Shown here piece after piece: positions 1 to 64,000 of a DNA stretch of 64,000 bases. The DNA comes from Psychrobacter sp. ANT_WB68 (lineage in GTDB: Bacteria > Pseudomonadota > Gammaproteobacteria > Pseudomonadales > Moraxellaceae), in assembly GCF_008369115.1 (NCBI RefSeq), contig NZ_VOAZ01000001.1, forward strand, positions 1,054,001 through 1,118,000. The letters run 5' to 3'. The translations under genes and the position numbers were made by a program. Within the stretch, counting starts at the first letter, position 1. Every line of letters begins with the position of its first letter. The notes below the pieces were generated by a model, which ran no database searches, was not told the origin of the DNA, and saw only the letters and a program-made list of their open reading frames with translations.

Positions 1-176
1 TTAGTTTCAGTTAAAGACATCAATAGCTTTTCAACGCTGTACTTTGAGTTATGGCGCGTTAGCCAAACTGTTTTATCGTACTTGGTGCCAAATAAGCCGC
101 GCTTGCTTCTACTTGCATCACATTCATAAACAACACCGTTTGGCATCGTTACTTTGCTTTCAAAAGAGCCTTTCAT
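1..176 (-). CDS. small phage protein, partial at the window edge
   Basis: Reading leftward, an ATG at 176 is preceded by a good AAGGAG ribosome site and opens a frame of 58 codons that is still open at base 1. The visible product starts MKGSFESKVTMPNG and is hydrophilic, with no signal peptide or membrane segment. It is the gene after recT in the leftward early operon, separated from it by about 140 bases in which I see nothing else. I do not recognise the family; the position suggests an accessory recombination or early phage function. The C-terminus lies outside the window. Confidence 0.6.
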   Translation of the reverse strand, partial: MKGSFESKVTMPNGVVYECDASRSKRGLFGTKYDKTVWLTRHNSKYSVEKLLMSLTET

Positions 177-315
177 GGTCACTCCTTAAAATTAGGTGTT
201 TAGGACAGTGGGCATCGTCGCCTTGGTGCGCCTGAACTCAGACACGCATTTTATGAGCCGTCACCTCACCAACTAGCTAATACCTACTGGCCTAAACGGT
301 TGACGTTATTTCTAA

Positions 316-1362
316 TTAACCTTTGGCACCAATATCTTCAGCGACAACATCCAGCGTGTCGTTTAGCATCTTGATATCGCCTTCGTCGAAGTCTTGCTTT
401 TTGTCATCTATCAAGCCGCGCATGCGCTCAACATCATCCAGTGATTCACACGCTTTGACGTGCTTCATGATATTGTCGTATTCATCAGCTAAGATAATTG
501 ACTGCTTTTGATCAGCAAGCGCTTGGCGTAGTTCGTCAACATCTTCACTCTTAATGTTGATAGCTTCATTTTCGACCATGGCTTTAATCTCTTGGCCAAT
601 AGGACCAATCTGCTTAACATCAGTGATTTGCTCAATCGTGCCTAACAGTTCGCTCGTGTCGTAATACTCAATCACTGGTGCTTCAGCGGTCGCTTGCTTT
701 GGCTTAACACGGTCAAGTAGGGCAGATGCACCAGCATTTTTAGCACTTGGCGTGATATTACGAGGCGCTTCATTACCGCGGTCAGCCAGTTCATCAGGTG
801 TGTAAACACCCATGATTACGTCAGGGAAGTGCAAACGAGAGAATCGCTTGGCTGCTAGATATGCAAGCTGTTGGCGTGGGTCAGCAGCCCATAGCGGTGA
901 GTTTCGGACAGTACCAACTTGCGCCATGGTTAAGCTAAGTTCGGTCGGCTCATCATCGCCAATCACTGTTGCACGACATATCACGCCAACGTCATCTGAC
1001 TTATCTTCTTTGCTCTTAACTTTTGACCAGTCACCAAAGTATTCAAACTTGATACGGTCACTAATAGGGGCGCGGTTATTGATAACTGCGATAACGAGCT
1101 GCGCCTCATAACCCAACGTACCACTGACTAGGTGAGTCTTTTGCGCTACTGCGAATGGGTCCATGCCCCAGCGTAAAGCTTGACCGATGACCGCAAAGCA
1201 ATCGCCTTCACTGCCTTGCAAGTGTTTTGGAATAGTGCACTTACCACTAGCCATAACCTGTGCTAGGCGATAACACTTATTGAACAGATTGTCATCAAGC
1301 GTGATTTGCTGTGGTGAATATTGTTGATCTTCCATTACTGCGATTTCGTTGTGGTTGTCCAT
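316..1362 (-). CDS. recT: RecT-family single-strand DNA annealing protein
   Basis: A 348-residue protein of the phage RecT family, which coats single-stranded DNA and anneals complementary strands during phage recombination. The core at about residues 25-190 has the family pattern: AQVMASGKCTIPKHL, QALRWGMDPFAVAQ, GYEAQLVIAVIN, and the late LAYLAAKRFSRLHFPDVIMGVY block. The C-terminal third (about 230-340) is acidic and variable, as is usual. It lies just downstream of a YqaJ-type exonuclease, giving the standard exonuclease plus annealase pair of a Red/RecET-like system. It is in the leftward operon controlled by the operator-bearing promoter at 3326-3354. Confidence 0.9.
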   Translation of the reverse strand: MDNHNEIAVMEDQQYSPQQITLDDNLFNKCYRLAQVMASGKCTIPKHLQGSEGDCFAVIGQALRWGMDPFAVAQKTHLVSGTLGYEAQLVIAVINNRAPISDRIKFEYFGDWSKVKSKEDKSDDVGVICRATVIGDDEPTELSLTMAQVGTVRNSPLWAADPRQQLAYLAAKRFSRLHFPDVIMGVYTPDELADRGNEAPRNITPSAKNAGASALLDRVKPKQATAEAPVIEYYDTSELLGTIEQITDVKQIGPIGQEIKAMVENEAINIKSEDVDELRQALADQKQSIILADEYDNIMKHVKACESLDDVERMRGLIDDKKQDFDEGDIKMLNDTLDVVAEDIGAKG

Positions 1363-1398
1363 GGTTTTATTCCTTATTTAGATGATTTAATAAAATTG

Positions 1399-2406
1399 TT
1401 ATTTGACTCGCATCACGCGGCTTTCGCTTTGCTTGATATATTTCTCAGCAAGCTCTGGCATATCTTTCTTCAAGCGGCTACTGTCAAAGCGGTTGCTGAC
1501 TTGGACCTTGTAAGTAGCGACCACCTCACCATCGATTGCCAAGGCTTCGTTGTCTTGTATCTGACAAATTAGGTCGGTCTGGGCGAGCTCAAGCGCGGCT
1601 TTTACTTCTTTTTCCTGCGCCTTTAATGATTCGTAATGCTCAAAAACTTTGGCAGCTTCGCTATCTGGCTCGACATCAAGCGTCGTATCAGGATTGTGGC
1701 GTGGGTACTTATCCTTGGCGTTCTGCAGCGTGGTAGCGTCAGGCTCAACACCTGCTAATACGTTATTGGTCCAGAAGCTTTCAGCTGCTTCAAACAAGTA
1801 ATCAATAAAGTCCTGGTGACGTTCAATTTTGTACTGGCGGTATTTGTTGCCACCAATCAGCACAGCCATATGACAGACTTGCGTATCAGTCACACCCATA
1901 TACCACTGAGCTTGGCACTGGTACTGGTCCGGCACTTCGTCTGATTCTTCTAAGCCCCAATTTTTACCAACGTACTCAGATGCGGTCTTAATCTCGACAA
2001 TCTGATCAGTCGTCAGCTTGCCGTCTTTAAAGCGCACATTGCCTTTGATAGCTGGATTGATAATGGCGCGGTCAATGTTAGCGATGGCCCAGCGATGTTC
2101 AGGGTGACGCATAAGGAAGTTAACGTTCTGAATCTTGAGGCCACTGCGCTTAGAGAATTCGCGTGCTACTGTGTCCTCGAGTACGGTGCCCCAATATGCA
2201 AACTCATTAGCTTCCTCATTCACTGGCTGCGTTTTAGACTGGTAGATGTCGTAAGCAGTAGCGTAGGGCGATACACCGATGATGGCTGCTATGTCACTGC
2301 CACCGATGCCGCTTTGACGTAATGTGAGCCAATCCTCACGACTTAAATCACTGGTCTTAATGGCATTGGCGTCTTGATGTTGTTCAAACTTGATTGCGAG
2401 TCCCAT
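1399..2406 (-). CDS. YqaJ-type (lambda exonuclease-like) phage recombinase nuclease
   Basis: A 335-residue protein of the YqaJ/lambda exonuclease fold, a PD-(D/E)XK nuclease that resects double-stranded ends to make substrate for the annealase. The N-terminal signature WLTLRQSGIGGSDIAAIIG at about residues 26-45 is diagnostic. YWGTVLEDTVAREF (about 71-84), IVEIKTASEYVG (the E-x-K active-site strand) and VPDQYQCQAQWYMGVT follow in family order. The C-terminal 90 residues are helical and charged. Only 36 bases separate it from recT, and it begins 3 bases after the upstream lipoprotein gene stops, so these genes form one transcription unit. Confidence 0.9.
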   Translation of the reverse strand: MGLAIKFEQHQDANAIKTSDLSREDWLTLRQSGIGGSDIAAIIGVSPYATAYDIYQSKTQPVNEEANEFAYWGTVLEDTVAREFSKRSGLKIQNVNFLMRHPEHRWAIANIDRAIINPAIKGNVRFKDGKLTTDQIVEIKTASEYVGKNWGLEESDEVPDQYQCQAQWYMGVTDTQVCHMAVLIGGNKYRQYKIERHQDFIDYLFEAAESFWTNNVLAGVEPDATTLQNAKDKYPRHNPDTTLDVEPDSEAAKVFEHYESLKAQEKEVKAALELAQTDLICQIQDNEALAIDGEVVATYKVQVSNRFDSSRLKKDMPELAEKYIKQSESRVMRVK

Positions 2407-2408
2407 GG

Positions 2409-2633
2409 TTACTTTCTCCCGTATGCTGTAGCTATAAATTGGTTGGCTTTTTTAGCCGTTTCATATTCTTCAGAGGCGTAGTAAGCGTCGTTCTTGTATT
2501 GCTGATCAGTAGCAAGCGACACTTGTAGTCTGTGCCGCGCATTGGCATTGCTATCGTTTTGAAGCTCAGTGTCTAGCGCGCAACCAGTTATTAGCATTGG
2601 CGCTAAGAGCGTGATGATTAGAATCTTATACAT
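2409..2633 (-). CDS. small lipoprotein in the phage recombination operon
   Basis: The ATG at 2633 is chosen because a GAGGTGG ribosome site precedes it and because the product then starts with a clean lipoprotein signal: MYKIL, a hydrophobic core, then the lipobox LITGC at about residues 13-17. The mature part is about 58 residues, polar and helical, ending TAYGRK. The start overlaps the end of the upstream gene by 8 bases. A lipoprotein between an exonuclease operon and small early genes is unusual; I do not recognise a family. It could act in the envelope, for example in superinfection exclusion, but that is a guess. Confidence 0.65.
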   Translation of the reverse strand: MYKILIITLLAPMLITGCALDTELQNDSNANARHRLQVSLATDQQYKNDAYYASEEYETAKKANQFIATAYGRK

Positions 2634-2778
2634 TGGCCACCTCACTAACTGACTTAAAATCAATTTGACGCTTATAGCGTTGGACAATCACACTTCGCGC
2701 TGCCATCTTGGTAACGCCTTGAATGAGTTCGCTGATATAAGAGCCGTCTATAACGTAGACTAATTCCCAAGTTTTCAT
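2626..2778 (-). CDS. 50-residue early phage protein, unknown
   Basis: The start at 2778 has the ribosome site AAGGAG 7 bases upstream and gives a product beginning MKTWELVYVIDGSYISELIQG. A longer reading frame to 2880 exists but would run back into the neighbouring gene without a ribosome site. The product is soluble and mixed alpha/beta in appearance. It overlaps the next lipoprotein gene by 8 bases, which implies translational coupling. No family recognised. Confidence 0.55.
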   Translation of the reverse strand: MKTWELVYVIDGSYISELIQGVTKMAARSVIVQRYKRQIDFKSVSEVANV

Positions 2779-2788
2779 GGCATGCTCC

Positions 2789-3154
2789 TTATGCTGCGTA
2801 GTAGCTATTGGCGGGTTTTCGGGCTTCGATGTTGCCTTCGATGAAATCTTTGATAACTTCGATAATCTGTAGCTTGTCATCAGCTGTCATCGTGTAGCTA
2901 TCAAGTGGTAACTCGTTATCATCGCTGTCCAATATCTCAATCACTTTTAGGTTGGTCACGCTGTTAACTTCTATCCAGCTATCACCTTCATAAGCCAGTT
3001 GACCGCCCCAGTATTCATTGCGTTCGCCGCATTCGTCATAATCTGCGTCGTATTTGAAGTGCACGCACTTATCATCAATAAGAATATAAGCATGCCCGTT
3101 TTTGCTTGATGCTTCGTTGTCCGCATCGTTGTCTAATCTAATAATCTGTGCCAT
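2789..3154 (-). CDS. acidic early phage protein, unknown
   Basis: A 121-residue acidic protein, first gene of the leftward early operon. It begins MAQIIRLDNDADNE and is preceded by a strong AAAGGAG ribosome site. The N-terminal half is beta-rich (HAYILIDDKCVHFKYD) and the C-terminal half has a helix near DKLQIIEVIKDFIEGN. There is no signal peptide. Early acidic proteins of this size in other phages include host-nuclease inhibitors, but I see no motif that supports such a call here. Confidence 0.65.
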   Translation of the reverse strand: MAQIIRLDNDADNEASSKNGHAYILIDDKCVHFKYDADYDECGERNEYWGGQLAYEGDSWIEVNSVTNLKVIEILDSDDNELPLDSYTMTADDKLQIIEVIKDFIEGNIEARKPANSYYAA

Positions 3155-3177
3155 AATCAGTTCGCTCCTTTGTGAGT

Positions 3178-3218
3178 AAAGCCCTGTTTGTCTTTGGTCG
3201 GATTGCAGGGCTTTTTTT
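3178..3218 (+). terminator. intrinsic terminator in the leftward leader, oriented rightward
   Basis: Perfect 9-bp arms AAAGCCCTG / CAGGGCTTT (3178-3186 and 3206-3214) are followed by seven T. In the rightward sense it is a standard terminator; read leftward the hairpin sits in the untranslated leader of the early operon with only a short T tract. It is followed by the element TAAAATTTGG (3225-3234) that recurs after other prophage terminators. Confidence 0.7.
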
Positions 3219-3325
3219 ATTGTCTAAAATTTGGTACTACTGCTAATCCAGTAGTTGTTTAATCCCAAGTTGTTAAATAGTTTTAGTGATTTCTCACAAG
3301 GCTATTACTGCCGGCTGATGTGTAT

Positions 3326-3354
3326 AAGGTAACTTAACTTACCTTAAGTGTCAA
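3326..3354 (-). promoter_or_regulatory. leftward early promoter (PL-like)
   Basis: On the minus strand a perfect -35 TTGACA lies at 3354-3349. After a 17-base spacer comes a weak -10 TACCTT (3331-3326). The spacer is mostly occupied by the operator GTAAC-TTAA-CTTAC, so a bound repressor would block polymerase. It would drive the recombination operon from 3154 leftward. Confidence 0.6.
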
Positions 3355-3376
3355 TAAGGAAAGTAAGAAAACTTAC
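3329..3376. promoter_or_regulatory. left operator sites (OL-like)
   Basis: Two 14-bp sites are visible: GTAAC-TTAA-CTTAC at 3329-3342 and GTAAG-AAAA-CTTAC at 3363-3376. The second has perfect 5-bp inverted arms around a 4-base centre. The first is identical to a site at 8565-8578 in the repressor/Cro intergenic region, so both regions are probably bound by the same repressor. Confidence 0.7.
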
Positions 3377-3393
3377 CTTAATTTTTGTAAGCA

Positions 3394-3418
3394 CAAAAAA
3401 ACCCACTCAAGGCGGGTT
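3394..3418 (-). terminator. leftward intrinsic terminator
   Basis: Read leftward, a hairpin with AACCCGCC and GTGGGTT arms is followed by seven T. It would stop transcripts leaving the immunity region before they enter the early leftward promoter. The stretch 3155-3595 otherwise holds only the hairpin, the promoter and the operators described separately. Confidence 0.6.
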
Positions 3419-3595
3419 AGGTGTATAGTTCAGCGTGCAACTTATGTTGAATAGAATAAGAAAATGCTTGGGGATGTTGTATTAATTAAGGTTATACGCT
3501 TTATGCGGATATATGGACGATAGCTGATGTTAAAGCACATTAATAAGAGCCAACATCAATTATTAAAATAAACGTTTGAAAGTCAAGGTATAGAC

Positions 3596-3847
3596 ATGGG
3601 TTTTGAATTAACAGGTAGTGATTTAACTCGAGCAATGCTTGAACGTGGCGATGAACAGGTTTGGTGCGCTGTAAGCAATGAGAGTGAACAGGACGTTATA
3701 AATACTATTAAAAATATCGATATCAACTTCATGATGCACATCGTTGCTTTTGAAGATGAATGTTTCCTTTGCGAAGAGGGCGGCACTTGGAAATATGCTG
3801 TACCAATTAAAAAGGCTGAACTTAGCCAAAATGAGGTAGGATTGTAG
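3596..3847 (+). CDS. small cargo protein, paralogue A
   Basis: An 83-residue soluble protein with an AAGG ribosome site. Its core GSDLTRAMLERGDEQVWCAV, then HIVAFEDECFLC and WKYAVPIKKAEL, matches the protein encoded at 4086-4331 block by block, so the two arose by duplication. The shared pattern is a helix, a WCAV strand, a H-I-V-[AS]-F-E strand and a final AVPIK strand. It lies between the left operators and the repressor, transcribed against the repressor. I do not recognise the family. Confidence 0.65.
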   Translation: MGFELTGSDLTRAMLERGDEQVWCAVSNESEQDVINTIKNIDINFMMHIVAFEDECFLCEEGGTWKYAVPIKKAELSQNEVGL

Positions 3848-3948
3848 ATAGGTGATGCCTTAGTCAATTCGCACCCTAGTTGTATGATTTGATTATTTTG
3901 AATCAAGAGAGTTGTTACTTTAAATGCAAGGTAACAGCTTCCTATATA

Positions 3949-3977
3949 TTCATTTATGCAAATGTATAGTGTATAAT
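3949..3977 (+). promoter_or_regulatory. possible promoter for cargo paralogue B
   Basis: A perfect -10 TATAAT at 3972-3977 has a weak TTCATT at -35 spacing of 17 bases. It stands about 100 bases before the second small paralogue and is the clearest promoter-like site for the rightward cargo genes. Confidence 0.35.
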
Positions 3978-4085
3978 GTTATGAAAATTGCGTTTGCTAA
4001 GTTACCTTAACTGAGATATAAAAGAACTTCTGTCCAGTTTTGTTATTTAGATTAATAATCACAGGGATGGTTGGGAGGTAACAGG

Positions 4086-4331
4086 ATGATTAAGGAAGTT
4101 AGAGGTAGCGAGTTAACTCGAGCAATGCTTGAAGACGGCCATGACGAGATATGGTGTGCTGTAGACGATAGTTGCGATAAAGAGGCTATGACGAACCTAG
4201 ATAATAATGATTTCACAGCCCATATTGTATCGTTTGAAAACGGCATGTTTCATTGTACAGGTGGCATGGCTTGGTTGTGTGCGGTACCAATCAAATTAGT
4301 TGCACTAACACGGGCTAATGAAGGAATCTAA
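4086..4331 (+). CDS. small cargo protein, paralogue B
   Basis: An 81-residue protein. The ATG at 4086 follows GGGAGG by 7 bases and is preferred to upstream alternatives. The sequence GSELTRAMLEDGHDEIWCAV, HIVSFENGMFHC and LCAVPIKLVAL aligns without large gaps to the neighbour at 3596-3847. A TATAAT box lies upstream, so each copy may have its own promoter. No signal peptide or known motif. A duplicated pair in prophage cargo suggests diversification against variable targets, but that is inference. Confidence 0.65.
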   Translation: MIKEVRGSELTRAMLEDGHDEIWCAVDDSCDKEAMTNLDNNDFTAHIVSFENGMFHCTGGMAWLCAVPIKLVALTRANEGI

Positions 4332-4425
4332 TAGGCAGTAAACATAAGTTAAATTGTTGTTGAGAGAAGTGATTTAGGGTGCTATGGTTCGAATTTATAT
4401 TATTCGATTATTAAGGTAGCAGCCT

Positions 4426-4599
4426 ATGAAAATGTGGTCAGCACTTCTTATCTCTATGTTTATGATGGCACCAGTCGTACAGGCGAATGCTCAGAATACA
4501 CCTTGCTCTAAAAGCATGGGCGGTGTATCGCATTGCCAGAATGGTAAGTTTGTTTGTAATAACGGTAAGATTAGCCAGTCTAAGAAAGTTTGTAGTTAG
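4426..4599 (+). CDS. 57-residue secreted cysteine-containing protein
   Basis: A short gene with a clear signal peptide: MKMWSALLISMFMMAPVVQA, then a mature part of about 37 residues with four cysteines. The pattern is C-x4-GG-x2-HC-x3-KFVCNNG-x5-KKVC. Small periplasmic proteins ending in a CNDGS..SKKVC-type motif are common in Moraxellaceae, from memory; none has a function I can state. The four cysteines probably form two disulfides. A strong terminator follows at 4626-4650. Confidence 0.7.
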   Translation: MKMWSALLISMFMMAPVVQANAQNTPCSKSMGGVSHCQNGKFVCNNGKISQSKKVCS

Positions 4600-4625
4600 G
4601 CTATGGTTTATGAATGAGCACCAAG

Positions 4626-4650
4626 AACCCACTATAGTAGTGGGTTTTTT
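4626..4650 (+). terminator. intrinsic terminator
   Basis: Nine-base arms AACCCACTA / TAGTGGGTT with a 3-base loop and six T. It ends the rightward cargo transcript. Confidence 0.85.
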
Positions 4651-4698
4651 ATTGTCTGGAATATTGCTCAATACACAGGCTTAAAATAGACTGCTAGC

Positions 4699-4779
4699 CT
4701 AAATAATTATGATCATAGTGGCAGTAGTTAAAGCAATGACTATGGCAGCCGCTATTAAGAAGTACTTCAACTGAGGCAT
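4699..4779 (-). CDS. possible 26-residue membrane microprotein
   Basis: Leftward, an AGGA ribosome site 7 bases before an ATG at 4779 opens 26 codons: MPQLKYF followed by one hydrophobic stretch of about 18 residues ending in four isoleucines, then a stop. The size and layout resemble small single-pass membrane toxins or regulators, but there is no sequence family to support this and the ORF could be chance. It lies alone between two terminators. Confidence 0.3.
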   Translation of the reverse strand: MPQLKYFLIAAAIVIALTTATMIIII

Positions 4780-4900
4780 ATTTAATTCCTAGTGATTAGT
4801 CTACGGATTCTATACCTATTTATTAAAAACGTTATGTGACTTTATGGACTATACAGTGAGATATTATTTTTAGCTAGTTGGGTGAAAGGGTAGGCGACAA

Positions 4901-4924
4901 AAAACCCACTGTGAGGTGGGTTCT
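4901..4924 (-). terminator. leftward terminator after the immunity-region operon
   Basis: Arms AACCCAC and GTGGGTT with a short loop, followed leftward by six T. It is placed 27 bases after the stop of the 304-residue membrane protein and ends the leftward run of genes that begins at the repressor. Confidence 0.8.
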
Positions 4925-4950
4925 GACATTAAGGCTGAGATTAATCTTAC

Positions 4951-5865
4951 TTAGTTTCTAACCTCATTTATGGTTACAAACTTGGTTTCATATTTATTGA
5001 CATTAGCATTATAGACCTCATGCACCGTAATGCTCGCATTAACCTTTCTTTTGCCATGTAAATTTTTAGGATCAACATTTTCATCAAGAACAAATCTAAC
5101 CCTATTATTAAACAGATCTGGCACTAAGCCACCCCAACCTTTTTTCCCACTATCCTCATCACTAGCTGAGATATAAATATCTATACTGTCATAGGTTTTG
5201 TCTTGCTCGTTTGGTGGAATGAATGACATGTCAGCAGGCAATGATTCAATTGCTTCACTGCTCATCGTCAGACTAACAGGAATCCCTTGCACCTCCATCA
5301 TACTCCCCGGTGTTACTGAGGCGGGTTTTAATGCATCGATGGTATCTTTTACCACCTGTTTATTATCTTTATTTTTTTCAATAAATTCCTGTACCTTTTC
5401 TGCAGGAATATTAATATCTCCAGCTGCCTGAATAACAACAGAGTTATGAGCTTCTATAGCAGGTGCAGCAACTGCATCAGGCGTAGAGGCATTATATGCA
5501 GATATTATACCTGCACTCAGTAATGCCCCAACCGCCACAGCGACAGCAGTTCTCATTTTCTCATTATCTCCAAGGACGTTCTCGACCAATTGGCGGAACT
5601 GCTCTTCATTTTCCTCACCTACGACATATTTTACTAAAAAATCAACCACCCAACTGCCATCTACTATCTCTTCAACATAAACAGTGGTAGCAGTGATATG
5701 CAATCCATCATACACGCTCTCTAAGAACTTTCCTGACCTTTTTATCAGTCTTTCATGCGCTCTTAGAGAATCGATAACGATATTAACAGGTACTGGATTT
5801 TCTACTGTAAAGCGAACTCTATAAGATGTAAAAAACTCTCTATTATTCTCAATTAAATCAGTCAT
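4951..5865 (-). CDS. cargo protein with one central membrane segment, unknown
   Basis: A 304-residue protein with three parts. An N-terminal soluble domain (about 1-100) begins MTDLIENNREFFTSYRVRFT. One hydrophobic segment follows at about 106-124 (TAVAVAVGALLSAGIISA). The C-terminal soluble region (about 135-304) has HNSVVIQAAGDINIP, a charged helix VQEFIEKNKDNKQVV, and a beta-rich tail with a KKGWGGLVPDLFNNRVRF block. There is no N-terminal signal peptide, so the N-domain is probably cytoplasmic and the C-domain exported, or the reverse. It is the last gene of the leftward series from the repressor. A membrane protein here parallels lambda RexB by position only; the family is unknown to me. 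Confidence 0.75.
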   Translation of the reverse strand: MTDLIENNREFFTSYRVRFTVENPVPVNIVIDSLRAHERLIKRSGKFLESVYDGLHITATTVYVEEIVDGSWVVDFLVKYVVGEENEEQFRQLVENVLGDNEKMRTAVAVAVGALLSAGIISAYNASTPDAVAAPAIEAHNSVVIQAAGDINIPAEKVQEFIEKNKDNKQVVKDTIDALKPASVTPGSMMEVQGIPVSLTMSSEAIESLPADMSFIPPNEQDKTYDSIDIYISASDEDSGKKGWGGLVPDLFNNRVRFVLDENVDPKNLHGKRKVNASITVHEVYNANVNKYETKFVTINEVRN

Positions 5866-5954
5866 TCATACCTCACAAAAAAAGCCAAAAGAATATGAGA
5901 CATTAAGGAATGACTCATTTTATAAACACTTAAAAATAAATATTTAACTTAAAT

Positions 5955-6030
5955 CTAATCCCAATTCAAAGCCTCACACGCTCTCAACCCAATCTCTCTA
6001 GCTTCGCTTAAGCCGACAATCCGTTGGTAC
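5955..6030 (-). pseudogene. remnant: detached C-terminus of a DUF2511-like gene
   Basis: Just downstream of the gene ending at 6037, about 25 open codons without a start read YQRIVGLSEAREIGLRACE, then ALNWD and a stop. This matches the C-terminal LSEAREVGLRVCDE of the intact lipoprotein at 6590-7018. It is the 3' end of a second copy of that gene whose body is gone. Confidence 0.55.
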
Positions 6031-6036
6031 TGAACA

Positions 6037-6555
6037 CTATTCATCATAAATATATTTTTGTAGATACTCTTCATAACTTTCAGTGCTATCAATCTCTTTC
6101 AGTACTATTGCACCACAAGCTGTTTCGACGTTATTACCAGCCAGAGTTTCAGGAAACGCATAAGAGAAGTCAGACTCTGATAGCGTTCCTTTAGGTGATT
6201 GCCAGCTCTCCATTACCTCATCTTTAAACCCATAAACTATACGAGCCTTAACAAAATAATTTTGGTCTTCACATGATATAAACCATTGTTCTTTTGAATA
6301 GTAAAAACCTTTCTTTCTTAATGGGTTCCTGTTGATATATGTTGACTGAAATATAGCTGAAATATATTTTGGTTTTTCTTTTGCGCTTCTAAAACTACTA
6401 GCGCCTCCATAGACCGTAATATTCTGTCTTTTGACAGAATCATAATCCAAGAAAATCTGAACTTCTTTGTCAGCAGTCTTGCCTAAATCAACCCAGTCAA
6501 CAGAACTAGCAGCTGTTGATGCCAGAATAACTCCAAATATCAAAGCTCTCTTCAT
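6037..6555 (-). CDS. exported protein resembling surface-adhesin E
   Basis: A 172-residue exported protein with a ribosome site AAGGATG before its ATG. The signal peptide covers about residues 1-16 (MKRALIFGVILASTAA). The mature start WVDLGKTADKEVQIFLDYDSV and the following VTVYGG, KYISAIFQSTYI and YYSKEQWFISCE strands follow the layout of the Adhesin_E (protein E-like) family. The two cysteines, near 95 and 142, probably pair. Members are periplasmic or surface small beta proteins. A shorter relative lies at 7277-7726. Family assignment is by eye and moderate. Confidence 0.65.
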   Translation of the reverse strand: MKRALIFGVILASTAASSVDWVDLGKTADKEVQIFLDYDSVKRQNITVYGGASSFRSAKEKPKYISAIFQSTYINRNPLRKKGFYYSKEQWFISCEDQNYFVKARIVYGFKDEVMESWQSPKGTLSESDFSYAFPETLAGNNVETACGAIVLKEIDSTESYEEYLQKYIYDE

Positions 6556-6589
6556 AATTGCATCCTTGTGTTAATCGCAATCCAGTGCC

Positions 6590-7018
6590 TCACATACCCT
6601 CAATCTTATCCATCTGCTCATCACACACCCGCAGCCCAACCTCTCTAGCCTCACTCAAATCAGCACCTTTCTTGACGCTATAAGGCACGTTTGGTGTCAT
6701 GCCACCATGCTTTACAGCTTCTGCAGCTGCTTTGTTAAGTGGCGTACCGACATAAGATTCATCGGTAAAACCAATAGGATAGAAATATATAGCAGGTCCA
6801 TACTCTGGGTGAATAACGCATGAAATCTCGCCCGATACGGTAAACGGGTAGGCCGTATAGTATTTGCCATACCAATCACTTTCATTCACTGTCACAAAGT
6901 CAGAGCTATGATTATCCTCTTGCACGGGTGCGCATGCAGCTATAGAGAGAGCTGCTAGGCTAATTAACCACCTGGGCAAATTGATTAGTATGGCGCTTTG
7001 ATGTCTAGTAAAATACAA
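6590..7018 (-). CDS. DUF2511-like lipoprotein with an altered C-terminus
   Basis: A 142-residue protein apparently starting at TTG (7018); no ATG fits the signal. The hydrophobic core is followed by the lipobox SIAAC near residue 29. The mature region SDWYGKYYTAYPFTVSGEIS, then CVIHPEYG and GTPLNKAAAEA, resembles DUF2511 (YebY-like) proteins of unknown function. After GLRVCDEQMDKIEGM it stops, but another frame across 6571-6597 reads V-C-E-A-L-D-C-D-stop, matching the tails at 5955 and 7743. A small insertion or recombination seems to have shifted the original ending out of frame. Confidence 0.65.
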   Translation of the reverse strand: MYFTRHQSAILINLPRWLISLAALSIAACAPVQEDNHSSDFVTVNESDWYGKYYTAYPFTVSGEISCVIHPEYGPAIYFYPIGFTDESYVGTPLNKAAAEAVKHGGMTPNVPYSVKKGADLSEAREVGLRVCDEQMDKIEGM

Positions 7019-7024
7019 AATTTA

Positions 7025-7246
7025 TCACTCATCCCATAGATTGCCATACATTCCACAGTTTCTTTCTATCGCATTCATAGTTTCTTCTGTTTCATATTCG
7101 CCAGCACGCCAAGCATCTACGCTAACTTGAATGTATGAACGACAGTTACTCGGCAAACCTGAGTCGCCGTATTTAGGCTCACTATTAGGATTGCTGCTAC
7201 AAGATAAAATAGGCAGTACTGCGATAACCATAAGTATTTTCTTCAT
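7025..7246 (-). CDS. small lipoprotein, unknown
   Basis: A 73-residue lipoprotein: MKKILMVIAVLPILSC with the cysteine at 16. The mature part has two more cysteines (NCRSYI and RNCGMYG) and ends GNLWDE. The ribosome site is weak. The mature part is short and acidic, and I see no family. It sits 6 bases before the next lipoprotein gene, so the two are probably co-translated. Confidence 0.7.
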   Translation of the reverse strand: MKKILMVIAVLPILSCSSNPNSEPKYGDSGLPSNCRSYIQVSVDAWRAGEYETEETMNAIERNCGMYGNLWDE

Positions 7247-7276
7247 AAAACTATCTCTCTAGACGTTTTGTAAATA

Positions 7277-7726
7277 TCAGGAATTAGCATTCTCAAAACC
7301 TAGTTCTATCGTAGCTTTATTGCACATTACCTCTAAATTCAAACTATATTCGCTGCTTGATTTAGGATAGTAATAATCCAATGGCATAACTGAGGATAAA
7401 TCTACTTTATTTTTAAACTGTGAAAGTCTCCACAAGATATTTCCATCGCTATCAAGTTCCAACATTTCAGCATGCTTCAGGCTCATGTCACTACAATTAG
7501 CATAATTAAGCATTTGATTAGCTACGGTGCCTTCCATGATAGGGTGTTCGCTTGGGTACATTGTCCACATACTAACGATCAGATCCCCGTCAGGGTTATA
7601 ACGACTCTTTATGCTATCTTTATCAAAATAATAAGGAGACTCATCTTCTTCAGATATATTTAGCCAGTTTTCAGCGATTGTGGTCATTGGTAGTATCAGT
7701 AATACTGCTAATAATAATTTATTCAC
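7277..7726 (-). CDS. exported protein, Adhesin_E-like, GTG start
   Basis: The frame opens further upstream, but GTG at 7726 is preferred: GGGAG lies 7 bases before it and the product then begins with a signal peptide, about VNKLLLAVLLILPMTTIAE. The 149-residue protein continues NWLNISEEDESPYYFDKDSI and VSMWTMYPSEHP, with paired cysteines near 78 and 137. The layout is that of the small surface-adhesin E-like family, as in the gene at 6037, though the two are quite divergent. It follows the repressor and a micro-ORF on the same strand. Confidence 0.65.
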   Translation of the reverse strand: MNKLLLAVLLILPMTTIAENWLNISEEDESPYYFDKDSIKSRYNPDGDLIVSMWTMYPSEHPIMEGTVANQMLNYANCSDMSLKHAEMLELDSDGNILWRLSQFKNKVDLSSVMPLDYYYPKSSSEYSLNLEVMCNKATIELGFENANS

Positions 7727-7742
7727 CTTAAAGCTCCCTTTA

Positions 7743-7853
7743 TCAATCCCAATCCAGCGCCTCACGATACACGCACCATCCCAATGGTAGCGTGTCGACT
7801 GGCTTGGCAAATTTTAGGAAGTGGCAGATCCAGTGGTATTCGTATGGTTTCAT
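7743..7853 (-). CDS. 36-residue micro-ORF coupled to the repressor stop
   Basis: The ATG at 7853-7851 overlaps the repressor stop codon as ATGA, the usual arrangement for translational coupling. The product starts MKPYEYHWICHFLKFAKPVD and ends CVYREALDWD. It is rich in aromatic residues and histidine. Its tail EALDWD recurs as EALNWD at 5955 and EALDCD at 6571, the ends of DUF2511-like genes. It may therefore be a small gene fused to such a tail, or a relic. The coupling makes expression in the lysogen likely if the gene is real. Confidence 0.45.
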   Translation of the reverse strand: MKPYEYHWICHFLKFAKPVDTLPLGWCVYREALDWD

Positions 7854-8497
7854 GCTTTTCTCAATATTTGATTGCGCTGTACTGCAACACCGCAAATTGA
7901 AAAAGGAGTGAAACGACTATCAATAATTGGATAGTTTTCATTGGATGGTATTAGCTGTGAATATTCCGCACCTGTGTTTTCATCGAAACCACGTGGACGC
8001 CATTTTTTGAAAGTAACTTTCTTTTCACCTTTCCGCAAAGCGATCACATAATCGGCAGGGTTGGGCTGCATATCAGGATCAATAAGTACAAGCTCACCTG
8101 ATTTAAAGTCAGGCTCCATGCTATCGCCTTCAAGTACTATCCAATAGACATTATCACCAGCATCACCTATGACAGGTTCAAACTCGTCAGATATGGCCTC
8201 ATCATGGTACTCGCAAAACTCACCTGCTTGAACGTAGTTTAAAACTGGTGCACGTCTAACTGGTTTTTCTTGTATTTTTTTAAAGTTATCGCCATCACCA
8301 GTACCGTCAGTTAGGTATTCAACACTGCATTTAAAATAATCAGATAATAATTGTAGATATTCTAATTTTGGCGCATTTCCATCATCTTCCCAGTTCTTAA
8401 TGGCTGTTTTTGACACGCCTATTTTGGCTCCCAATGCTTCGCGTGAAAGCTTCTTTTCCTTCCGAAGTCCAAGCAGTCTTTGACCTAAAGTATTCAT
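7850..8497 (-). CDS. CI-like phage repressor (HTH plus S24 peptidase)
   Basis: A 215-residue repressor of the lytic genes. Residues 4-60 form an HTH_3 DNA-binding domain (RLLGLRKEKKLSREALGAKI, then SKTAIKNWEDD). Residues about 100-205 form a LexA/S24 domain with the nucleophile in GDSMEP (Ser126) and the catalytic lysine in VTFKKW (Lys164). A QAGE motif at 90-93 offers the Ala91-Gly92 cleavage bond expected for RecA-stimulated self-cleavage, so DNA damage should induce this prophage. It is divergent from the Cro-like gene at 8604 and presumably binds the operators at 8517-8578 and 3329-3376. Confidence 0.92.
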   Translation of the reverse strand: MNTLGQRLLGLRKEKKLSREALGAKIGVSKTAIKNWEDDGNAPKLEYLQLLSDYFKCSVEYLTDGTGDGDNFKKIQEKPVRRAPVLNYVQAGEFCEYHDEAISDEFEPVIGDAGDNVYWIVLEGDSMEPDFKSGELVLIDPDMQPNPADYVIALRKGEKKVTFKKWRPRGFDENTGAEYSQLIPSNENYPIIDSRFTPFSICGVAVQRNQILRKA

Positions 8498-8509
8498 AAC
8501 TCCCCCTGC

Positions 8510-8515
8510 AGTATA
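8510..8515 (-). promoter_or_regulatory. repressor maintenance promoter -10 (PRM-like)
   Basis: On the minus strand TATACT at 8515-8510 lies 12 bases before the repressor ATG. No good -35 exists 16-18 bases upstream, which is typical of a promoter needing activation by bound repressor. The operator 8517-8530 abuts it. Confidence 0.5.
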
Positions 8516-8516
8516 A

Positions 8517-8578
8517 GTAACTTATCTTACCACTTGATAAGGTAAGTTTTCTGTGCTTTAATAGGTAACTTAACTTAC
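8517..8578. promoter_or_regulatory. right operator array (OR-like), three sites
   Basis: Three 14-bp sites occur: GTAAC-TTAT-CTTAC (8517-8530), the half-conserved GTAAG-TTTT-CTGTG (8542-8555), and GTAAC-TTAA-CTTAC (8565-8578). Start-to-start spacings are 25 and 23 bases, close to lambda OR. The first abuts the repressor promoter, the second fills the spacer of the rightward promoter, and the third lies at its start site. Confidence 0.75.
8534..8562 (+). promoter_or_regulatory. rightward early promoter (PR-like)
   Basis: TTGATA (8534-8539), 17 bases, then TTTAAT (8557-8562). The middle operator lies inside the spacer. It drives the Cro-like gene and the rightward early operon. Confidence 0.7.
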
Positions 8579-8603
8579 TTTATTAAGAAAAAAGGTAACT
8601 ATT

Positions 8604-8786
8604 ATGACTAAGAATGAGGCGCTCAAAGTTGCCAATGGTTCCGTTAATGAGCTCGCTCGAATGCTTGGTATCAAACATCCTGCCATTTCGCAATGGGATG
8701 ATGAAAAAATCCCTGAGCTTCGAGAGTATCAAATTAAAGAAATTATCGATAAGCGCGAAGCTGAACAACAACCAGAGGAAGCCTAA
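8604..8786 (+). CDS. Cro-like regulator
   Basis: A 60-residue protein that begins MTKNEALKVANGSVNELARM. It has a helix-turn-helix pattern in LARMLGIKHPAISQWDDEKI (about 17-36) and a charged C-terminal tail. Size and position, divergent from the repressor and first behind the rightward promoter, match Cro/YdaS-type proteins that switch the phage to lytic growth. The ribosome site AAAGG lies 10 bases upstream. Confidence 0.8.
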   Translation: MTKNEALKVANGSVNELARMLGIKHPAISQWDDEKIPELREYQIKEIIDKREAEQQPEEA

Positions 8787-8788
8787 CC

Positions 8789-9178
8789 ATGACCACCAAA
8801 TCCATAACGCAATTATCGCTTGAGCAAGCCGCATGGTCACGCAACATGCAAGCTCAGATATTGCAGGCTATTGATGCTACCGGGCAACTGGTTGTAGCTG
8901 ATTGCATCGGCGTTGATAGCAGCACTATTACAAAGATGAAGCAGCCGCATGGCACTGCCAAACATAGCGACATAGAAAGGCTTTGCCATTTATTAGCAGC
9001 TACCGGCTTAAAAGTCGTTGATAAAGATATGAAATGCTATGACCAAAACCACGTGAGTTGGCTTTACGGACTCGCAAAGCTGGGAATGAATCGGTCATTA
9101 GATGTTGATGATTTTTTACATGCAGATGCTGCTATGCAAATCGCTGAAGGTACGTATCAGCCAAGAGGTGCTTTATGA
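8789..9178 (+). CDS. CII-like transcription regulator
   Basis: A 129-residue protein with the phage CII layout: a helical N-terminus (AAWSRNMQAQILQAIDATGQ) and then an HTH in VVADCIGVDSSTITKMKQ (about 34-52). Its place directly after the Cro-like gene is that of lambda cII. CII activates the repressor-establishment and integrase promoters in lambda; whether this protein does so here is inferred. The extra C-terminal 50 residues (VSWLYGLAKLGMNRSLDVDD) go beyond the usual core. Confidence 0.75.
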   Translation: MTTKSITQLSLEQAAWSRNMQAQILQAIDATGQLVVADCIGVDSSTITKMKQPHGTAKHSDIERLCHLLAATGLKVVDKDMKCYDQNHVSWLYGLAKLGMNRSLDVDDFLHADAAMQIAEGTYQPRGAL

Positions 9179-9357
9179 CAACCGATTTTGATGAAAGAGC
9201 GAATGATGAAGCAGACCGCCACGCTGAGATGATACAGAAGCAGCGTAAATCAAACAGCGCTTCAAGTGTCGATCCAATGATTGACTGGACCACCTCTGAT
9301 TACCAACTGCAATCAAAACGAGATAAGAACAAGGGTGATGACGATGAAATTCAATGA
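9175..9357 (+). CDS. small early phage protein, unknown
   Basis: A 60-residue, highly charged and probably unstructured protein (MTTDFDERANDEADRHAEMI...). It starts in an ATGA overlap with the CII-like stop, so it is translationally coupled. No motif recognised. Confidence 0.6.
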   Translation: MTTDFDERANDEADRHAEMIQKQRKSNSASSVDPMIDWTTSDYQLQSKRDKNKGDDDEIQ

Positions 9358-9562
9358 ACGCACAGCAAGTATCGAATTAGCGCGAACCATCGAACAGAAC
9401 AAGCAAGACGATTTAAGAGCTATGAATCGCAAAACAATCGACGATGAAAACAACCGCAAGCAGTCGGTAAATATGCAGTTTTGGCACAGCATGAAAGAAA
9501 TCATTTTTATAATCACTTGTGCAGCAATCGCTATTTACACACTAATTCATTTTGCGGGGTAG
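9344..9562 (+). CDS. small early protein with C-terminal membrane segment
   Basis: The ATG at 9344 is chosen because AAGGG precedes it by 8 bases; the frame opens further upstream. The 72-residue product has a charged N-terminal helix of about 45 residues and a single hydrophobic segment near the end (IIFIITCAAIAIYTLIHFAG). It overlaps the previous gene by 14 bases. It is a tail-anchored type of layout with unknown function. Confidence 0.6.
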   Translation: MKFNERTASIELARTIEQNKQDDLRAMNRKTIDDENNRKQSVNMQFWHSMKEIIFIITCAAIAIYTLIHFAG

Positions 9563-9565
9563 GTC

Positions 9566-9748
9566 ATGTCAATAAATGAATCAGCTATTAAATGGTTTGA
9601 TAAAAACATCGGTATCAAACAACTCACAGCACTCGACAACACAGGTCTTTACTGCAACAGCAATCACTACAGCAAGAAGACTAAGCAAATCGTATTAGCG
9701 CAGCAAGCAAGGGCTGTAAGGAAGGCCAAAGGAGTAAGACGTGGTTAG
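9566..9748 (+). CDS. small basic early protein, unknown
   Basis: A 60-residue basic protein starting MSINESAIKWFDKNIGIKQL and ending RAVRKAKGVRRG. It lies 3 bases after the previous stop. No domain recognised; the basic tail could touch nucleic acid. Confidence 0.55.
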   Translation: MSINESAIKWFDKNIGIKQLTALDNTGLYCNSNHYSKKTKQIVLAQQARAVRKAKGVRRG

Positions 9749-9986
9749 TAAAAAGACAATCAAAAGAAGTGTTGGCAGACCTAAAGTTAGAACAGAAATG
9801 CCAACGGCTAAAGGTCAGCAGGTTTTGGACCAACTTAAATCAGAAGGTGTTTACCAGGTATCGGACTGGCCGCTATCACGCAAGTATTTAGAAGTGATGA
9901 TCTACGAAGCAAGGCAGTTAGGTTATGCAATTGAAAACATTAAAGCTGGTACGCGTACAACGCATTATAAGTTAGACAAGCAATAA
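9741..9986 (+). CDS. small early DNA-binding-like protein, GTG start
   Basis: The GTG at 9741 has an excellent AAAGGAG six bases upstream and overlaps the preceding stop by 8 bases. The 81-residue product has a basic N-terminus (SKKTIKRSVGRPKVRTEMP) containing a GRPK patch reminiscent of AT-hooks. It then has a compact region QQVLDQLKSEGVYQVSDWPLS that looks like a small winged-helix module. Function unknown. Confidence 0.6.
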   Translation: MVSKKTIKRSVGRPKVRTEMPTAKGQQVLDQLKSEGVYQVSDWPLSRKYLEVMIYEARQLGYAIENIKAGTRTTHYKLDKQ

Positions 9987-10015
9987 AAAACCCAAATCAG
10001 CTCTAACTGAAATGG
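9986..10015 (-). terminator. hairpin oriented as a leftward terminator
   Basis: Read leftward, arms AACCCATTTCAG and CTGATTTGGGTT are followed by TTTTTA. All genes around it run rightward, so it does not serve a visible gene; in the sense direction it is a leader hairpin before the Rha-family gene. It could limit antisense transcription. Confidence 0.4.
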
Positions 10016-10055
10016 GTTCACTACTTAAAACGCTTACTAAGAAGGAAATTATACG

Positions 10056-10796
10056 ATGAATATTCAGATGATGCAAACAACAAACAAAACGATGAGCAGT
10101 CGTGAAATAGCAAAGTTAACAGATAAGCAACATGGTCATGTCATCCGCGATATCGAGCTGCTTAATGAAACCCTTGCTCAAGAATCACTATCCATAATTG
10201 GAGAGTCGTTTTACACAGCAGATAACGGTCAGACCTACAGGGAGTTCCTACTAACCAAAGAGCAAACTATTGATCTGATGACTGGCTACAACAGAAACTT
10301 GCGCATTCGCATAAACCGTCGTTGGGCAGAACTAGAACAGCAAGCCGCGGCACTAGCAGTTGCGCTGCCACAAGACTACTTATCAGCGCTAAAAGCACTG
10401 GTAATGAGTGAGGAAGCAAAAGAGCAGGCCAACGCTCAAATCCAGCTATTACAGCCTAAAGCCGCTGCGTTAGATGCTATCAGCCACTCAAAAGGCTCAA
10501 CCGGTATTCGTGAGACAGCAAAAGCGGTAGGCATGGGTCAGAACGAGTTTGTAGCCTGGTGCACTAATCCAGATAAACCTATGAGTGCACGCTTTATGTA
10601 TCGAGATCATTCAGGCGCCTTAAACGCCTATTCACATCGCATTGATCAGGGATTTGTCACACAGAAACTATCTTGCTTCGTTGGTGGTGATGGTCGTGAC
10701 CGTACAGCGCCCAAGGTTAGGTTCACCACTTCAGGGGTCACTCAGATAGCCAAACTATTACAGCAAGAACGAGCAAGAGAATTGGAGGCAGTGTGA
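10056..10796 (+). CDS. Rha-family phage regulator with KilA-C-like C-terminus
   Basis: A 246-residue protein. Residues about 10-95 follow the Rha (pRha/ORF18) pattern: SSREIAKLTDKQHGHVIRDI, GQTYREFLLTKEQTIDLMTG, then RIRINRRWAELE. Residues about 125-235 resemble the antirepressor KilA-C domain (AAALDAISHSKGSTGIRETA, GMGQNEFVAW, VTQIAKLLQQ). Such two-domain proteins are phage antirepressors or regulators of lysis-lysogeny. The ribosome site AAGGAA is good. It begins a new group after the hairpin at 9986-10015. Confidence 0.85.
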   Translation: MNIQMMQTTNKTMSSREIAKLTDKQHGHVIRDIELLNETLAQESLSIIGESFYTADNGQTYREFLLTKEQTIDLMTGYNRNLRIRINRRWAELEQQAAALAVALPQDYLSALKALVMSEEAKEQANAQIQLLQPKAAALDAISHSKGSTGIRETAKAVGMGQNEFVAWCTNPDKPMSARFMYRDHSGALNAYSHRIDQGFVTQKLSCFVGGDGRDRTAPKVRFTTSGVTQIAKLLQQERARELEAV

Positions 10797-11779
10797 TGCA
10801 CTATTACAGCTTTAATATCAAAGACTATCGTAAAGATACTCAGCACCTAAAACCGATGGAGCATTACATCTATCGCATGCTGATAGACCTCTATTACATG
10901 GATGAAAAGCCAATACCTAAAAAAACCCAGTGGGTTATGCGTCGGTTAATGTTGGATAACCCAGAACACGAAAACATGCTTAAAAACGTCTTAGATGACT
11001 TCTTTTATGAATGTGATGACGGTTTTAAGCATAAACGCATAGATTGCGAGATCACTAAATACCATGGCAATGCTCAGAAAAACCGTGAAAACGGTAAAAA
11101 AGGCGGTAGACCTCGTAAGAATAACCCAGAAATAACCCAGTCGGTTACTGATGGGTTGCCACTGGAAAGCCAAAATAACCCTAACCAAGAACCATTAACC
11201 AATAACCATAAACCATCTAATAGTAATAATAATAGCGCGAGTGATTTTTCAGTAATTGATTCGATTGCAGATTGGGTTCACCCAGAGCTCACAGAAATTA
11301 ACGCCATGCTCATGCTAGGAGCACCACCAGTACCAGCAATCAGTCAAGCAGACTACGATCACCAGTTAATTAAATTTAAAAATTACTACGCTGAAAGAGA
11401 GATCGAAGGTTCATACGTCAGAACCGAAGGCAGACGCAAGGACTTGCTCACAGAATGGATCAAGCGTGATTACATCCGTCAGCAAAAAATTAAAGCTCAA
11501 TCAGCAGCTACACCAAGATTCAACATCGACGACGAAGACTGGACCAAGACCACTAAGCCTGCAGCAGATGACTCGTACCATCCCAGTCACAGTAAACCAA
11601 CGAAGCAGGCCAAGCAGGATCCTAATACATCAGTGATTGTAAACGGTCTTTGGAGAGAGCCATTGCCTGGTATGGGTGTTCAGCAGACTTACGATTACAT
11701 CAAGCAGTATCAAACGCCAGGGGAAATGCAGGACGAAGCATACGACAGATTATTAAACCAGATGCAGGAGGCGGTATGA
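10796..11779 (+). CDS. DUF1376 protein, phage replication initiator type
   Basis: A 327-residue protein with DUF1376 (YdaU-like) at about 1-95: YYSFNIKDYRKDTQHLKPME, then YRMLIDLYYMDEKPIP. A low-complexity asparagine-rich linker follows (about 130-150), then a second helical domain (about 160-230, with ISQADYDHQLIKFKNYYAE) like the C-terminal half of phage replication proteins. It overlaps the Rha stop as TGATG; a GTG one codon earlier is possible. Position before small replication genes supports an origin-binding or helicase-loading role, as for lambda O. Confidence 0.75.
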   Translation: MHYYSFNIKDYRKDTQHLKPMEHYIYRMLIDLYYMDEKPIPKKTQWVMRRLMLDNPEHENMLKNVLDDFFYECDDGFKHKRIDCEITKYHGNAQKNRENGKKGGRPRKNNPEITQSVTDGLPLESQNNPNQEPLTNNHKPSNSNNNSASDFSVIDSIADWVHPELTEINAMLMLGAPPVPAISQADYDHQLIKFKNYYAEREIEGSYVRTEGRRKDLLTEWIKRDYIRQQKIKAQSAATPRFNIDDEDWTKTTKPAADDSYHPSHSKPTKQAKQDPNTSVIVNGLWREPLPGMGVQQTYDYIKQYQTPGEMQDEAYDRLLNQMQEAV

Positions 11780-12189
11780 GCAATCTAGAAAACGACTTAA
11801 AACACGCCTTCGCCTTACTGGACCTATCAAACTTTGAATGGCTTAACGAAGAAGAGGCCAAGAAGCCGTTTAAGACAACGAAAAAAGGGTTTATGCAAGT
11901 ACCGCTTAACAAGGAAACGTTTGAGGATATGAAAGCGGCAACTGTATTTACCGGTCATTGGGCGACACAAGGGCGGCAGGTGATGAAGAAAGCGCGATTA
12001 TTCCGTATTGAGGTTTTTATGTACGAGGTCGGATTTAGCAAGCCGATACAGGCCGTAGCAAGAATGAAGAAGCCCGACACAGTGCATACGCTGTGGAAAG
12101 CGATAGGCGAGGCATCCAACTTCATAATGAGTGAGAACAAAGGTGTTGAATGGGATGTTGAGCGCTGTAAAGCGGTGGTCAAGGTATGA
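11776..12189 (+). CDS. early phage protein, unknown
   Basis: A 137-residue soluble protein beginning MSNLENDLKHAFALLDLSNF, with an AGGAGG site and ATGA overlap with the previous gene. It contains FEDMKAATVFTGHWATQGRQ and DTVHTLWKAIGEASNFIMSE. It follows the replication protein, so a replication accessory role such as a helicase-loader analogue is possible, but there is no Walker motif. Family not recognised. Confidence 0.65.
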   Translation: MSNLENDLKHAFALLDLSNFEWLNEEEAKKPFKTTKKGFMQVPLNKETFEDMKAATVFTGHWATQGRQVMKKARLFRIEVFMYEVGFSKPIQAVARMKKPDTVHTLWKAIGEASNFIMSENKGVEWDVERCKAVVKV

Positions 12190-12395
12190 ATGACCTAGTC
12201 ACAGGATTAATGATTGCTCACTTTGTTTGTTCTTACTTCTTGGTCTACAGGTACACAAGTTTGGCGTATCTAGCAACAAGAGTTACGGCAGCTTCGGTTA
12301 GGTTTACGTGGTACGAGAGAGTGGCGGGAACCTATGTTTTAGCATTACCGATATTTTTACTTTTGGTTTATTTGATTGGGAAGGTCAGAGCATGA
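12186..12395 (+). CDS. small membrane protein, unknown
   Basis: A 69-residue protein with two predicted membrane segments: about 4-25 (LVTGLMIAHFVCSYFLVYRY) and 47-65 (GTYVLALPIFLLLVYLIG). It starts in an ATGA overlap. Its place within replication genes is unusual, and its function is unknown. Confidence 0.6.
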   Translation: MNDLVTGLMIAHFVCSYFLVYRYTSLAYLATRVTAASVRFTWYERVAGTYVLALPIFLLLVYLIGKVRA

Positions 12396-12529
12396 AAACA
12401 AACAGATTCAACGACAAAGTGGTAAAGCGCGAAGAATGGATAACATCGCAGACCGTCATGATCACCTACACGGACGGCACCAAAGAAACGATGAGCCGTA
12501 AGAGTTTTGAGCAAATTATTAAGGGGTAG
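12392..12529 (+). CDS. 45-residue early protein, unknown
   Basis: Starts in an ATGA overlap with the membrane protein gene. The product MKTNRFNDKVVKREEWITSQ, then TVMITYTDGTKETMSRKSFE, looks like a small beta-hairpin protein. It ends five bases before the GTG of the resolvase. Confidence 0.55.
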   Translation: MKTNRFNDKVVKREEWITSQTVMITYTDGTKETMSRKSFEQIIKG

Positions 12530-12533
12530 GGTT

Positions 12534-12947
12534 GTGACCATTGCAAAAATTGGAATCGATACTGGAGTTAATACTGGCATAGCAGTTTGGCAAGACGGAA
12601 AGCTGCAATCTGTAGAGTCGATGACAATCACCAAGGCTATGCGCAAGATACTAACCGCTTATCCGTATCAAACAACCAAGCTATACATCGAAGATGCGCG
12701 TCAGTGGATTGGCTTCAACGGTAAGACGAAAGCCACTCAAGCAAGATTACAGGGTGCCGGCAGCGTTAAGCGTGATGCCAAGATTTGGGAAGATTGGTGC
12801 AAAGAACATGATTACGAGGTGGTATTCGTTAAACCGATGGGTAAGGGCCTTAAGAAATCAGCGGAAGACTTTAAGCGAATAACCAAGTGGGAAGGCAGAA
12901 CGAATGAGCACAGCAGGGATGCGGCCATGATTGTTTTTGGTAGATAA
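12534..12947 (+). CDS. RuvC-like Holliday junction resolvase of phage type
   Basis: A 137-residue RNase H-fold nuclease. GTG at 12534 is preferred, with AAGGGG upstream. The acidic motifs are in order: KIGIDTGVNTGIAVW (first Asp, about residue 8), KLYIEDA (Glu), and the terminal NEHSRDAAMIVFG (Asp). It likely resolves branched DNA before packaging, as RusA or RuvC-type phage enzymes do. It is shorter than bacterial RuvC (about 170 residues) but keeps the catalytic set. Confidence 0.75.
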   Translation: MTIAKIGIDTGVNTGIAVWQDGKLQSVESMTITKAMRKILTAYPYQTTKLYIEDARQWIGFNGKTKATQARLQGAGSVKRDAKIWEDWCKEHDYEVVFVKPMGKGLKKSAEDFKRITKWEGRTNEHSRDAAMIVFGR

Positions 12948-12992
12948 CAACGTATAAAAAAGTATATCGATAAATTAAATTGAGGGCTCAAA

Positions 12993-13562
12993 ATGACCAA
13001 CTTACTAGCTAAAAGATTCGGTACCAGTCCACGCTTAGAGTTACTCAGCGGCGAATGGCTCAAACAAGGACTAGGCGCCAAGACCGTAAAGTTTGATATT
13101 GGACAAGGCGGATTGCCTCCTGAAGTGAACTGGGAGGATAAATCAGCAGCTATTGGATTGATCGAGAGTCGTCACGCTAAAGCGCTGGCGTCTTTGTTAG
13201 TTTGGGGTGATAACGAATTATGGGACTGGTCAGAATCATTTGACATGGTTGTAGAGTATCTTGCGCTTAAGATGTTCGACAGATGCGTCGTAGATGGTCG
13301 TGAATCACCTAGGGGCGGTAAGCATACCTTAGAGGAGTTATCGTCTCTTGTAGCACGTATGACACTGCATTTTGAGTTATATAATTTATGGACTATCTAT
13401 ACGGTTGAGGGGCGATTGCTGTTTAGTGGGATAAAAGTACCAGCTAATAGCTATCGTCAGTTATGGACCGGCTATCAAGACAAGATGCTTGATGATTTAG
13501 AAGGGTTGGTACAGCTAGTGAATGATGATGTTGCTAAGTATCGATTTAAATTAAATAACTAG
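12993..13562 (+). CDS. early phage protein, candidate late regulator
   Basis: A 189-residue soluble protein (MTNLLAKRFGTSPRLELLSG; LLVWGDNELWDWSESFDMVV). It has a helical middle, no zinc cysteines and no visible HTH. It is the last sizeable early gene before the promoter-terminator leader at 14191-14298, the slot of lambda Q. That placement is the only reason to think of an antiterminator; the sequence itself is not recognisable to me. Confidence 0.6.
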   Translation: MTNLLAKRFGTSPRLELLSGEWLKQGLGAKTVKFDIGQGGLPPEVNWEDKSAAIGLIESRHAKALASLLVWGDNELWDWSESFDMVVEYLALKMFDRCVVDGRESPRGGKHTLEELSSLVARMTLHFELYNLWTIYTVEGRLLFSGIKVPANSYRQLWTGYQDKMLDDLEGLVQLVNDDVAKYRFKLNN

Positions 13563-13626
13563 TTTGCCCTTGCAATTTTTATATAAGACACGATTAAAGT
13601 TTTTTAAAAATTTTGAGGTGTTTATT

Positions 13627-13962
13627 ATGAATAAGTTAAATATTAATGGCAGTGAAATTCTCACTTATAATTTAGATGTTGTTACTAGGAGTCACAATAA
13701 TCACGATTATGAAGATCTAATTGTTGAGATTATAACGCGTGAGGAAGGTAAAGAGCACAGCTACAAATATAGAATGCATAGTGATGAAAGAGTACCTAGC
13801 GTACATTGGTTACTAAGCGAACTAAAAGAAATGCTAGAAGAGGCAAATCGAAATAAGAGTTTTTTCGAAATCTCAGAGGACTCTGTAAGAAGATACTTAT
13901 TTGTTAGTGTAACCAGTAATGATCATAAGACACTACAAGTTACAGGGGAGAGATTACGATGA
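13627..13962 (+). CDS. phage protein, unknown
   Basis: A 111-residue protein from the ATG at 13627, which has GAGGTG upstream. It begins MNKLNINGSEILTYNLDVVT and contains a charged helix VHWLLSELKEMLEEANRN. It is AT-rich compared with its neighbours. It is coupled by ATGA to the following small gene. No family. Confidence 0.6.
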   Translation: MNKLNINGSEILTYNLDVVTRSHNNHDYEDLIVEIITREEGKEHSYKYRMHSDERVPSVHWLLSELKEMLEEANRNKSFFEISEDSVRRYLFVSVTSNDHKTLQVTGERLR

Positions 13963-14183
13963 TAGCTTTTAGTTCTCTAGCAACCAGCCAGTTAGAAAAA
14001 ATGCATGATGGCCTAAACACGGTTAGTTCCAAGATTGGATGGGTTAATACAGCCAAAAATAAAATTAGTGCGGCTGTGCTATCAGGAAATTACACGGTAA
14101 TGCTTATTCCTGGTTTGACCGTATCATGTAATGTAACTAAAGGTGATACGGAGTTAACTGTAAAAGAAATAAGTCAGGTCTAA
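13959..14183 (+). CDS. small phage protein, unknown
   Basis: A 74-residue protein overlapping the preceding stop as ATGA. It has an N-terminal helix (SSLATSQLEKMHDGLNTVSS) and a beta-rich C-terminus (YTVMLIPGLTVSCNVTKGDT). Last gene of the early operon before the late promoter. No family recognised. Confidence 0.55.
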   Translation: MIAFSSLATSQLEKMHDGLNTVSSKIGWVNTAKNKISAAVLSGNYTVMLIPGLTVSCNVTKGDTELTVKEISQV

Positions 14184-14190
14184 ACATAAC

Positions 14191-14220
14191 TTGACCCTCG
14201 CTGACAGTTAGTGATATATT
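14191..14220 (+). promoter_or_regulatory. probable late promoter (pR'-like)
   Basis: TTGACC at 14191-14196, an 18-base spacer, and TATATT at 14215-14220. A terminator begins only about 40 bases after the expected start site. It is the strongest promoter-like sequence seen between the early genes and terminase. Confidence 0.6.
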
Positions 14221-14264
14221 TCCTACACTGGCGTAAGTTGTAAATAAAGCCAAACAAGTTATCA

Positions 14265-14298
14265 GCGAAAGACACTTCTCCGGTTCTTTCGCTTTTTT
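14265..14298 (+). terminator. leader terminator (tR'-like)
   Basis: Perfect 8-bp arms GCGAAAGA / TCTTTCGC (14265-14272, 14285-14292) and six T. It would end a short RNA of about 70 bases from the promoter at 14191 unless antiterminated. Confidence 0.8.
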
Positions 14299-14312
14299 AC
14301 ACTGAGGTCTTA

Positions 14313-14537
14313 ATGATCCAACGAATAGTTGAACGCTATTGCTCAAAGCAAGCTGATATTATTAATAAGCTGAAAAAAGAAAATATCGATGCATGCTTAG
14401 CCGATAGTAGCTATGAGACTAGCTTGGCTCACCATAGGCGCAAGCAGCGAATAATGATGGCGACGACGAAATATAATACCGCTATCGATTTGTTCTTAAG
14501 AGATTCAAAGTTTAAAAAAATAGAAGTAGAGTTATAG
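14313..14537 (+). CDS. small helical phage protein, unknown
   Basis: A 74-residue protein, MIQRIVERYCSKQADIINKL followed by charged helices, lying between two terminators. It therefore needs terminator readthrough to be expressed from 14191. No family recognised; AT-rich. Confidence 0.5.
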   Translation: MIQRIVERYCSKQADIINKLKKENIDACLADSSYETSLAHHRRKQRIMMATTKYNTAIDLFLRDSKFKKIEVEL

Positions 14538-14542
14538 CAGTG

Positions 14543-14570
14543 AGCCTTATCTAACGATAGGGCTTTTTTT
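14543..14570 (+). terminator. intrinsic terminator
   Basis: Arms AGCCTTATC / GATAGGGCT (one G-U pair) with a 4-base loop, followed by seven T. It lies directly after the 74-residue gene. Confidence 0.8.
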
Positions 14571-14705
14571 ATGCCTGATTGATTTAGTCACAGTCAGCAC
14601 ATGCCAACGAGAACCCGCTAGCAGATGACGACTGCAACATACGATGAGCTATCAATGACTATCTGATTTGCATGTGATGATGATACGAGTTGATAGCACC
14701 TTTTT

Positions 14706-14739
14706 GCCCGATGCCGGAAATCCGATATCGGGCTTTTTT
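14706..14739 (+). terminator. intrinsic terminator with downstream AAAATTTTGG element
   Basis: Arms GCCCGAT / ATCGGGC (14706-14712, 14727-14733) and six T. AAAATTTTGG at 14745-14754 follows and leads into the next ribosome site. The stretch 14571-14705 shows no gene. Confidence 0.8.
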
Positions 14740-14766
14740 ACATCAAAATTTTGGCAAGGGATTGCT

Positions 14767-14928
14767 ATGTGTGAGCTGACCAACCAACAGGCCTATGATT
14801 ACTATCAAGAGGCGACGATGCCAAGCGGTAAAGACTACTGGCTTAACTTCTTGCGAGATAGAGCAAATAGAGGTGTAGTCGGAGCGCAAGGTTTTGTAGA
14901 TAAGATTGAGTTTTGTGAAAAGAAATAA
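14767..14928 (+). CDS. 53-residue phage protein, unknown
   Basis: ATG at 14767 follows CAAGGGA. The product MCELTNQQAYDYYQEATMPS, then GKDYWLNFLRDRANRGVVGA, is a compact helical protein. Its stop codon is immediately followed by the tRNA-like sequence. No family recognised. Confidence 0.55.
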   Translation: MCELTNQQAYDYYQEATMPSGKDYWLNFLRDRANRGVVGAQGFVDKIEFCEKK

Positions 14929-15003
14929 GTGCCTATAGCGCAGATGGTCACGCACTACACAGGGGGTGTAGTGGTCTGAGTTCGCTTCTCTGTGGGCGCA
15001 CCA
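14929..15003 (+). tRNA. tRNA-like gene, anticodon position GGG (Pro), with CCA
   Basis: A 75-base sequence folds as a cloverleaf. The 7-bp acceptor stem has two G-U pairs, T8 is present, the D arm has 3 bp with A14, G18G19 and A21, the anticodon stem has 5 bp, the variable loop has 4 bases, and the T arm has 4 of 5 bp with TTC. It ends in an encoded ACCA. The anticodon position reads GGG. Departures are A instead of U33 and C instead of A58, and G1-C72, which is not usual for bacterial tRNA-Pro. It may be a degenerate phage tRNA or a tRNA mimic rather than a working decoder. Confidence 0.5.
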
Positions 15004-15021
15004 CATACTAAATAACACTTT

Positions 15022-15052
15022 TGCCCCGCCTTGAATGGTCCGGGCATTTTTT
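15022..15052 (+). terminator. intrinsic terminator, imperfect stem
   Basis: TGCCCCG and CGGGCA arms with an interior mismatch, followed by six T, between the tRNA-like sequence and terminase. Confidence 0.6.
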
Positions 15053-15075
15053 ACACTCGCTGATTGGAGGTGAGC

Positions 15076-15744
15076 ATGTCAAAAGCTAAAACGCTCACGC
15101 CAATGATGCAGATGTTTGTTGATGAATATATCATTGATTTTAATGGTCAAGAGGCAGCAATCAGGGCAGGTTATAGTCCAAAGCGAGCAGCACAGCAAGC
15201 CTATAGACTGGCACAAGATACACGTATCACTGACGCAATTGATGAGGCCATCGCTAACAGACGTAAGCGCATGCACATCACCCAAGACCAAGTGTTAATA
15301 AAATGGTGGGAGATTGCTAACGCTGACTATAACGAGCTGTCTAGTGTGCGCCGTGTTGCTTGTGGATATTGCTACGGCGACACAATAAGCCTCGACGATG
15401 ACGATAACGATAACGACGACAGCCGTGATATAGATCCAACCCGCGACCCCAATCCTGACTGCCAAATGTGTAGGGGTGAAGGTTCGCCACATGTGCATAT
15501 TGCAGATACTACCAAGCTATCACCAGCCGCAAAGCTACTTTACCAAGGTGCCAAAGAAACGAAGTTTGGCATTGAGATACAAACAGCGGACCGAATGAAA
15601 GCTTTGGAGAATGTGGCACGACATTTGGGTATGTTTAAAGATACGGTCAATCATGTGTCGGAAGATGGTTCGATGAAGCCTGTTTTTAATATTGTAGGAG
15701 TGTCGCCCGATGACCACAGCGCATCAGGTGACAGTACCGAATAA
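15076..15744 (+). CDS. terminase small subunit
   Basis: A 222-residue DNA-recognition subunit of the packaging motor. Start at 15076 follows GGAGGTGAGC. The N-terminal Terminase_2 (XtmA-type) HTH is clear: TPMMQMFVDEYI, QEAAIRAGYSPKRAAQQAYR. A middle insert carries CGYCYG (about residues 95-100), an aspartate-rich stretch, and CQMCRGEG (about 134-141), a CxxCxG pair like that of DnaJ zinc fingers. The C-terminus EIQTADRMKALENVARHLGM is typical. It overlaps the large subunit gene by 35 bases. Confidence 0.9.
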   Translation: MSKAKTLTPMMQMFVDEYIIDFNGQEAAIRAGYSPKRAAQQAYRLAQDTRITDAIDEAIANRRKRMHITQDQVLIKWWEIANADYNELSSVRRVACGYCYGDTISLDDDDNDNDDSRDIDPTRDPNPDCQMCRGEGSPHVHIADTTKLSPAAKLLYQGAKETKFGIEIQTADRMKALENVARHLGMFKDTVNHVSEDGSMKPVFNIVGVSPDDHSASGDSTE

Positions 15745-16939
15745 ACTACTACCTGCATTCAGTAATCTGTCGCAAGCTATTTATGACATTATCGTGTGGA
15801 AAGGTGGTCGTGGCGCTGCCAAGTCTCAAGCGTTGGCAGCTATTGGTATCTTGGAGAGTTATATCGATGACGGTGTAATCCTATGTTGCCGTGAAATACA
15901 AAAATCCGTAAGTGATAGTATTTACTCAATGCTAGTTAGTTACATTGAGGATAAGGGATTAAGTAAAGACTTTAAGGTGCTTAATACCTCAATAACAAAT
16001 ATCAAGACAGGCGCTGAGTTCATTTTTGCGGGTCTAAAATCAAATATTACTAGCATTAAATCAATCAACAAACTACGCGTCGTTTTGGTTGATGAGGCTG
16101 AGAACGTATCACAAAATAGCTGGGATATCTTACTGCCAACACCTCGTTATGGCGCTGTACGTATCTATGTAGTATTTAACCCACGTTTTGAAGATGATCC
16201 TACATATCAAGAGTTTGTCGCTAAGAGTGACGAGCGCAAGTTAGTCATTGATATTCAGTACACAGACAATCCGTGGTTTCCTCCTTCACTTGAACGGCAA
16301 AGACAGCGCGATGCTAAAGGCGACGCTGGGCGTTATGCGTGGATATGGAAAGGCAGTTTTCTACAGATTACCGAAGCGAGTATCTTAGCTAAAAAACTCG
16401 TTACTAGAGAATTTGAGGTTGACGAGAGTTACGGCGATCCACTGATCGGTATTGACTGGGGTTTTAGTAATGACCCTAACGCGGTCACTGAGAGCTACGT
16501 AAAAGGTAATACGCTATACATTCGAAATGCTGCTAAAAAGGTAGGTCTTGAGCTTGATGATACTGCCGAGTGGCTGATTAAGCATGTACCTAAAATCAAG
16601 CAATACACCAGCCGAGCCGATAATTCACGACCTGAAACCATCAGTAAGGTTAAGCACGATAAAGACAACCCCATACCACTTATCAAAGGTTGTAAGAAGT
16701 GGAAAGGCTGTGTTGAAGATGGTATCGCTCAACTACAGTCGTTTGATGAAATTGTTATACATCCTGACGCCGAGGACTGTAAAGCTGAATTGACCGCATA
16801 CAGCTTTAAGAAAGATAAGTTTGATGAAATCACAGCGATACCTTTAGACCTTGATAACCATTTTGCAGACAGCTTGCGATACGGCATTGAGCCGCATATT
16901 GGCAGGGGTAAAAAATCCGTCTTTGACGTTGTAGGCTAA
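15710..16939 (+). CDS. terminase large subunit (PBSX type)
   Basis: A 409-residue packaging ATPase and nuclease. The Walker A-like loop is WKGGRGAAKSQ (about 29-39), the Walker B is VVLVDEAENVS (about 124-134) and the C-terminal RNase H-like nuclease begins at IGIDWGFSNDPNAV (about 246-259). Length and motif order match the Terminase_3/XtmB family. The ribosome site GGAG lies within the small-subunit gene. Confidence 0.95.
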   Translation: MTTAHQVTVPNKLLPAFSNLSQAIYDIIVWKGGRGAAKSQALAAIGILESYIDDGVILCCREIQKSVSDSIYSMLVSYIEDKGLSKDFKVLNTSITNIKTGAEFIFAGLKSNITSIKSINKLRVVLVDEAENVSQNSWDILLPTPRYGAVRIYVVFNPRFEDDPTYQEFVAKSDERKLVIDIQYTDNPWFPPSLERQRQRDAKGDAGRYAWIWKGSFLQITEASILAKKLVTREFEVDESYGDPLIGIDWGFSNDPNAVTESYVKGNTLYIRNAAKKVGLELDDTAEWLIKHVPKIKQYTSRADNSRPETISKVKHDKDNPIPLIKGCKKWKGCVEDGIAQLQSFDEIVIHPDAEDCKAELTAYSFKKDKFDEITAIPLDLDNHFADSLRYGIEPHIGRGKKSVFDVVG

Positions 16940-16950
16940 GAGATAACTTT

Positions 16951-18252
16951 ATGCTAAATAAACTAATGAACATTGCTGACAGCACACTGGTTAATCTAGT
17001 GAGCAAGCTTGGCACCAGTAGAGACAAAGCGAGTCATGATACGTTTGCTTGGCATGTGCCTAAAACGACATTTGAGCTTGATAATATATACAAGTCCAAT
17101 GCCACAGCGTCGAAGATTGTCGATAAGCCAGTACAGGACATGATGCGTCAAGGTTATTACTTTGGCGGTATCGCGGGCAAAGAGCTAAAAAAGTTAGATA
17201 CTGAGCTAGACAGGCTTAAACTTGATGTGCATTTAAGCAGAGCTATGCGCTTATCACGATTGCATGGTAAGTCTTACATCTTATTGGCCACTGCTGACAA
17301 CATGGCGCTTAGTACGCCTATCAATACCGCTAAAGGCTTAAGCTACATCACCACACTGTCAGTATCGCAATTAGCTGCCGGTAGTGAGATGCGCCCTGCG
17401 TCAGAGGCGGGCGGTTGTTATGACAAACCTGTCTATTATCGACTACAAAAAGGTATTGGTTCGACTGGTACTGAGATTATCCATCACAGCCGTATCATTG
17501 AGATTAAATGGTCAGATGGTGAAAGCGTATTGCAGCCATTGATAGATGCTGAGCTGATCCGTTTTGCAAGTGTCAATGAAAACGCTGCATCATTAGTCCA
17601 TGAGGCTAAGATTGATATTATCAAAACGCCCGATTTGGCTAATCAGATTCAGCAAAACTCAGAATCCATTATTAAGCGGTTCGCATTGGTCGGTATGCTT
17701 AAGGGCAATAACGGTACAGTGTTATTGGATAAAGAAGAAGATTTTCAAAGTAAGTCCTACAACTTTAGTGGCTTGCCTGATTTGATGCAAGAGTTTGCCA
17801 TTCAGTTATCAGGCGCGGCAGACATACCTTATACGATATTGTTTGGGCGTTCACCATCTGGGCTTAGTGCTACTGGTGAGCATGACTTAAAAAACTACTA
17901 CGACACAGTAGGCAGTTATCAGCGTGATTATCTGCGTCCAGTGTTGCAAAAGCTGCTTAATATGATTGGCGGTTATCTATTGCCTAATGAAGATATTACT
18001 TTGATATTTAGCCCGCTATGGCAGATTGACGAGAAGACGTTGAGCGAGATTGAGAAAAACAATGCTGAGCGTGATATTAAGTATCTTGAAAATGGCATTA
18101 TCACCGAGGCTCATGTGGCTAAGCAGCTTGTCGAGCAAGATACTTATACGGTGATTGATGACGAGCATATCGCGCTGCTAAGCGGTCTTAACTTTAATGC
18201 GGAGCTAGACGATGTTAAACCAGTTAAAGCCGCTAATACAGCAACAGAGTAA
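16951..18252 (+). CDS. portal protein, DUF1073 family
   Basis: A 433-residue portal, the ring through which DNA enters the head. The DUF1073 pattern is evident: FELDNIYKSNATASKIVDKP near the N-terminus, SRLHGKSYILLA, and the central LSGAADIPYTILFGRSPSGL, then SATGEHDLKNYYD. Some relatives carry names from the anti-CBASS nuclease Acb1, but I see no phosphodiesterase H-x-T pairs here. It sits between terminase and the Mu F-like gene as expected. Confidence 0.85.
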   Translation: MLNKLMNIADSTLVNLVSKLGTSRDKASHDTFAWHVPKTTFELDNIYKSNATASKIVDKPVQDMMRQGYYFGGIAGKELKKLDTELDRLKLDVHLSRAMRLSRLHGKSYILLATADNMALSTPINTAKGLSYITTLSVSQLAAGSEMRPASEAGGCYDKPVYYRLQKGIGSTGTEIIHHSRIIEIKWSDGESVLQPLIDAELIRFASVNENAASLVHEAKIDIIKTPDLANQIQQNSESIIKRFALVGMLKGNNGTVLLDKEEDFQSKSYNFSGLPDLMQEFAIQLSGAADIPYTILFGRSPSGLSATGEHDLKNYYDTVGSYQRDYLRPVLQKLLNMIGGYLLPNEDITLIFSPLWQIDEKTLSEIEKNNAERDIKYLENGIITEAHVAKQLVEQDTYTVIDDEHIALLSGLNFNAELDDVKPVKAANTATE

Positions 18253-19042
18253 GCGTAAACGAGGTCGTAAGGCTAAAGCGCGTCCTGTTTATGTCTCACG
18301 TAAGCTAGAGCTTGACTATACAAGGGCATTGCTCTCTATCGTTGATGATATGCACACTGAGACAGTAAAGGCGCTCATGCCATTAATTGAGCAGCCTAGT
18401 GTTGGTGATAGCAAGCGCATAGTAAATGATAGCCTGTTCAGTGACTTTAAGACCGCATTTAGTAAGACAGCTAATACGGTCAAAGCTAAAGTGTCAGGAA
18501 TTGCTAGCGCATTGGCTCAAACAGTGGTGAGCAAGCAAGGTCAAGTCTCAGACGGTCAATTAAGCGCGATGATACTTAGCAAAACAGGTATCGACTTTAG
18601 CGGCTTAATGAGTGATAACGTACTCAAAGAGGCGGTAGATGAAGCGGTAGCGGCTAACATAGCGCTGATTAACTCTATACCACAGCAATATCTCGATAGG
18701 GTAGAACAGGCGGTCATGGCAAGCCTACAAGCAGGTACGCTTAATGCTACCTTAGCCGATGACTTACTAAAGATTGAGGGCGTGACTAAGAGCAGGGCAA
18801 AGCTGATAGCGCGTGACCAGTTAGGCAAGATTAACAGCCGACTGTCACAGATTAGACAGCAATCGCTAGGCATTACACATTACTTTTGGTCAACGAGCCA
18901 TGACGAGCGCGTAAGGGATAGGCATAGACGATGGGATGGTGACAGAATCGCATGGGATACGCCAACAATTGACGGACACCCCGGGCAAGCTATTCAATGC
19001 CGATGCACTGCTATTCCTGATTTGGATTTCTTGATGGAGTAA
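18212..19042 (+). CDS. head morphogenesis protein, Mu gpF-like
   Basis: A 276-residue minor head protein. The C-terminal region has the family's signature: IARDQLGKINSRLSQIRQQS, then TSHDERVRDRHRRWDGD and a final PGQAIQCRCTAIP with the conserved QCRC. The N-terminus is basic. It overlaps the portal gene by 41 bases in another frame and has GGAGC upstream. Members are injected or capsid-associated minor proteins in Mu and SPP1. Confidence 0.85.
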   Translation: MLNQLKPLIQQQSKRKRGRKAKARPVYVSRKLELDYTRALLSIVDDMHTETVKALMPLIEQPSVGDSKRIVNDSLFSDFKTAFSKTANTVKAKVSGIASALAQTVVSKQGQVSDGQLSAMILSKTGIDFSGLMSDNVLKEAVDEAVAANIALINSIPQQYLDRVEQAVMASLQAGTLNATLADDLLKIEGVTKSRAKLIARDQLGKINSRLSQIRQQSLGITHYFWSTSHDERVRDRHRRWDGDRIAWDTPTIDGHPGQAIQCRCTAIPDLDFLME

Positions 19043-19046
19043 TGCC

Positions 19047-19157
19047 ATGAGGTTAATACTGCTGCTGCTCGCTGAGCGCCTACTGATATACATGGACAGA
19101 AAAATCAAAGCTAGTGACGAGCTGTCATCTAGTGAAAACGATAACGAGCCGCCTTAA
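19047..19157 (+). CDS. 36-residue small protein in the head operon
   Basis: ATG at 19047, four bases after the previous stop, with GGAG 7 bases upstream. The product starts MRLILLLLAERLLIYMDRKI and ends with an acidic tail SENDNEPP. The N-terminal helix is amphipathic to hydrophobic. A terminator overlaps the end of the gene. Function unknown. Confidence 0.45.
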   Translation: MRLILLLLAERLLIYMDRKIKASDELSSSENDNEPP

Positions 19158-19172
19158 TTGAGCGGCTTTTTT
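19147..19172 (+). terminator. intrinsic terminator within the head operon
   Basis: Arms AGCCGC / GCGGCT and six T, just after the 36-codon gene and 14 bases before the next start codon. Confidence 0.75.
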
Positions 19173-19185
19173 ATGGGCGCTAATT

Positions 19186-20352
19186 ATGAAAATACGCATT
19201 AATCAAGTCATCGACTTAAAGCCGACAAGCCGTATCAAAACGCCGCAAGGTTTTATGATTTGTAAAGACGTAACGCTCGCTAAGCCAATGGTTAAAGAGT
19301 ATTACGCAGGTGAGCTTGGCATTGTTGACGGCTATGAGGCAACCGACATTATCAATATCTACACGCCGCCTGATGTGCTATTTGGTCAACCAGTGATAGA
19401 CGGCTTTACCGCGTCTGATGTGGTCATGCAACACCCAAAAGGTAATCAGCTAACCAGTGACAATTACAAAGAACACGTTATCGGTATCGCTAAGAATGTG
19501 CGAGCTGATAACGGCTATCTGATTGCTGATTTGACCATCAAGGATAAGTGGGCGATTGAGGCTATCGAATATGAGGATAGTAAGCAAATATCTTTAGGCT
19601 ATGCCGCTGAATTAGATATGACAGCGGGCAGCACTGAGACAGGACAGGCATATCACGGGCAATGGGTAAGCATGGTTGCTGACCATGTTGCTGTTGTCCG
19701 TGAGGGCAGATGCGGCGATGACTGCAAAATAGGCGATAGACAAACAGTAATTAATCCAGAGGCAAAGAGCATGAAAGTAAAAATCGGTAACTTAGAGTTT
19801 GATGTGGGCGATAACACGACGCTTGCACAAGCCATCACAGCGCAAAGCCAAGAGCTTGACGCACTAAAAGGTAGCGAGCTTAAAGTGGGCGACCAAGCGT
19901 TTAGCTTATCTGAGCTGACAGCGACACAAGCGACCATTGATAAATTGGTAGCTGATAATGCGGCACTAACAGAGCTTAGCACTGAGTTAGAAGCTAAGCA
20001 GATCACAACTGAGCAAATCGAATCATTAGTCGCTGACCGTGTGGCAACCATCAGCAATGCCAAAAAGCTAAACGATAAGATTGTGACCGATGGTAAATCA
20101 TCTGAGCAAATCCGCCGCGATGTGATTACCGCAAAAGCTGATGACAACTTAGTCAAGGCTATTGTTGGTGACAGTGTGGTAGATGCTGATCAATCAGCTA
20201 TTGATACGGCGTTCAAGGCATTGCTTGCGACTGCTGATAGTAAGCAAGTCATTGCTGCTGATAGCGCCTTAAACGGTCTAAACGATAAAAACGTAGCCGA
20301 TGGTGTAGAAAAGCCATTTGATAAAACCAAAATGTGGGAAGGAGCTAAATAA
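19186..20352 (+). CDS. DUF2213 protein, putative prohead protease/scaffold
   Basis: A 388-residue protein. Residues about 1-185 match DUF2213: RIKTPQGFMICKDVTLAKPM, EYYAGELG, then LTSDNYKEHVIGIAKNVRAD and SKQISLGYAAELD. The C-terminal half (about 200-330) is a helical alanine-rich coiled region (ELDALKGSELKVGDQAFSLS; AALTELSTELEAKQITTEQI), the usual place of a scaffolding domain fused to a protease. Family members lie before the major capsid gene, as here. Confidence 0.8.
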   Translation: MKIRINQVIDLKPTSRIKTPQGFMICKDVTLAKPMVKEYYAGELGIVDGYEATDIINIYTPPDVLFGQPVIDGFTASDVVMQHPKGNQLTSDNYKEHVIGIAKNVRADNGYLIADLTIKDKWAIEAIEYEDSKQISLGYAAELDMTAGSTETGQAYHGQWVSMVADHVAVVREGRCGDDCKIGDRQTVINPEAKSMKVKIGNLEFDVGDNTTLAQAITAQSQELDALKGSELKVGDQAFSLSELTATQATIDKLVADNAALTELSTELEAKQITTEQIESLVADRVATISNAKKLNDKIVTDGKSSEQIRRDVITAKADDNLVKAIVGDSVVDADQSAIDTAFKALLATADSKQVIAADSALNGLNDKNVADGVEKPFDKTKMWEGAK

Positions 20353-20783
20353 TGACACCATTACTAAAAGGCGATGACGCCATTGCTGTTGCAGGTATGC
20401 GCGTTAAATCAATGCCAGAAGAGGTATTAAGCTTGCCGTTAATGATTGACCCTAGTTATCCAGTGGTCGATGGTTCGGTTGTTTATCTAACTGCTGACAA
20501 AAAAGGCTGCACCACGGTTCAAAACGTAGGCGCTGGTTATGTCGGTATTGTCGTGCTTTATGGTCCAGTTGACAGCTATAAAAAAGGTGATGTTGTGCCA
20601 GTTATGGTTAAAGGTAAAATCTGGTCGCCATCTGTTGCCAAGATTACCGACCTAACTACTGTTGTTGGTGCTACTACTGATGGAAAAATCACAGCGACCG
20701 CCACAGCCGTTGAGGGTATGCGCTTTGCTAGTCCATCGGTAGGCAGCCAAAACCTAACCGTTATTGAAATCTTGGGAGTTTAA
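20352..20783 (+). CDS. capsid cement/decoration-like protein
   Basis: A 143-residue beta-rich protein starting in a TAATG overlap. The layout is that of head-decoration proteins placed between scaffold and major capsid genes: GDDAIAVAGMRVKSMPEEVL, VGIVVLYGPVDSYKKGDVVP, then VMVKGKIWSP. Many such proteins bind the outside of the capsid lattice. Assignment rests on position and on the repeated short beta-strands. Confidence 0.65.
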   Translation: MTPLLKGDDAIAVAGMRVKSMPEEVLSLPLMIDPSYPVVDGSVVYLTADKKGCTTVQNVGAGYVGIVVLYGPVDSYKKGDVVPVMVKGKIWSPSVAKITDLTTVVGATTDGKITATATAVEGMRFASPSVGSQNLTVIEILGV

Positions 20784-20786
20784 AGA

Positions 20787-21773
20787 ATGAATAAATTACA
20801 ACACATGATGCTACGTTTAAAACCCGTAGCAGACCACATCCAAGCCCAAGTTGGCGATGCGTTCAATCTTGAATCGTTAGCGCGTCTAATGGTGCAAGTA
20901 GAAAACATTAACGGCATGACACCGCAGATGGCCGAATTGATGGAGTATGCTAAATATATTCCAGTTAACAACAATATTAGTGCAGTAGTTGGCACATCAC
21001 ACAGCTTGCAACGTAAGCAAGGCGTTGGTGAAGGTCAAGCGTTTAGCGGTACTGGCATGGATATTCCACTTGCCGAAGTCGTATTCGATGAAGTGTCATT
21101 ACCTACCAAGATGGGCGCTATCGGTTATCAGTATTCAATCCATGAGATTGCAACCGCTATGGCTATGGGTATTAATCTTGAAGCTGACAAAATCGCCGCG
21201 GCTCAGATGGGTTTTGAGCGTCACATGAGCAAGGTTGCTTGGAATGGTGAAGCTGCTACAGGTGTTAAGGGTTTCTATAACCAAGATGGCGTTGCGCTAG
21301 ATACTCGAACTCTTGACTTTGCGACTGCACCAGTAGCGGCTATCATGGATTTAATCAACACGATTATTTATGACAGTGCTGATGCGTCTGCGTTCGATAG
21401 CGATGTGGCAATCAACACGGTTATTTTACCGACTACCATTGCGCGTGAGTTGGCAGGTCGTACCGTTTCAGCTACCAATGAAACACCGCTTATCAAGTAC
21501 ATTCGTGAGAATAACGAAGCAGCACTTGAAGGCAAGCAGATTGAAATCACCGCCAATCGCCGTGGTAATGGCGTGGGCACTGCTGCTGCTGACCGTATCG
21601 TATCGTACAACAAAAACCCTAACTGCATTGAGATGCGTATTCCGCAAGAACTACAATTCTTGTCAGCTCAAGCTAAAGGCTTTGATTTATTCGTACCAGG
21701 TTCATACACCTATCAAGGCGTATGGCTCAAACGTGTTGACTCAATGCGTTATTACGATACTAAGAAAACCTAA
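20787..21773 (+). CDS. major capsid protein, DUF2184 family
   Basis: A 328-residue capsid subunit. The DUF2184 pattern is clear: YIPVNNNISAVVGTSHSLQR, MDIPLAEVVFDEVSLPTKMG, GAIGYQYSIHEIATAMAMG, then EAATGVKGFYNQDGV and a final LFVPGSYTYQGVWLKRVDS. The fold should be HK97-like. It directly follows the decoration-like gene with a good ribosome site and is followed by a terminator. Confidence 0.9.
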   Translation: MNKLQHMMLRLKPVADHIQAQVGDAFNLESLARLMVQVENINGMTPQMAELMEYAKYIPVNNNISAVVGTSHSLQRKQGVGEGQAFSGTGMDIPLAEVVFDEVSLPTKMGAIGYQYSIHEIATAMAMGINLEADKIAAAQMGFERHMSKVAWNGEAATGVKGFYNQDGVALDTRTLDFATAPVAAIMDLINTIIYDSADASAFDSDVAINTVILPTTIARELAGRTVSATNETPLIKYIRENNEAALEGKQIEITANRRGNGVGTAAADRIVSYNKNPNCIEMRIPQELQFLSAQAKGFDLFVPGSYTYQGVWLKRVDSMRYYDTKKT

Positions 21774-21787
21774 ACAAAACGATAATT

Positions 21788-21811
21788 AAGCGTCTATTAA
21801 GGCGCTTTTTT
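21788..21811 (+). terminator. intrinsic terminator with AAAATTTGAGG element
   Basis: Arms AAGCGTC / GGCGCTT followed by a T tract. AAAATTTGAGG at 21819-21829 supplies the ribosome site of the next gene. Confidence 0.7.
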
Positions 21812-21837
21812 ATTGTCCAAAATTTGAGGGTAAAGCA

Positions 21838-22041
21838 ATGAGTAAGTTTACATATAACGGTGCTAATCGCTCGTTAAGAGTTGCGGGTGTCTTGTTTGAA
21901 AAAGGCGTTGAAACCGAACTAAACGCTGAGCAATTAAAGGCGTTTAAAGCAGATTCTTTTAGTAAGGCGTTTTTAGATGACAGCACTATCGTTGAATCTA
22001 AAGCAACTGAGAAAGCAGGAGCTAAAAATGACAAAGGTTAA
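21838..22041 (+). CDS. small virion-region protein, paralogue 1
   Basis: A 67-residue protein: MSKFTYNGANRSLRVAGVLF, then EKGVETELNAEQLKAFKADS. It aligns along its length with the next protein (KYVGAHDSYTVADIAFKKGE). Both look like a small beta-barrel/SH3-like fold with a Y-x-G start and a K-A-T-E/T-K tail. Probably a head-completion or connector accessory. Confidence 0.65.
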   Translation: MSKFTYNGANRSLRVAGVLFEKGVETELNAEQLKAFKADSFSKAFLDDSTIVESKATEKAGAKNDKG

Positions 22042-22270
22042 ATACGTGGGCGCACATGACAGCTACACGGTAGCAGATATTGCCTTTAAAAAAGGTGAAG
22101 CTATCGAGTTAGCAGATGACCAACTTGCTAAAGTTAAAGCAAACGGCATCGGCGCCAAGCTATTCGCAAACGGCGCTTTGGTAGTCGATAAAGCCACGAC
22201 TAAAACCGTGGTTAATCCTGATTTGACGCCAGCACCTAAAGCAAAGGCTGATGCTAAAGATAAGTCATGA
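22028..22270 (+). CDS. small virion-region protein, paralogue 2
   Basis: An 80-residue protein from the ATG at 22028, overlapping the first paralogue by 14 bases. It begins MTKVKYVGAHDSYTVADIAF and ends in an alanine/lysine-rich tail (PAPKAKADAKDKS). The similarity to the preceding gene shows a tandem duplication. Both lie between capsid and connector genes. Confidence 0.65.
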   Translation: MTKVKYVGAHDSYTVADIAFKKGEAIELADDQLAKVKANGIGAKLFANGALVVDKATTKTVVNPDLTPAPKAKADAKDKS

Positions 22271-22737
22271 TTAGCACATCGGTAACGCGGCGCGATAATG
22301 GCTTGCTTGACCGCATACGCTCAACAGCTAGAAATTTTACTAGCAAAATTGAGGTGGGCTATCTTGATGGCGCTATGCACAAGCCGTCTATCACAAGTAA
22401 GGCAGCTAGACCGATTGCACTAAAAGACTTAGCGGCTATTCATGAGCTGGGTTTAGGTGTGCCAAAACGTCCGTTTATCGAGCCGTCACTTAAGGCCAAT
22501 CGCAAAAAGTATCTTGCGTATGCTGGCAAACAAATCACGCCTATTATCAGACGTAAGCAATCGCTCAATAATACATGGCAAACAATTGGCGTGATGGCTG
22601 TGGCTGACATACAAAAGTATATGGTTACGGCTCAATTTACGCCATTAGCAGCCTCTACTATCGCTCGTAAAGGGTCAAGTAAGCCGCTGATTGATACAGG
22701 TCAAATGCGCCAGGCAATAACATATAGGGTGAAATAA
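22267..22737 (+). CDS. head-tail connector / tail completion protein
   Basis: A 156-residue protein with the layout of phage virion-morphogenesis (gp10/Mu gpG-type) proteins. It has ALKDLAAIHELGLGVPKRPF (compare the frequent I-HEFG...PPRPF pattern), then IEPSLKANRKKY and a C-terminal RKGSSKPLIDTGQMRQAITY, the usual P-L-x-D-T-G-x-[ML] block. It overlaps neighbours by 4 and 1 bases. Confidence 0.8.
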   Translation: MISTSVTRRDNGLLDRIRSTARNFTSKIEVGYLDGAMHKPSITSKAARPIALKDLAAIHELGLGVPKRPFIEPSLKANRKKYLAYAGKQITPIIRRKQSLNNTWQTIGVMAVADIQKYMVTAQFTPLAASTIARKGSSKPLIDTGQMRQAITYRVK

Positions 22738-23114
22738 TGATTACTAGAGACGATTTAGTGAATAGATACGGCGAGGACGACATCGCAGGTCTTGAGCGTA
22801 ACATTAAAGACCCTGATGCGACTGTCACGCGCATCGCTGATGCCACAAGGTACATCAACAGCTATGTGTCCGATTACTTGCCACTGGCAACGATACCAAG
22901 CTCCTTAAAAGATGCTTGCGCTTTGGTTGCTCGCTATAAGCTATTTAAAAACAAGCGCCCTGATGATGTTAATGAGGATTATAAAAATCTTGTTTTGTGG
23001 CTCGATAAAATAGCAGCGGGCAAATTGGCTTTGATTGATGATGAAGGCAATGTTATTGATAAAACAGGTGATTTTTACGACACCAGTTTCAGATCGGGGG
23101 CAATGGTCGTATGA
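22737..23114 (+). CDS. DUF1320 (Mu gp36-like) head-tail protein
   Basis: A 125-residue protein that begins MITRDDLVNRYGEDDIAGLE and continues ADATRYINSYVSDYLPL, with the mid-region LKDACALVARYKLFKN. This is the DUF1320 pattern found in Mu-like phages between head and tail genes. The C-terminus NVIDKTGDFYDTSFRSG is variable. Confidence 0.85.
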   Translation: MITRDDLVNRYGEDDIAGLERNIKDPDATVTRIADATRYINSYVSDYLPLATIPSSLKDACALVARYKLFKNKRPDDVNEDYKNLVLWLDKIAAGKLALIDDEGNVIDKTGDFYDTSFRSGAMVV

Positions 23115-23557
23115 GTACCTTAGAGTATTTCGCCGTTGAGCCGATACTGGTCGATCATATAAAAACCAATGTCGATGGGCTTATCGATGTTGATACGCCT
23201 TTTAGCATCGAGGAGATGCTTGATAATCGCAATAACGCGCCATCGGTCAGTCTTATCTGGTATGGCGAACGCTTTAGCGAACAGGTAGGGCGTGATAATC
23301 GCACCAAGTCAATCCAGTACGACCAATGGCTAGTCGTCTTGAAAATCAATGATACATGCGCTCAGTCTGTCGATACCCATAGCATTAGAGCACTAGCAGA
23401 CCCTTACATCATGCAGCTACACGATTGCATGATGGGATTTAATCCAGAGCTAAAAGGTTATGGTCGCTTTGATAAAACAGCCTCACCAGTGACCAATGGC
23501 AGCGATAGCGGATTCGCATATTTTCCATTTATGTTTGAAATTTTACGCAAAATCTAA
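23111..23557 (+). CDS. Gp37-like tail terminator protein
   Basis: A 148-residue protein starting in an ATGA overlap. It contains SIEEMLDNRNNAPSVSLIWY, YDQWLVVLKINDTCAQSV and a final FAYFPFMFEIL, the pattern of Mu gp37 (DUF1834)-type tail terminator proteins. Order DUF1320 then Gp37 then tail tube supports it. Confidence 0.75.
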   Translation: MSTLEYFAVEPILVDHIKTNVDGLIDVDTPFSIEEMLDNRNNAPSVSLIWYGERFSEQVGRDNRTKSIQYDQWLVVLKINDTCAQSVDTHSIRALADPYIMQLHDCMMGFNPELKGYGRFDKTASPVTNGSDSGFAYFPFMFEILRKI

Positions 23558-23574
23558 TTAAGAGAGAAAATACC

Positions 23575-24339
23575 ATGGCTAGAAATGAACACTTTAAGTC
23601 GCTACAAGGCTCGCTGATGATTGCGCGTATTGTAGATGGCAAGCGCACCACAATCCGCGAACTTGGCAACCAAACGTCAGTTGAGCTAAGCGTATCTACT
23701 GAAAGCACCACCATCAAAGAAACTAAGACCGGTAAACGTGCAGATGCCAAAATCTTAACGACTGGTCGCACCGTCGAGCTATCAGCTACCACTAACGAGC
23801 TTGTACCGGCAGACGTAGCATTGGCATTTGGTGCTGAGCTAATCACTAAGGGCATTGACACGGTTGTCGATGAAGTGGTTGCCACAGCGTTAACCGGTGA
23901 GTCAGTCAAACTAAACGGTGTTAATGTATCACTGCTAACCATTAAAGATAGTGCAGACGCGCCATTGGTAGAGGGCACTAACTACACGTTAGATGCTGAC
24001 TATGGCGTTATTACGTTTAAAGACTTGGCAACGTTTACGGGGCCATTCAAAGCCAGTTATACCGAGGGCGAGATTAGCGTATCTGAGTTCTTTTCAATGC
24101 CTGATAACGCTGAATACTATGTATTCTTCAAAGGTGTTGATGCGTTCGGTGGTGACCCAATGTCGTTTGAATTGTATCGTTACAGCCCAAAAACTGATAA
24201 CTCAATGCAATTTATTAATGAAGAAGTTGGCGAGCTATCATTTGGCGGTACGGCGCTTATCGTACAAGATCAAGTGCAATCAGATGGCAGTCTGCTAGAT
24301 GGTTATGGCCGCATTATCAACATTATCAAAACACCATAA
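23575..24339 (+). CDS. major tail (tube) protein
   Basis: A 254-residue protein with beta-strand repeats of a tail tube: GNQTSVELSVSTESTTIKET, GRTVELSATTNELVPADVAL, then ISVSEFFSMPDNAEYYVFFK and YSPKTDNSMQFINEEVGELS. The last portion (VEGTNYTLDADYGVITFKDL) is an immunoglobulin-like insert. There are no contractile sheath genes nearby, so a siphovirus-type tail is likely. Confidence 0.75.
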   Translation: MARNEHFKSLQGSLMIARIVDGKRTTIRELGNQTSVELSVSTESTTIKETKTGKRADAKILTTGRTVELSATTNELVPADVALAFGAELITKGIDTVVDEVVATALTGESVKLNGVNVSLLTIKDSADAPLVEGTNYTLDADYGVITFKDLATFTGPFKASYTEGEISVSEFFSMPDNAEYYVFFKGVDAFGGDPMSFELYRYSPKTDNSMQFINEEVGELSFGGTALIVQDQVQSDGSLLDGYGRIINIIKTP

Positions 24340-24348
24340 GGATAACTC

Positions 24349-24768
24349 ATGGACACCAAGCTCACTAATACCATCACCAATGCTGTTATTGAGCTTGACG
24401 ATGAGTTATATCCTAGCGATGAGCATGATTGGTCATCGCTAGTATCAAGCACTAAGTACGCATTAGACGGCACTATGATTGTTGAGCAGTCAATCCGAAA
24501 GGCTGGCAGACCATACACTATGCAAGCGCCTAGCGATATGGGGTTTTTAACTCGTAGTACGGTCAATGCGCTCAAAGCAGAGCGTGACAAGTTAGGCGCA
24601 ACCTTTTGGCTTGATTATCGAGCAGATGGTCAAGTTAAGCGCGTAAAAGTCATGTTTGACACGACAGGCGAGGCTATCAATGCCAGACCCGTTAAAGAGT
24701 TTATTAGCCCATCACTGGACGACCTATTTATTGTGACACTTAAGTTTTTAGAGATACCGAGCACATAA
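24349..24768 (+). CDS. tail protein, unknown
   Basis: A 139-residue protein: MDTKLTNTITNAVIELDDEL, WSSLVSSTKYALDGTMIVEQ, then GFLTRSTVNALKAERDKLGA. It sits where tail assembly chaperones usually lie, but its beta-rich middle (FWLDYRADGQVKRVKVMF) and lack of a slippery frameshift site argue against that role. More likely a minor tail component. Confidence 0.6.
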   Translation: MDTKLTNTITNAVIELDDELYPSDEHDWSSLVSSTKYALDGTMIVEQSIRKAGRPYTMQAPSDMGFLTRSTVNALKAERDKLGATFWLDYRADGQVKRVKVMFDTTGEAINARPVKEFISPSLDDLFIVTLKFLEIPST

Positions 24769-24792
24769 CAATAACAATCAGCAGAACCACAG

Positions 24793-24815
24793 CCCACTCA
24801 TATAGTGGGTTTTTT
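24793..24815 (+). terminator. intrinsic terminator with AAAATTTGACGG element
   Basis: Arms CCCACT / AGTGGG and six T. The AAAATTTGACGG element at 24823-24834 follows and leads into the next start. Confidence 0.8.
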
Positions 24816-24843
24816 AATGCCTAAAATTTGACGGATGATGACA

Positions 24844-26787
24844 ATGGCGATTACTCAAAACGATTTAGAGATATTAAAGTCCGAGATTATGGCTGATACA
24901 CCTGATGGCGGCGGCTTACCAACGGGTATCGCTGTCATCGATGGCGTATCAAATAACTTATTCCCTGATGTGTCGGATATTGACCGCTTAATCGGTCGTG
25001 TGCGTCTGCGTAAAGTATCGCTAGCAGTAAAGACCGCCAACGCTGAATTGTTGCAAGCAGTGCGTATGCTGTTTACTGAATTACCTGAAAACCCAAATAT
25101 CAGCGTCTTTGCCTTTAAAGCGAGCAGCTTTGCAGATAGACGGGTTGATGCTCAAAACAAGATTGAAAGCTATCTGGCTTTTGGCTCAAAGTGGGCGGGG
25201 CACGTATTAGAGACACAGTTAACTGGTCAACGTGTTATTCAAATCTCACTTGATAAAGGCGATCAAGTTCCTGCTGTTGGTCAGCCCTTGGTTATCGTGC
25301 AAAACGAGGGGCAATCAGACGAATTTTATCAATACCTTAGACCGCTTAAAGTTGATGTTGTTGAGCGTAGATTTCAACGCACTGTGAGCGAGACAGTAAC
25401 ACGTACAGTGGTGACGATTGAGTTTGGCGATACGCTAACCAAAACATTCAATGGCTTAACCGTTCCTGAGTTTTACCAAAATGCCAACACTAATAGACGC
25501 GCTATTTTGCGTGAGGCGCGCGTGGCTGATGCTGCTAAATACTACAGCGCAAGCCGATTGGCTGAGCCGGTGACAGCAATGACAAGCCGTCAGGTAAAGC
25601 TTGATTCAATCTATACGCAAGTTGTGCCAAGCACACAGGTAGAAACACCACTGCTACAGCTAGATGCAGCCAATCAAATCACAACACAGGCACGTGGTAA
25701 TGGCGTTATTGCGGTTAATCAGTCGGTAACGGTCGCCGCTAACACGGCGTTTAACTTATCGTCAGGCGTGTCAGCCGGTACGCTTAGCTTAACATTGGGC
25801 AGCTTAACGCTTACTGATATTAATAATGAGTTAGTCGCGTCTAGCGGTGTTGCTTATGCGTCAATTAACTACGGCACTGGTCAGGTCACATGGTATAGCA
25901 ATGCGCCATTAGGTCAGCAAGCAATTACAGGTAGTTATAAACCTGCTAGCGAAGTAGTTAGTGTTGCACAAACGGATTATCAGATAGTCGGTGATAATGC
26001 AGGTTATAACTTTGTTAGAGAGCTTATATCTGAGCCTACGCCTAACAGTCTAAAAATATCCTATACGGTTCAGGGGAATAACTACCTAGTACATGATAAT
26101 GGGCGTGGCTTGCTTGTAGATGACGGCGGTAACGGTCGCGGTACGATACAGGGCAAAACAGTATTGTTAAGCACTGAGGCGATACCTGATGCTGGCAGTT
26201 ATATCACTTATAGCTTTGGCGTTGATTTAGGTAACACGCAATATCCTGCAACGACATTACCCAAAGCCTACCACAAGCTATCGTTAGGCGCTGATATGCC
26301 AAAAGGCAATATTACTATCACTTGGTCAACAGGTTCGGCGGTGCTTAGTAATGGCGTAATAACAGGTGATGCAACGGGTTATTTATTAGGTAACGTGATT
26401 GTGATTGCACCTAATACGACCGTCGAAGTTGGCACTGATTTCACGCTGACGTACAACAAGATTATAGCGGGCGGCACAAAGTCGGTTAGCAAAAGCGAGC
26501 CTAACGGTTACAACGGCATTGGTAATTATAGCGGCACGATTTCAGCAGGTGAGGCGATATTGGGTGGTACGGTTGAGGTGATATTGGGCGGAGGCGAGGT
26601 AACAGCAACGCTTAATATTAACTCAACATCATTATCACTTGCAGGTCAAAGCCCGTCACCATTTAAGGTTGTCTTAGTGAGCAGTAGCGTTAATTTGGCA
26701 GCCGGTAATATTAGCTTCACATTATCCGCTAATTCATCATATGTTCAAATCGATGGACAGGTCTTATACACAAGCAGCTACAGATAA
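24844..26787 (+). CDS. large tail structural protein with beta repeats
   Basis: A 647-residue protein from ATG 24844; in-frame ATGs at 24835 and 24838 are alternatives. The N-terminal half has DVSDIDRLIGRVRLRKVSLA, VKTANAELLQAVRMLFTELP and FQRTVSETVTRTVVTIEFGD. The C-terminal half is a series of glycine/threonine-rich beta segments (GVSAGTLSLTLGSLTLTDIN; NYSGTISAGEAILGGTVEVI). It resembles structural proteins of unknown role in related Moraxellaceae phages. Position after the tail tube suggests distal tail or tip. Confidence 0.65.
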   Translation: MAITQNDLEILKSEIMADTPDGGGLPTGIAVIDGVSNNLFPDVSDIDRLIGRVRLRKVSLAVKTANAELLQAVRMLFTELPENPNISVFAFKASSFADRRVDAQNKIESYLAFGSKWAGHVLETQLTGQRVIQISLDKGDQVPAVGQPLVIVQNEGQSDEFYQYLRPLKVDVVERRFQRTVSETVTRTVVTIEFGDTLTKTFNGLTVPEFYQNANTNRRAILREARVADAAKYYSASRLAEPVTAMTSRQVKLDSIYTQVVPSTQVETPLLQLDAANQITTQARGNGVIAVNQSVTVAANTAFNLSSGVSAGTLSLTLGSLTLTDINNELVASSGVAYASINYGTGQVTWYSNAPLGQQAITGSYKPASEVVSVAQTDYQIVGDNAGYNFVRELISEPTPNSLKISYTVQGNNYLVHDNGRGLLVDDGGNGRGTIQGKTVLLSTEAIPDAGSYITYSFGVDLGNTQYPATTLPKAYHKLSLGADMPKGNITITWSTGSAVLSNGVITGDATGYLLGNVIVIAPNTTVEVGTDFTLTYNKIIAGGTKSVSKSEPNGYNGIGNYSGTISAGEAILGGTVEVILGGGEVTATLNINSTSLSLAGQSPSPFKVVLVSSSVNLAAGNISFTLSANSSYVQIDGQVLYTSSYR

Positions 26788-26800
26788 ATAAGGGTATAAA

Positions 26801-28381
26801 ATGAATGGATTTAAGGCAACTCTAAAAAACAGAGAGTTTAGTAGCAAAAATGTTCAGATGACCCTTAGAGCGAACACGGTTAATACCACTGAGGCCGCAA
26901 ACAAGGTGGTTAAAACGGGCAGTTTGTTTATCAATATGCCGTCATCGGTTGCCGACCCTATTGTAAACGGTTCGGTGCTGATGCAAGCGTTCGGTGCAAG
27001 ATTAACTGATGGCTTTGGGCAGATAAAGCGCAACGCGGCAAGCGTTGGCACAATTGATTATTTGTCAGGCTTGATTGCTTTGTCGAACTGGGATGCTAAC
27101 AAAACAAATTTGGTGCAATTAGAATCGATGCTGCGCGGCTCTAATGATGTGCCCGTGTTTAATATGGTATTCAAAACACCAGTAGCGCCGTTAAAAGAAA
27201 ACTCTTTGTCTGTGAGTGTCGAGCTGTTGAACGGTACGGCTTTGACGCTATCGACAGACCCACAGGGAAATATTACTGGTAGTCAATACGCACATGGCTT
27301 TGTTGATTACAAGCTTGGCGTAGTGGTTATTTACTTTTTTGAAAAGCTAAGAGTAGCTGATTATCCTGATATTGCAAGCGAGCCTTGGTATGACGCCGAT
27401 AATACTTATATTGCTGACGGCGTGAATTACATCAATAAGCCGATTTATATTAAACCCAATACGGTTAGATATAACGCGATTGCATACAGCTATTTGCCCC
27501 TTGATAAAGAGCTTATCGGACTTGATCCCGTGCGCTTGCCTAGTGATGGTCGTGTGCCATTTGTGCGTAAAGGTGACAGCATTGCGATAACTGAGCTTAA
27601 GATGATGCAGCTACCAACCAATGCGGCCGGTAATGTTTTTGATTTAGGGTTTGAGCGTTTATCTGATGTCAATGTTGTTGATAGTACCGGTAAAAAAGTT
27701 AATTTTGATTACCTAGATATTGACTTAGATGCAGGTACGTTGAAGCTAAATAGCGCGTTTGTGATGACAGGATTAACAGCACCTTTAACCGCTAAATATC
27801 GCATTATGGATATTGCACTAGTGATTGAGACTGACATATCAGGTCGTGTGACGCTATCAACGCCTATTACGCATGGCTACAGCACAGCAGCCGTCTTTAG
27901 CTCAATGCTATTAGCTGGTGATATGCAAGCGAGAGCGTTTAACACGTTTAGCCAAAAGTCGTGGACAAGTATTTTTAGTAATACGCTTATCGGTGATGCT
28001 GCAACGTCACAACTACAAACAACCAACAATCCTATCGTGGTGACTAATCGTGATGCGATTGAAGAACGCTGGGCACTGGTCTTTACCACTGCTACCACGT
28101 TTAGAATTATCGGTGAAACGGTTGGTGAGATTGGCACAGGCTCAACGGCTGAGATTACAGCGCCACTTAACCCTATGACAGCACAGCCATACTTTACGAT
28201 ACCGCAAGGCGCATGGGGCATTGGTTGGTCGGCTAATAACGTGGTGCGGTTTAATACGGGTGCGGCTAAGTATCCAGTTTGGATCGGTAATGCGATTCAG
28301 CAGCATCAAGGCTCAAGCCAAGATAATTACGACTTTACGATTGGCTATCACGCCAACATTGACAGAGATAGGGGCGAATAA
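26801..28381 (+). CDS. tail structural protein, unknown
   Basis: A 526-residue beta-rich protein. It has VKTGSLFINMPSSVADPIVN near the start, a middle LKENSLSVSVELLNGTALTL, and a C-terminal domain YSTAAVFSSMLLAGDMQARA, then EERWALVFTTATTFRIIGET and GIGWSANNVVRFNTGA. It shares the GIDYLSGLIALSNWD style of strand with the preceding protein, so the two may be subunits of one complex. No enzyme motif. Confidence 0.65.
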   Translation: MNGFKATLKNREFSSKNVQMTLRANTVNTTEAANKVVKTGSLFINMPSSVADPIVNGSVLMQAFGARLTDGFGQIKRNAASVGTIDYLSGLIALSNWDANKTNLVQLESMLRGSNDVPVFNMVFKTPVAPLKENSLSVSVELLNGTALTLSTDPQGNITGSQYAHGFVDYKLGVVVIYFFEKLRVADYPDIASEPWYDADNTYIADGVNYINKPIYIKPNTVRYNAIAYSYLPLDKELIGLDPVRLPSDGRVPFVRKGDSIAITELKMMQLPTNAAGNVFDLGFERLSDVNVVDSTGKKVNFDYLDIDLDAGTLKLNSAFVMTGLTAPLTAKYRIMDIALVIETDISGRVTLSTPITHGYSTAAVFSSMLLAGDMQARAFNTFSQKSWTSIFSNTLIGDAATSQLQTTNNPIVVTNRDAIEERWALVFTTATTFRIIGETVGEIGTGSTAEITAPLNPMTAQPYFTIPQGAWGIGWSANNVVRFNTGAAKYPVWIGNAIQQHQGSSQDNYDFTIGYHANIDRDRGE

Positions 28382-29625
28382 TGCTTACTAAGTTTTTTTA
28401 TAGCACGATGAAAGGCGCGCCCAATCTTGCTAGTGAGTGGGGTAGCTTGTTAAGTGTATTAAAAGGCTGTTTGCTTAATGGCTTTAATGAGCAGCAAGTG
28501 TCGTCTGTAGTGATTGCAGACGGTATAGCCACTATCACACTAGGCAGCAATCATGGCTTTATTGAGCATCAGGTGGTTGCTATTAGCGGAGCAGACCAAG
28601 TAGCTTTTAATACTGAGCACCGTGTTTTATCAGCTACTACGACAACAATCACAGTTAATGTTGTTGGTATCACCTCGGCAACCGGCATGATGACTCTTAA
28701 AACTGCACCGCTAGGCTGGACTGAGAAGTTTACAGGCGTAAATAAATCAGTGTTTACAGCAAAGGACACTACTAAAAACCGCTTTGTGTTGCGTGTCGAT
28801 AACTCACTACCTGCAGGTTACGACACAACATGGGCTAAGTTTGCGCGTATCACCATAGCTGAATATATGGTTGATATTGATAATTTTGGCTCGTTCGCAA
28901 AAGCCCCTACAGCGCCAAACAATACGAATACTAATGAGCAAGGCAACGGCGTGACAGGCGCGTCAGGTGTTTACGGCTGGGCTAAGTGGTATCACGGTGT
29001 CGAGACAAGCCCTTATCTAAAAGAGCAGTCAACAACAGGGCAATCACCGAGCCTTGAGTGGGAGCTTGTCGGCGATGATAGTTGTTTTTACTTTTGGGCA
29101 AAAATAACAAATAGCAATGGCCGTGCCACTTATGCCTTCACACCTATCAACTCAGTAAGTAACGTTGATAGCTTTAATTGCTTTTTATCTGCAACTGACG
29201 GACTGAGACCTGCTAATGCTAATGGCGAATACTTCCCTACTGGTCTAAATTCGGCAAACTGCCAGTGGAAGTCACTAGACACAAGCGGTAAATTTATTTT
29301 GCGTGATTACACGGGCATTGGTAATACGCACGAGCCTTGCGGGCTATTTAGCTTAAACACAGGTAATAATCAGCAGGTAAGTGGACGCAGTGACAATTTA
29401 CCATCCCCTAATAAGCCTGATAACAGTATTATCCTGCATGATATTTACGTCAAAACAAATAGCGGCATACGTGGCACATTGCCAACTATTAAATGGATAA
29501 ATAACAGATGGACTTACAACAATAAGGCGGTACTCAATAAGCAGCAAGGCAAGTATTTAATTTTAGGTGCTAACTATCATAATGAAGGCATGACCTCATT
29601 CTTTGCATTTGAGTTAAGGGGTTAA
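28381..29625 (+). CDS. tail-tip structural protein, unknown
   Basis: A 414-residue protein whose start overlaps the previous stop (TAATG). The N-terminus MLTKFFYSTMKGAPNLASEW, then a region GFIEHQVVAISGADQVAFNT that looks like a ubiquitin-activating-type beta module in phage baseplates. The C-terminal half is tryptophan/asparagine-rich with WELVGDDSCFYFWAKITNSN and ends FFAFELRG. Likely part of the tip; role uncertain. Confidence 0.6.
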   Translation: MLTKFFYSTMKGAPNLASEWGSLLSVLKGCLLNGFNEQQVSSVVIADGIATITLGSNHGFIEHQVVAISGADQVAFNTEHRVLSATTTTITVNVVGITSATGMMTLKTAPLGWTEKFTGVNKSVFTAKDTTKNRFVLRVDNSLPAGYDTTWAKFARITIAEYMVDIDNFGSFAKAPTAPNNTNTNEQGNGVTGASGVYGWAKWYHGVETSPYLKEQSTTGQSPSLEWELVGDDSCFYFWAKITNSNGRATYAFTPINSVSNVDSFNCFLSATDGLRPANANGEYFPTGLNSANCQWKSLDTSGKFILRDYTGIGNTHEPCGLFSLNTGNNQQVSGRSDNLPSPNKPDNSIILHDIYVKTNSGIRGTLPTIKWINNRWTYNNKAVLNKQQGKYLILGANYHNEGMTSFFAFELRG

Positions 29626-29627
29626 AA

Positions 29628-30404
29628 ATGGCAGCTTTTAAGTGCTTTTGTATAAACAACATAGTCTGTCAGACCGGTTATATTTATGACGCCCTTACTT
29701 TTGGTGAGGTTGATTTTGTTACCACGACTGGTAGAGCAACGGACATCACTAAGCTCACAATGAAAAACCAGTGGGATGATAGCGCTTTGGGGCTTAACTT
29801 TCCTAAAGACAGCTTATTAGATGGTGTTGTTGGTATTGTGTCATCAAGATACATACCAAACTCAGGTCACGCTCGCAACTTTTGGTTCTACTACCAGTTT
29901 GACGAGCCGCAGGAGCTTGTCAGTTTTGGTTTGGCTATGAAAGCGGATATTGAGGGCGCACCCAATGAGCGTTGGACAAGCTTTGATATACAGGCAGGTG
30001 ACTCATTCAATTCACTTGAGACGCATCAACATATCGAGTGCAGTTTCCCGATAAAAAACCCCACTAGCCTAACTTATTTTGATGTTAACCTCAAAAAACT
30101 AAACATTAATGACGTAAATGGTAGTGATTATTTAAACGTCTTTAGTGCCGACGAGTCAGGAAGTCTGAGCGGATTAGTAACACAGGGCAAGTCAGGCGAT
30201 TCAAAGATGCCCTTAAAAGCAGAGGTTTTGTTATACGACCGCATGACTCACAAATTAATGCAGCGCACATGGTCAAGCAGCTTAGGCGCTTATAGGTTTG
30301 ATGGATTAGATGCAGGGCGTGAGTATTATGCGGTATCAATACACCCTAATCGCACGTATAACGCCGCTATTCAGGATGGGCTTAAATCAGGTATGACGAC
30401 ATGA
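29628..30404 (+). CDS. tail protein with carboxypeptidase-regulatory-like domain
   Basis: A 258-residue protein. Residues about 1-160 are a beta-rich module (NNIVCQTGYIYDALTFGEVD; NFWFYYQFDEPQELVSFGLA). Residues about 175-245 resemble the CarboxypepD_reg transthyretin-like fold: LSGLVTQGKSGDSKMPLKAE, VLLYDRMTHKLM, GAYRFDGLDAGREYYAVSIH. Such domains in phage tails act as surface-binding modules. Linked by ATGA overlap to the next gene. Confidence 0.65.
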   Translation: MAAFKCFCINNIVCQTGYIYDALTFGEVDFVTTTGRATDITKLTMKNQWDDSALGLNFPKDSLLDGVVGIVSSRYIPNSGHARNFWFYYQFDEPQELVSFGLAMKADIEGAPNERWTSFDIQAGDSFNSLETHQHIECSFPIKNPTSLTYFDVNLKKLNINDVNGSDYLNVFSADESGSLSGLVTQGKSGDSKMPLKAEVLLYDRMTHKLMQRTWSSSLGAYRFDGLDAGREYYAVSIHPNRTYNAAIQDGLKSGMTT

Positions 30405-30739
30405 ATATAAGAGGGTACGGCAAGCAGCAGATGTGGCAAGGCTTAGTTGCTGACGCTAACACTAGAGGTGCTAGGTTGTCTGTCACTAATGGGGTTAATG
30501 AGCTTGTATCTTTGCCACTATCAACCCCTATGCAATACAGCATTGTTAGTGGAAAATTAGTATTTAATACGATACCAAAGGCGTTGATATTGCAGTCAGG
30601 CATACCAACAGTCGCTCACTTGATAATAGGCTCTGCAACCGCTTTAGATTTGGAGGTCGGCGTGGATTTGATGCTAGACAAGCCGTCTGTGCAAGCGGGT
30701 GGTTATCTGAATATACAGGCATTATCAATCACTATATAG
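30401..30739 (+). CDS. small tail protein, unknown
   Basis: A 112-residue beta-rich protein (MNIRGYGKQQMWQGLVADAN; LSTPMQYSIVSGKLVFNTIP). It starts in an ATGA overlap and ends 9 bases before the hub-like gene. No family recognised. Confidence 0.6.
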   Translation: MNIRGYGKQQMWQGLVADANTRGARLSVTNGVNELVSLPLSTPMQYSIVSGKLVFNTIPKALILQSGIPTVAHLIIGSATALDLEVGVDLMLDKPSVQAGGYLNIQALSITI

Positions 30740-30748
30740 AGGCGCTTA

Positions 30749-32608
30749 ATGTCTGATTTTATCCCAAATCCTAACTTAAATTTTGAGCAGCTTTGGGATA
30801 ACTCAAGTGCTGATCTTAATTTTGGCAGTGTTGGTGATTCTACGATTGAGCCTAATACGGTCAATGCAAGTGGTGATGTTTACCATGATTTAACAGGTGT
30901 TGTCGCAAGCTCTATTTATTACGATTCAAATGTATTTAGAGGCTTGATCGGCGATATATCTAGTGATATGCAAAACGCTAAATTACAGGGCATCAGCAAG
31001 CAAGGTCAGTTCGAGAGTAACGATAAACTAACAACCAATATCAATACAGATTGGCAGCAATCAAGGCTGATAGGTACGGATAATCAAGTGCAGTTTGAGG
31101 CTAATACCAAACTGGTAAGTAGTGAGCAGATATTAACCGAATCCGCAAAACTTGTTGGTACTAGCAGCAATCAATTAGCAGAATATCAGACGTTTATAGC
31201 AAGTAAAAATACGCTAAAAAATGAAGATGCAAGGTTGGTTGGTCAAAGTCAGTGGTACGGCTTTGAGGCTATGCTTAAACGCCAAGCTGAGCGACAAATT
31301 AAAGGTGAGTATAGCGAGTTATTAGCCCGCAAGTTATCAACTGATAGCCAGTACGCTAAGCTATCAGGTTGCAGCTTTGAGCAGTTGATTGAGTTTGCAA
31401 AATTACCGCCGTGGATTGGCTGTCATGGCAATTTGATACCCGATGAAACGTTTGATAGATCAACAAATCTGCATTTTGCTTGTAAGTGGTTGCCAAGTAC
31501 CAATCTGAATTTTGGCACTATCTGCTATCACAACAATGAGCAGCCCGAGCCTTTACCATCTACAGGAGTCATATTTGTGACAAACAGTGTGTCATTAGTG
31601 CGCTCAGATGATGGGCGTGAGATTAAGTTATTAGCCTTTACCGTGGGAATTGATAGCAATAGCTATACATGGTCGTTTAGTGCCACTGTGCCACTCTCTG
31701 AGCTATCAAAAGTCGATACGGCACATGAGCAGCGTATTGGCGTGGACTTTACTTGTAACGGCAACCTATGGCGCTTTGTACTTGATAGTTGTGATGACAG
31801 CGTATCGTTTGGTGAAAGTAGCTTAACCATCAAAGGCAAGTCACGCGCTATGCTATTAGCGCACCCATACGCGACACAACGCGGCTTTAAGTTTGACACA
31901 GCTATGAGCGCAAGGCAGATAGCTGATGCGGAATTAAACCGCAGTGGCGTACCGTCAGGCTTTACGCTTGACTGGCAGCTTGCAGGAGTAAACGGTTGGA
32001 ATATTCCAGCCAATACTTACAGCTACACAGGCAAAACGCCCATCAATAGCTTGCAATGGATAGCCGAGGCAGCAGGTGGCTTTATCAATGCGGATATGAG
32101 TGCTGATGTTTTGCACGTATTAGCACACTATCCAATCCCATCATGGGAATGGGCAGCGCAAACGCCTAGCATTAACTTGCCAATGTCGCTTATCACCAGC
32201 CGCAGTCGTGGACGTGTCAATAAGCCTGGTTATAATGGCGTGACTTTATACGGCGAGAATGATAACGGCATCGGTGCGTTAATCAAGCGCACAGGCACAA
32301 GCGGAGGGTATCAGCCGCCAATGGTAACGAGCGACTTAATGACCGATACAGCCGCCGCTATTAGCCGCGGCAAGATGATATTAAGCGATACGGGAGATAT
32401 CGGTAACATCGGTATATCAATGCCGCTGCATACTGATATTGGCGTATTAAAGCCATCTACTTTGATTGGCGTGAATGATGGTGAATCGTGGGTGGGTATG
32501 GTCAGAGGTACGACTATCACAGGTCGTCTATCAAGTAATCGAGCATTAGAGATTGAACAGTCTATTGATGTTGAGCGTCATTTTGACAAGGAGGTGACAG
32601 GTGGCTAG
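30749..32608 (+). CDS. baseplate hub-like protein with N-terminal repeats
   Basis: A 619-residue protein. The first 220 residues carry a short motif, A-[KR]-L-x-G-x-S-x(2,3)-Q, repeated at about 77, 106, 133, 161 and 203. Two copies of a NLNFxxxW...LNFG motif (about 9-26 and 235-255) bracket this region. Residues about 270-610 look like a phage hub (Mu P/gp27-like): RIGVDFTCNGNLWRFVLDSC, AMLLAHPYATQRGFKFDTAM, SLQWIAEAAGGFINADMSAD. It overlaps the small spike-like gene by 8 bases, which fits a hub plus spike pair. Confidence 0.65.
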   Translation: MSDFIPNPNLNFEQLWDNSSADLNFGSVGDSTIEPNTVNASGDVYHDLTGVVASSIYYDSNVFRGLIGDISSDMQNAKLQGISKQGQFESNDKLTTNINTDWQQSRLIGTDNQVQFEANTKLVSSEQILTESAKLVGTSSNQLAEYQTFIASKNTLKNEDARLVGQSQWYGFEAMLKRQAERQIKGEYSELLARKLSTDSQYAKLSGCSFEQLIEFAKLPPWIGCHGNLIPDETFDRSTNLHFACKWLPSTNLNFGTICYHNNEQPEPLPSTGVIFVTNSVSLVRSDDGREIKLLAFTVGIDSNSYTWSFSATVPLSELSKVDTAHEQRIGVDFTCNGNLWRFVLDSCDDSVSFGESSLTIKGKSRAMLLAHPYATQRGFKFDTAMSARQIADAELNRSGVPSGFTLDWQLAGVNGWNIPANTYSYTGKTPINSLQWIAEAAGGFINADMSADVLHVLAHYPIPSWEWAAQTPSINLPMSLITSRSRGRVNKPGYNGVTLYGENDNGIGALIKRTGTSGGYQPPMVTSDLMTDTAAAISRGKMILSDTGDIGNIGISMPLHTDIGVLKPSTLIGVNDGESWVGMVRGTTITGRLSSNRALEIEQSIDVERHFDKEVTGG

Positions 32609-32834
32609 TGGTAACTTATGGCAGCTATTCAAAAACGTCACTGAGCGGGGCGCTAAGCAATTAGCGACTGTCATTGATAGGCAAGGCTCAAACTATACCG
32701 TCACCATGCAAGGTGGCGGTAATACCATCGTACAATCAAGCGCCGCTTACGAGATAGGCAGCAAGGTTTTTATTGCTGACGGTCAAATAGTAAGCGATGC
32801 GCCTAATTTAACTTATGTGGAGATTGAGGTTTAG
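32601..32834 (+). CDS. small OB-fold baseplate protein, GTG start
   Basis: A 77-residue protein; GTG at 32601 follows AAGGAGGTGACAG. The sequence VIDRQGSNYTVTMQGGGNTI, then VGSKVFIADGQIV-like strands, suggests a small five-stranded barrel such as those at the base of phage spikes (gp45/gpV-type). Last gene of the hub group, followed by a strong terminator. Confidence 0.6.
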   Translation: MASGNLWQLFKNVTERGAKQLATVIDRQGSNYTVTMQGGGNTIVQSSAAYEIGSKVFIADGQIVSDAPNLTYVEIEV

Positions 32835-32910
32835 AGCGACACCCCTGTAAGGTTCGCAAGTTTTTGACAATTTAAATATATTGCTCACATACAGTGGGCA
32901 GACAAGCAAA

Positions 32911-32942
32911 AAGCCCATCGGCTGTAACCGGTGGGCTTTTTT
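32911..32942 (+). terminator. strong intrinsic terminator
   Basis: Eleven-base arms AAGCCCATCGG / CCGGTGGGCTT (one G-U) with a 6-base loop and six T. It separates the hub group from the small cassette 32981-34421. Confidence 0.9.
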
Positions 32943-32980
32943 ATTTGAACCCCTAAGCGCAATTTAGGAGAACAACGTAG

Positions 32981-33133
32981 ATGAATTTTAACATAGATTT
33001 AGGTGAATGGGTGGCTAAGATGCTCGACAGATATGAAAGCTCGCGGACAGTGAGAAGATTAATCAACGCATTGGTGTTTATACTATTCTTATTCGTCATG
33101 GGTGGATTTATTCAGTCAATTAGATGGTGGTGA
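32981..33133 (+). CDS. 50-residue single-pass membrane protein
   Basis: ATG at 32981 after TTAGGAG. The product MNFNIDLGEWVAKMLDRYES has a soluble N-terminus and one membrane helix at about 27-46 (LINALVFILFLFVMGGFIQS). No family recognised. First gene of a cassette that sits between two terminators in the tail operon. Confidence 0.6.
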   Translation: MNFNIDLGEWVAKMLDRYESSRTVRRLINALVFILFLFVMGGFIQSIRWW

Positions 33134-33208
33134 AGGACTCGACAGTATTGCTCAAATCTCACCAATCGGTTAAGGTTGGGTAAATATAACTTTATCGAGT
33201 GTTTGGCT

Positions 33209-33781
33209 ATGAAAAAACTGGTAGCGGTAGGATTAGCATTGGCGTTAAGTGCTTGCGGCGGTGGTTATGATGATATGGACGCAGCGCGAGAGGGTATGGG
33301 CGGCATTGGTAGTAATGGCTCGGATAATAATCAGCCCGGCAATCCCGACCAGGAGTCTCTTTGGGAATATAATCAAGTAGGTACATCACGGTTTGCCAAT
33401 ATTAATTCATTGAATACCATCCCCACATCTAATGAGTACAATAACGCGCTCATGACCGTGCAGATACATAATTTTGTGGATAGTCAGGGAGAAGCAAAAG
33501 ACTATCTAAAGATCACAGTCTTGTTTGCCGATACTGATTGCGTGACTAGTTGCCAACTGCGGTATAAGAAGAACGGTAGCACAAGTGGTATTTACCGCGT
33601 CCGCCAAAGCATTAATGGCGTATTTAGCGATAACAGCTTTGCATTAGGAGATATGGAAAAGCTGATAAAGGCGATTAAGTCGTCAGGCAAGGCATCTATT
33701 ACCGTTCCACTTGTTGGATTGCCAGATGCAGAGTTTGAATTTGATTTCTCAGGTTATGACATTAATAGAATGAAGCCTTAA
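33209..33781 (+). CDS. cassette lipoprotein, unknown
   Basis: A 190-residue lipoprotein from the ATG at 33209: MKKLVAVGLALALSACGGGY, cysteine at about 16. A glycine/asparagine-rich linker (GIGSNGSDNNQPGNPD) leads to a beta-rich domain (DYLKITVLFADTDCVTSCQL; SGKASITVPLVGLPDAEFEF). It would be anchored in the outer membrane. An exported lipoprotein inside the tail operon is likely a lysogenic-conversion (moron) gene, possibly for superinfection exclusion. A weak TATAAC box lies 19 bases before the start. Confidence 0.7.
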   Translation: MKKLVAVGLALALSACGGGYDDMDAAREGMGGIGSNGSDNNQPGNPDQESLWEYNQVGTSRFANINSLNTIPTSNEYNNALMTVQIHNFVDSQGEAKDYLKITVLFADTDCVTSCQLRYKKNGSTSGIYRVRQSINGVFSDNSFALGDMEKLIKAIKSSGKASITVPLVGLPDAEFEFDFSGYDINRMKP

Positions 33782-33830
33782 ACTTAATAGTTCTTTTGTG
33801 TTAACTAAATACACCTTTATTAGAGAAATT

Positions 33831-34421
33831 ATGGACATCAAAAAGATAGTAATCATAGCAGCAATAGCACTAATAGTTATTATTGGTTTTAATTACTATA
33901 GCAGCGCACAGTCCGAGAAGGCTCGCGCTGCCCGTATGGCTGAAACAGAGGCTTTACGCGCTAGTATTCCGCAGCCAGTAGCTCAACAGCCTGTTACGGT
34001 TGAAGCGCCTATTGATAGTCAGGCACAAGGTGTGCCTGATTCTGAACTGGCCGCCTCCAATAAAGAGATTGTTAATGCCGCTAACAAAGAAAAACGTGAG
34101 GCGTCAAACAGTAAATATACAGCTAATAAAGAAAGTATTGATGCATCAAAGAAACAGATTTGCGATTCCGTGACTTCTGTTTCAGAAACCGCAATGAAAG
34201 CACGGCTTAACGGCGTACCTATTCAGACAGCCTTAGCGGCGCTTGATTCTTCAAATAATGGCAGCGATGCAGCGGTAAAAATCAATAAGATGTACACTGC
34301 AATAATTACGGATGCTTATCGTCAACCGAACTTTAGTACTGATAAGTACAAAGAAGACGCGATCAGGGAGTTTGCGCTAACCAATTATTTAGCTTGCATT
34401 GATGCGGTGGCTAAGTGGTGA
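33831..34421 (+). CDS. cassette membrane-anchored protein, unknown
   Basis: A 196-residue protein from the ATG at 33831: MDIKKIVIIAAIALIVIIGF forms an N-terminal anchor, then charged helices (SEKARAARMAETEALRASIP; NKEIVNAANKEKREASNSKY). A C-terminal helical domain has two cysteines (QICDSVTSV and YLACIDAV). It is probably periplasmic. It follows the lipoprotein gene and ends before a terminator. No family recognised. Confidence 0.65.
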   Translation: MDIKKIVIIAAIALIVIIGFNYYSSAQSEKARAARMAETEALRASIPQPVAQQPVTVEAPIDSQAQGVPDSELAASNKEIVNAANKEKREASNSKYTANKESIDASKKQICDSVTSVSETAMKARLNGVPIQTALAALDSSNNGSDAAVKINKMYTAIITDAYRQPNFSTDKYKEDAIREFALTNYLACIDAVAKW

Positions 34422-34497
34422 TTTTTTATTGGTAATAACAATATATTTATCAGCAACTTAGTCTTATTTTTTTAGTTTAATGAACTCGAACAAACAC

Positions 34498-34520
34498 ACC
34501 CTCCATTGTGAGGGTTTTTT
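34498..34520 (+). terminator. intrinsic terminator
   Basis: Arms ACCCTC / GAGGGT with six T, between the cassette and the tape measure gene. Confidence 0.8.
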
Positions 34521-34546
34521 ATTGCCCACAGTAAAGCGAGAAGGCT

Positions 34547-37429
34547 ATGGCTGATTTAGATTACATCATCAATTTTGCGTCCGACACTTTAGGGCTTGAT
34601 AGGGCAAACTCCGCTATCGGCAAGGTAGGAGTGGCACTGGCGGCGCTTGGTGTAGGCTTTGCGACATTTAAAGTGGCTGGGTTTTTATCTGATGCAGTAA
34701 AAGGCGCGTCTGATTTTGAGCAGCAACTCGCAACGGTACAAGCGGTGTCTGGTGCAACGGTCGAACAGATGGACCGCATCAAAGAGGCGTCTGTTGATCT
34801 TGGCAAGTCAACACGTTATAACGCTACGCAAGCCGCCGAAGGCTTTGAGATATTAGCCCGTGCAGGTCTTAATACCGAACAAGCACTTGAGACAATTCCG
34901 TCTGTCTTAGCATTGGCGCAAGGTAACGCATTGGGGTTATCGGAAGCAGCAGGTTTTGTTACCAAAGCTGTGCAAGGTATGGGATTGGAGTTTAGCGAAT
35001 CAGCGCGTGTCGCTGACGTACTTGCTAAAGCCTCGGCAAGTGCTAACACTGACGTATCAGGACTAGGTGCTGCATTATCCTACGCTGCGCCAACTGCAAA
35101 CGCGCTAGGGCTTACGTTAGAGGAAACAGCCGCTTATATTGGTAAGTTTGCTGATGCTGGTGTTGATGCCAGTCGAGCGGGTACGGCGCTTAATGGTATC
35201 TTGTCGCAGTTTGGCAATAGCGCCTCAACATTTAAGCGCGAGCTTGCAAATATTGGCATCACAACCAATGATTTTAACGAGGCGATTAGACAGCTTTCAG
35301 AATCGGGCGATAAAGGTCAAAAAGCAATTAATGCGCTTGGCTTAGAAGCAGGCCCAGCATTTAAAGCGCTGCTATCGCAAGGTATGCCCGCACTTGATGA
35401 GCTGACAGAAAAACTAAATAATGCTGGTGGTGCCGCAGCAGAACAAGCTGAGATCATGAATAATACATGGCAAGGCGCGTTTGCAAGTTTAGATAGTGTT
35501 TGGCAGTCGGTCAAAGATACGATAGGCGAGCCGATACTAGAGCCGCTATCACAAGCATTTAAGGATATTGGGGCGGTAATCGGTGAGCTGATAGACTCAG
35601 GTAAGATTGAGCAGCTAGGCGCTAGTATTGGAGAGGTGTTCACTGAGGCAACGGTCTATATTGTTGATTTTATCAAAAACATAGATATGGCCGCCGTCAT
35701 TGATAAGGTTGGTAGTAGTTTAGAGAGCTTGCGCGGTATCAGTGTCGCGGCTAATGGTGCGTTCCAAGCGCTGAGTATTGCGGCTAATGGTTTAAAAGCC
35801 GGTTTTCTCGCTATCGGCGTAGCGATGTCGATGGTTGTCACTGTCTTTGCCGAAATTATTAAACTGGTAGTTGACGGAGGTAGTAGTGTCGCTAAGTTTT
35901 TCGGCATATCTACAGAGGCGGCAGATAGGCTATCAGCAGGGCTAGGCGGTGCTCTAGCGGCTGCCGAGGCTTTTAGAGATTATGGTACTGATGGGATTGC
36001 TAAAGCTGGCATAAGTATTAACAAGTCGTTTGATTCTATAGCGGGTAAGGCAGGCGAAACAGCCAATGCTATGGTTACGGCGGGCAATAAAACCGTAGAC
36101 GCCTTTGGTGATATTGTAAGGGCGGCAGAAGATGCTAGTAAAGAGACAGGCGACTCAACTAATCAGATACGCAAAAACGTCTCAGAGTTAATTGATGGTA
36201 TGGCAGCCCCAGAACAGTTTGCCGCCTTGCTTGAGAATATCATTGAGACAGGCCAAGAGGCAGTTGTTGGTTCTGAGTTGATAAATCGCCTGATTGCTGG
36301 TACGGGTGATTTAGGCGGCAAATCGCAAGAGGCTGTTGAAAAAGCCAAAGTTTCTATTAAAGAAATGGGCACGGAAGCTGAACAGCAAGCCGAGAAAGTG
36401 CGCGCAGCTATCGAGGGTACATTTTCAGCCCTTAATATTGATGTCCAGCAAAACTTAAATGGCGTTAATACCAAGACGCAGCAGACGTTTGATTTGATTG
36501 CTAACGGCGCTAAGTCAGTCGCAGAAAGCACGTATAACGCTACTGAGAAAGCCAAGTTGCTATCGGCACTATTTGCCGAGGGTTTAAACGCTGCTAAAAC
36601 CAAAGAAGAGTTTGACGCACTCAATGAAGTCACTAAGCATTATGGCTTGTCATCAGTTATCACAGCTGAGCAGCAAAAGATATTGCAAGCAGGTATGAAA
36701 GGTGGCGCTGAGGCGGCCGAACTTGCGTCTGATGCGATAAACAAGCATACATTGGCGCTAGATGGCAATGCTAACGTAGCTAATACAAACACAGGTGCCA
36801 TCAGAGAAAATACGGCTGCTAGAAAAGAACAGTCAACCGCCACATGGAACGCTAAGTTTGCAACCGATGAAAATATTAAGAGTGAAAGCGCCAGCCTCGC
36901 GGTAATGCAACGAGTAACAGAGGGTATTAAAGATAAGATTGGCGCCTTAAACACTCTAAGCGGCACAGCAGATAGCACTGATGAATCTTATCAAAAGCTT
37001 ATGAGGAGCATGGGCTTTGTAGATGGTTTCAAATGGTCGAGCATGGCAGATTATGCTCGTGATATGAATCGCGTCAGTGCTGCTGTTGACAAACAGGCTG
37101 AGAGTTTTTCGGCTAACAATATGAAATATAGACGAAGTAAAAGTGGCAGCTCTACTAGCAATACAACGTCAGCGCCAAGCCAAGAGTTAATCAATGAGGT
37201 GGCGCGATTAAAGGCAGCGGACAAGGACGGTTCTATCAATAATCGCTTTAATCCCTCAGGTGGGAACACGGCGGCAGCTTCTCAGAATAACGCACCAGTA
37301 AAAACCATAGTAGTAGAGCTAAGGTCAAACACTGGCACAGTCAATGCAACTATACCGGAATCGCAAGAAGCGCTGTTTAATGCGTTCGTTAAGCAGCTAC
37401 AAGAAAGTAAGGCGTTATCAGGTCAATAG
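34547..37429 (+). CDS. tail tape measure protein
   Basis: A 960-residue protein that sets tail length and passes through the tail tube. The TP901-type core lies at about 60-260: DFEQQLATVQAVSGATVEQM, LGKSTRYNATQAAEGFEILA, then GLTLEETAAYIGKFADAGVD. A hydrophobic stretch at about 418-445 (GFLAIGVAMSMVVTVFAEII) is typical. The rest is alanine-rich helix. It lies after the hub genes rather than between tube and hub, which is not the common siphovirus order. Confidence 0.92.
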   Translation: MADLDYIINFASDTLGLDRANSAIGKVGVALAALGVGFATFKVAGFLSDAVKGASDFEQQLATVQAVSGATVEQMDRIKEASVDLGKSTRYNATQAAEGFEILARAGLNTEQALETIPSVLALAQGNALGLSEAAGFVTKAVQGMGLEFSESARVADVLAKASASANTDVSGLGAALSYAAPTANALGLTLEETAAYIGKFADAGVDASRAGTALNGILSQFGNSASTFKRELANIGITTNDFNEAIRQLSESGDKGQKAINALGLEAGPAFKALLSQGMPALDELTEKLNNAGGAAAEQAEIMNNTWQGAFASLDSVWQSVKDTIGEPILEPLSQAFKDIGAVIGELIDSGKIEQLGASIGEVFTEATVYIVDFIKNIDMAAVIDKVGSSLESLRGISVAANGAFQALSIAANGLKAGFLAIGVAMSMVVTVFAEIIKLVVDGGSSVAKFFGISTEAADRLSAGLGGALAAAEAFRDYGTDGIAKAGISINKSFDSIAGKAGETANAMVTAGNKTVDAFGDIVRAAEDASKETGDSTNQIRKNVSELIDGMAAPEQFAALLENIIETGQEAVVGSELINRLIAGTGDLGGKSQEAVEKAKVSIKEMGTEAEQQAEKVRAAIEGTFSALNIDVQQNLNGVNTKTQQTFDLIANGAKSVAESTYNATEKAKLLSALFAEGLNAAKTKEEFDALNEVTKHYGLSSVITAEQQKILQAGMKGGAEAAELASDAINKHTLALDGNANVANTNTGAIRENTAARKEQSTATWNAKFATDENIKSESASLAVMQRVTEGIKDKIGALNTLSGTADSTDESYQKLMRSMGFVDGFKWSSMADYARDMNRVSAAVDKQAESFSANNMKYRRSKSGSSTSNTTSAPSQELINEVARLKAADKDGSINNRFNPSGGNTAAASQNNAPVKTIVVELRSNTGTVNATIPESQEALFNAFVKQLQESKALSGQ

Positions 37430-37452
37430 CCACTCTTTTGAGTGGTTTTTTT
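37430..37452 (+). terminator. intrinsic terminator with AAATTTTGAGG element
   Basis: Arms CCACTC / GAGTGG with a 4-base loop and seven T. AAATTTTGAGGAGG follows at 37459-37472 and serves as ribosome site for the holin-like gene. Confidence 0.8.
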
Positions 37453-37476
37453 ATGTTCAAATTTTGAGGAGGCGTG

Positions 37477-38091
37477 ATGCCGCATAATATTGCAGCTTTT
37501 AAGACAGCACAATTACTCACGCTGTCTGCTGCTGGTACTGCCGCGAGCGCAGCAGGTATCAGCGCACAATTAGGGCAGACCCATGCCTTTTTTTACTTAC
37601 AGCTGCCGTTGTGGATTTTTTTTACCGCAATGGTGGTCTTGACTTTTCTAGGCGCTTTTATCTCACTGACAACAGACTATATGCGCGCGCGAGGTACAAC
37701 AGCAAGCAAGTTGACAACGGCAATCGCTGTGGGCTTGGTTGTATCGTTTGTGGTTCTACCGACAATTATTCGTGAGCCAAGCGTGGGTTTAATGATGGTG
37801 ACATCGTTTTTTGGTGGCCTGTCCGGCACAATTTTAACGTATGTCTGTATGCGACTGCTTAATAATAAAGAATTGCAAGATGCGGTTATTGACCTTATTG
37901 CACAGCGCGCTGTTAAATTTTTAGGGGTTGCTTTGGATTTAATTACTGAGCACGCAACAAAACTGCTCACCATAGTTTTGACAAGCGTAGTCGCGTCATT
38001 TGTCGTACTGCCGCAATTGAAAGCCGAGCTCAACGCCAGCTTAGTTTCAAACCCTGACTATCAGGAGGTGTTAAATGTTAAGCACGGTTAA
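37477..38091 (+). CDS. multi-pass membrane protein, holin candidate
   Basis: A 204-residue protein with four or five membrane segments, at about 40-62 (LWIFFTAMVVLTFLGAFISL), 80-100 (IAVGLVVSFVVLPTIIREPS), 105-128 (MMVTSFFGGLSGTILTYVCM) and 160-182 (LLTIVLTSVVASFVVLPQLK). GAGGAGG precedes the ATG; a GTG one codon earlier is possible. Position before the muramidase suggests a holin or antiholin. It is longer than most holins. Confidence 0.6.
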   Translation: MPHNIAAFKTAQLLTLSAAGTAASAAGISAQLGQTHAFFYLQLPLWIFFTAMVVLTFLGAFISLTTDYMRARGTTASKLTTAIAVGLVVSFVVLPTIIREPSVGLMMVTSFFGGLSGTILTYVCMRLLNNKELQDAVIDLIAQRAVKFLGVALDLITEHATKLLTIVLTSVVASFVVLPQLKAELNASLVSNPDYQEVLNVKHG

Positions 38092-38368
38092 TTATGCTTT
38101 GCCAATGCTAGGGTTGCTAACATGTTTAATTGTCATGTTGACACGCAAGGTAAATACTCAAGGGTCTATATGTATCGCTAAATTAAACCTATATTCGTTC
38201 GGTTGGTTGCTACTTTTATGGGCTGATTGGGGCACGGGACACATACCGGTTTTTGCAACCGTGCTCTTTAGATTGATTATGCTCATCAATAACTTACTTT
38301 ATATCAAACAGTTAACAATGCCTAAGTCCGTATCTTTTAAAGCGCTATGGCGATATAGAACTAAATAA
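38075..38368 (+). CDS. small membrane protein, holin candidate
   Basis: A 97-residue protein overlapping the previous gene by 17 bases. Three membrane segments can be seen: 6-22, 38-52 (YSFGWLLLLWADWGTGHI) and 55-80 (FATVLFRLIMLINNLLYIKQ). Together with the preceding gene it may form a holin pair; its size and topology fit class I holins better. Confidence 0.6.
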   Translation: MLSTVNYALPMLGLLTCLIVMLTRKVNTQGSICIAKLNLYSFGWLLLLWADWGTGHIPVFATVLFRLIMLINNLLYIKQLTMPKSVSFKALWRYRTK

Positions 38369-38374
38369 TAATAC

Positions 38375-38398
38375 AGCCCTTTAATTAGGGCTTTTTTT
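38375..38398 (+). terminator. intrinsic terminator
   Basis: Arms AGCCCT / AGGGCT and seven T, between holin candidates and the muramidase. Confidence 0.8.
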
Positions 38399-38408
38399 GG
38401 GGTGGAAT

Positions 38409-39194
38409 ATGGCGAGAACACACGTAATACAAGCGCAAACAGCACTAGCAGCAGCAGGTTATTACTCAGATAAGATTGATGGTGACTTTGGCGGCGGCTC
38501 ATTGCGAGCAGTGCAGAATCTAATTGATAACACGGGCAAAGCAGTTGATATATTAGCTAATAGCGATGCCAAGCCCGACAACGTTTTACTAACACCTAAA
38601 TCTAATCCACCTCGGGTAACGAATGATGATATTCGAGCGGCGGCGGCAGCAATCAATGTCGAAGCGGCAATGATTAAAGCGTTATCCGACATTGAATCAC
38701 CAAAGGGCGGTTTTAATAAAGACGGTACACCAAAGATATTATTTGAGCGCCACAAGTATTATCAAGCGCTAACTAAGATTGATTGGATAACTAAGCGCAA
38801 TGAAATGGTGGCGAAATACCCTGATGTTTGCCACAAATCAAGCGGTGCGTATAATGAGCGCCCACAGTATGACAAGTTAAGAATAGCGGCAAACCTTAAT
38901 TGGGAAGCAGCGCACGAATCAGCATCATGGGGCTTTGCTCAGGTGATGGGCTTTAACTGGCAGTCGCTAGGTTATGAATCAATACGCGACTTTGTGACCA
39001 AGATGTATGAATCAGAGGGGCAGCAACTCATAGCGGCGTGTCGATACATTCAGGTTAATAAGCTAGATGCAGCGTTACGCGCTAAGAATTGGGCGGCGTT
39101 TGCCCGTGGTTATAACGGTCAGGATTATCAGCGCAACGACTACGACAATAAGTTAGCAGCAGCTTATGCCAAAGCTAAGAGCGAGGGCTGGTAA
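38409..39194 (+). CDS. endolysin: N-acetylmuramidase with peptidoglycan-binding domain
   Basis: A 261-residue lysis enzyme that cuts peptidoglycan. ATG at 38409 follows GGGGTGG. The N-terminal 60 residues form a PG_binding-like module (QAQTALAAAGYYSDKIDGDF, GGGSLRAVQNL). Residues about 75-258 match the N-acetylmuramidase (DUF3380) family: AAMIKALSDIESPKGGF with the catalytic glutamate, ILFERHKYYQALT, SWGFAQVMGFNWQSLGY and the final FARGYNGQDYQRNDYDNKLA. No signal peptide, so holin-dependent release is expected. Confidence 0.9.
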   Translation: MARTHVIQAQTALAAAGYYSDKIDGDFGGGSLRAVQNLIDNTGKAVDILANSDAKPDNVLLTPKSNPPRVTNDDIRAAAAAINVEAAMIKALSDIESPKGGFNKDGTPKILFERHKYYQALTKIDWITKRNEMVAKYPDVCHKSSGAYNERPQYDKLRIAANLNWEAAHESASWGFAQVMGFNWQSLGYESIRDFVTKMYESEGQQLIAACRYIQVNKLDAALRAKNWAAFARGYNGQDYQRNDYDNKLAAAYAKAKSEGW

Positions 39195-39668
39195 ATGAAT
39201 CTAATCTTACTCGCCCGATATTGGAAGTATATCGTCATTGGCGTTTTATCGATGTTGCTAGTATTTACCGCTTATTTATTGCGGCAGTCACATAGCACGA
39301 TTGCGCTAATGAAAAGCGATCACGAATTACAACTAACCACGCTTAAAGCAAGCTATGTTGAAACGGCGCGTGATATTGAGAGGCAGGCTTATGAACAGAC
39401 TATACAAGCAGTTAATGAAGCTAAAAAACGTGAGCAGGTTATCATTGCTGATGCTGCTAGCGCCCGTGATTCTGTTGCCAGCTTGTCAAAGACTATCGAC
39501 AAACTCAGTGATACAGCCGCCGCCGATGCCAACTTTAGAATTGAGTATTCCAGAACAACAGGAAACTTACTCAAAGAGTGCTCAACTCAATATATTGGAA
39601 TGGCAGAAACGGCTGACCGAATTAGCAACAGCTTACGAGCAATCGAGCAAGCCAATAAAAGAAAGTGA
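39195..39668 (+). CDS. Rz-like inner-membrane spanin
   Basis: A 157-residue i-spanin starting right after the muramidase stop. One N-terminal membrane anchor (about 12-30, YIVIGVLSMLLVFTAYLL) is followed by a long periplasmic coiled coil (LKASYVETARDIERQAYEQT, QAVNEAKKREQVIIADAAS). Two cysteines are lacking except C129. It should pair with the lipoprotein encoded in its own second frame to fuse inner and outer membranes at lysis. Confidence 0.85.
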   Translation: MNLILLARYWKYIVIGVLSMLLVFTAYLLRQSHSTIALMKSDHELQLTTLKASYVETARDIERQAYEQTIQAVNEAKKREQVIIADAASARDSVASLSKTIDKLSDTAAADANFRIEYSRTTGNLLKECSTQYIGMAETADRISNSLRAIEQANKRK

Positions 39669-39672
39669 GTAA
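39391..39672 (+). CDS. Rz1-like outer-membrane spanin nested in Rz
   Basis: A 93-residue lipoprotein in the +1 frame, fully overlapping the Rz-like gene except for its last bases. The signal MNRLYKQLMKLKNVSRLSLL leads to the lipobox LLPAC (Cys about 32). It is followed by the proline-rich stretch IQPPPMPTLELSIPEQQ and a helix WQKRLTELATAYEQSS. Lipobox plus prolines plus nested frame is the hallmark of Rz1. A start at 39415 is also possible. Confidence 0.85.
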   Translation: MNRLYKQLMKLKNVSRLSLLMLLAPVILLPACQRLSTNSVIQPPPMPTLELSIPEQQETYSKSAQLNILEWQKRLTELATAYEQSSKPIKESE

Positions 39673-39676
39673 TAAA

Positions 39677-39709
39677 AGCCCGTCCTTAATTGGGCGGCTT
39701 ATTTTTTTT
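39677..39709 (+). terminator. terminator at the end of the late operon
   Basis: Arms AAGCCCGTCC and GGGCGGCTT around a short loop and then eight T. The element TTAAAATTTGAGG follows at 39712-39724, overlapping the integrase stop on the other strand. Confidence 0.75.
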
Positions 39710-39711
39710 GC

Positions 39712-40950
39712 TTAAAATTTGAGGCTATCAAGATAATCCGCCCAAGCTTGCATCATGTCTCTACGCTTATCAATCATTGTCACACGATTATAGGCACGTC
39801 CATTAGCGTCGCGCACGTTATGACCTAACTGTAACTCTATCAATGTCTCGCTGACATCTAATTGCTCAACCATTAGTGTTCGAGCAGACGCACGAAAACC
39901 GTGGGGCGTGTGAACGTCTTTATAGCCCAAACGCCAAAGAAACTTATTAAGCTGTTGCTGATGCTCAAACTTTTCTTTACGCCTCTTGTTATAAAACACA
40001 TAATCAGTGTGACCTGTTTGCTCATGTAATGCTCGTAATAGCTCGATAGCTTGTGTTGGCAATGGCACTACTAGACTAGCGACCATATCAGCTCTATTGC
40101 CTGTTTTCTGTGGACTAAACGTCCAAGTCTTAGCGTCAAAGTCGATAGCGTCCCAACGCATGGTGCACATATCACCGCTGCGCTGAAATAGCATTGATTG
40201 CAGCTTTAATATGTTCTGAGCGTGTCCATAAAAATCAGTCACACTATCTATATCACGCAGCAACTGACCAAACGCTACCGGCTCAATGATGGCATGATGG
40301 TGCTCAGTTTTTGGCTTTGGCAACATTAAGTCTGCAACGGCAATAGCAGGATTGTTGTCAATATAGCCTTGACCAATAGCGAGCGCAAAAATACGCTGAC
40401 AGACGCCGCGCACGCGCTTAGCAGTTGGTATCGTCTTGCGCTCAATATCTTTAATTGCCCTTAATACGTCAGGCGTTTTAATATGATCAATAGGCATGCG
40501 CCCGATATATGCTGCAGCATAAGCGATGTGCGTGCGCTTTTGCTCGATAGTACGATGTTCAAACTGTTTTGACGCTATTTGTGATTGTAGCCACTCTTCA
40601 GCCAACTCGCTAAAGGTTGGCATAGCTCGCTTTTTATTGTGCGCATCTTGATGATGGAATACGGGATCAATACCGCCAGCTAGCAATGATAAATTATTGC
40701 GGTACATATCACGGGCTTGCTCGAGTGTAAAAACAGGATAGGCGCCCAGAGTGAAGTTTTTACGCTTACCCGTGACAGGACTGGTAAATCGATGGCGAAA
40801 TGTAGTAGTCTTATTATCTCGAATATAAAGATTCAGTCCTTTATATCCTTGGATGGCGTAAACCTCATCGCCGCTGTCATGCTCTTTGATAGCTTGCTTG
40901 ATTTGTGAGTCGGTTTTAATACCAGCCTCTTTTAATTTTTGGTTAGCCAT
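39712..40950 (-). CDS. tyrosine integrase
   Basis: A 412-residue P4-type integrase that inserts and, with an excisionase, removes the prophage. ATG at 40950 is preferred; the open frame runs to 41055. The N-terminal arm-binding DUF4102 region is seen at YAIQGYKGLNLYIRDNKTTT and LGAYPVFTLEQARDMYRNNL. The catalytic domain has Arg in LFQRSGDMCTMRW (near 256), H-x-x-R in HGFRAS (near 346), and the tyrosine in GRAYNRVTMIDKR (near 387). It is convergent with the late operon and marks the right end of the prophage. Confidence 0.93.
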   Translation of the reverse strand: MANQKLKEAGIKTDSQIKQAIKEHDSGDEVYAIQGYKGLNLYIRDNKTTTFRHRFTSPVTGKRKNFTLGAYPVFTLEQARDMYRNNLSLLAGGIDPVFHHQDAHNKKRAMPTFSELAEEWLQSQIASKQFEHRTIEQKRTHIAYAAAYIGRMPIDHIKTPDVLRAIKDIERKTIPTAKRVRGVCQRIFALAIGQGYIDNNPAIAVADLMLPKPKTEHHHAIIEPVAFGQLLRDIDSVTDFYGHAQNILKLQSMLFQRSGDMCTMRWDAIDFDAKTWTFSPQKTGNRADMVASLVVPLPTQAIELLRALHEQTGHTDYVFYNKRRKEKFEHQQQLNKFLWRLGYKDVHTPHGFRASARTLMVEQLDVSETLIELQLGHNVRDANGRAYNRVTMIDKRRDMMQAWADYLDSLKF

Positions 40951-41106
40951 TTCGATTACCGTTTGATTACCACTTGATTTGACATAGACTGCAACAGTTT
41001 GGAACAGTATGCAATAGCAGTCAGTTAAAAACCCTATAATCACGTGGTGTTGCAAGGTCTATCAGGCTGTTGCAAACTATATCAAACACGCTGACTGATG
41101 GAGTCG

Positions 41107-41130
41107 CTTTTTTTTGCCTAAAATTTGATG
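41107..41130 (+). repeat. copy of the T-tract + CTAAAATTTGA repeat; candidate right-end region
   Basis: The sequence eight T, GC, C, TAAAATTTGA here nearly matches eight T, GC, T, TAAAATTTGA at 39702-39723, so the integrase gene is bracketed by two copies of about 21 bases in the same orientation. The prophage-chromosome junction must lie between the integrase start and lemA, but I cannot define the att core without the left end. Confidence 0.5.
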
Positions 41131-41171
41131 ATAGCTATTCTCTATAGTCTTGGTCATTAAATATTAATAAT

Positions 41172-41200
41172 AAGTCCTTAATAGTAAAGGACTTTTTTTT
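41172..41200 (+). terminator. intrinsic terminator near the prophage right end
   Basis: Perfect 8-bp arms AAGTCCTT / AAGGACTT and a long T tract. No gene to its left runs rightward except across the prophage. It may be the displaced terminator of a chromosomal gene left of the insertion, or belong to the phage. Confidence 0.75.
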
Positions 41201-41317
41201 CGCCTCCAATTCGCCCGATTTTAAACTTTGAGCCATAAATATGGGTTAAAATACAATGTAGTAACCTTTATTAACAATAACATCAATTATTAATACGAAA
41301 CGTTTTGGGATCTGTTT

Positions 41318-41914
41318 ATGAAAATGTTTGTTTGGCTCTTCATTGCAGTGGCTGTATTGGTCGTGGTCTTTGGGGTATCCGTTTTTAATAAGCTGGTGCG
41401 TGCCCGCAACCAAGCGAAAAATGGCTTTGCACAGATAGATGTACAACTAAAACGTCGTCATGATTTAATTCCAAATTTGGTTGAGACAGCCAAGCGTTAT
41501 TTAGCGCACGAAGAAGAAACGCTAACAAGCGTGATTAGTGCGCGTAATCATGCTCAAAGTCTGCAGGATTCTAGCAAGCATCAGCCAGATTCGCTTGAAC
41601 ACATGGCGCTGTTTGCCAAGGCAGAAGGGATGTTATCTAAAGCATTAGGTCAATTCTCAGCAGTGGTGGAAGCGTATCCTGAGCTAAAAGCGGATAGTAT
41701 GATTAAAGAGTTGATGGATGAGTTGACCAATACTGAAAATCGGATTGGCTTTGCACGTCAGCATTATAATGACAGCGTGATGTTTTATAATAACGACCGT
41801 GAAGTGTTCCCTAATAACCTCGTCAGCAGCACCTTTGGCTTTCGGCCACTCAGCCCATTGGTATTTGAAGACAGAAAGGCAATTGCGCAAGCACCTGTCG
41901 TTAATATGGGTTGA
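41318..41914 (+). CDS. lemA: LemA family protein
   Basis: A 198-residue protein with one N-terminal membrane segment (about 4-24, FVWLFIAVAVLVVVFGVSVF) and the conserved LemA body: NQAKNGFAQIDVQLKRRHDL, IPNLVETAKRYLAHEEETL, then NTENRIGFARQHYNDSV and FPNNLVSSTFGF. The family's function is unsettled; genes are often paired with M48 or TPM-domain proteins, as here. First clear chromosomal gene right of the prophage. Confidence 0.93.
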   Translation: MKMFVWLFIAVAVLVVVFGVSVFNKLVRARNQAKNGFAQIDVQLKRRHDLIPNLVETAKRYLAHEEETLTSVISARNHAQSLQDSSKHQPDSLEHMALFAKAEGMLSKALGQFSAVVEAYPELKADSMIKELMDELTNTENRIGFARQHYNDSVMFYNNDREVFPNNLVSSTFGFRPLSPLVFEDRKAIAQAPVVNMG

Positions 41915-41953
41915 TTTTATATGCATTTAGCTATCGCTAGGTCAGATAAGTAG

Positions 41954-44900
41954 ATGGATTTTTTTGGTGCACAGCGTAGCCGTACTCGGCGCAGCTTATT
42001 GCTCTATGGGCTATTTTTTCTCATTATATTTGCCCATATTGCGGTGGCGCTCGCTATTATGTCGCTGCTGCTGAACATGTTTACCGGTGGCATTTATTAC
42101 TGGGTGTTAATACTGGTGGTTGTATGGACGATCGGTAGCTTCGTCATTGGTAGTTTTTTAGAATATAGACGCTTAGTAGCAGGTGGTCGTGCGATTGCTC
42201 AGCGCGTAGGGGCCGTTCGGTTATTCATTGACCATAGCCAAGATGCTTGGCAGCATAGTCAAGGGGTTGCTAATCAACATCAGCCTGTACAGAAAGTTCG
42301 TTTTAGTGCCCTTCATATCGCGGTACGCGATGAGCGTGATTTCCCGCCTGTTTATCGCCGTTATTATGAGATTGCACAACAGCTCGCCATTGCCTCGGGT
42401 TTGAGTATGCCTATCTTGTATGTTCTGCCTGATGAGCAAGGGATTAACGGCTTCGTTGCCGGCCGTCATAGTCAAGATATGGTATTGGTTGTCACTCAAG
42501 GCGCGCTTGATAAGCTGTCCGATGAGGGGTTGTATGGTTTGATAGGGCACGAATATGGTCATATCTTGCATGGCGATGCCACCTTCAATTTACAGCTAAT
42601 GGTCGTGCTAGCAGGCTTGCAATTACTTTATGACTGGAGTGATTCCGTCAATAACTTTGGCGCTAGCAGTCAGAATAAGCAGCAAAATTATTTTGACAAT
42701 GCGGTCAATCAAAAAAAACCTTTACCACAAAGAACCATTGATAGTCATGCCCGTAGCACTGAAGCGCAGACAGCAAGCTTTACGACTCATAATGAGTGGG
42801 TCACCTACTGGCAAAATCAATCCAAAAATCAGCAGTCATCCGCTAAGCCCCAGTCGATGTGGTTACAAAGCACAGCTGCCACTGATCGGCAAGCGCCGCG
42901 AAGTATCTGGACATTACTAATACATGGATTGAGCTTCTCAAGCATGGCCAGTGCTCAACTCATCAAACACAGCTTTAATCGTGAACGTGAGTTACTCGCT
43001 GATGCGACGAGCGTACAGCTAACACGCTCGCCTGCCATCATGGAAACCTTAAAAGCCATCCATCAAGATTCGCTTGGTTCGCGCTTAACCGGTATCGCCG
43101 ATATCAATGGGCTTAGTCATTTCTTTTTTGCCAGTAGCGGGGCGGATTTGGGTGACGTCTCTTGGTTTGCCACGCACCCAAGCTTGACTGAGCGTATGAG
43201 CGCTATTAACGAAAATGCTTATCATGATTTCGCGGTGCAGGTTGCTAAAGAAAAATGCATCAATCAACAAAAGATTAAAGAGATATATGAACAGCGGCGA
43301 TTGGGTGATTGGGGCGTGGTAACAGCAAATAGCCTAAGCAAGATTAAACAAGAGACAAATACGCAATGCTCGTCAATATTTAACAATCAATCAGCCTCTA
43401 TTAATAACAGCATCATCGATTGCTCTAATGACGTTATCAATAAAGAAGTCGCTGCCTTTTCTACAGGTGAAATGAACAACCAATCGGAAGCCGATGCGGG
43501 GCTTGAGTTTGTTGTAGAACAGGATGTGGTCATTGATGGTCGTTTGCAGGTACAAGCAGAGCAGATAGGCACTCATCAGTTGCTAAAGCCATGGCAAGCA
43601 AAACCTGACAGTGACTTAGCATCAGATACATTAATTGGTATCGAGGATATAGAAAAAGTATCGTTACCACAGTATGTGATCAATCACAGTTATCATCCGT
43701 TAGGGGCGCAAGCATTGATTGAAGCAGTGCTGCTGTGTCATCAAGGTCACGTGCTGTCAACAACGGCGACTTATGATTTAACCGATATTTGGCTTGGACT
43801 GCATGAGGATGTTACGTCTGCTACTGAAATCAGCAACAATTATAGCGCTGGTATTAGCAGCAACACGCCATTTTTACCACATAGGTTAGATCACAAATTA
43901 TTAGAGACGGTGGCAAGTCTTGATCGGCGTTTAGACAGTGCGTTGCTAGCATTGGCGCTAAAGCAACTGAGACAATATAATCTGTCAGAAAGCGCTACTA
44001 ATGAATTACGCTTAAAGTATAAAGCCAATCATAGTAATCAATATCATCAACATTATATGCAGCAAAAAAAATGTCGTACGATTCTGATACGCTATCAGCA
44101 AGGTATTATTGAAGTCTTTAAAACCTATCTAACGGCAGATTTAAGCCAAAACTTTGCTGATAAATTATCTAATGATGATGGTTGTATTGATGAATATAAA
44201 CCAGTGTTCACTCTTTCAGGAAATACCGATTCTCGGTTGCCATCAATCTTAGCATTATGGCAAGCGCTACAGCTGCAGCAATTATTACCGATATTGTCTG
44301 CCATATTAAATGATGAACAATCGCAGTCGCATATACCTGCACAGACATTATGGCAGCAAGTATTACACGCTAGTACGGATGATATTTATGCTCAGCTTGA
44401 TCCTTCAGGACAAGTATTTGATGGTCTTGATGTTGCCGCGAGAACAATGGTTGCTTTATTGGCTTATCGCTTATCAAAAGATGCCAAAGGGCAGATAATA
44501 TCCGCACTAGATAGCTCAGTACATAGTGCAGTGCTCTTTAATAGTGCTAGCAGTGCTCATTATCTTGTGGATTTACGACGTCATGCACGTTTGATTGATA
44601 TTGATTTAGCAGTCGTTAGTGATGCAAACTTGCAATGGTTATTATTGACCGCGCAAAATCTAAATAGTGTCCAATTATTGGCGTTGATAGAAGCGGTGCC
44701 TATTTTTATAGCGCCTGTCTGTAAGTCGGCTGCATCAGAAGCCAAACGTGAGGATAATTCTCAAGAGAGGCAACAGGGCAGCGGTCAAATAGATTATAAT
44801 GCTTATATACAGGAAGGTAATGCGGGTAATGCCACTGGTCATCATTCATATGATTATAATACTTACCGGCAATGGCTGAGTACGTTGCATACAGTGATGT

Positions 44901-44986
44901 TACACGATACGATAGTCAGTCAAGATGAATATGACTGTTTGACCATGCTAGCCAATCATTGGTTAGGGGTTCGACAGCTTTTCTAA
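41954..44986 (+). CDS. M48 family metallopeptidase with large C-terminal extension
   Basis: A 1010-residue protein. Two membrane segments lie at about 16-40 and 44-68. The M48 zinc site is LIGHEYGHILHGD with His199-Glu200 and His203, and the third ligand in FNRERELLADATS (about 344). A conserved FFFASSGADLGDVSWFATHP, then LTERM, closes the protease domain near 420. The remaining 580 residues are helical and repetitive in style, with no domain I recognise; typical HtpX/M48 proteins have 290-480 residues. Paired with lemA. Confidence 0.85.
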   Translation: MDFFGAQRSRTRRSLLLYGLFFLIIFAHIAVALAIMSLLLNMFTGGIYYWVLILVVVWTIGSFVIGSFLEYRRLVAGGRAIAQRVGAVRLFIDHSQDAWQHSQGVANQHQPVQKVRFSALHIAVRDERDFPPVYRRYYEIAQQLAIASGLSMPILYVLPDEQGINGFVAGRHSQDMVLVVTQGALDKLSDEGLYGLIGHEYGHILHGDATFNLQLMVVLAGLQLLYDWSDSVNNFGASSQNKQQNYFDNAVNQKKPLPQRTIDSHARSTEAQTASFTTHNEWVTYWQNQSKNQQSSAKPQSMWLQSTAATDRQAPRSIWTLLIHGLSFSSMASAQLIKHSFNRERELLADATSVQLTRSPAIMETLKAIHQDSLGSRLTGIADINGLSHFFFASSGADLGDVSWFATHPSLTERMSAINENAYHDFAVQVAKEKCINQQKIKEIYEQRRLGDWGVVTANSLSKIKQETNTQCSSIFNNQSASINNSIIDCSNDVINKEVAAFSTGEMNNQSEADAGLEFVVEQDVVIDGRLQVQAEQIGTHQLLKPWQAKPDSDLASDTLIGIEDIEKVSLPQYVINHSYHPLGAQALIEAVLLCHQGHVLSTTATYDLTDIWLGLHEDVTSATEISNNYSAGISSNTPFLPHRLDHKLLETVASLDRRLDSALLALALKQLRQYNLSESATNELRLKYKANHSNQYHQHYMQQKKCRTILIRYQQGIIEVFKTYLTADLSQNFADKLSNDDGCIDEYKPVFTLSGNTDSRLPSILALWQALQLQQLLPILSAILNDEQSQSHIPAQTLWQQVLHASTDDIYAQLDPSGQVFDGLDVAARTMVALLAYRLSKDAKGQIISALDSSVHSAVLFNSASSAHYLVDLRRHARLIDIDLAVVSDANLQWLLLTAQNLNSVQLLALIEAVPIFIAPVCKSAASEAKREDNSQERQQGSGQIDYNAYIQEGNAGNATGHHSYDYNTYRQWLSTLHTVMLHDTIVSQDEYDCLTMLANHWLGVRQLF

Positions 44987-45135
44987 TCAATGTAATTGAC
45001 TACATTTAAGTAAGTGTTTTGCTGGCAAGAAGCAATATGTTTTAAATGTTTTTTGATATTATTTTTCTTCGTTGTTTTTTTTTTGACAGTAACAGCCTGT
45101 AAATCCATTTTAGATAAGTAGGATAGTAAATAAGC

Positions 45136-45996
45136 ATGAGTGATATCCAAGACCCGCTAGTTGTCATGCAGCATCGTATGCAGCAGCGCCAGATTTTAGC
45201 GATGATGGGTATCAATCAGTGGGTGCAGCCGAGCTCTGAAACCATGAATATCGCAGATATTTCTGCGCCTGCTCTGCTCGAGCAGATTACAGCTAACCCA
45301 ACTTTAGCTAATGCTAGCACTTCTTCTGCGACCACCACTGAACAGCCAAGCGTTGAATCTTCGAATATTAAATCCTCAAATATTGATGCTATATCAGGTA
45401 TGGTAGATGATGAGTCTATTAACCATTATTACGATGATGCGAATGAGACAGGTTGGATTCAGCCTGAACCTCAAAGCCCAGTTACCTATAGTTTTGATTC
45501 GACTGCCCCTGATGTATCTAAGCCAGCCGTTACATCCCTTGTAGACACTATCGTCGAGCAAACTGCTATTGCTGATATAAATAACACTGAGAGCTTTGAA
45601 GCAGATAGTTTTAAAGAGGACAGCTTTAAAAAGATAGTGCCATTTGATTTACAAGGTGGTCGCTATGGGGATTGGGTGGTTTTGGTGGATATCCAAGCAC
45701 TCAATAATGAGAGCCAAAAGCTCTGGAAAAATATCACGCAAGCGCTATCCATCACCTGTGAGACGACCTCATTTCCTATTTGTGAAGGTATGGATACGGC
45801 TGAGCTTGCCAATGCCAGCCTTGCTGGATATGTCTTTAAGCTTGGTCGCAGTGAAGAGATAAAAGTTGCCGCATTGACTGCGTTACCTGAAGGTCTTGAG
45901 CATCCTAACTTGACTACTGTACCCACACTAGAAGAGATGCTTACTAATAACAAATTAAAGCGTCAACTTTGGGAGCGGTTATCGAGCCAAAGTTAA
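45136..45996 (+). CDS. holD: divergent DNA polymerase III psi (HolD)-like protein
   Basis: A 286-residue protein. The N-terminus RQILAMMGINQWVQPSS resembles the E. coli psi opening (LQQLGITQW). The C-terminal 120 residues follow its order: GDWVVLVDIQALNNESQKLW for the central strand-helix, FKLGRSEEI matching RLGTDEPL, then VPTLEEMLTNNKLKRQLWER matching the psi end with ALW. Between them lies about 130 residues of low-complexity Ser/Thr/Asp-rich sequence. Psi bridges the clamp loader and SSB. The assignment is from memory of E. coli psi and is moderate. Confidence 0.55.
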   Translation: MSDIQDPLVVMQHRMQQRQILAMMGINQWVQPSSETMNIADISAPALLEQITANPTLANASTSSATTTEQPSVESSNIKSSNIDAISGMVDDESINHYYDDANETGWIQPEPQSPVTYSFDSTAPDVSKPAVTSLVDTIVEQTAIADINNTESFEADSFKEDSFKKIVPFDLQGGRYGDWVVLVDIQALNNESQKLWKNITQALSITCETTSFPICEGMDTAELANASLAGYVFKLGRSEEIKVAALTALPEGLEHPNLTTVPTLEEMLTNNKLKRQLWERLSSQS

Positions 45997-46151
45997 AGGC
46001 TTAGCTTAGAGCTTGCTGCAATAGCTATTGAACATAATGATTAAAAATAAAAATAGAGATAAGACTCACCTTAAGGGGTTTTAAAGCTGTAGTTTGTAGC
46101 TTTTAAAATCTATATAACAACGATGATTTCATCATATTTAGGATATTGATT

Positions 46152-47261
46152 ATGACCACTAAAGCCGCTCCTAACCGCGTACCTAATTTTTCAGCGGGAC
46201 CTGCCACCATACCGACGGCCGTATTATCACGCGCTCAAGAAGAATTGCTTGATTGGCAGGGCCGCGGCATGTCGGTTATGGAAGTGAGTCACCGTAGTAA
46301 AGAGTACATCGCGATTACTGAAAAAGCTGAAGCTAAATTGCGCTCGTTGATGAACATTCCAGACAATTATAAAGTGCTGTTTTTACAAGGTGGTGCCAGC
46401 TTACAGTTTTCAGCGATTCCATTAAACCTATTAAATGGTGGCCGCGCAGATTATCTGACAACGGGTACCTGGTCCGGTAAAGCGGTCAAAGAAGCACAGC
46501 GCTATGCCAAACTTGGCCTTGGTGAGATTAATGTGGTCGCAACTGGTAAAGACAGTAACTTTACTGATGTACCAGCCCAAAGCGATTGGAACCTGAGCGA
46601 AGATGCAGCATATTTTCATTACTGCGCCAACGAAACCATTCATGGTTTGCAAATATTTGAGCCACCGAAAGTGGATGCGCCTATTATCGTTGATATGTCT
46701 TCTTGCATTTTATCACAGCCCATTGATGTCTCTAAGTTTGGGATGATTTATGCCGGTGCACAAAAAAACATCGGTCCAGCAGGGCTGATTATTGTGATTA
46801 TTCGTGAAGATTTATTGGGCCGGGCAAGTGAGTGGTGCCCACTGCTGATGAACTATGAGCACCAAGCTGAAAAAGAATCAATGTCAAACACGCCAGCGAC
46901 GTATTCTTGGTATTTAGCAGGGTTAGTATTTGATTGGTTAGAGGAGCAGGGCGGTGTTGCTGCTATCGGCAAGATTAATCAGCAAAAAGCGGACTTACTC
47001 TATAAAACGATTGATAACAGCAGTTTTTATAGCAACCCAGTTGACCCTAAATATCGCTCTATCATGAACGTGCCGTTTACTTTAGCTGATAGCGACCTTG
47101 ATAAAGTATTTTTAGAAGAGTCAGAAGCAGCAGGTTTGATGAATCTCAAAGGTCACCGCGATGTGGGCGGTATGCGTGCCAGTATTTACAACGCGGTATC
47201 GCTAGACTGGGTACAGCAACTGGTTGACTTTATGATAGCATTTGAAAAGAAACACGCTTAA
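46152..47261 (+). CDS. serC: phosphoserine aminotransferase
   Basis: A 369-residue PLP enzyme converting 3-phosphohydroxypyruvate to phosphoserine, also used in pyridoxine synthesis. Family blocks: VPNFSAGPATIPTAVL, SVMEVSHRSKEY, LFLQGGASLQFSAIPLNLL, YCANETIHGLQIF, and the lysine in YAGAQKNIGPAGLII (about 195-200). The end GHRDVGGMRASIYNAV is diagnostic. ATG at 46152 is preferred over an upstream TTG. A terminator follows. Confidence 0.96.
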   Translation: MTTKAAPNRVPNFSAGPATIPTAVLSRAQEELLDWQGRGMSVMEVSHRSKEYIAITEKAEAKLRSLMNIPDNYKVLFLQGGASLQFSAIPLNLLNGGRADYLTTGTWSGKAVKEAQRYAKLGLGEINVVATGKDSNFTDVPAQSDWNLSEDAAYFHYCANETIHGLQIFEPPKVDAPIIVDMSSCILSQPIDVSKFGMIYAGAQKNIGPAGLIIVIIREDLLGRASEWCPLLMNYEHQAEKESMSNTPATYSWYLAGLVFDWLEEQGGVAAIGKINQQKADLLYKTIDNSSFYSNPVDPKYRSIMNVPFTLADSDLDKVFLEESEAAGLMNLKGHRDVGGMRASIYNAVSLDWVQQLVDFMIAFEKKHA

Positions 47262-47280
47262 GTCAGCACAGGTTTTAAAA

Positions 47281-47314
47281 AAAGACGCAACTTTTATGAG
47301 CTGCGTCTTTTTTT
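47281..47314 (+). terminator. intrinsic terminator of serC
   Basis: Nine-base arms AAAGACGCA / TGCGTCTTT and seven T. Positions 47315-47556 show no further gene. Confidence 0.85.
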
Positions 47315-47556
47315 ATGAGTGTTAGCGTTCTTTTAGGGCCAAGGTTTGGTTATACCATATACTTAACACCGCAAACCATTAGGTTAAAAAATCTAAGTTT
47401 GTTATGATAAAGTTTTGCAGCGCTTATGATACGTCGTGTTTTTGCTACGCTGTTATTTAATAAGTTCTCCTTTAAGCTACCATTCGCTTTCAGTTCATTA
47501 GGTAAATTCTTCATCTATTTATTTGGTCTAGCAGAGGGGTTTGTTATAACTTTATT

Positions 47557-49401
47557 ATGATAAAAAATACCATGCTAAAAGCCGTCTTGTTAGTGGCAAC
47601 ATTAGGGGCAATGGCGAGCTGGATATCAGTTAGTATCGCCGCGCCAATCACCACTACCGCGCTTGGTCATAATAGTACCACTGAGTATATTGACGCGCCC
47701 TTTATGCCCTACGCCAATCCAAATGCCCCCAAAGGTGGTACGCTATCACTGGATGCACGTGGTACCTTTAATGCTGCTAATAAATGGATGACCACGGGTG
47801 TGGCGATGATAGGTACTGATTATCTGTATGATACCTTGATGACTGGCTCATTAAATGAAGCTTTTACCATGTACCCGCAGCTGGCAAGTAAGGTCACTTA
47901 TGACCCTGATGACACCAGTTGGATTATCTATCATATCAATCCTGCTGCTCGATTTTGGGATGGTACACCGGTGACCAGTAATGATGTCAAAGCCACTTAT
48001 GACGCAATATTGAATAAAGGGCCGATGTATATTCGCAGCTATTTGGGTGATATTAAAGACATTCAAGTTCTTGATAAACAACAAGTAAAATTCATTTTTA
48101 ACTCTGATGACAATAAAGAGATTTTATTAACGGTTGGGCAGTTTCCTATTTTTGCTAAGACCTCTATCGATAAGGATTTTGAGAAAATAACGTTGACACC
48201 GCTGATGGGGAGTGGTCCTTATAAACTTGGGCGCATTGATGCAGGTCGCGCGGTCAGCTATGTTCGCGATCCCAATTATTGGGGTCGTGATTTGATGGTC
48301 AATCGTGGGCGTTATAATTTTGATATGATTAAGTTTGTCTATTATCAAAGTGATGAGATTGCTTTTGAGGGCTTTAAATCGGGTCAATATCGCTTCCGCC
48401 CTGAGAATAAAGCCGCTAATTGGGCAACTGGTTACAATTTCCCCGCCGTCAAAGCAGGTCTTATCACGAAAGAAACCATAAGCAGTGAAAACCCAGTACC
48501 GATGCAAGGTTTGGTGATGAATATGCGTCGGCCACTTTTTCAAGATATTCGCGTCCGTCAAGCGTTAAGCAAGGCTTATGACTTTGAGTGGATGAATAAG
48601 ACCTTGTTTTATGGGCAGTATGAGCGCTTACAAAGCTTTTTCCATGGCTCGGAGCTTGCTGCCACTGGAACGCCATCAGCTGCAGAGATGCAGGTGCTGA
48701 GTCCATTATTATCTAAGCTTGAACCGATACAGCGTCAAGTTGTATTGAGTGAATGGCAATTGCCAACCAGTGACGGTAGCGGCTTTAATCGTAACGAGTT
48801 ATTAAAAGCGCGGCAGTTGTTACTAGATGCTGGCTTTTATTATGAGGATATGAAGTTATATCAGCCTAATGGCAAGCTGGCTCAGATTGAGATTTTGATG
48901 ACAGGCGAGACCATGGGTCGAGTGCTGTTGCCTTATATCCGCAATTTAAAGCGTCTAGGATTTGATGCGACGTTACGTCAAGTCGATGGTCCACAATATT
49001 ACGAACGTATGCGCCGTTTTGACTATGATATGGTGGTCGATGTATTTGCCCAAAGCCTATCGCCTGGTGCTGAGCAAGCCGCGTTTTGGGGCAGTGCCGC
49101 CGCTGATGAAGCGGGCAATGCTAATACCATCGGTATTAAAAATGCAGTGATAGATGAGGTCACAACCGCGCTTGCGAATGCTGAGAGTCGTGAAGAGATT
49201 GTTTTATATACGAAGGTGCTTGATCGACTGCTACGTGCAGGGCATTATTTAGTACCTTTATACGGCAAATCTGCGACCAACGTTGCCTACTGGAATCAGT
49301 ATCGTCATACGGCAAAACTGCCCACCAACGCTGTCGGTATCGACTATTGGTGGACAGATAAAGAAGCGGAAGCCCGTGTTAATCGATATTTGAAACAATA
49401 A
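47557..49401 (+). CDS. yejA: peptide ABC transporter substrate-binding protein, YejA-like
   Basis: A 614-residue periplasmic binding protein. Signal peptide about 1-28 (MLKAVLLVATLGAMASWISV...IAA). SBP_bac_5 features: PNAPKGGTLSLDARGTFN, YLYDTLMTGSLNE, RFWDGTPVTSNDVKATYDAI and VNAPQ-like LVMNMRRPLFQDIRVRQALS, with the late YDMVVDVFAQSLSPGAEQ typical of YejA. It captures oligopeptides (microcin C in E. coli) for YejBEF, encoded after gloB. A start at 47572 is also possible. Confidence 0.9.
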   Translation: MIKNTMLKAVLLVATLGAMASWISVSIAAPITTTALGHNSTTEYIDAPFMPYANPNAPKGGTLSLDARGTFNAANKWMTTGVAMIGTDYLYDTLMTGSLNEAFTMYPQLASKVTYDPDDTSWIIYHINPAARFWDGTPVTSNDVKATYDAILNKGPMYIRSYLGDIKDIQVLDKQQVKFIFNSDDNKEILLTVGQFPIFAKTSIDKDFEKITLTPLMGSGPYKLGRIDAGRAVSYVRDPNYWGRDLMVNRGRYNFDMIKFVYYQSDEIAFEGFKSGQYRFRPENKAANWATGYNFPAVKAGLITKETISSENPVPMQGLVMNMRRPLFQDIRVRQALSKAYDFEWMNKTLFYGQYERLQSFFHGSELAATGTPSAAEMQVLSPLLSKLEPIQRQVVLSEWQLPTSDGSGFNRNELLKARQLLLDAGFYYEDMKLYQPNGKLAQIEILMTGETMGRVLLPYIRNLKRLGFDATLRQVDGPQYYERMRRFDYDMVVDVFAQSLSPGAEQAAFWGSAAADEAGNANTIGIKNAVIDEVTTALANAESREEIVLYTKVLDRLLRAGHYLVPLYGKSATNVAYWNQYRHTAKLPTNAVGIDYWWTDKEAEARVNRYLKQ

Positions 49402-49507
49402 TTTAAAATAATAACTGAAATGACGCTGAATCTTAAAGTTTTATTTGATTTTAAAACGTTTAATCAAAGACATGAGTAATACAGACAATCACTGGTAAGG
49501 ACTTAAT

Positions 49508-50287
49508 ATGAGTATTCGTATTCACCCGATTAAAGCATTTAATGACAATTATATCTGGACATTAATTAACGAAAATAATAAGCAGGCGATTGTCATTGAT
49601 CCGGGTCAAGCCGAGCCAGTCATTGCCTATTTAGAGGAAAATGAGCTGGATCTGACGTCTATTTGGACCACTCATCATCACCATGATCATATCGGTGGCG
49701 TCGCTGAGCTGCAAGAGTCTTATCCAATGACACATCTGGTCGCTCATGCTGAACACAACGTCGATGAAGACCAGACCATAAAAGACGGCAGTACGGTAAG
49801 TGCGTGGGGCTGCGCCGCGCAAGTATGGGATGTGTCCGGTCATACTGCCAGTCATGTGGCTTATATCCTAGAGATTGACGGGCGTAAGCATTGCTTTTGC
49901 GGTGACACCTTATTTAGTGCTGGTTGCGGACGTGTGTTTACTGGGACGATTGAGCAATTACATGACAGCTTTAAGCGTTTGAATGGATTGCCAACCGATA
50001 CCTTGCTATACCCTGCGCACGAATATACCGCTAGTAATCTGCGCTTTGGCTTATCTATTGAGCCTGCTAATGAAGCGATGCAGCAAGCTTTGACACAAGC
50101 AGAAGAAAAAAACGCCGAGGGTATCCCGACGTTACCCGTTACTTTAGAACATGAGCGCGCGATAAATGTGTTTTTACGCACGCAAGAGCCGAGTGTGATA
50201 GCAGGGGTGAAATCTAAAATAAATATTGAGGATGAAAAGTCTTTGACTATATTTGCTGCGCTACGTGAGCTTAAAAATAACTTCTAA
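49508..50287 (+). CDS. gloB: hydroxyacylglutathione hydrolase (glyoxalase II)
   Basis: A 259-residue metallo-beta-lactamase-fold enzyme that hydrolyses S-lactoylglutathione to lactate and glutathione. Metal motif THHHHDHIGG at about 56-65, WDVSGHTASHVAY with the second histidine, HCFCGDTLFSAGCGRVFTG with the bridging aspartate, and PAHEYTASNLRF. Length is normal for GloB. It interrupts the yejA-yejB order. The ribosome site AAGGACTT is good. Confidence 0.95.
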   Translation: MSIRIHPIKAFNDNYIWTLINENNKQAIVIDPGQAEPVIAYLEENELDLTSIWTTHHHHDHIGGVAELQESYPMTHLVAHAEHNVDEDQTIKDGSTVSAWGCAAQVWDVSGHTASHVAYILEIDGRKHCFCGDTLFSAGCGRVFTGTIEQLHDSFKRLNGLPTDTLLYPAHEYTASNLRFGLSIEPANEAMQQALTQAEEKNAEGIPTLPVTLEHERAINVFLRTQEPSVIAGVKSKINIEDEKSLTIFAALRELKNNF

Positions 50288-50459
50288 AACAAATAAATAT
50301 GAGCTGCTCATTTTATCTGTTGTCATACCACTGTCAAAAATAAGCGTAGCAAGAAAAACGAGTGCAAGTACGATATTTCGTAGGCTAAGCGAGTTTGATT
50401 CTGCTAACCGTATTATTTGGGATTGGTATCATATTTCTTTATTTTAGGAAGCCGCTATT

Positions 50460-51530
50460 ATGGGTCGTTATATCTTAAAAAGGTTGCTACTGATATTACC
50501 GACGCTATTTTTGATATTGCTGGCAAACTTTGTTATCGTCCAAGCAGCACCTGGTGGTCCTGTTGAGCAGCAGCTGGCACTTATTGAGCAAAGTGCAAAA
50601 GACAATGCGCTCGGTAGCAATATCGGTGCTGGCAGTGCAGGCAGTCATAACAGTACTTACCAAGGTACGCGCGGTCTATCAGAAGAGATGGTGGCGGCAA
50701 TCAATGCTCAATATGGCTTTGATAAATCAGCACCTGAGCGCTTTTGGCTGATGCTAAAGAACTATGCCAAACTGGATTTTGGTGAGTCGTTTTTTAAAGG
50801 ACAAGCGGTAACTGAATTGATTATTGAGAAGCTCCCAGTATCAATCTCGCTTGGACTTTGGAGTACGCTGCTGATTTATATGATAGCGATTCCACTCGGG
50901 GTCTATAAAGCTATGCATCATGGCTCGGGGATTGATAAAGTCACAGCCATGCTACTGGCTATCGGCCATGCAATCCCAGTATTTGTGTTTGCCGTTATAT
51001 TACTGGTGTTTTTTGCAGGTGGCAGCTACTGGAATATCTTTCCATTGCAAGGGTTGACCTCTGAGAATTTTGATCAATTAAGCGCACTTGGTAAAGTGAA
51101 AGATTATTTTTGGCATTTGGCGTTGCCGCTGTTGGCAAGTACGGTTGGTGGTTTCGCTGGCTTGACGTATCTGACCAAGTTTAGCTTTTTAGAAGAGCTC
51201 GGCAAGCAATATGTGCTGACCGCTCGTGCCAAAGGCTTGGGTGAGCGGCAAGTGCTATATGGACATGTGTTTCGTAATGCCATGCTGATTATTATCGCGG
51301 GTATTCCGGCGGCTATCGTTGGGATCTTCTTTGCTGGAAACTTTCTCATTGAGATTATTTTTAAACTTGATGGTTTGGGATTGTTAGGTTTCGAGGCCAT
51401 TCAGCAGCGTGATTATCCCGTGATATTTGGTACGCTGTTTATTTTTACCTTGGTGGGACTGTTATTACAATTAATCAGTGATTTGAGTTATCACTTAATT
51501 GATCCTCGTATCGACTTTGAGGGGCGCTAA
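50460..51530 (+). CDS. yejB: peptide ABC transporter permease YejB
   Basis: A 356-residue inner-membrane permease with six predicted segments. It begins MGRYILKRLLLILPTLFLIL and contains QAAPGGPVEQQLALIEQSAK, with a periplasmic loop, FWLMLKNYAKLDFGESFF, and the coupling motif LTARAKGLGERQVLYGHVFR. The long first loop is a feature of YejB. It overlaps yejE by 1 base. Confidence 0.95.
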   Translation: MGRYILKRLLLILPTLFLILLANFVIVQAAPGGPVEQQLALIEQSAKDNALGSNIGAGSAGSHNSTYQGTRGLSEEMVAAINAQYGFDKSAPERFWLMLKNYAKLDFGESFFKGQAVTELIIEKLPVSISLGLWSTLLIYMIAIPLGVYKAMHHGSGIDKVTAMLLAIGHAIPVFVFAVILLVFFAGGSYWNIFPLQGLTSENFDQLSALGKVKDYFWHLALPLLASTVGGFAGLTYLTKFSFLEELGKQYVLTARAKGLGERQVLYGHVFRNAMLIIIAGIPAAIVGIFFAGNFLIEIIFKLDGLGLLGFEAIQQRDYPVIFGTLFIFTLVGLLLQLISDLSYHLIDPRIDFEGR

Positions 51531-52612
51531 TGTCAAGTCATCCATTACCTTCAATGCCCTTAAACAAATCTGCTATTTCTATAGAAAAAAAACGTCGCCT
51601 CAATCCTGTCTGGCAGGCGCGACTTAATCGCTTTCGTCAAAATCGTCTTGGCGTCATATCGCTAATTGTTTTTGCGCTGATATTTGTTATTTGTATGGCA
51701 GCCAATGTGATTGCCAATGACAAGCCACTGCTGGTGCAATATCAAGGTGATTATTACTTTCCAGTATTAAAGGCATATCCCGAAACGACTTTTGGTGGTG
51801 TGTTTGAGACCGAAACCAATTATAAAGACCCTGCGGTGCAAATGTTGATTAATGCTCAGGGGTATTACCTGATGCCGCTTATTCCCTTTGCAGATCAGAC
51901 GCCAAACGTTGAGCTGGGTATTCCATATCCAGCGGCTCCCAATAGCCAGAATTGGCTTGGTACTGATGATATGGGTCGTGATGTGTTGGCTCGGATACTA
52001 TATGGCATGCGAGTGTCATTGTTATTTGGTCTGGCATTGACGCTAGCGGGTGCATTGATTGGCGTTATCGTTGGTGCGATACAAGGGTATTACGGTGGTT
52101 GGGTGGATTTAGCAGGGCAGCGCTTCATGGAAGTATGGGGCGGTATGCCGCAGCTATTTATGATTATTATTTTAGTGAGCTTATTTAGTCCTAGTATCTT
52201 TATGCTATTTGCGATGATGCTGTTATTCGGTTGGATGGGCTTAGTCGGTTTGGTACGTGCAGAGTTTTTGCGCGCGCGTAACTTTGATTATGTGCGTGCC
52301 GCCCGTAATCTTGGGGTTTCGGACCGCCAAATTATGCTAAGGCATATCTTGCCCAATGCGTTAGCGTCGAGCTTGTCGCAGCTGCCGTTTATTTTAACCG
52401 CCAATATTATTGCTTTAACAGCGTTAGATTTCTTGGGTTATGGGCTGCCACCTGGTTCACCATCGCTGGGCGAGCTGATGGTACAAGGGAAAAATAACCT
52501 TGATGCGCCATGGCTTGCATTATCTGGCTTCTTTAGCTTAACCTTTATTTTGTCATTGCTCATCTTCGTTGGCGAAGCGCTGCGTGATGCCTTTGATCCG
52601 AGGCGCTCTTAA
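51530..52612 (+). CDS. yejE: peptide ABC transporter permease YejE
   Basis: A 360-residue permease partner. The N-terminus KKRRLNPVWQARLNRFRQNR, first membrane segment GVISLIVFALIFVICMAANV, then the YejE-type periplasmic part KPLLVQYQGDYYFPVLKAYP and NWLGTDDMGRDVLARILYGM. The coupling helix region is YVRAARNLGVSDRQIMLRHI. It ends VGEALRDAFDPRRS as in oligopeptide permeases. Confidence 0.95.
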   Translation: MSSHPLPSMPLNKSAISIEKKRRLNPVWQARLNRFRQNRLGVISLIVFALIFVICMAANVIANDKPLLVQYQGDYYFPVLKAYPETTFGGVFETETNYKDPAVQMLINAQGYYLMPLIPFADQTPNVELGIPYPAAPNSQNWLGTDDMGRDVLARILYGMRVSLLFGLALTLAGALIGVIVGAIQGYYGGWVDLAGQRFMEVWGGMPQLFMIIILVSLFSPSIFMLFAMMLLFGWMGLVGLVRAEFLRARNFDYVRAARNLGVSDRQIMLRHILPNALASSLSQLPFILTANIIALTALDFLGYGLPPGSPSLGELMVQGKNNLDAPWLALSGFFSLTFILSLLIFVGEALRDAFDPRRS

Positions 52613-52613
52613 T

Positions 52614-54281
52614 ATGACTATGATTCATAGGCAAAATAACAACTTGAACACAAATCATAGTAATACAGAACACAAGCTAATGCTGCAAGTGGATGAGCTC
52701 AGCATCTTTACCGATGCAGGCATTACTTTAGTCGATAAGCTGTCTTATGAGCTAAAACAAGGTCAAACCTTGGCTGTCGTTGGTGAGTCGGGTTCTGGTA
52801 AGTCAATTGCTAGTTTGGCATTGTTAGGTTTATTGCCCGATAATTTGATTATTAGTGGTGAGGTGCAGCTAGCAGGGTCAGCAGGTATGACTGCCTTACC
52901 GATAGCCAATGATAAGGGACGTAATACAGCGCTACGTTCTATTCGTGGACAGCGCATTGGTATGATATTTCAAGAGCCAATGACGGCGTTAAATCCGCTA
53001 CATACGGTCGCCAAACAAATCGCGGAATCCTTGCGTCTCATTGGCGTATCCAAAAAACAATGGCATACGCAAACTATTCAGCTATTAAATGACGTTAATA
53101 TCACTGATGTCGCTGATAAGCTAAATCGCTATCCGCATGAGCTGTCAGGCGGTCAACGTCAACGGGTGATGATTGCCATGGCGTTAGCGCAGCAGCCCGA
53201 TATTTTAATCGCTGATGAACCGACTACCGCACTTGATGTAACCCTACAACATGAAATTCTCACCCTGTTAGATAATCTCAAGCGTCAGCATAATATGGCG
53301 ATGATATTGATTAGCCATGACCTCAATCTGGTCAGGCGCTACAGCGATGAAGTGATCGTCATGCACCAAGGACGGACGATTGAGCAAGGGCAAACCGCAG
53401 CGGTGTTTAGTCAGCCTAAAGCAGAATATACTCGCGCGCTTATCAAACAAGACTTTGGTCAAGCGCTAAGTTTATTTGATGATGAAAGTCAGCAATCAAC
53501 CGTATTGGAAGTAAACAACCTACAAGTACAGTTCCCGATTGAAAAAAGTCTATTTGGCCGTACCAGACGTTGGTTTGATGCGGTAAAAGATTTAAAAATG
53601 ACGCTGCAAAAAGGCCAAGCACTTGGCATCATTGGTGAGTCAGGCTCTGGCAAAACCACAATAGCGCTTGCCTTAAGCCAGTTACTTAGCAATCAAGCAC
53701 GTGTCAGTGGCCAGATAATGGTCAATGAACAAGATATTTCAGCATTGTCTAAAAAAGAGCTACGTATCTTTCGCTCACAGATTCAGATGGTGTTCCAAGA
53801 TCCTTTTGCCAGTATTAATCCTCGTATGACCGTGATGCAAATCGTTGAAGAGGGGTTGTTAGTAAAAGGCGTTGATAAAGCGGTACGTCAGCAGGCAGTG
53901 ATGGATAGTCTCGCTACCGTGCATCTGCCAGCTGAGTTTGCGCAGCGTTATCCGCATGAGCTATCAGGTGGTCAGCGTCAACGCGTGGCTCTTGCGCGCG
54001 CACTCATTATGCAGCCAAGTCTCTTGATATTGGACGAGCCAACGTCTGCGCTTGATAGTACCACGCAGGTAACCGTCGTTAATTTACTACGTGAAATTCA
54101 AGAAAAAATGCAGATCAGTTATGTATTTATCAGTCATGACTTAAAAGTAGTGCGCGCCTTATGTCAGCATATTATGGTACTTAAAGATGGCATGTGCGTT
54201 GAGTCAGGTCTTACCGAGGAAGTGTTTAATAATCCGCAGCATCCGTATGCGCAGCAGTTATTGCAGGCGAGTATGATTTAG
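52614..54281 (+). CDS. yejF: peptide ABC transporter ATPase YejF (two ATPase domains)
   Basis: A 555-residue fused ATPase. Domain one (about 20-285) has Walker A VVGESGSGKSIASLAL and signature LSGGQRQRVMIAMALAQQPD with DEPTTALD. Domain two (about 300-550) has IIGESGSGKTTIALALS, LSGGQRQRVALARALIMQPS and LDEPTSALD. ATG at 52614 starts right after the yejE stop; the ATG at 52680 is an alternative lacking a better ribosome site. It powers YejBE. Confidence 0.95.
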   Translation: MTMIHRQNNNLNTNHSNTEHKLMLQVDELSIFTDAGITLVDKLSYELKQGQTLAVVGESGSGKSIASLALLGLLPDNLIISGEVQLAGSAGMTALPIANDKGRNTALRSIRGQRIGMIFQEPMTALNPLHTVAKQIAESLRLIGVSKKQWHTQTIQLLNDVNITDVADKLNRYPHELSGGQRQRVMIAMALAQQPDILIADEPTTALDVTLQHEILTLLDNLKRQHNMAMILISHDLNLVRRYSDEVIVMHQGRTIEQGQTAAVFSQPKAEYTRALIKQDFGQALSLFDDESQQSTVLEVNNLQVQFPIEKSLFGRTRRWFDAVKDLKMTLQKGQALGIIGESGSGKTTIALALSQLLSNQARVSGQIMVNEQDISALSKKELRIFRSQIQMVFQDPFASINPRMTVMQIVEEGLLVKGVDKAVRQQAVMDSLATVHLPAEFAQRYPHELSGGQRQRVALARALIMQPSLLILDEPTSALDSTTQVTVVNLLREIQEKMQISYVFISHDLKVVRALCQHIMVLKDGMCVESGLTEEVFNNPQHPYAQQLLQASMI

Positions 54282-54470
54282 CTTAGGTAGATAGAATGAA
54301 ACAATCAGAACATAGCAGTTCATACTAATCATGACATGCTAAGAATGGCAATGGTACAATAACTTTTAAACAGATGTTTACATTGCCCTAATTTTCACTT
54401 GAACAACATTTTTATTAACTGAACTAATCGTCATTATTGTTGCTAGTATCATTAAAAAGGATTTTTGCCC

Positions 54471-55781
54471 ATGAAAAAACAAACTACTATTTCTAAATTA
54501 GTAAACAGCAGTGGTTTACAACATACTGGTTATTTGGCGGTTGCCAAAACTCGTGCCAAAGTGCTAAAAGCTTTCTCCTATGTTGTACCTATCAGAAGAC
54601 CAATGCTATTCGTCGGCGAGACCTCTTGTGAGGATCTGTGCGACATGCTCATCAATGAAGGCAATACCAACGTATTTATTGTCACTGACGCGGTACTAAA
54701 TAAGCTTGGTATCCCTGCTAAAGTCACCGACTATCTAGATAGCAAAAAAATCAGCTATAAAGTCTATGATGGTATTACGCCAGACCCTACTTTTAAAGTC
54801 GTCGAAGAAGGTCTACGCAAGTCTATCGACGCTAAGTGCGATTCGATTATTGCCATCGGTGGTGGCTCAGTCATTGATGCGGCTAAGATGATTGCCATGT
54901 CACAAGGCAATAACTGTAAACCAAAACAGCTTATCGGTATTCTTAAAGCCAGAAAGCCTTCGGTTCCGCTCTATTGTATTCCTACAACGGCTGGTACGGG
55001 CTCAGAGGCAACCCTTGGTGCGGTCGTATCAGACGACAAAACTCATCAAAAAGCCCTGTCTATTGATCCAAGAATGGTCCCATTAGCAGCGGCTATTGAT
55101 CCGGTTATCATGAAAGGCATGCCAGCACATATTACAGCGGATACTGGTATTGATGTTTTAACACATGCTTTAGAAGCATGGATGAGCGCCAATGCTAGCG
55201 TCGAGACGGATTACTATGCGGCTTCTGCAGTTAAGTCTGTGATGCAAAACTTACCAGTGGTTTATAAAGATGGTGGCAACCTTAAAGCCAGAGAAGAGAT
55301 GGGTATAGCCGCTCATTACGGCGGTATCGCTTTTAATAAAGCGGGTCTTGGTTATGTTCATGCCATCGCTCACCAGTTAGGGGCGTATTATAGTATTCCT
55401 CATGGTCGCGCTAATGCCATCGTGCTGCCTTATGTGCTTGACGTCAATCGTGAAGCGAGCAAAAAAAGACTGGCGGAGCTGGCTAGAAAAACGGGTATGG
55501 TAAAAGCCGGTCAAGCTGGCAAGAGTGATGCTGAGATTGCAGATCAGCTAATCGCGCAAGTACGCGAACTGATTGCCACCTTAAATATCGATCCAACGGT
55601 TAAAGACATGCAAAGCAGTGATTTTGATAACATTGCTAAAGCAGCCGCAAAAGAAGTCAGTGATACTTATGCGGTACCGACTTATTTGTCAGCGTCTGAA
55701 ATCAAGGCTATTTTAACGAAGATTCAGCAAGCCAGTGATGAGCATGTATCTCGTGACTCTAAGAGTGATAAAGTCACTTAA
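54471..55781 (+). CDS. iron-containing alcohol dehydrogenase
   Basis: A 436-residue NAD(P)-dependent dehydrogenase of the Fe-ADH group. The dinucleotide site is IAIGGGSVIDAAKM (about 126-139); metal ligands are in DTGIDVLTHALEAWMSANAS (Asp/His) and GYVHAIAHQLGAYYSIPHGR (two His). A longer N-terminal section of about 45 residues precedes the standard start. Substrate unknown; relatives act on ethanol, butanol or lactaldehyde. A promoter-like AT-rich stretch and ribosome site AAGGA precede the ATG. Confidence 0.9.
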   Translation: MKKQTTISKLVNSSGLQHTGYLAVAKTRAKVLKAFSYVVPIRRPMLFVGETSCEDLCDMLINEGNTNVFIVTDAVLNKLGIPAKVTDYLDSKKISYKVYDGITPDPTFKVVEEGLRKSIDAKCDSIIAIGGGSVIDAAKMIAMSQGNNCKPKQLIGILKARKPSVPLYCIPTTAGTGSEATLGAVVSDDKTHQKALSIDPRMVPLAAAIDPVIMKGMPAHITADTGIDVLTHALEAWMSANASVETDYYAASAVKSVMQNLPVVYKDGGNLKAREEMGIAAHYGGIAFNKAGLGYVHAIAHQLGAYYSIPHGRANAIVLPYVLDVNREASKKRLAELARKTGMVKAGQAGKSDAEIADQLIAQVRELIATLNIDPTVKDMQSSDFDNIAKAAAKEVSDTYAVPTYLSASEIKAILTKIQQASDEHVSRDSKSDKVT

Positions 55782-55810
55782 TAAATCTAGTTAATAACCT
55801 CTAAAAATAA

Positions 55811-55850
55811 AAAGAGCATATTACTGATAAGGTAATGTGCTCTTTTTTTT
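55811..55850 (+). terminator. intrinsic terminator
   Basis: AAAGAGCATATTA / TAATGTGCTCTTT arms, one G-U pair, and eight T; ends the alcohol dehydrogenase transcript. Confidence 0.85.
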
Positions 55851-55885
55851 GCTTTTTACTAAGTTTAACAGTTGCTTAGACCAAA

Positions 55886-55910
55886 AAAAGGATACCTTAG
55901 TATCCTTTTT
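55886..55910 (-). terminator. bidirectional terminator after folE
   Basis: AAAGGATAC / GTATCCTTT around CTTA, with A tract left and T tract right. In the leftward sense it ends folE. Confidence 0.8.
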
Positions 55911-55941
55911 TATTTCTCTAATTTTTTGTCGTAATCGGTAT

Positions 55942-56553
55942 TTAAAATGCAGGTTTACGCTTCGGCACCGCATCTAAGAACTCATTACGCGCTTGATTGT
56001 CATGTACGTATTCGCCTAGCATCGCTGTACTGCGCGTGGTTGAATGCTGTTTATTGACACCGCGCATCATCATGCACATGTGCGCTGCATCCATGACCAC
56101 TGCCACACCGCGGCAACCCGTTACATCCATAATCGTTTGCGCCACTTGTTCACTCAAATTCTCTTGAATTTGCAAGCGACGGGCAAACATATCGACGATA
56201 CGGGCGAATTTTGACAACCCTAATACGTGACCATTCGGCAAATAGCCGATGTGCGCGACGCCATGAAACGGTAACATATGATGCTCACACAATGAATAAA
56301 ATTCAATGTTTTGCACCAAGACCAATTCGCGATTGGTCGATGGAAATACGGCACCATTAACGACTTCATCCAAGCTTTGATGATAACCCTTAGTCAAATG
56401 CGCAAATGCTTTTGCTGCACGTATCGGGGTATCTTGTAAGCCAGGACGCTCTAAGTCTTCGCCAGTTGAGGTGATTAGCTGACGATAAGATTCGACACTT
56501 TCTTGATAATCTGATGTTATTGTTGGGGTATTGCTCATAAGTTTGGCAGCCAT
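55942..56553 (-). CDS. folE: GTP cyclohydrolase I
   Basis: A 203-residue enzyme making dihydroneopterin triphosphate from GTP, first step of folate synthesis. Zinc and active-site motif [20 protein letters not shown] at about 105-124, then [20 protein letters not shown] and [20 protein letters not shown] with the third zinc-site cysteine region [18 protein letters not shown] at 56553 or an in-frame ATG at 56538 could be the start; neither has a strong ribosome site. Confidence 0.95.
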
Positions 56554-56899
56554 CCAAAATGTGGGTGTAGCTTAACGCTAAATCCTTGTTTTACAAACAA
56601 CAGTTGTAAAGGATTTTTATAAAAATTGTGCAAGCTTGGAAGTGTTGAGATTATACTTGAAGTGAGCTCAATTTCATACCGTTAACGAGCATGGGTCTCA
56701 TCTCTATAAAATAAGGCTGTCTGAAGTATGGTATGTTAAGGACGCAAATAGTTAGCTTAAGGAATTTGATAAGACAGTTATAGTTTACGACTGTATACTT
56801 AAATTGATTCGTGTATAATAAAGCAACTTTTATATTTTAATTACTACTTTTCATAAAAAACTGTCTTAACGAATGTTAATCGTTTAACAAGGAAATATT

Positions 56900-57706
56900 A
56901 TGCTACTACAAGGACAGCGCTTTGTCGTTACCGGCATCGCCAGCAAACTCTCTATTGCATGGGCAATCGCTGAAGCACTACATCGTGAAGGCGCGTCATT
57001 AATTCTCACTTATCCAAATGATAAAATTAAAAAACGTGTCGATATGGCAGCAGAAGCCTTTGAAGCTGATTTGGTACTTGAGTGTGACGTGGCATCGGAT
57101 GAGTCGATTGCCGCATGCTTTGAGCAAGTTACAGCGCATTGGGGCGATGGTATTGATGGCGTGGTACACGCGATTGGCTTTGCACCGATGGATCAGTTGG
57201 ATGGTGATTTTGTCAATGCCACGACTCGTGAAGGCAGCCAAATTGCTCATGATATCTCAAGCTACAGCTTTGTGGCATTGGCGAAAGAAGCGCGTGCCTT
57301 ATTAGCCATGCGTCATGGCTCTATGCTGACCTTGACTTATGAAGGTAGTATTTCAGTATTGCCAAATTACAACGTCATGGGCATGGCAAAGGCCAGTCTT
57401 GAAGCCAGCGTTCGCTACCTTGCCACCTCGATGGGCGGTGAAGGCATTCGTGTCAACGCGATTTCGGCAGGGCCTATCCGTACCCTTGCGGCAAGTGGCA
57501 TCAAGTCATTCCGTAAAATGCTCGATATCAGTGAAAAGATTGCACCATTACAGCGGAATATCACTCAGACCGAAGTCGGTAATGCGGCACTTTTCTTACT
57601 ATCACCCTGGGCATCTGGTATCACTGGTGAGATTATGTTTGTTGATGCAGGCTTTAATACTGTCGCTATCAGCGAGCAATTAATGATGCTTGATGAGACA
57701 AAATAA
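56900..57706 (+). CDS. fabI: enoyl-[acyl-carrier-protein] reductase [NADH]
   Basis: A 268-residue short-chain reductase that completes each fatty acid elongation cycle. It begins [20 protein letters not shown] with the FabI nucleotide loop, has [17 protein letters not shown], and the catalytic block [20 protein letters not shown] (Tyr and Lys in Y-x6-K). Then [20 protein letters not shown] and [20 protein letters not shown]. This is the target class of triclosan. AAGGAAA precedes the start. Confidence 0.96.
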
Positions 57707-57756
57707 TAGTTGTGGCATTGTTGTCAATGTCAGGTAATAGGGTTTAAGAAGTAAGG

Positions 57757-57783
57757 AAGACAGCCAATTGGCTGTCTTTTTGG
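57757..57783 (+). terminator. intrinsic terminator of fabI
   Basis: Nine-base arms AAGACAGCC / GGCTGTCTT around AATT, then a T tract. Confidence 0.85.
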
Positions 57784-57826
57784 TTATAATAACGGCTTTT
57801 TGGCGATAAACCATTAAGCGACGAAT

Positions 57827-58525
57827 ATGATAACCAAATTACCAAGATGGATATTGTGGGGTGGCGCCGTGCTGGCATTCAGTGCAGGCTGCGTCAATAC
57901 GGCAGCGTTAATGGGTTTTACCAATTTATCTGTCTCGCATGTGACAGGTAATGTAAGCTTATTTTCAGCCGCGATTGCCCATTTAGACGGTCGTAGTATC
58001 TTATATATTGGTGCGCTACTGTTGTCTTTTTTGGCAGGGGCAGTATTGAGTGGCTTTGTCATTGGTCAAAGGTCATTAAAGCTGGGTCGGCGTTATGGCA
58101 CAGCGCTTTATATTGAAGCGGCTTTGTTACTGATTAGCTATTGGTTATATCAGCAGCATGATTATTTAGGGCAATTGGCAGCGGCAATGGCGTGCGGTTT
58201 ACAAAATGCGATGGTCGCCACTTATAGTGGAGCCGTTATTCGAACCACGCATTTGACAGGATTAACCTCAGACATGGGTGCGGCAATCGGCAATTGGCTG
58301 GCTGGTCGGCGTATTAGTAAGCCCACACTAGGCTTTCAAGCGATTATTTGGTACTGCTTTTGCGGCGGCAGCGCAGTAGGTGCATTTTTATATGCCAAAG
58401 TCGGCTATGGGGCATTATTTGTCCCTATTACCATTGTTTTGAGCGCCGCATTTATTTATAACTATGCTTCAGATCGTCTACCGGAAAAGAGACAGCCACG
58501 ACGCAAAAAGCACCCATCTGCTTGA
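57827..58525 (+). CDS. YoaK/DUF1275 family membrane protein
   Basis: A 232-residue protein with six membrane segments. Diagnostic blocks: SAGCVNTAALMGFTNLSVSH, VTGNVSLFSAAIAHLD, then CGLQNAMVATYSGAVIRTTH and LTGLTSDMGAAIGNWLAGR. The two similar halves are seen in this family of unknown transport-like function. The end is basic (RQPRRKKHPSA). There is no obvious ribosome site beyond AAGCGA. Confidence 0.88.
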   Translation: MITKLPRWILWGGAVLAFSAGCVNTAALMGFTNLSVSHVTGNVSLFSAAIAHLDGRSILYIGALLLSFLAGAVLSGFVIGQRSLKLGRRYGTALYIEAALLLISYWLYQQHDYLGQLAAAMACGLQNAMVATYSGAVIRTTHLTGLTSDMGAAIGNWLAGRRISKPTLGFQAIIWYCFCGGSAVGAFLYAKVGYGALFVPITIVLSAAFIYNYASDRLPEKRQPRRKKHPSA

Positions 58526-58537
58526 TGGGCGCTTTTA
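58506..58537 (+). terminator. hairpin between convergent genes
   Basis: GCACCCATC / GATGGGCGC arms with a short T tract rightward and A tract leftward; serves the YoaK-type gene (overlapping its end) and the small gene opposite. Confidence 0.6.
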
Positions 58538-58561
58538 ATATCATTGCATTGCTTAAATAAA

Positions 58562-58723
58562 TTATTTATCGTCTTCTTCGTGCTTCTCATGTTCGTGCAA
58601 TCCCTGCATCATGTCTAACGCAGAGTCATCGGTACGCTGTTGGTCTTTTTTGGCTAAGCCATCTTGGTTGATGTCTCTTGGTGCCATTTTAGTGGTCGCG
58701 TCCGTTTTATTTGGATCTGTCAT
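58562..58723 (-). CDS. 53-residue acidic protein, unknown
   Basis: Leftward, AGGAG six bases before the ATG at 58723 opens 53 codons: MTDPNKTDATTKMAPRDINQ, DGLAKKDQQRTDDSALDMMQ, then an acidic histidine-bearing tail (HEHEKHEEDDK). Hydrophilic and probably disordered. The strong ribosome site and convergent terminator make it a credible gene. The tail could bind metal, but that is only a composition-based idea. Confidence 0.6.
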   Translation of the reverse strand: MTDPNKTDATTKMAPRDINQDGLAKKDQQRTDDSALDMMQGLHEHEKHEEDDK

Positions 58724-59278
58724 AAAGTACTCCTGTTTATTTTATTTTTATCAAATTCCAATAAAAAAACGTTATAACTATTTAATAGGTAAATTTTTAT
58801 TGGTGTTTGTTTTTATATCAGCTCATTTAGTATGGGATAGCGCCATGCGCTTGTACATATACAGTGTACGCTTGTTTAGTGACGATGTGTAACCGCATAT
58901 CACAAGGACTTTTGCTTGATAAGGTTGGTGGCTTAGATATGGGTGATTTACCTTATATTCGGTTTAACCACGGAATCATGACATCCTGCTACTGAAATGA
59001 ATCTCGAATTATCTCGATTCAACAGTGCATAATAAGCGAGGACAGTTTATCTCTGCAAAGTATTTTTTAAGGTGAATTCCTTAAGGTGCTTGTTAATTTC
59101 AATATGATGATAGTTATCAGAAATTTAATAACGGCTTTGTTAAATTAATTTTTTGTTATATATCTGCTATGATGACGGCGTCTTTTTAGTGGTTACCGAT
59201 TCATTAATGGTAAATCGCTAAAATACGTCTTTATTTTAGGGTCTTTTTACACTGTCTTTGGGAAAATAAGGACATTTT
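58724..59278. other. 555-base intergenic region, no gene seen
   Basis: AT-rich sequence upstream of the anion transporter. I find no convincing small gene, RNA or repeat; AT-rich promoter-like words (for example TATGAT near 59167) lack good partners. Confidence 0.5.
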
Positions 59279-60703
59279 ATGTCAGAGCAAAAATTAGATA
59301 GCCATCTTCCTGATGATGGCAATGAGTATTTATTTACCGACACCTTTCCAAAGGGTACCGGTAAAGGATTGATAGTTGTCGCCATTGCGGCGGTTATCAG
59401 TATGATTATTTATAATGTGTTGCCGTACGATATGAGTGCCAATAAAGGCCTCGCGATGTTGTTCTTTATCGGCGTATTATGGTTGACGGAAGCGGTGCAT
59501 GTGACCATTACGGCGATATTGGTCGTCGTTATAGGTGCACTTATTGGCTTGCCCGACTTCGATGCTGCAATCGGCTTACAAAGCTTTGCCAACCCAATCA
59601 TTTATTTGTTCTTTGGTGGTTTCGCGTTAGCGGCAGCGTTGCACGTACAGCAGTTAGATAGAAAAATTGCGCTCAAGATTCTGTCAATGTCAGGCGGCAA
59701 TCTTAGAAACGCGGTATTTTTAATATTTGGGGTAACTGCGTTTTTATCGATGTGGATATCGAACACGGCTACTGCAGCGATGATGCTGCCATTAGCACTG
59801 GGTATTCTAACGCAGGTTGATCGCGAAAAAGACCGTGGTACCTTTGTATTCGTATTATTAGGTATTGCTTATTCTGCCAGCCTTGGTGGTTTAGGTACGA
59901 TTGTTGGTTCACCGCCCAATGCTATTGCTGCTAAAGCACTTGATATCGCTTTTGTCGATTGGATGAAGTTTGGTATTCCAATGATGTTAGTGCTGTTGCC
60001 ATTATTGCTTGGTGCGATGTATTTATTTCTCAAGCCCAATCTTAATCGTCAGGTCACGCTGAACGAAGATGATGAGGCTATTGCATGGAATAAGCCACGT
60101 GTGCTGACGATTATTGTCTTTATTGTCACCGCATTGAGCTGGATATTCTCTAAACAAATCGGTACAGCACTGAATGTCGAGGATATTGACTCCATTGTCG
60201 CGCTATTAGCGGCATCAGCAGTGGTTAGCTTGGGTTTGGTGTCATGGAAGCAAGTGTCTGACAATACTGACTGGGGCGTACTCATGCTGTTCGGTGGTGG
60301 TATTGCACTTTCAACCGTTCTAAAAGTCTCAGGAGCATCTTTGGTTCTTGGTCAAACCGTTGCCAATGGACTATCAGCTGCACCGCTTATCATAGTCGTA
60401 CTTGCAGTCTCGGCATTTATTATCTTCTTAACAGAGTTTGCCTCTAATACCGCATCTGCGGCCTTGTTAGTGCCTGTCTTTGCTGCTATTGCTGAGCAAA
60501 TGGGTCTGCCACCTGCAGTACTAGTAATGATTATCGGTATCGGTGCTTCTTGTGCCTTTATGCTCCCTGTTGCGACTCCGCCAAACGCCATTGTCTTTGG
60601 TACGGGTCTGATTAAGCAAACAGAGATGATACGTGTGGGTGTCATACTCAATATCATTGCTACCTTTGTCGTCGGGTTGTGGGCATATTTTTTCTTAATG
60701 TAG
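59279..60703 (+). CDS. SLC13/DASS sodium-anion symporter
   Basis: A 474-residue transporter with about 11 membrane segments. The two pseudo-symmetric substrate-binding SNT motifs are MWISNTATAAMMLP (about 160-173) and TEFASNTASAALLVPV (about 382-397). GTIVGSPPNAIAAK and VATPPNAIVFGTG complete the sites. The family imports dicarboxylates, citrate or sulfate with sodium; the substrate here is not determinable. Followed by a long-stem terminator. Confidence 0.92.
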   Translation: MSEQKLDSHLPDDGNEYLFTDTFPKGTGKGLIVVAIAAVISMIIYNVLPYDMSANKGLAMLFFIGVLWLTEAVHVTITAILVVVIGALIGLPDFDAAIGLQSFANPIIYLFFGGFALAAALHVQQLDRKIALKILSMSGGNLRNAVFLIFGVTAFLSMWISNTATAAMMLPLALGILTQVDREKDRGTFVFVLLGIAYSASLGGLGTIVGSPPNAIAAKALDIAFVDWMKFGIPMMLVLLPLLLGAMYLFLKPNLNRQVTLNEDDEAIAWNKPRVLTIIVFIVTALSWIFSKQIGTALNVEDIDSIVALLAASAVVSLGLVSWKQVSDNTDWGVLMLFGGGIALSTVLKVSGASLVLGQTVANGLSAAPLIIVVLAVSAFIIFLTEFASNTASAALLVPVFAAIAEQMGLPPAVLVMIIGIGASCAFMLPVATPPNAIVFGTGLIKQTEMIRVGVILNIIATFVVGLWAYFFLM

Positions 60704-60753
60704 TCTAATCATGCCTGAGCACTAATTTAATCAGTAACTCGTTAGTATTGATA

Positions 60754-60794
60754 AAACCTGATGTTTAAGTGACTCTTAAACATCAGGTTTTTTT
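60754..60794 (+). terminator. long-stem intrinsic terminator
   Basis: Sixteen-base perfect arms starting AAACCTGATG and ending CATCAGGTTT around TGACT, then seven T. Confidence 0.9.
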
Positions 60795-60967
60795 ATGCCT
60801 TTTTATTTTTAATGCTTGTATACCCAATAAGGTATAACCTAGTTAGTGCCTATTTTTTGCCGCAATAGAGAAGTATTCGAATTATCAGTAATAGTACATT
60901 ACTTTATCTAAACCAAAACTTGAAAATAATTATTAACTTAATGCATATCTAATAAGGACTTTATAAA

Positions 60968-61558
60968 ATGCTAACACTGTTTATGGTGCAACTCGGTGGT
61001 CGCCCTAAAGGTCGTTTGATCGAACAGCACGATATTTTCTTTGGGGTGGGGAATCACGTTAATGAGTTAATTGTCGATATCAACAACCATTGGCCTGAAG
61101 TCAAAAATAAATGGCACATTGACTCGTACCGAGCGATTAGTAAAGTTGATAATTATGCGATTAAATTGGTCGAATCAAGTAGCCAAGCAGAGAGTGCCAA
61201 CGGTTTAAAGCTATTCTTTATCAACTTAGGTGGTTATCAGCGCGGCAGTTTTGAGGAGTTTCATTACAAACTGCTTATTGTTGCTGCTACTCAAGCGGAC
61301 GCCATTAAGCAAGCAAAGCAGAGCGAGTTTTATAAAGCGTTTACTTATAAAGATAAAGAGTCGCCTTTTAATGCTGCCTCGCATATTGATGATAAGTTTG
61401 AAGTAGATATTGATGATATATACAACGTCAATGACCTTATCTCCAATGTTCGGCTGTTAATTGAGCCGATTACTAATGAGAGTCATGAGCTTGTGAATGC
61501 TGATGATAAAGAGTACGTTGGTTATCTCAGTATCAAGAATTTAAGGAGCTTAGAATAA
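60968..61558 (+). CDS. double DUF1543 protein
   Basis: A 196-residue protein with two DUF1543 copies. The first spans about 1-75 (MLTLFMVQLGGRPKGRLIEQ, HDIFFGVGNHVNELI, WHIDSYRAI). The second spans about 78-170 (LKLFFINLGGYQRGSFEEFH, then KLLIVAATQADAIKQAKQ and HIDDKFEVDIDDIYNV). Shared pattern is L-F-x(2)-L-G-G plus H-D/H-Y. Function of the family unknown; soluble. AAGGAC precedes the start. Confidence 0.85.
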   Translation: MLTLFMVQLGGRPKGRLIEQHDIFFGVGNHVNELIVDINNHWPEVKNKWHIDSYRAISKVDNYAIKLVESSSQAESANGLKLFFINLGGYQRGSFEEFHYKLLIVAATQADAIKQAKQSEFYKAFTYKDKESPFNAASHIDDKFEVDIDDIYNVNDLISNVRLLIEPITNESHELVNADDKEYVGYLSIKNLRSLE

Positions 61559-61559
61559 C

Positions 61560-61877
61560 ATGGCTTTAGATATGTACTATAAAAATGGCATCATTCGCAA
61601 AATGCGTTGCCAGATACCTGATGAGCTATTGACCACTCTTTATCAGGTTCACAATAATGCCAATTTTCCACAATTGACATGGCTAATTGATAATCTTTAT
61701 GAAAATCCGCAGATTCAGCCTGATGTCGCTAAGTCATTAGCTGATGAGTTGGTCACGTTTGAGAGATTAATACTGTCGTTGCACCTGCCTTTTCCTATGG
61801 TACCACTTCAAAAGCTACATACCTTCTTTACGGGAGCTGCGACTAGTCGACAGGTCATTTATACCAGTAACGCTTAA
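61560..61877 (+). CDS. small soluble protein, unknown
   Basis: A 105-residue protein starting one base after the DUF1543 stop, so it is coupled to it. MALDMYYKNGIIRKMRCQIP, LTWLIDNLYENPQIQPDVAK, and a late AATSRQVIYTSNA. Mostly helical. A linked pair of unknown genes suggests a shared role, but there is no motif to name it. Confidence 0.7.
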   Translation: MALDMYYKNGIIRKMRCQIPDELLTTLYQVHNNANFPQLTWLIDNLYENPQIQPDVAKSLADELVTFERLILSLHLPFPMVPLQKLHTFFTGAATSRQVIYTSNA

Positions 61878-62095
61878 TTTTACTCTTTAGGTCGTTTTCA
61901 TTAGTTTTAGGGCGTGTTTGATGGTTTAACCATGGGCATAAAAAAACTATTACATTATGGATGCCATCAAAGCTAGGGCTCTCAAAACTGATAAAAGATT
62001 TCAATGTGTCAACCAAGCACTATAACCATCTTGAATCATGCCCAAATTACCCCCATAATCTAACCACTTCCAAATAATAAATAGCCTAAGCAAAT

Positions 62096-64000
62096 ATGCC
62101 CAATACTTCTAAGAATGCCGCAGAAACTCCTACTGAAAATATAACCAAACAATTAAGCTCCAATGCCCTTAGCTGCAATGACATCAGCTCTAATAGATCA
62201 AGTAAAGCTGCCAACCCAAATAATGATGACTCAAATATCACGGCAAACAGTGATAACGCATCTTCGCACGCTAAGGTTGTCGCTGATTTACCAGTTTTAG
62301 CTAAAGATAGCTATTTCCTTAGCCGCTTAGAGCGTGAGCTGGCGCGTGCCGCTGTGGCTAACAGTAAGAGAGATAAGAAAGTTTCTGATAGTAAAGCAGA
62401 GGATGAGCTCGCTAAAAAACGTGCGCAGTATGACAAGATAAAAACCCGCTCACAGCAAGCGGTGCAGGCACGTATGGATAGTATCCCAGACAAACTGGCA
62501 GAAAAACTAAATCTTGATTTGCCCGTGAGTCAACGTGCTGATGATTTAATCCAAGGTATTATTGACAACCAAGTGATTATCGTCGCAGGTGAGACGGGCT
62601 CTGGTAAAACCACCCAATTACCGAAATTAGCAATGCTGGCAGGTCGCGGTATTACAGGACAAATAGGGCATACACAGCCAAGACGACTAGCAGCACGCAG
62701 TGTGGCAAACCGTATCGCTGAAGAATTGGGTGAGCAACTCGGTAATACCGTCAGTTTCAAGATTCGTTTTAATGAACAAGGCACCGCGCAATCGGTCGTG
62801 AAGCTCATGACTGATGGTATCTTGCTTGCTGAATTGGGGCATGATCGTTTTTTAAGTAAATACGACACCATTATTATTGATGAAGCTCATGAGCGTAGCT
62901 TAAATATTGACTTTATTATGGGCTATCTAAAAAAACTACTGCCCAAGCGCCCTGATTTAAAAGTCATAATTACCTCTGCAACGCTTGATACCAAGCGTTT
63001 TAGCGAATACTTTAGCCGTTATGATAATAAGCTAAAACGCAACGTACCTGCGCCGATTTTTAATGTCGAAGGGCGTAGTTTCCCCGTTGAAGTCCGTTAT
63101 CGTCCATTAACTGATGAGCCAGTAAACAGCTCGGATGATGATAGCTACGACGATTTTGAAGAGAATCTGCCACGTGCTGTGGTTGCGGCAGTCGAAGAGT
63201 GCTTTAGCGATGCACAGAATAAAGGTCATGCTGACCAAGCGGATATTTTAATATTTGCCGCGACCGAAGCAGAGATTCGTGAGACGCAAGAGGTACTTGA
63301 GCGTCATGGGCCGAAACACACCGAAGTATTGCCGCTATTTGCACGGCAAACTTACGAAGAGCAGCAGCGTATCTTTCAACCTTCAGGTCGCGGTCGGCGT
63401 ATTGTTATTGCGACCAACGTTGCCGAAACTGCGCTGACCGTACCTGGTATTCGTTATGTGATTGATTTGGGTTTTGCGCGGATATCACGCTATTCGTATC
63501 GCTCGCGCGTACAGCGTTTACCGATTGAAGCTATCTCACAAGCCGCTGCCAATCAGCGTAAAGGGCGTTGTGGTCGTGTCGCACCTGGCGTTTGTATTCG
63601 TCTTTATAGCGAGGAGGATTTTACTGGTCGTCCTGAGTTTACCGAACCTGAGATTTTACGTACCAATCTTGCATCCGTTATTTTACAGATGGCCAATCTG
63701 CGTTTAGGCAGTGTCGATGACTTTGCCTTTATTGAGCCGCCCGATAGCCGCTTGGTTACTGATGGGCATAAATTGCTTGATGAGTTAGGCGCGATTACCT
63801 CTAAAAATGAAGTAACTACCACTAAGCAAACTAACAAGCCCAAAAAAGGTCTTGATCATCTGGTTCTGACACCGACTGGTCAAAAGATGGCACGTATGCC
63901 CATTGATCCAAGGCTAGCACGTATGTTGGTTGCTGGTTCTGACTTTGATTGTATCCGTGAAATGCTCATCGTTGTCGCTGCGCTTGCCGTCCAAGATCCA
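62096..64000 (+). CDS. hrpA: ATP-dependent RNA helicase HrpA, partial
   Basis: The first 635 codons of a DEAH-box helicase, still open at the window end. After an unusually long low-complexity N-terminus (about 1-70, Ser/Asn-rich) come a charged helix, Walker A IVAGETGSGKTTQLPK (about 163-178), TQPRRLAARSVANRIAEELG, the DEAH box TIIIDEAHERSLN, SATLDTKRFSEYF, and the second-domain motifs IVIATNVAETALTVPGIRYV and QRKGRCGRVAPGVC. E. coli HrpA is about 1300 residues, so roughly half is present. Confidence 0.95.
   Translation, partial: MPNTSKNAAETPTENITKQLSSNALSCNDISSNRSSKAANPNNDDSNITANSDNASSHAKVVADLPVLAKDSYFLSRLERELARAAVANSKRDKKVSDSKAEDELAKKRAQYDKIKTRSQQAVQARMDSIPDKLAEKLNLDLPVSQRADDLIQGIIDNQVIIVAGETGSGKTTQLPKLAMLAGRGITGQIGHTQPRRLAARSVANRIAEELGEQLGNTVSFKIRFNEQGTAQSVVKLMTDGILLAELGHDRFLSKYDTIIIDEAHERSLNIDFIMGYLKKLLPKRPDLKVIITSATLDTKRFSEYFSRYDNKLKRNVPAPIFNVEGRSFPVEVRYRPLTDEPVNSSDDDSYDDFEENLPRAVVAAVEECFSDAQNKGHADQADILIFAATEAEIRETQEVLERHGPKHTEVLPLFARQTYEEQQRIFQPSGRGRRIVIATNVAETALTVPGIRYVIDLGFARISRYSYRSRVQRLPIEAISQAAANQRKGRCGRVAPGVCIRLYSEEDFTGRPEFTEPEILRTNLASVILQMANLRLGSVDDFAFIEPPDSRLVTDGHKLLDELGAITSKNEVTTTKQTNKPKKGLDHLVLTPTGQKMARMPIDPRLARMLVAGSDFDCIREMLIVVAALAVQDP

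Follow-up and report, generated by a model that had tools for sequence, protein, structure and literature searches.

A candidate Q-type late switch and a terminator-rich late operon in a Psychrobacter prophage

Late genes and their terminators

The window analysed here is a stretch of 64,000 nucleotides from Psychrobacter sp. ANT_WB68 (contig NZ_VOAZ01000001.1, positions 1,054,001 to 1,118,000). It holds the late genes of a prophage, from terminase to spanin (15064-39668, plus strand), preceded on the same strand by a gene of PHROG 5656 (12993-13562, 189 aa), two ORFs without known family (13564-14183) and a late promoter (14191-14220). An MCP search over 105 genomes of the genus detected related prophages in only 3, this genome included.

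Eight plus-strand terminators were found by the finder among and behind the late genes. They are located before the protease gene (19146-19172), after the major capsid gene (21788-21811), before the gene at 24835 (24791-24815), at the start of the cargo slot (32912-32942, usable on both strands), before the tape measure gene (34498-34520), overlapping the tape measure stop codon (37428-37452), before the endolysin gene (38375-38398) and at the end of the operon (39678-39709). The earlier note had listed terminators at 19147, 21788, 24793, 32911, 34498, 37430, 38375 and 39677, and each of these is at most one base from a finder hairpin plus T-tract. An Rfam search of the window returned nothing useful.

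To estimate the chance level we used a strict setting of the finder (dG <= -8, U-score >= 3.3) with 60 dinucleotide shuffles of the plus strand as control. The plus strand of 14543-39709 contains 11 strict terminators, while the shuffles have a mean of 0.32 and a maximum of 3. Ten of the 11 are intergenic, and only 1,453 of the 25,167 bases (5.8%) are non-coding. The eleventh, at 29899, is inside a gene and probably a product of chance. On the minus strand of the same region the only strict terminator is the palindrome at 32912. In a permissive scan of both strands the excess is smaller than with the strict setting, with 22 terminators at 14000-33999 (16.0 +/- 3.8 expected) and 22 at 32000-45000 (12.0 +/- 3.7 expected).

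The terminator positions are conserved. The terminator before the protease gene is kept in 3/3 relatives, the one after the major capsid gene in 1/1, the one before the 24835 gene in 7/7 and the one of the cargo slot in 4/4. Counting only junctions where both neighbour genes lay within one retrieved stretch, the relatives have a terminator at the same gene junction as the window in 15/15 comparisons, compared with 0/40 at other junctions, the exception being one further junction that has a terminator in 6/7. The stems are rewritten between relatives although the positions are kept. We also compared predicted strengths in a hand-picked set from the finder lists, consisting of 38 internal and 9 end terminators, with other finder matches left out. 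In this selection the end-of-operon terminators are stronger than the internal ones; however, the end terminator of the window ranks second weakest among the nine, which counts against the switch proposed below. With -8.4, the terminator behind the major capsid gene belongs to the weaker ones.

These predicted strengths bear on graded readthrough, where each terminator would have a fixed leak and the strengths together with gene order would set the protein ratios without a resistant polymerase. One terminator follows the capsid gene and others flank the tape measure gene, and internal terminators set ratios in Clostridia ABC transporter operons, according to PMC9045158. However, with about twelve terminators in series few transcripts would reach the endolysin gene, and a Q-like gene and a promoter followed by leader terminators are present, see below. 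Since positions are kept despite rewritten stems and the end terminators are stronger, a lock with a final stop fits somewhat better than a gradient. We consider graded readthrough improbable as the sole mechanism, but it might operate alongside a Q-type switch.

The location of the hairpins relative to the upstream genes allows for another explanation. Ribosomes translating up to the stop codon could prevent the hairpins from forming, and the terminators would then be active only upon a failure of translation, as a polarity control. The distance from the upstream stop codon to the start of the hairpin is 14, 22, -2, 6 and 9 nt at 21788, 24791, 37428, 38375 and 39678, and in E. coli terminators that follow a gene within a few bases were almost fully repressed, as reported in PMC4824070. 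However, this distance is 76, 77 and 103 nt for the hairpins at 34498, 32912 and 19146, even if a small ORF may run into the last of them, and the terminators of the leader would require another explanation. Ribosome shielding is an unlikely account of the pattern.

If each module instead had its own promoter behind the terminator, the modules would be transcribed independently, which would contradict the earlier note. It had seen few promoters between the modules, and a scan for sigma-70-like sequences agrees: none of 9 junctions has a site of at least 9/12 whose start would fall between the terminator and the next gene. At seven junctions there are only 11-26 nt from the end of the T-tract to the next listed start. 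There is room for a promoter in the cargo slot, with 233 nt from the 32912 terminator to the next listed start, and a promoter-like site is found at 32853, just before this terminator. Over both strands of 14000-33999 we found 31 promoter-like sites with 43.5 +/- 6.4 expected, and at 32000-45000 there are 33 with 27.9 +/- 5.4 expected. Separate promoters for the modules are the least probable of the explanations, and we give them hardly any weight.

Late promoter, leader and upstream gene

The late promoter has the form TTGACC-18-TATATT, and its spacer (14197-14214) contains a conserved CAGTTRRTG, a candidate antiterminator site that is exact in 8 of 12 aligned loci. At the predicted start, about -3 to +3, there is a -10-like element, TACACT (14224-14229), a candidate sigma pause according to the cis rule given in PMC9371919. 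By reading the alignment, the second base of this element is A and the sixth is T in 12/12 loci. The earlier note had also placed terminators before the terminase gene, and these are present. The first starts at about +38 and has a 12-base loop (14265-14298). Two more come from the finder, at 14542-14570 and 14706-14739, the latter conserved in several relatives. A weaker one at 15023-15052 was identified by eye and is in no finder list. A terminator at +34 to +41 was detected by script in 7 of 12 loci, and by eye also in L113 and L127; in L115, L117 and L118 the first terminator is located beyond a short ORF and not near +35.

The promoter is linked to the PHROG 5656 gene. It is found downstream of the gene in 13 of 14 loci that carry this family; in the remaining one, L122, the gene is present and a promoter of this kind is absent. 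When viral contigs were scanned with the promoter pattern, 5 of 5 contigs found carry the gene, but the pattern was built from loci with the gene, and L127 is the only one of the five that had not been known before. The late promoter, the upstream gene and the terminator tail described below are absent from the earlier note.

PHROG 5656 is listed as function unknown. The predicted model of the window protein matches AlpA with Z 8.4 over 131 residues (next match 4.4), and that of the L119 member matches lambda Q with Z 9.5 over 115 residues (next match 4.5). Each is the sole match above Z 5 for its query model, although the structure-comparison tool warns that such Z values arise by chance among helical proteins. 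The predicted models have the parts of a Q-like fold, an N-terminal ring segment and a C-terminal helix-turn-helix, of which the ring part is the least certain. Other searches were negative. Foldseek alone gave no match at E <= 0.001 against PDB and viral models. Among solved structures, no similarity was found with the protein sequence, and the family profile gave one match only, a reductase at E 2.1. The only NCBIfam match, obtained with a relative, is weak (E 0.002) and falls far short of the cut-off. The PF06530 (Phage_antitermQ) profile matches the Q proteins of Y8A and pOW20-A but neither 12993-13562 nor 13564-13962. Both protein alignments exclude L112, because its gene has a stop codon, and L121, which is nearly identical to L120. 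Judging from the predicted folds, the product of 12993-13562 seems to be a Q-type antiterminator, an unrecognised relative of lambda Q.

The ORF adjoining the promoter, 13564-13962, was also considered as a Q candidate. It shares no similarity with the Y8A Q, its match to the pOW20-A Q is a 6-residue chance match, and it has one viral relative and no PHROG, Pfam or NCBIfam match. It was replaced by 12993-13562.

A tail behind phage terminators

Several of the terminators are followed at a near-fixed distance by a similar 14-base tail, TGCCTAAAATTTGA. In the window it is located on the plus strand at 21814-21827 (12/14), 24818-24831 (14/14) and 37454-37467 (10/14), and behind the end-of-operon terminator as TGCTTAAAATTTGA (39709-39722). 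At a threshold of at least 10/14 the tail is found behind 45 of 175 phage terminators and 2 of 155 host terminators, a count that is partly circular since it was in this window that the consensus was first noticed. The phages in this count are also related to each other, and a viral scan is the freer test. The finder detects a hairpin at 25 of 28 distinct tail contexts, compared with 1 of 6 matches to control patterns.

We considered other origins for the tail. A terminator feature of the whole host was rejected, as TGCCTA is present in 0/155 host terminators and only 2/155 reach 10/14. Base composition does not account for it, as two control patterns give 3 stretches each and the tail pattern 47. 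An attachment core repeated along the phage was rejected: the left part of the window has no copy of the tail, and the attachment core is 25 bp and located at the SRP RNA gene. The idea that the tail is only a ribosome-binding device is weakened: with a crude sorting, 21 of 113 terminators without a gene start behind reach 10/14, and 24 of 62 with one. A literature text search for the tail letters gave no relevant mention, as judged by title. Tentatively, the tail may be a true part of phage terminators, common to unrelated phages and unrelated stems, that tunes termination or its reversal by the antiterminator. If functional, it would be a new sequence element for intrinsic termination beyond the picture of a hairpin plus U-tract.

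Proposed mechanism and known systems

Taken together, the locus very probably represents a late-gene switch of the Q type in a temperate phage. The host sigma-70 promoter at 14191-14220 would feed a single operon running to 39668. The transcripts would be halted in the leader, by the first hairpin from about +38 and three more before terminase, and the terminators at about eight module boundaries may block stray transcription within the operon and keep it locked in the lysogen. Once produced from the early operon, the 12993-13562 protein would bind the promoter spacer while the polymerase pauses at the -10-like element. The protein may then enter the RNA exit channel and let the polymerase pass hairpin terminators over 25 kb, and a stronger terminator at the end of the operon would help to stop it.

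The sequence-based part of this model comprises the terminators and their conserved positions, the gaps free of sigma-70-like promoters, the promoter with its leader terminators, its linkage to the gene and the Q-like predicted fold. The earlier note had proposed either a polymerase made terminator-resistant over 25 kb or graded readthrough. The former is strongly supported by the anatomy, i.e. the Q-type predicted fold, the conserved late promoter with cis elements of Q/AlpA type and the leader terminators. PHROG 5656 thereby gains a likely function, a predicted DNA site and a predicted start point. About twelve terminators with one predicted antiterminator would also be a natural series for measuring the processivity of antitermination.

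The lambda Q protein makes RNA polymerase ignore transcription stop signals. The locus resembles lambda Q with PR' and tR' (also 21Q and 82Q) in the predicted fold of the L119 member and in its layout, where the gene precedes a late promoter with a -10-like element and, a short distance downstream, a terminator. However, the window protein has no detectable sequence similarity to solved structures and no PF06530 match, and its late operon carries many internal terminators, which may be a further difference.

AlpA of Pseudomonas aeruginosa (alp lysis system), whose fold the predicted window protein matches, is loaded between -35 and -10 of the target promoter, depends on a -10-like sequence and reads past a terminator that begins 54 nt after the start, according to PMC7969949 and PMC9371919. 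The AlpA loading element is GGGACG, unlike the CAGTTRRTG-type motif at the window promoter. Further, AlpA targets chromosomal lysis and pyocin-region genes, whereas the predicted target here is a 25-kb phage late operon. The findings would connect AlpA-like regulators with temperate phages, in agreement with the prophage origin of the Alp system proposed in PMC7969949.

The PF06530 Q proteins of Y8A, pOW20-A and, weakly, vB_AbaSI_5 are encoded in the same region before the late genes, and these late operons are terminator-rich much as in the window. However, PF06530 is another protein family, and its profile does not match the window protein. In Tn916 (canT) and pLS20 (conAn), an element-encoded antiterminator reads through the internal terminators of a long operon, and these terminators are insulators against stray transcription, as described in PMC11658703. 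A long operon of a mobile element with internal terminators is also what we propose for the window. According to the same text an RNA element is responsible in the case of canT and a protein together with RNA in the case of conAn, whereas here a predicted Q-fold protein would load at the promoter.

Terminators within the late operon

The region belongs to a temperate phage that has inserted itself into a bacterial chromosome (own genome 3.12 Mb). Early genes, including CII-like and antirepressor genes, reach up to about 14.5 kb, the late genes run rightward from terminase to spanin (15064-39668), and the integrase gene follows them on the opposite strand. Among 50,697 phage records there is a single near match, Psychrobacter phage vB_PmaS_Y8A (Y8A), which aligns to 18% of the query at 80.1% identity and suggests a Psychrobacter host.

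An earlier note had given eight terminator positions in the late region, all of which consist of a hairpin and a T-tract. Using a strict finder, we identified 11 terminators on the plus strand and one on the minus strand; 60 shuffles gave a plus-strand mean of 0.32 and a maximum of 3. Ten of the 11 fall within the 5.8% of bases that are non-coding. The excess was smaller in a permissive scan (22 vs 16.0 in one stretch, 22 vs 12.0 in another), because short stems are then accepted anywhere.

Between the end of the T-tract and the next listed start there are 11-26 nt at seven junctions; the T-tract of the 38375 terminator ends about 10 nt upstream of ATG 38409, taken as the gene start by reading. 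The same note had seen few promoter candidates between the late modules, and we found none: a sigma-70-type site of at least 9/12 with its start between terminator and gene is present at 0 of 9 junctions. Promoter-like sites numbered 31 at 14000-33999 (expected 43.5 +/- 6.4) and 33 at 32000-45000 (expected 27.9 +/- 5.4).

To compare relatives, 27 late genes of the window were mapped by tblastn onto 12 related phages and prophages, and a junction was scored for a terminator only if both neighbours lay within one fetched stretch. Where the window has a terminator, the relatives have one too (3/3, 1/1, 7/7 and 4/4, in all 15/15), across gaps of 61 to 1,557 bp in which other genes may intervene. 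This count is without junctions 34498, 37428, 38375 and 39678, which could not be compared this way; in Y8A, going by its annotation, the corresponding places do hold terminators. Junctions that lack a terminator in the window, several with gaps above 1 kb, have one in 0 of 40 comparisons, with the exception of the junction from the major tail protein to 24349, where six of seven relatives carry a terminator that is absent from the window. Two genomes (G503, G504) have zero mapped late genes in common and contribute nothing. The mapped proteins are 27-93% identical among relatives and the terminator stems differ, thus the position of a terminator is kept while its sequence turns over. The late-operon terminators are real and their positions are kept, and the explanation that fits them best is that a Q-type antiterminator acts on them.

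Two other features of the operon concern its genes. At 24835-28381, two adjoining ORFs match successive halves of a single 1200-residue family, PHROG 6128, which is one undivided ORF of 1213 aa in L027. The slot at 32835-34546 has terminators 32912 and 34498 on either side; its genes here have no known role, and the matching place in Y8A holds different genes (Arc-like, KilA-N) between its terminators.

Late promoter, leader and a candidate antiterminator

The late promoter, TTGACC-18-TATATT (14191-14220), is followed by a -10-like TACACT (14224-14229) and occurs, with its surroundings, once in the window. A similar promoter is present in 13 of 14 loci with a relative of the 12993-13562 protein (the window, L112-L123 and L127); L122 is the locus lacking it, and the L119 form is weaker. 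In the aligned rows, the spacer contains CAGTTRRTG in 8/12 and, by reading, a -10-like hexamer stands right behind the -10 in 12/12. Scanning viral contigs with a promoter pattern built from these same loci returned five contigs, four already known and L127 new, all with the Q-like gene upstream.

In the window the first leader terminator begins at +38, counted from the predicted start; in L112, L114, L116, L120, L121 and L123 it begins at +34 to +41. In L113 and L127 the script skipped a hairpin near +34 in favour of a stronger one downstream, and in L115, L117 and L118 a short ORF precedes the first terminator. Further leader terminators lie at 14542, 14706 and 15023 (the last by eye). A tRNA-Pro (GGG) gene at 14929-15003 sits inside the leader, flanked by two terminators.

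The promoter overlaps the 3' end of the Q-like gene, or directly adjoins it, in L114, L116, L118 and L127. In the window the two are separated by two family-less ORFs (13564-14183), and codons resembling the L118 gene end are still legible, by reading, at about 14185-14214. Variable ORFs occur between gene and promoter here (13564-14214) and in L113, L115 and L123; this stretch is an insertion spot. In the L112 relative (591-1151) the reading frame is interrupted by a stop at codon 58, with promoter and leader terminator retained.

The 12993-13562 protein belongs to PHROG 5656, listed with function unknown. It has no match in Pfam or NCBIfam and no sequence similarity in a search of solved structures, and its candidacy as a Q was set by gene place, prior to the fold searches. 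Foldseek alone gave zero matches at E <= 0.001. When VIA-align 2 was used to compare the window model (mean pLDDT 76.6) with the 476 PDB chains ranked best by Foldseek, a single match exceeded Z 5: AlpA, from the AlpA-loaded complex (Z 8.4, rmsd 3.8, 131 residues; runner-up 4.4). For the L119 member (60% identical to the window protein, mean pLDDT 78.9), compared with 834 chains, the sole match above Z 5 is lambda Q in the Q-loading complex (Z 9.5, rmsd 2.9, 115 residues; runner-up 4.5). Both models rest on alignments of the same 12 sequences and are therefore not independent, and according to the tool Z values of such size can occur among helical proteins. Still, the protein had been chosen by its place before a PR'-like promoter, and with these predicted models each search picked out a Q-type antiterminator. 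The least certain part of the model, residues 26-40, adjoins a stretch of high conservation, residues 31-50 (column identity about 0.9); the ring that AlpA places in the RNA exit channel is formed by an N-terminal segment, one loop of which is poorly resolved (PMC9371919). The protein is best explained as a Q-type antiterminator that does not carry such a name in the family libraries searched. We found no paper on the role of the family in open-licence full texts, a search that did not cover the PHROG name.

A shared tail behind phage terminators

A close form of a 14-base tail, TGCCTAAAATTTGA, lies at near-fixed distance behind four of the 12 window terminators (21788, 24791, 37428, 39678), the other eight being without it; the script gives the 39678 tail too low a score because the T-run takes in its first base. 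Matches of at least 10/14 follow 45 of 175 non-redundant terminators from 11 phages and prophages vs 2 of 155 host terminators (about 420 kb of host DNA), and shuffled tails reach this level in 0.26%. The tail is found behind terminators both with and without a downstream gene start.

In viral contigs a 21-base form gave 48 matches in 47 stretches (28 distinct contexts), vs three stretches for each of two control patterns. A hairpin precedes the tail in 25 of the 28 contexts; the stems are unrelated, and the GC content of the stretches ranges from 28 to 57%. Ten neighbouring proteins were tested: eight match families of phage tail proteins, endolysins or PHROG 6128, and the other two have no match. 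In viral contigs L004, L016 and L029 a -35 box follows directly on the tail and has its -10 at a distance of 17-18 bp, so that terminator, tail and promoter are fused.

The integration site of the phage is the 3' end of the SRP (4.5S) RNA gene. The host SRP RNA (Rfam RF00169) is found about 1 kb to the left of the window, near 1,053,045 of the same contig (G000:C1, L083), and the 25-bp core, which takes in the T-run of the SRP RNA gene terminator, is repeated at 41095-41119. The exact 14-mer has two copies in the own genome, at 24818 and at the SRP RNA terminator at 41115. A 20-base form is present in 56 of 105 genomes of the genus, mostly as a single copy, and in 1 of 397 other genomes across the phylum; the SRP RNA end precedes it in 27 of 30 fetched genus loci. 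In many genus genomes (L051-L080) the SRP RNA terminator has the same tail, TTTTTTTTGCCTAAAATTTGA, and divergence begins directly after it.

AAAATTT is a type of sequence that bends DNA, and in the tail it would sit just ahead of the polymerase when the transcript is released; the simplest guess is therefore that the tail affects termination. No paper on such an element was found in the open-licence full texts searched.

Proposed mechanism and other Q families

By analogy with lambda Q and AlpA (PMC9371919, PMC7969949), RNA polymerase would pause at the -10-like element, the spacer-bound Q-like protein would load onto it, and hairpins would then no longer be able to form in the exit channel. 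If the protein is absent, transcripts should end in the leader, and the internal terminators would halt stray transcripts in the lysogen, a role suggested for Tn916 and pLS20 terminators (PMC11658703). Terminators at operon ends are stronger than those inside the operons (median MFE -16.4, n=9, vs -11.0, n=38, hand-picked; one-sided Mann-Whitney p = 0.0001), the window's own end terminator (-12.8) being the second weakest among the nine.

In Y8A and pOW20-A the same region encodes a different Q family, PF06530, and vB_AbaSI_5 has a weak PF06530 match there. Their late operons are terminator-rich too, so the terminators are not bound to one Q. The system is of a known kind, of which this protein family and its promoter are seemingly a new member.
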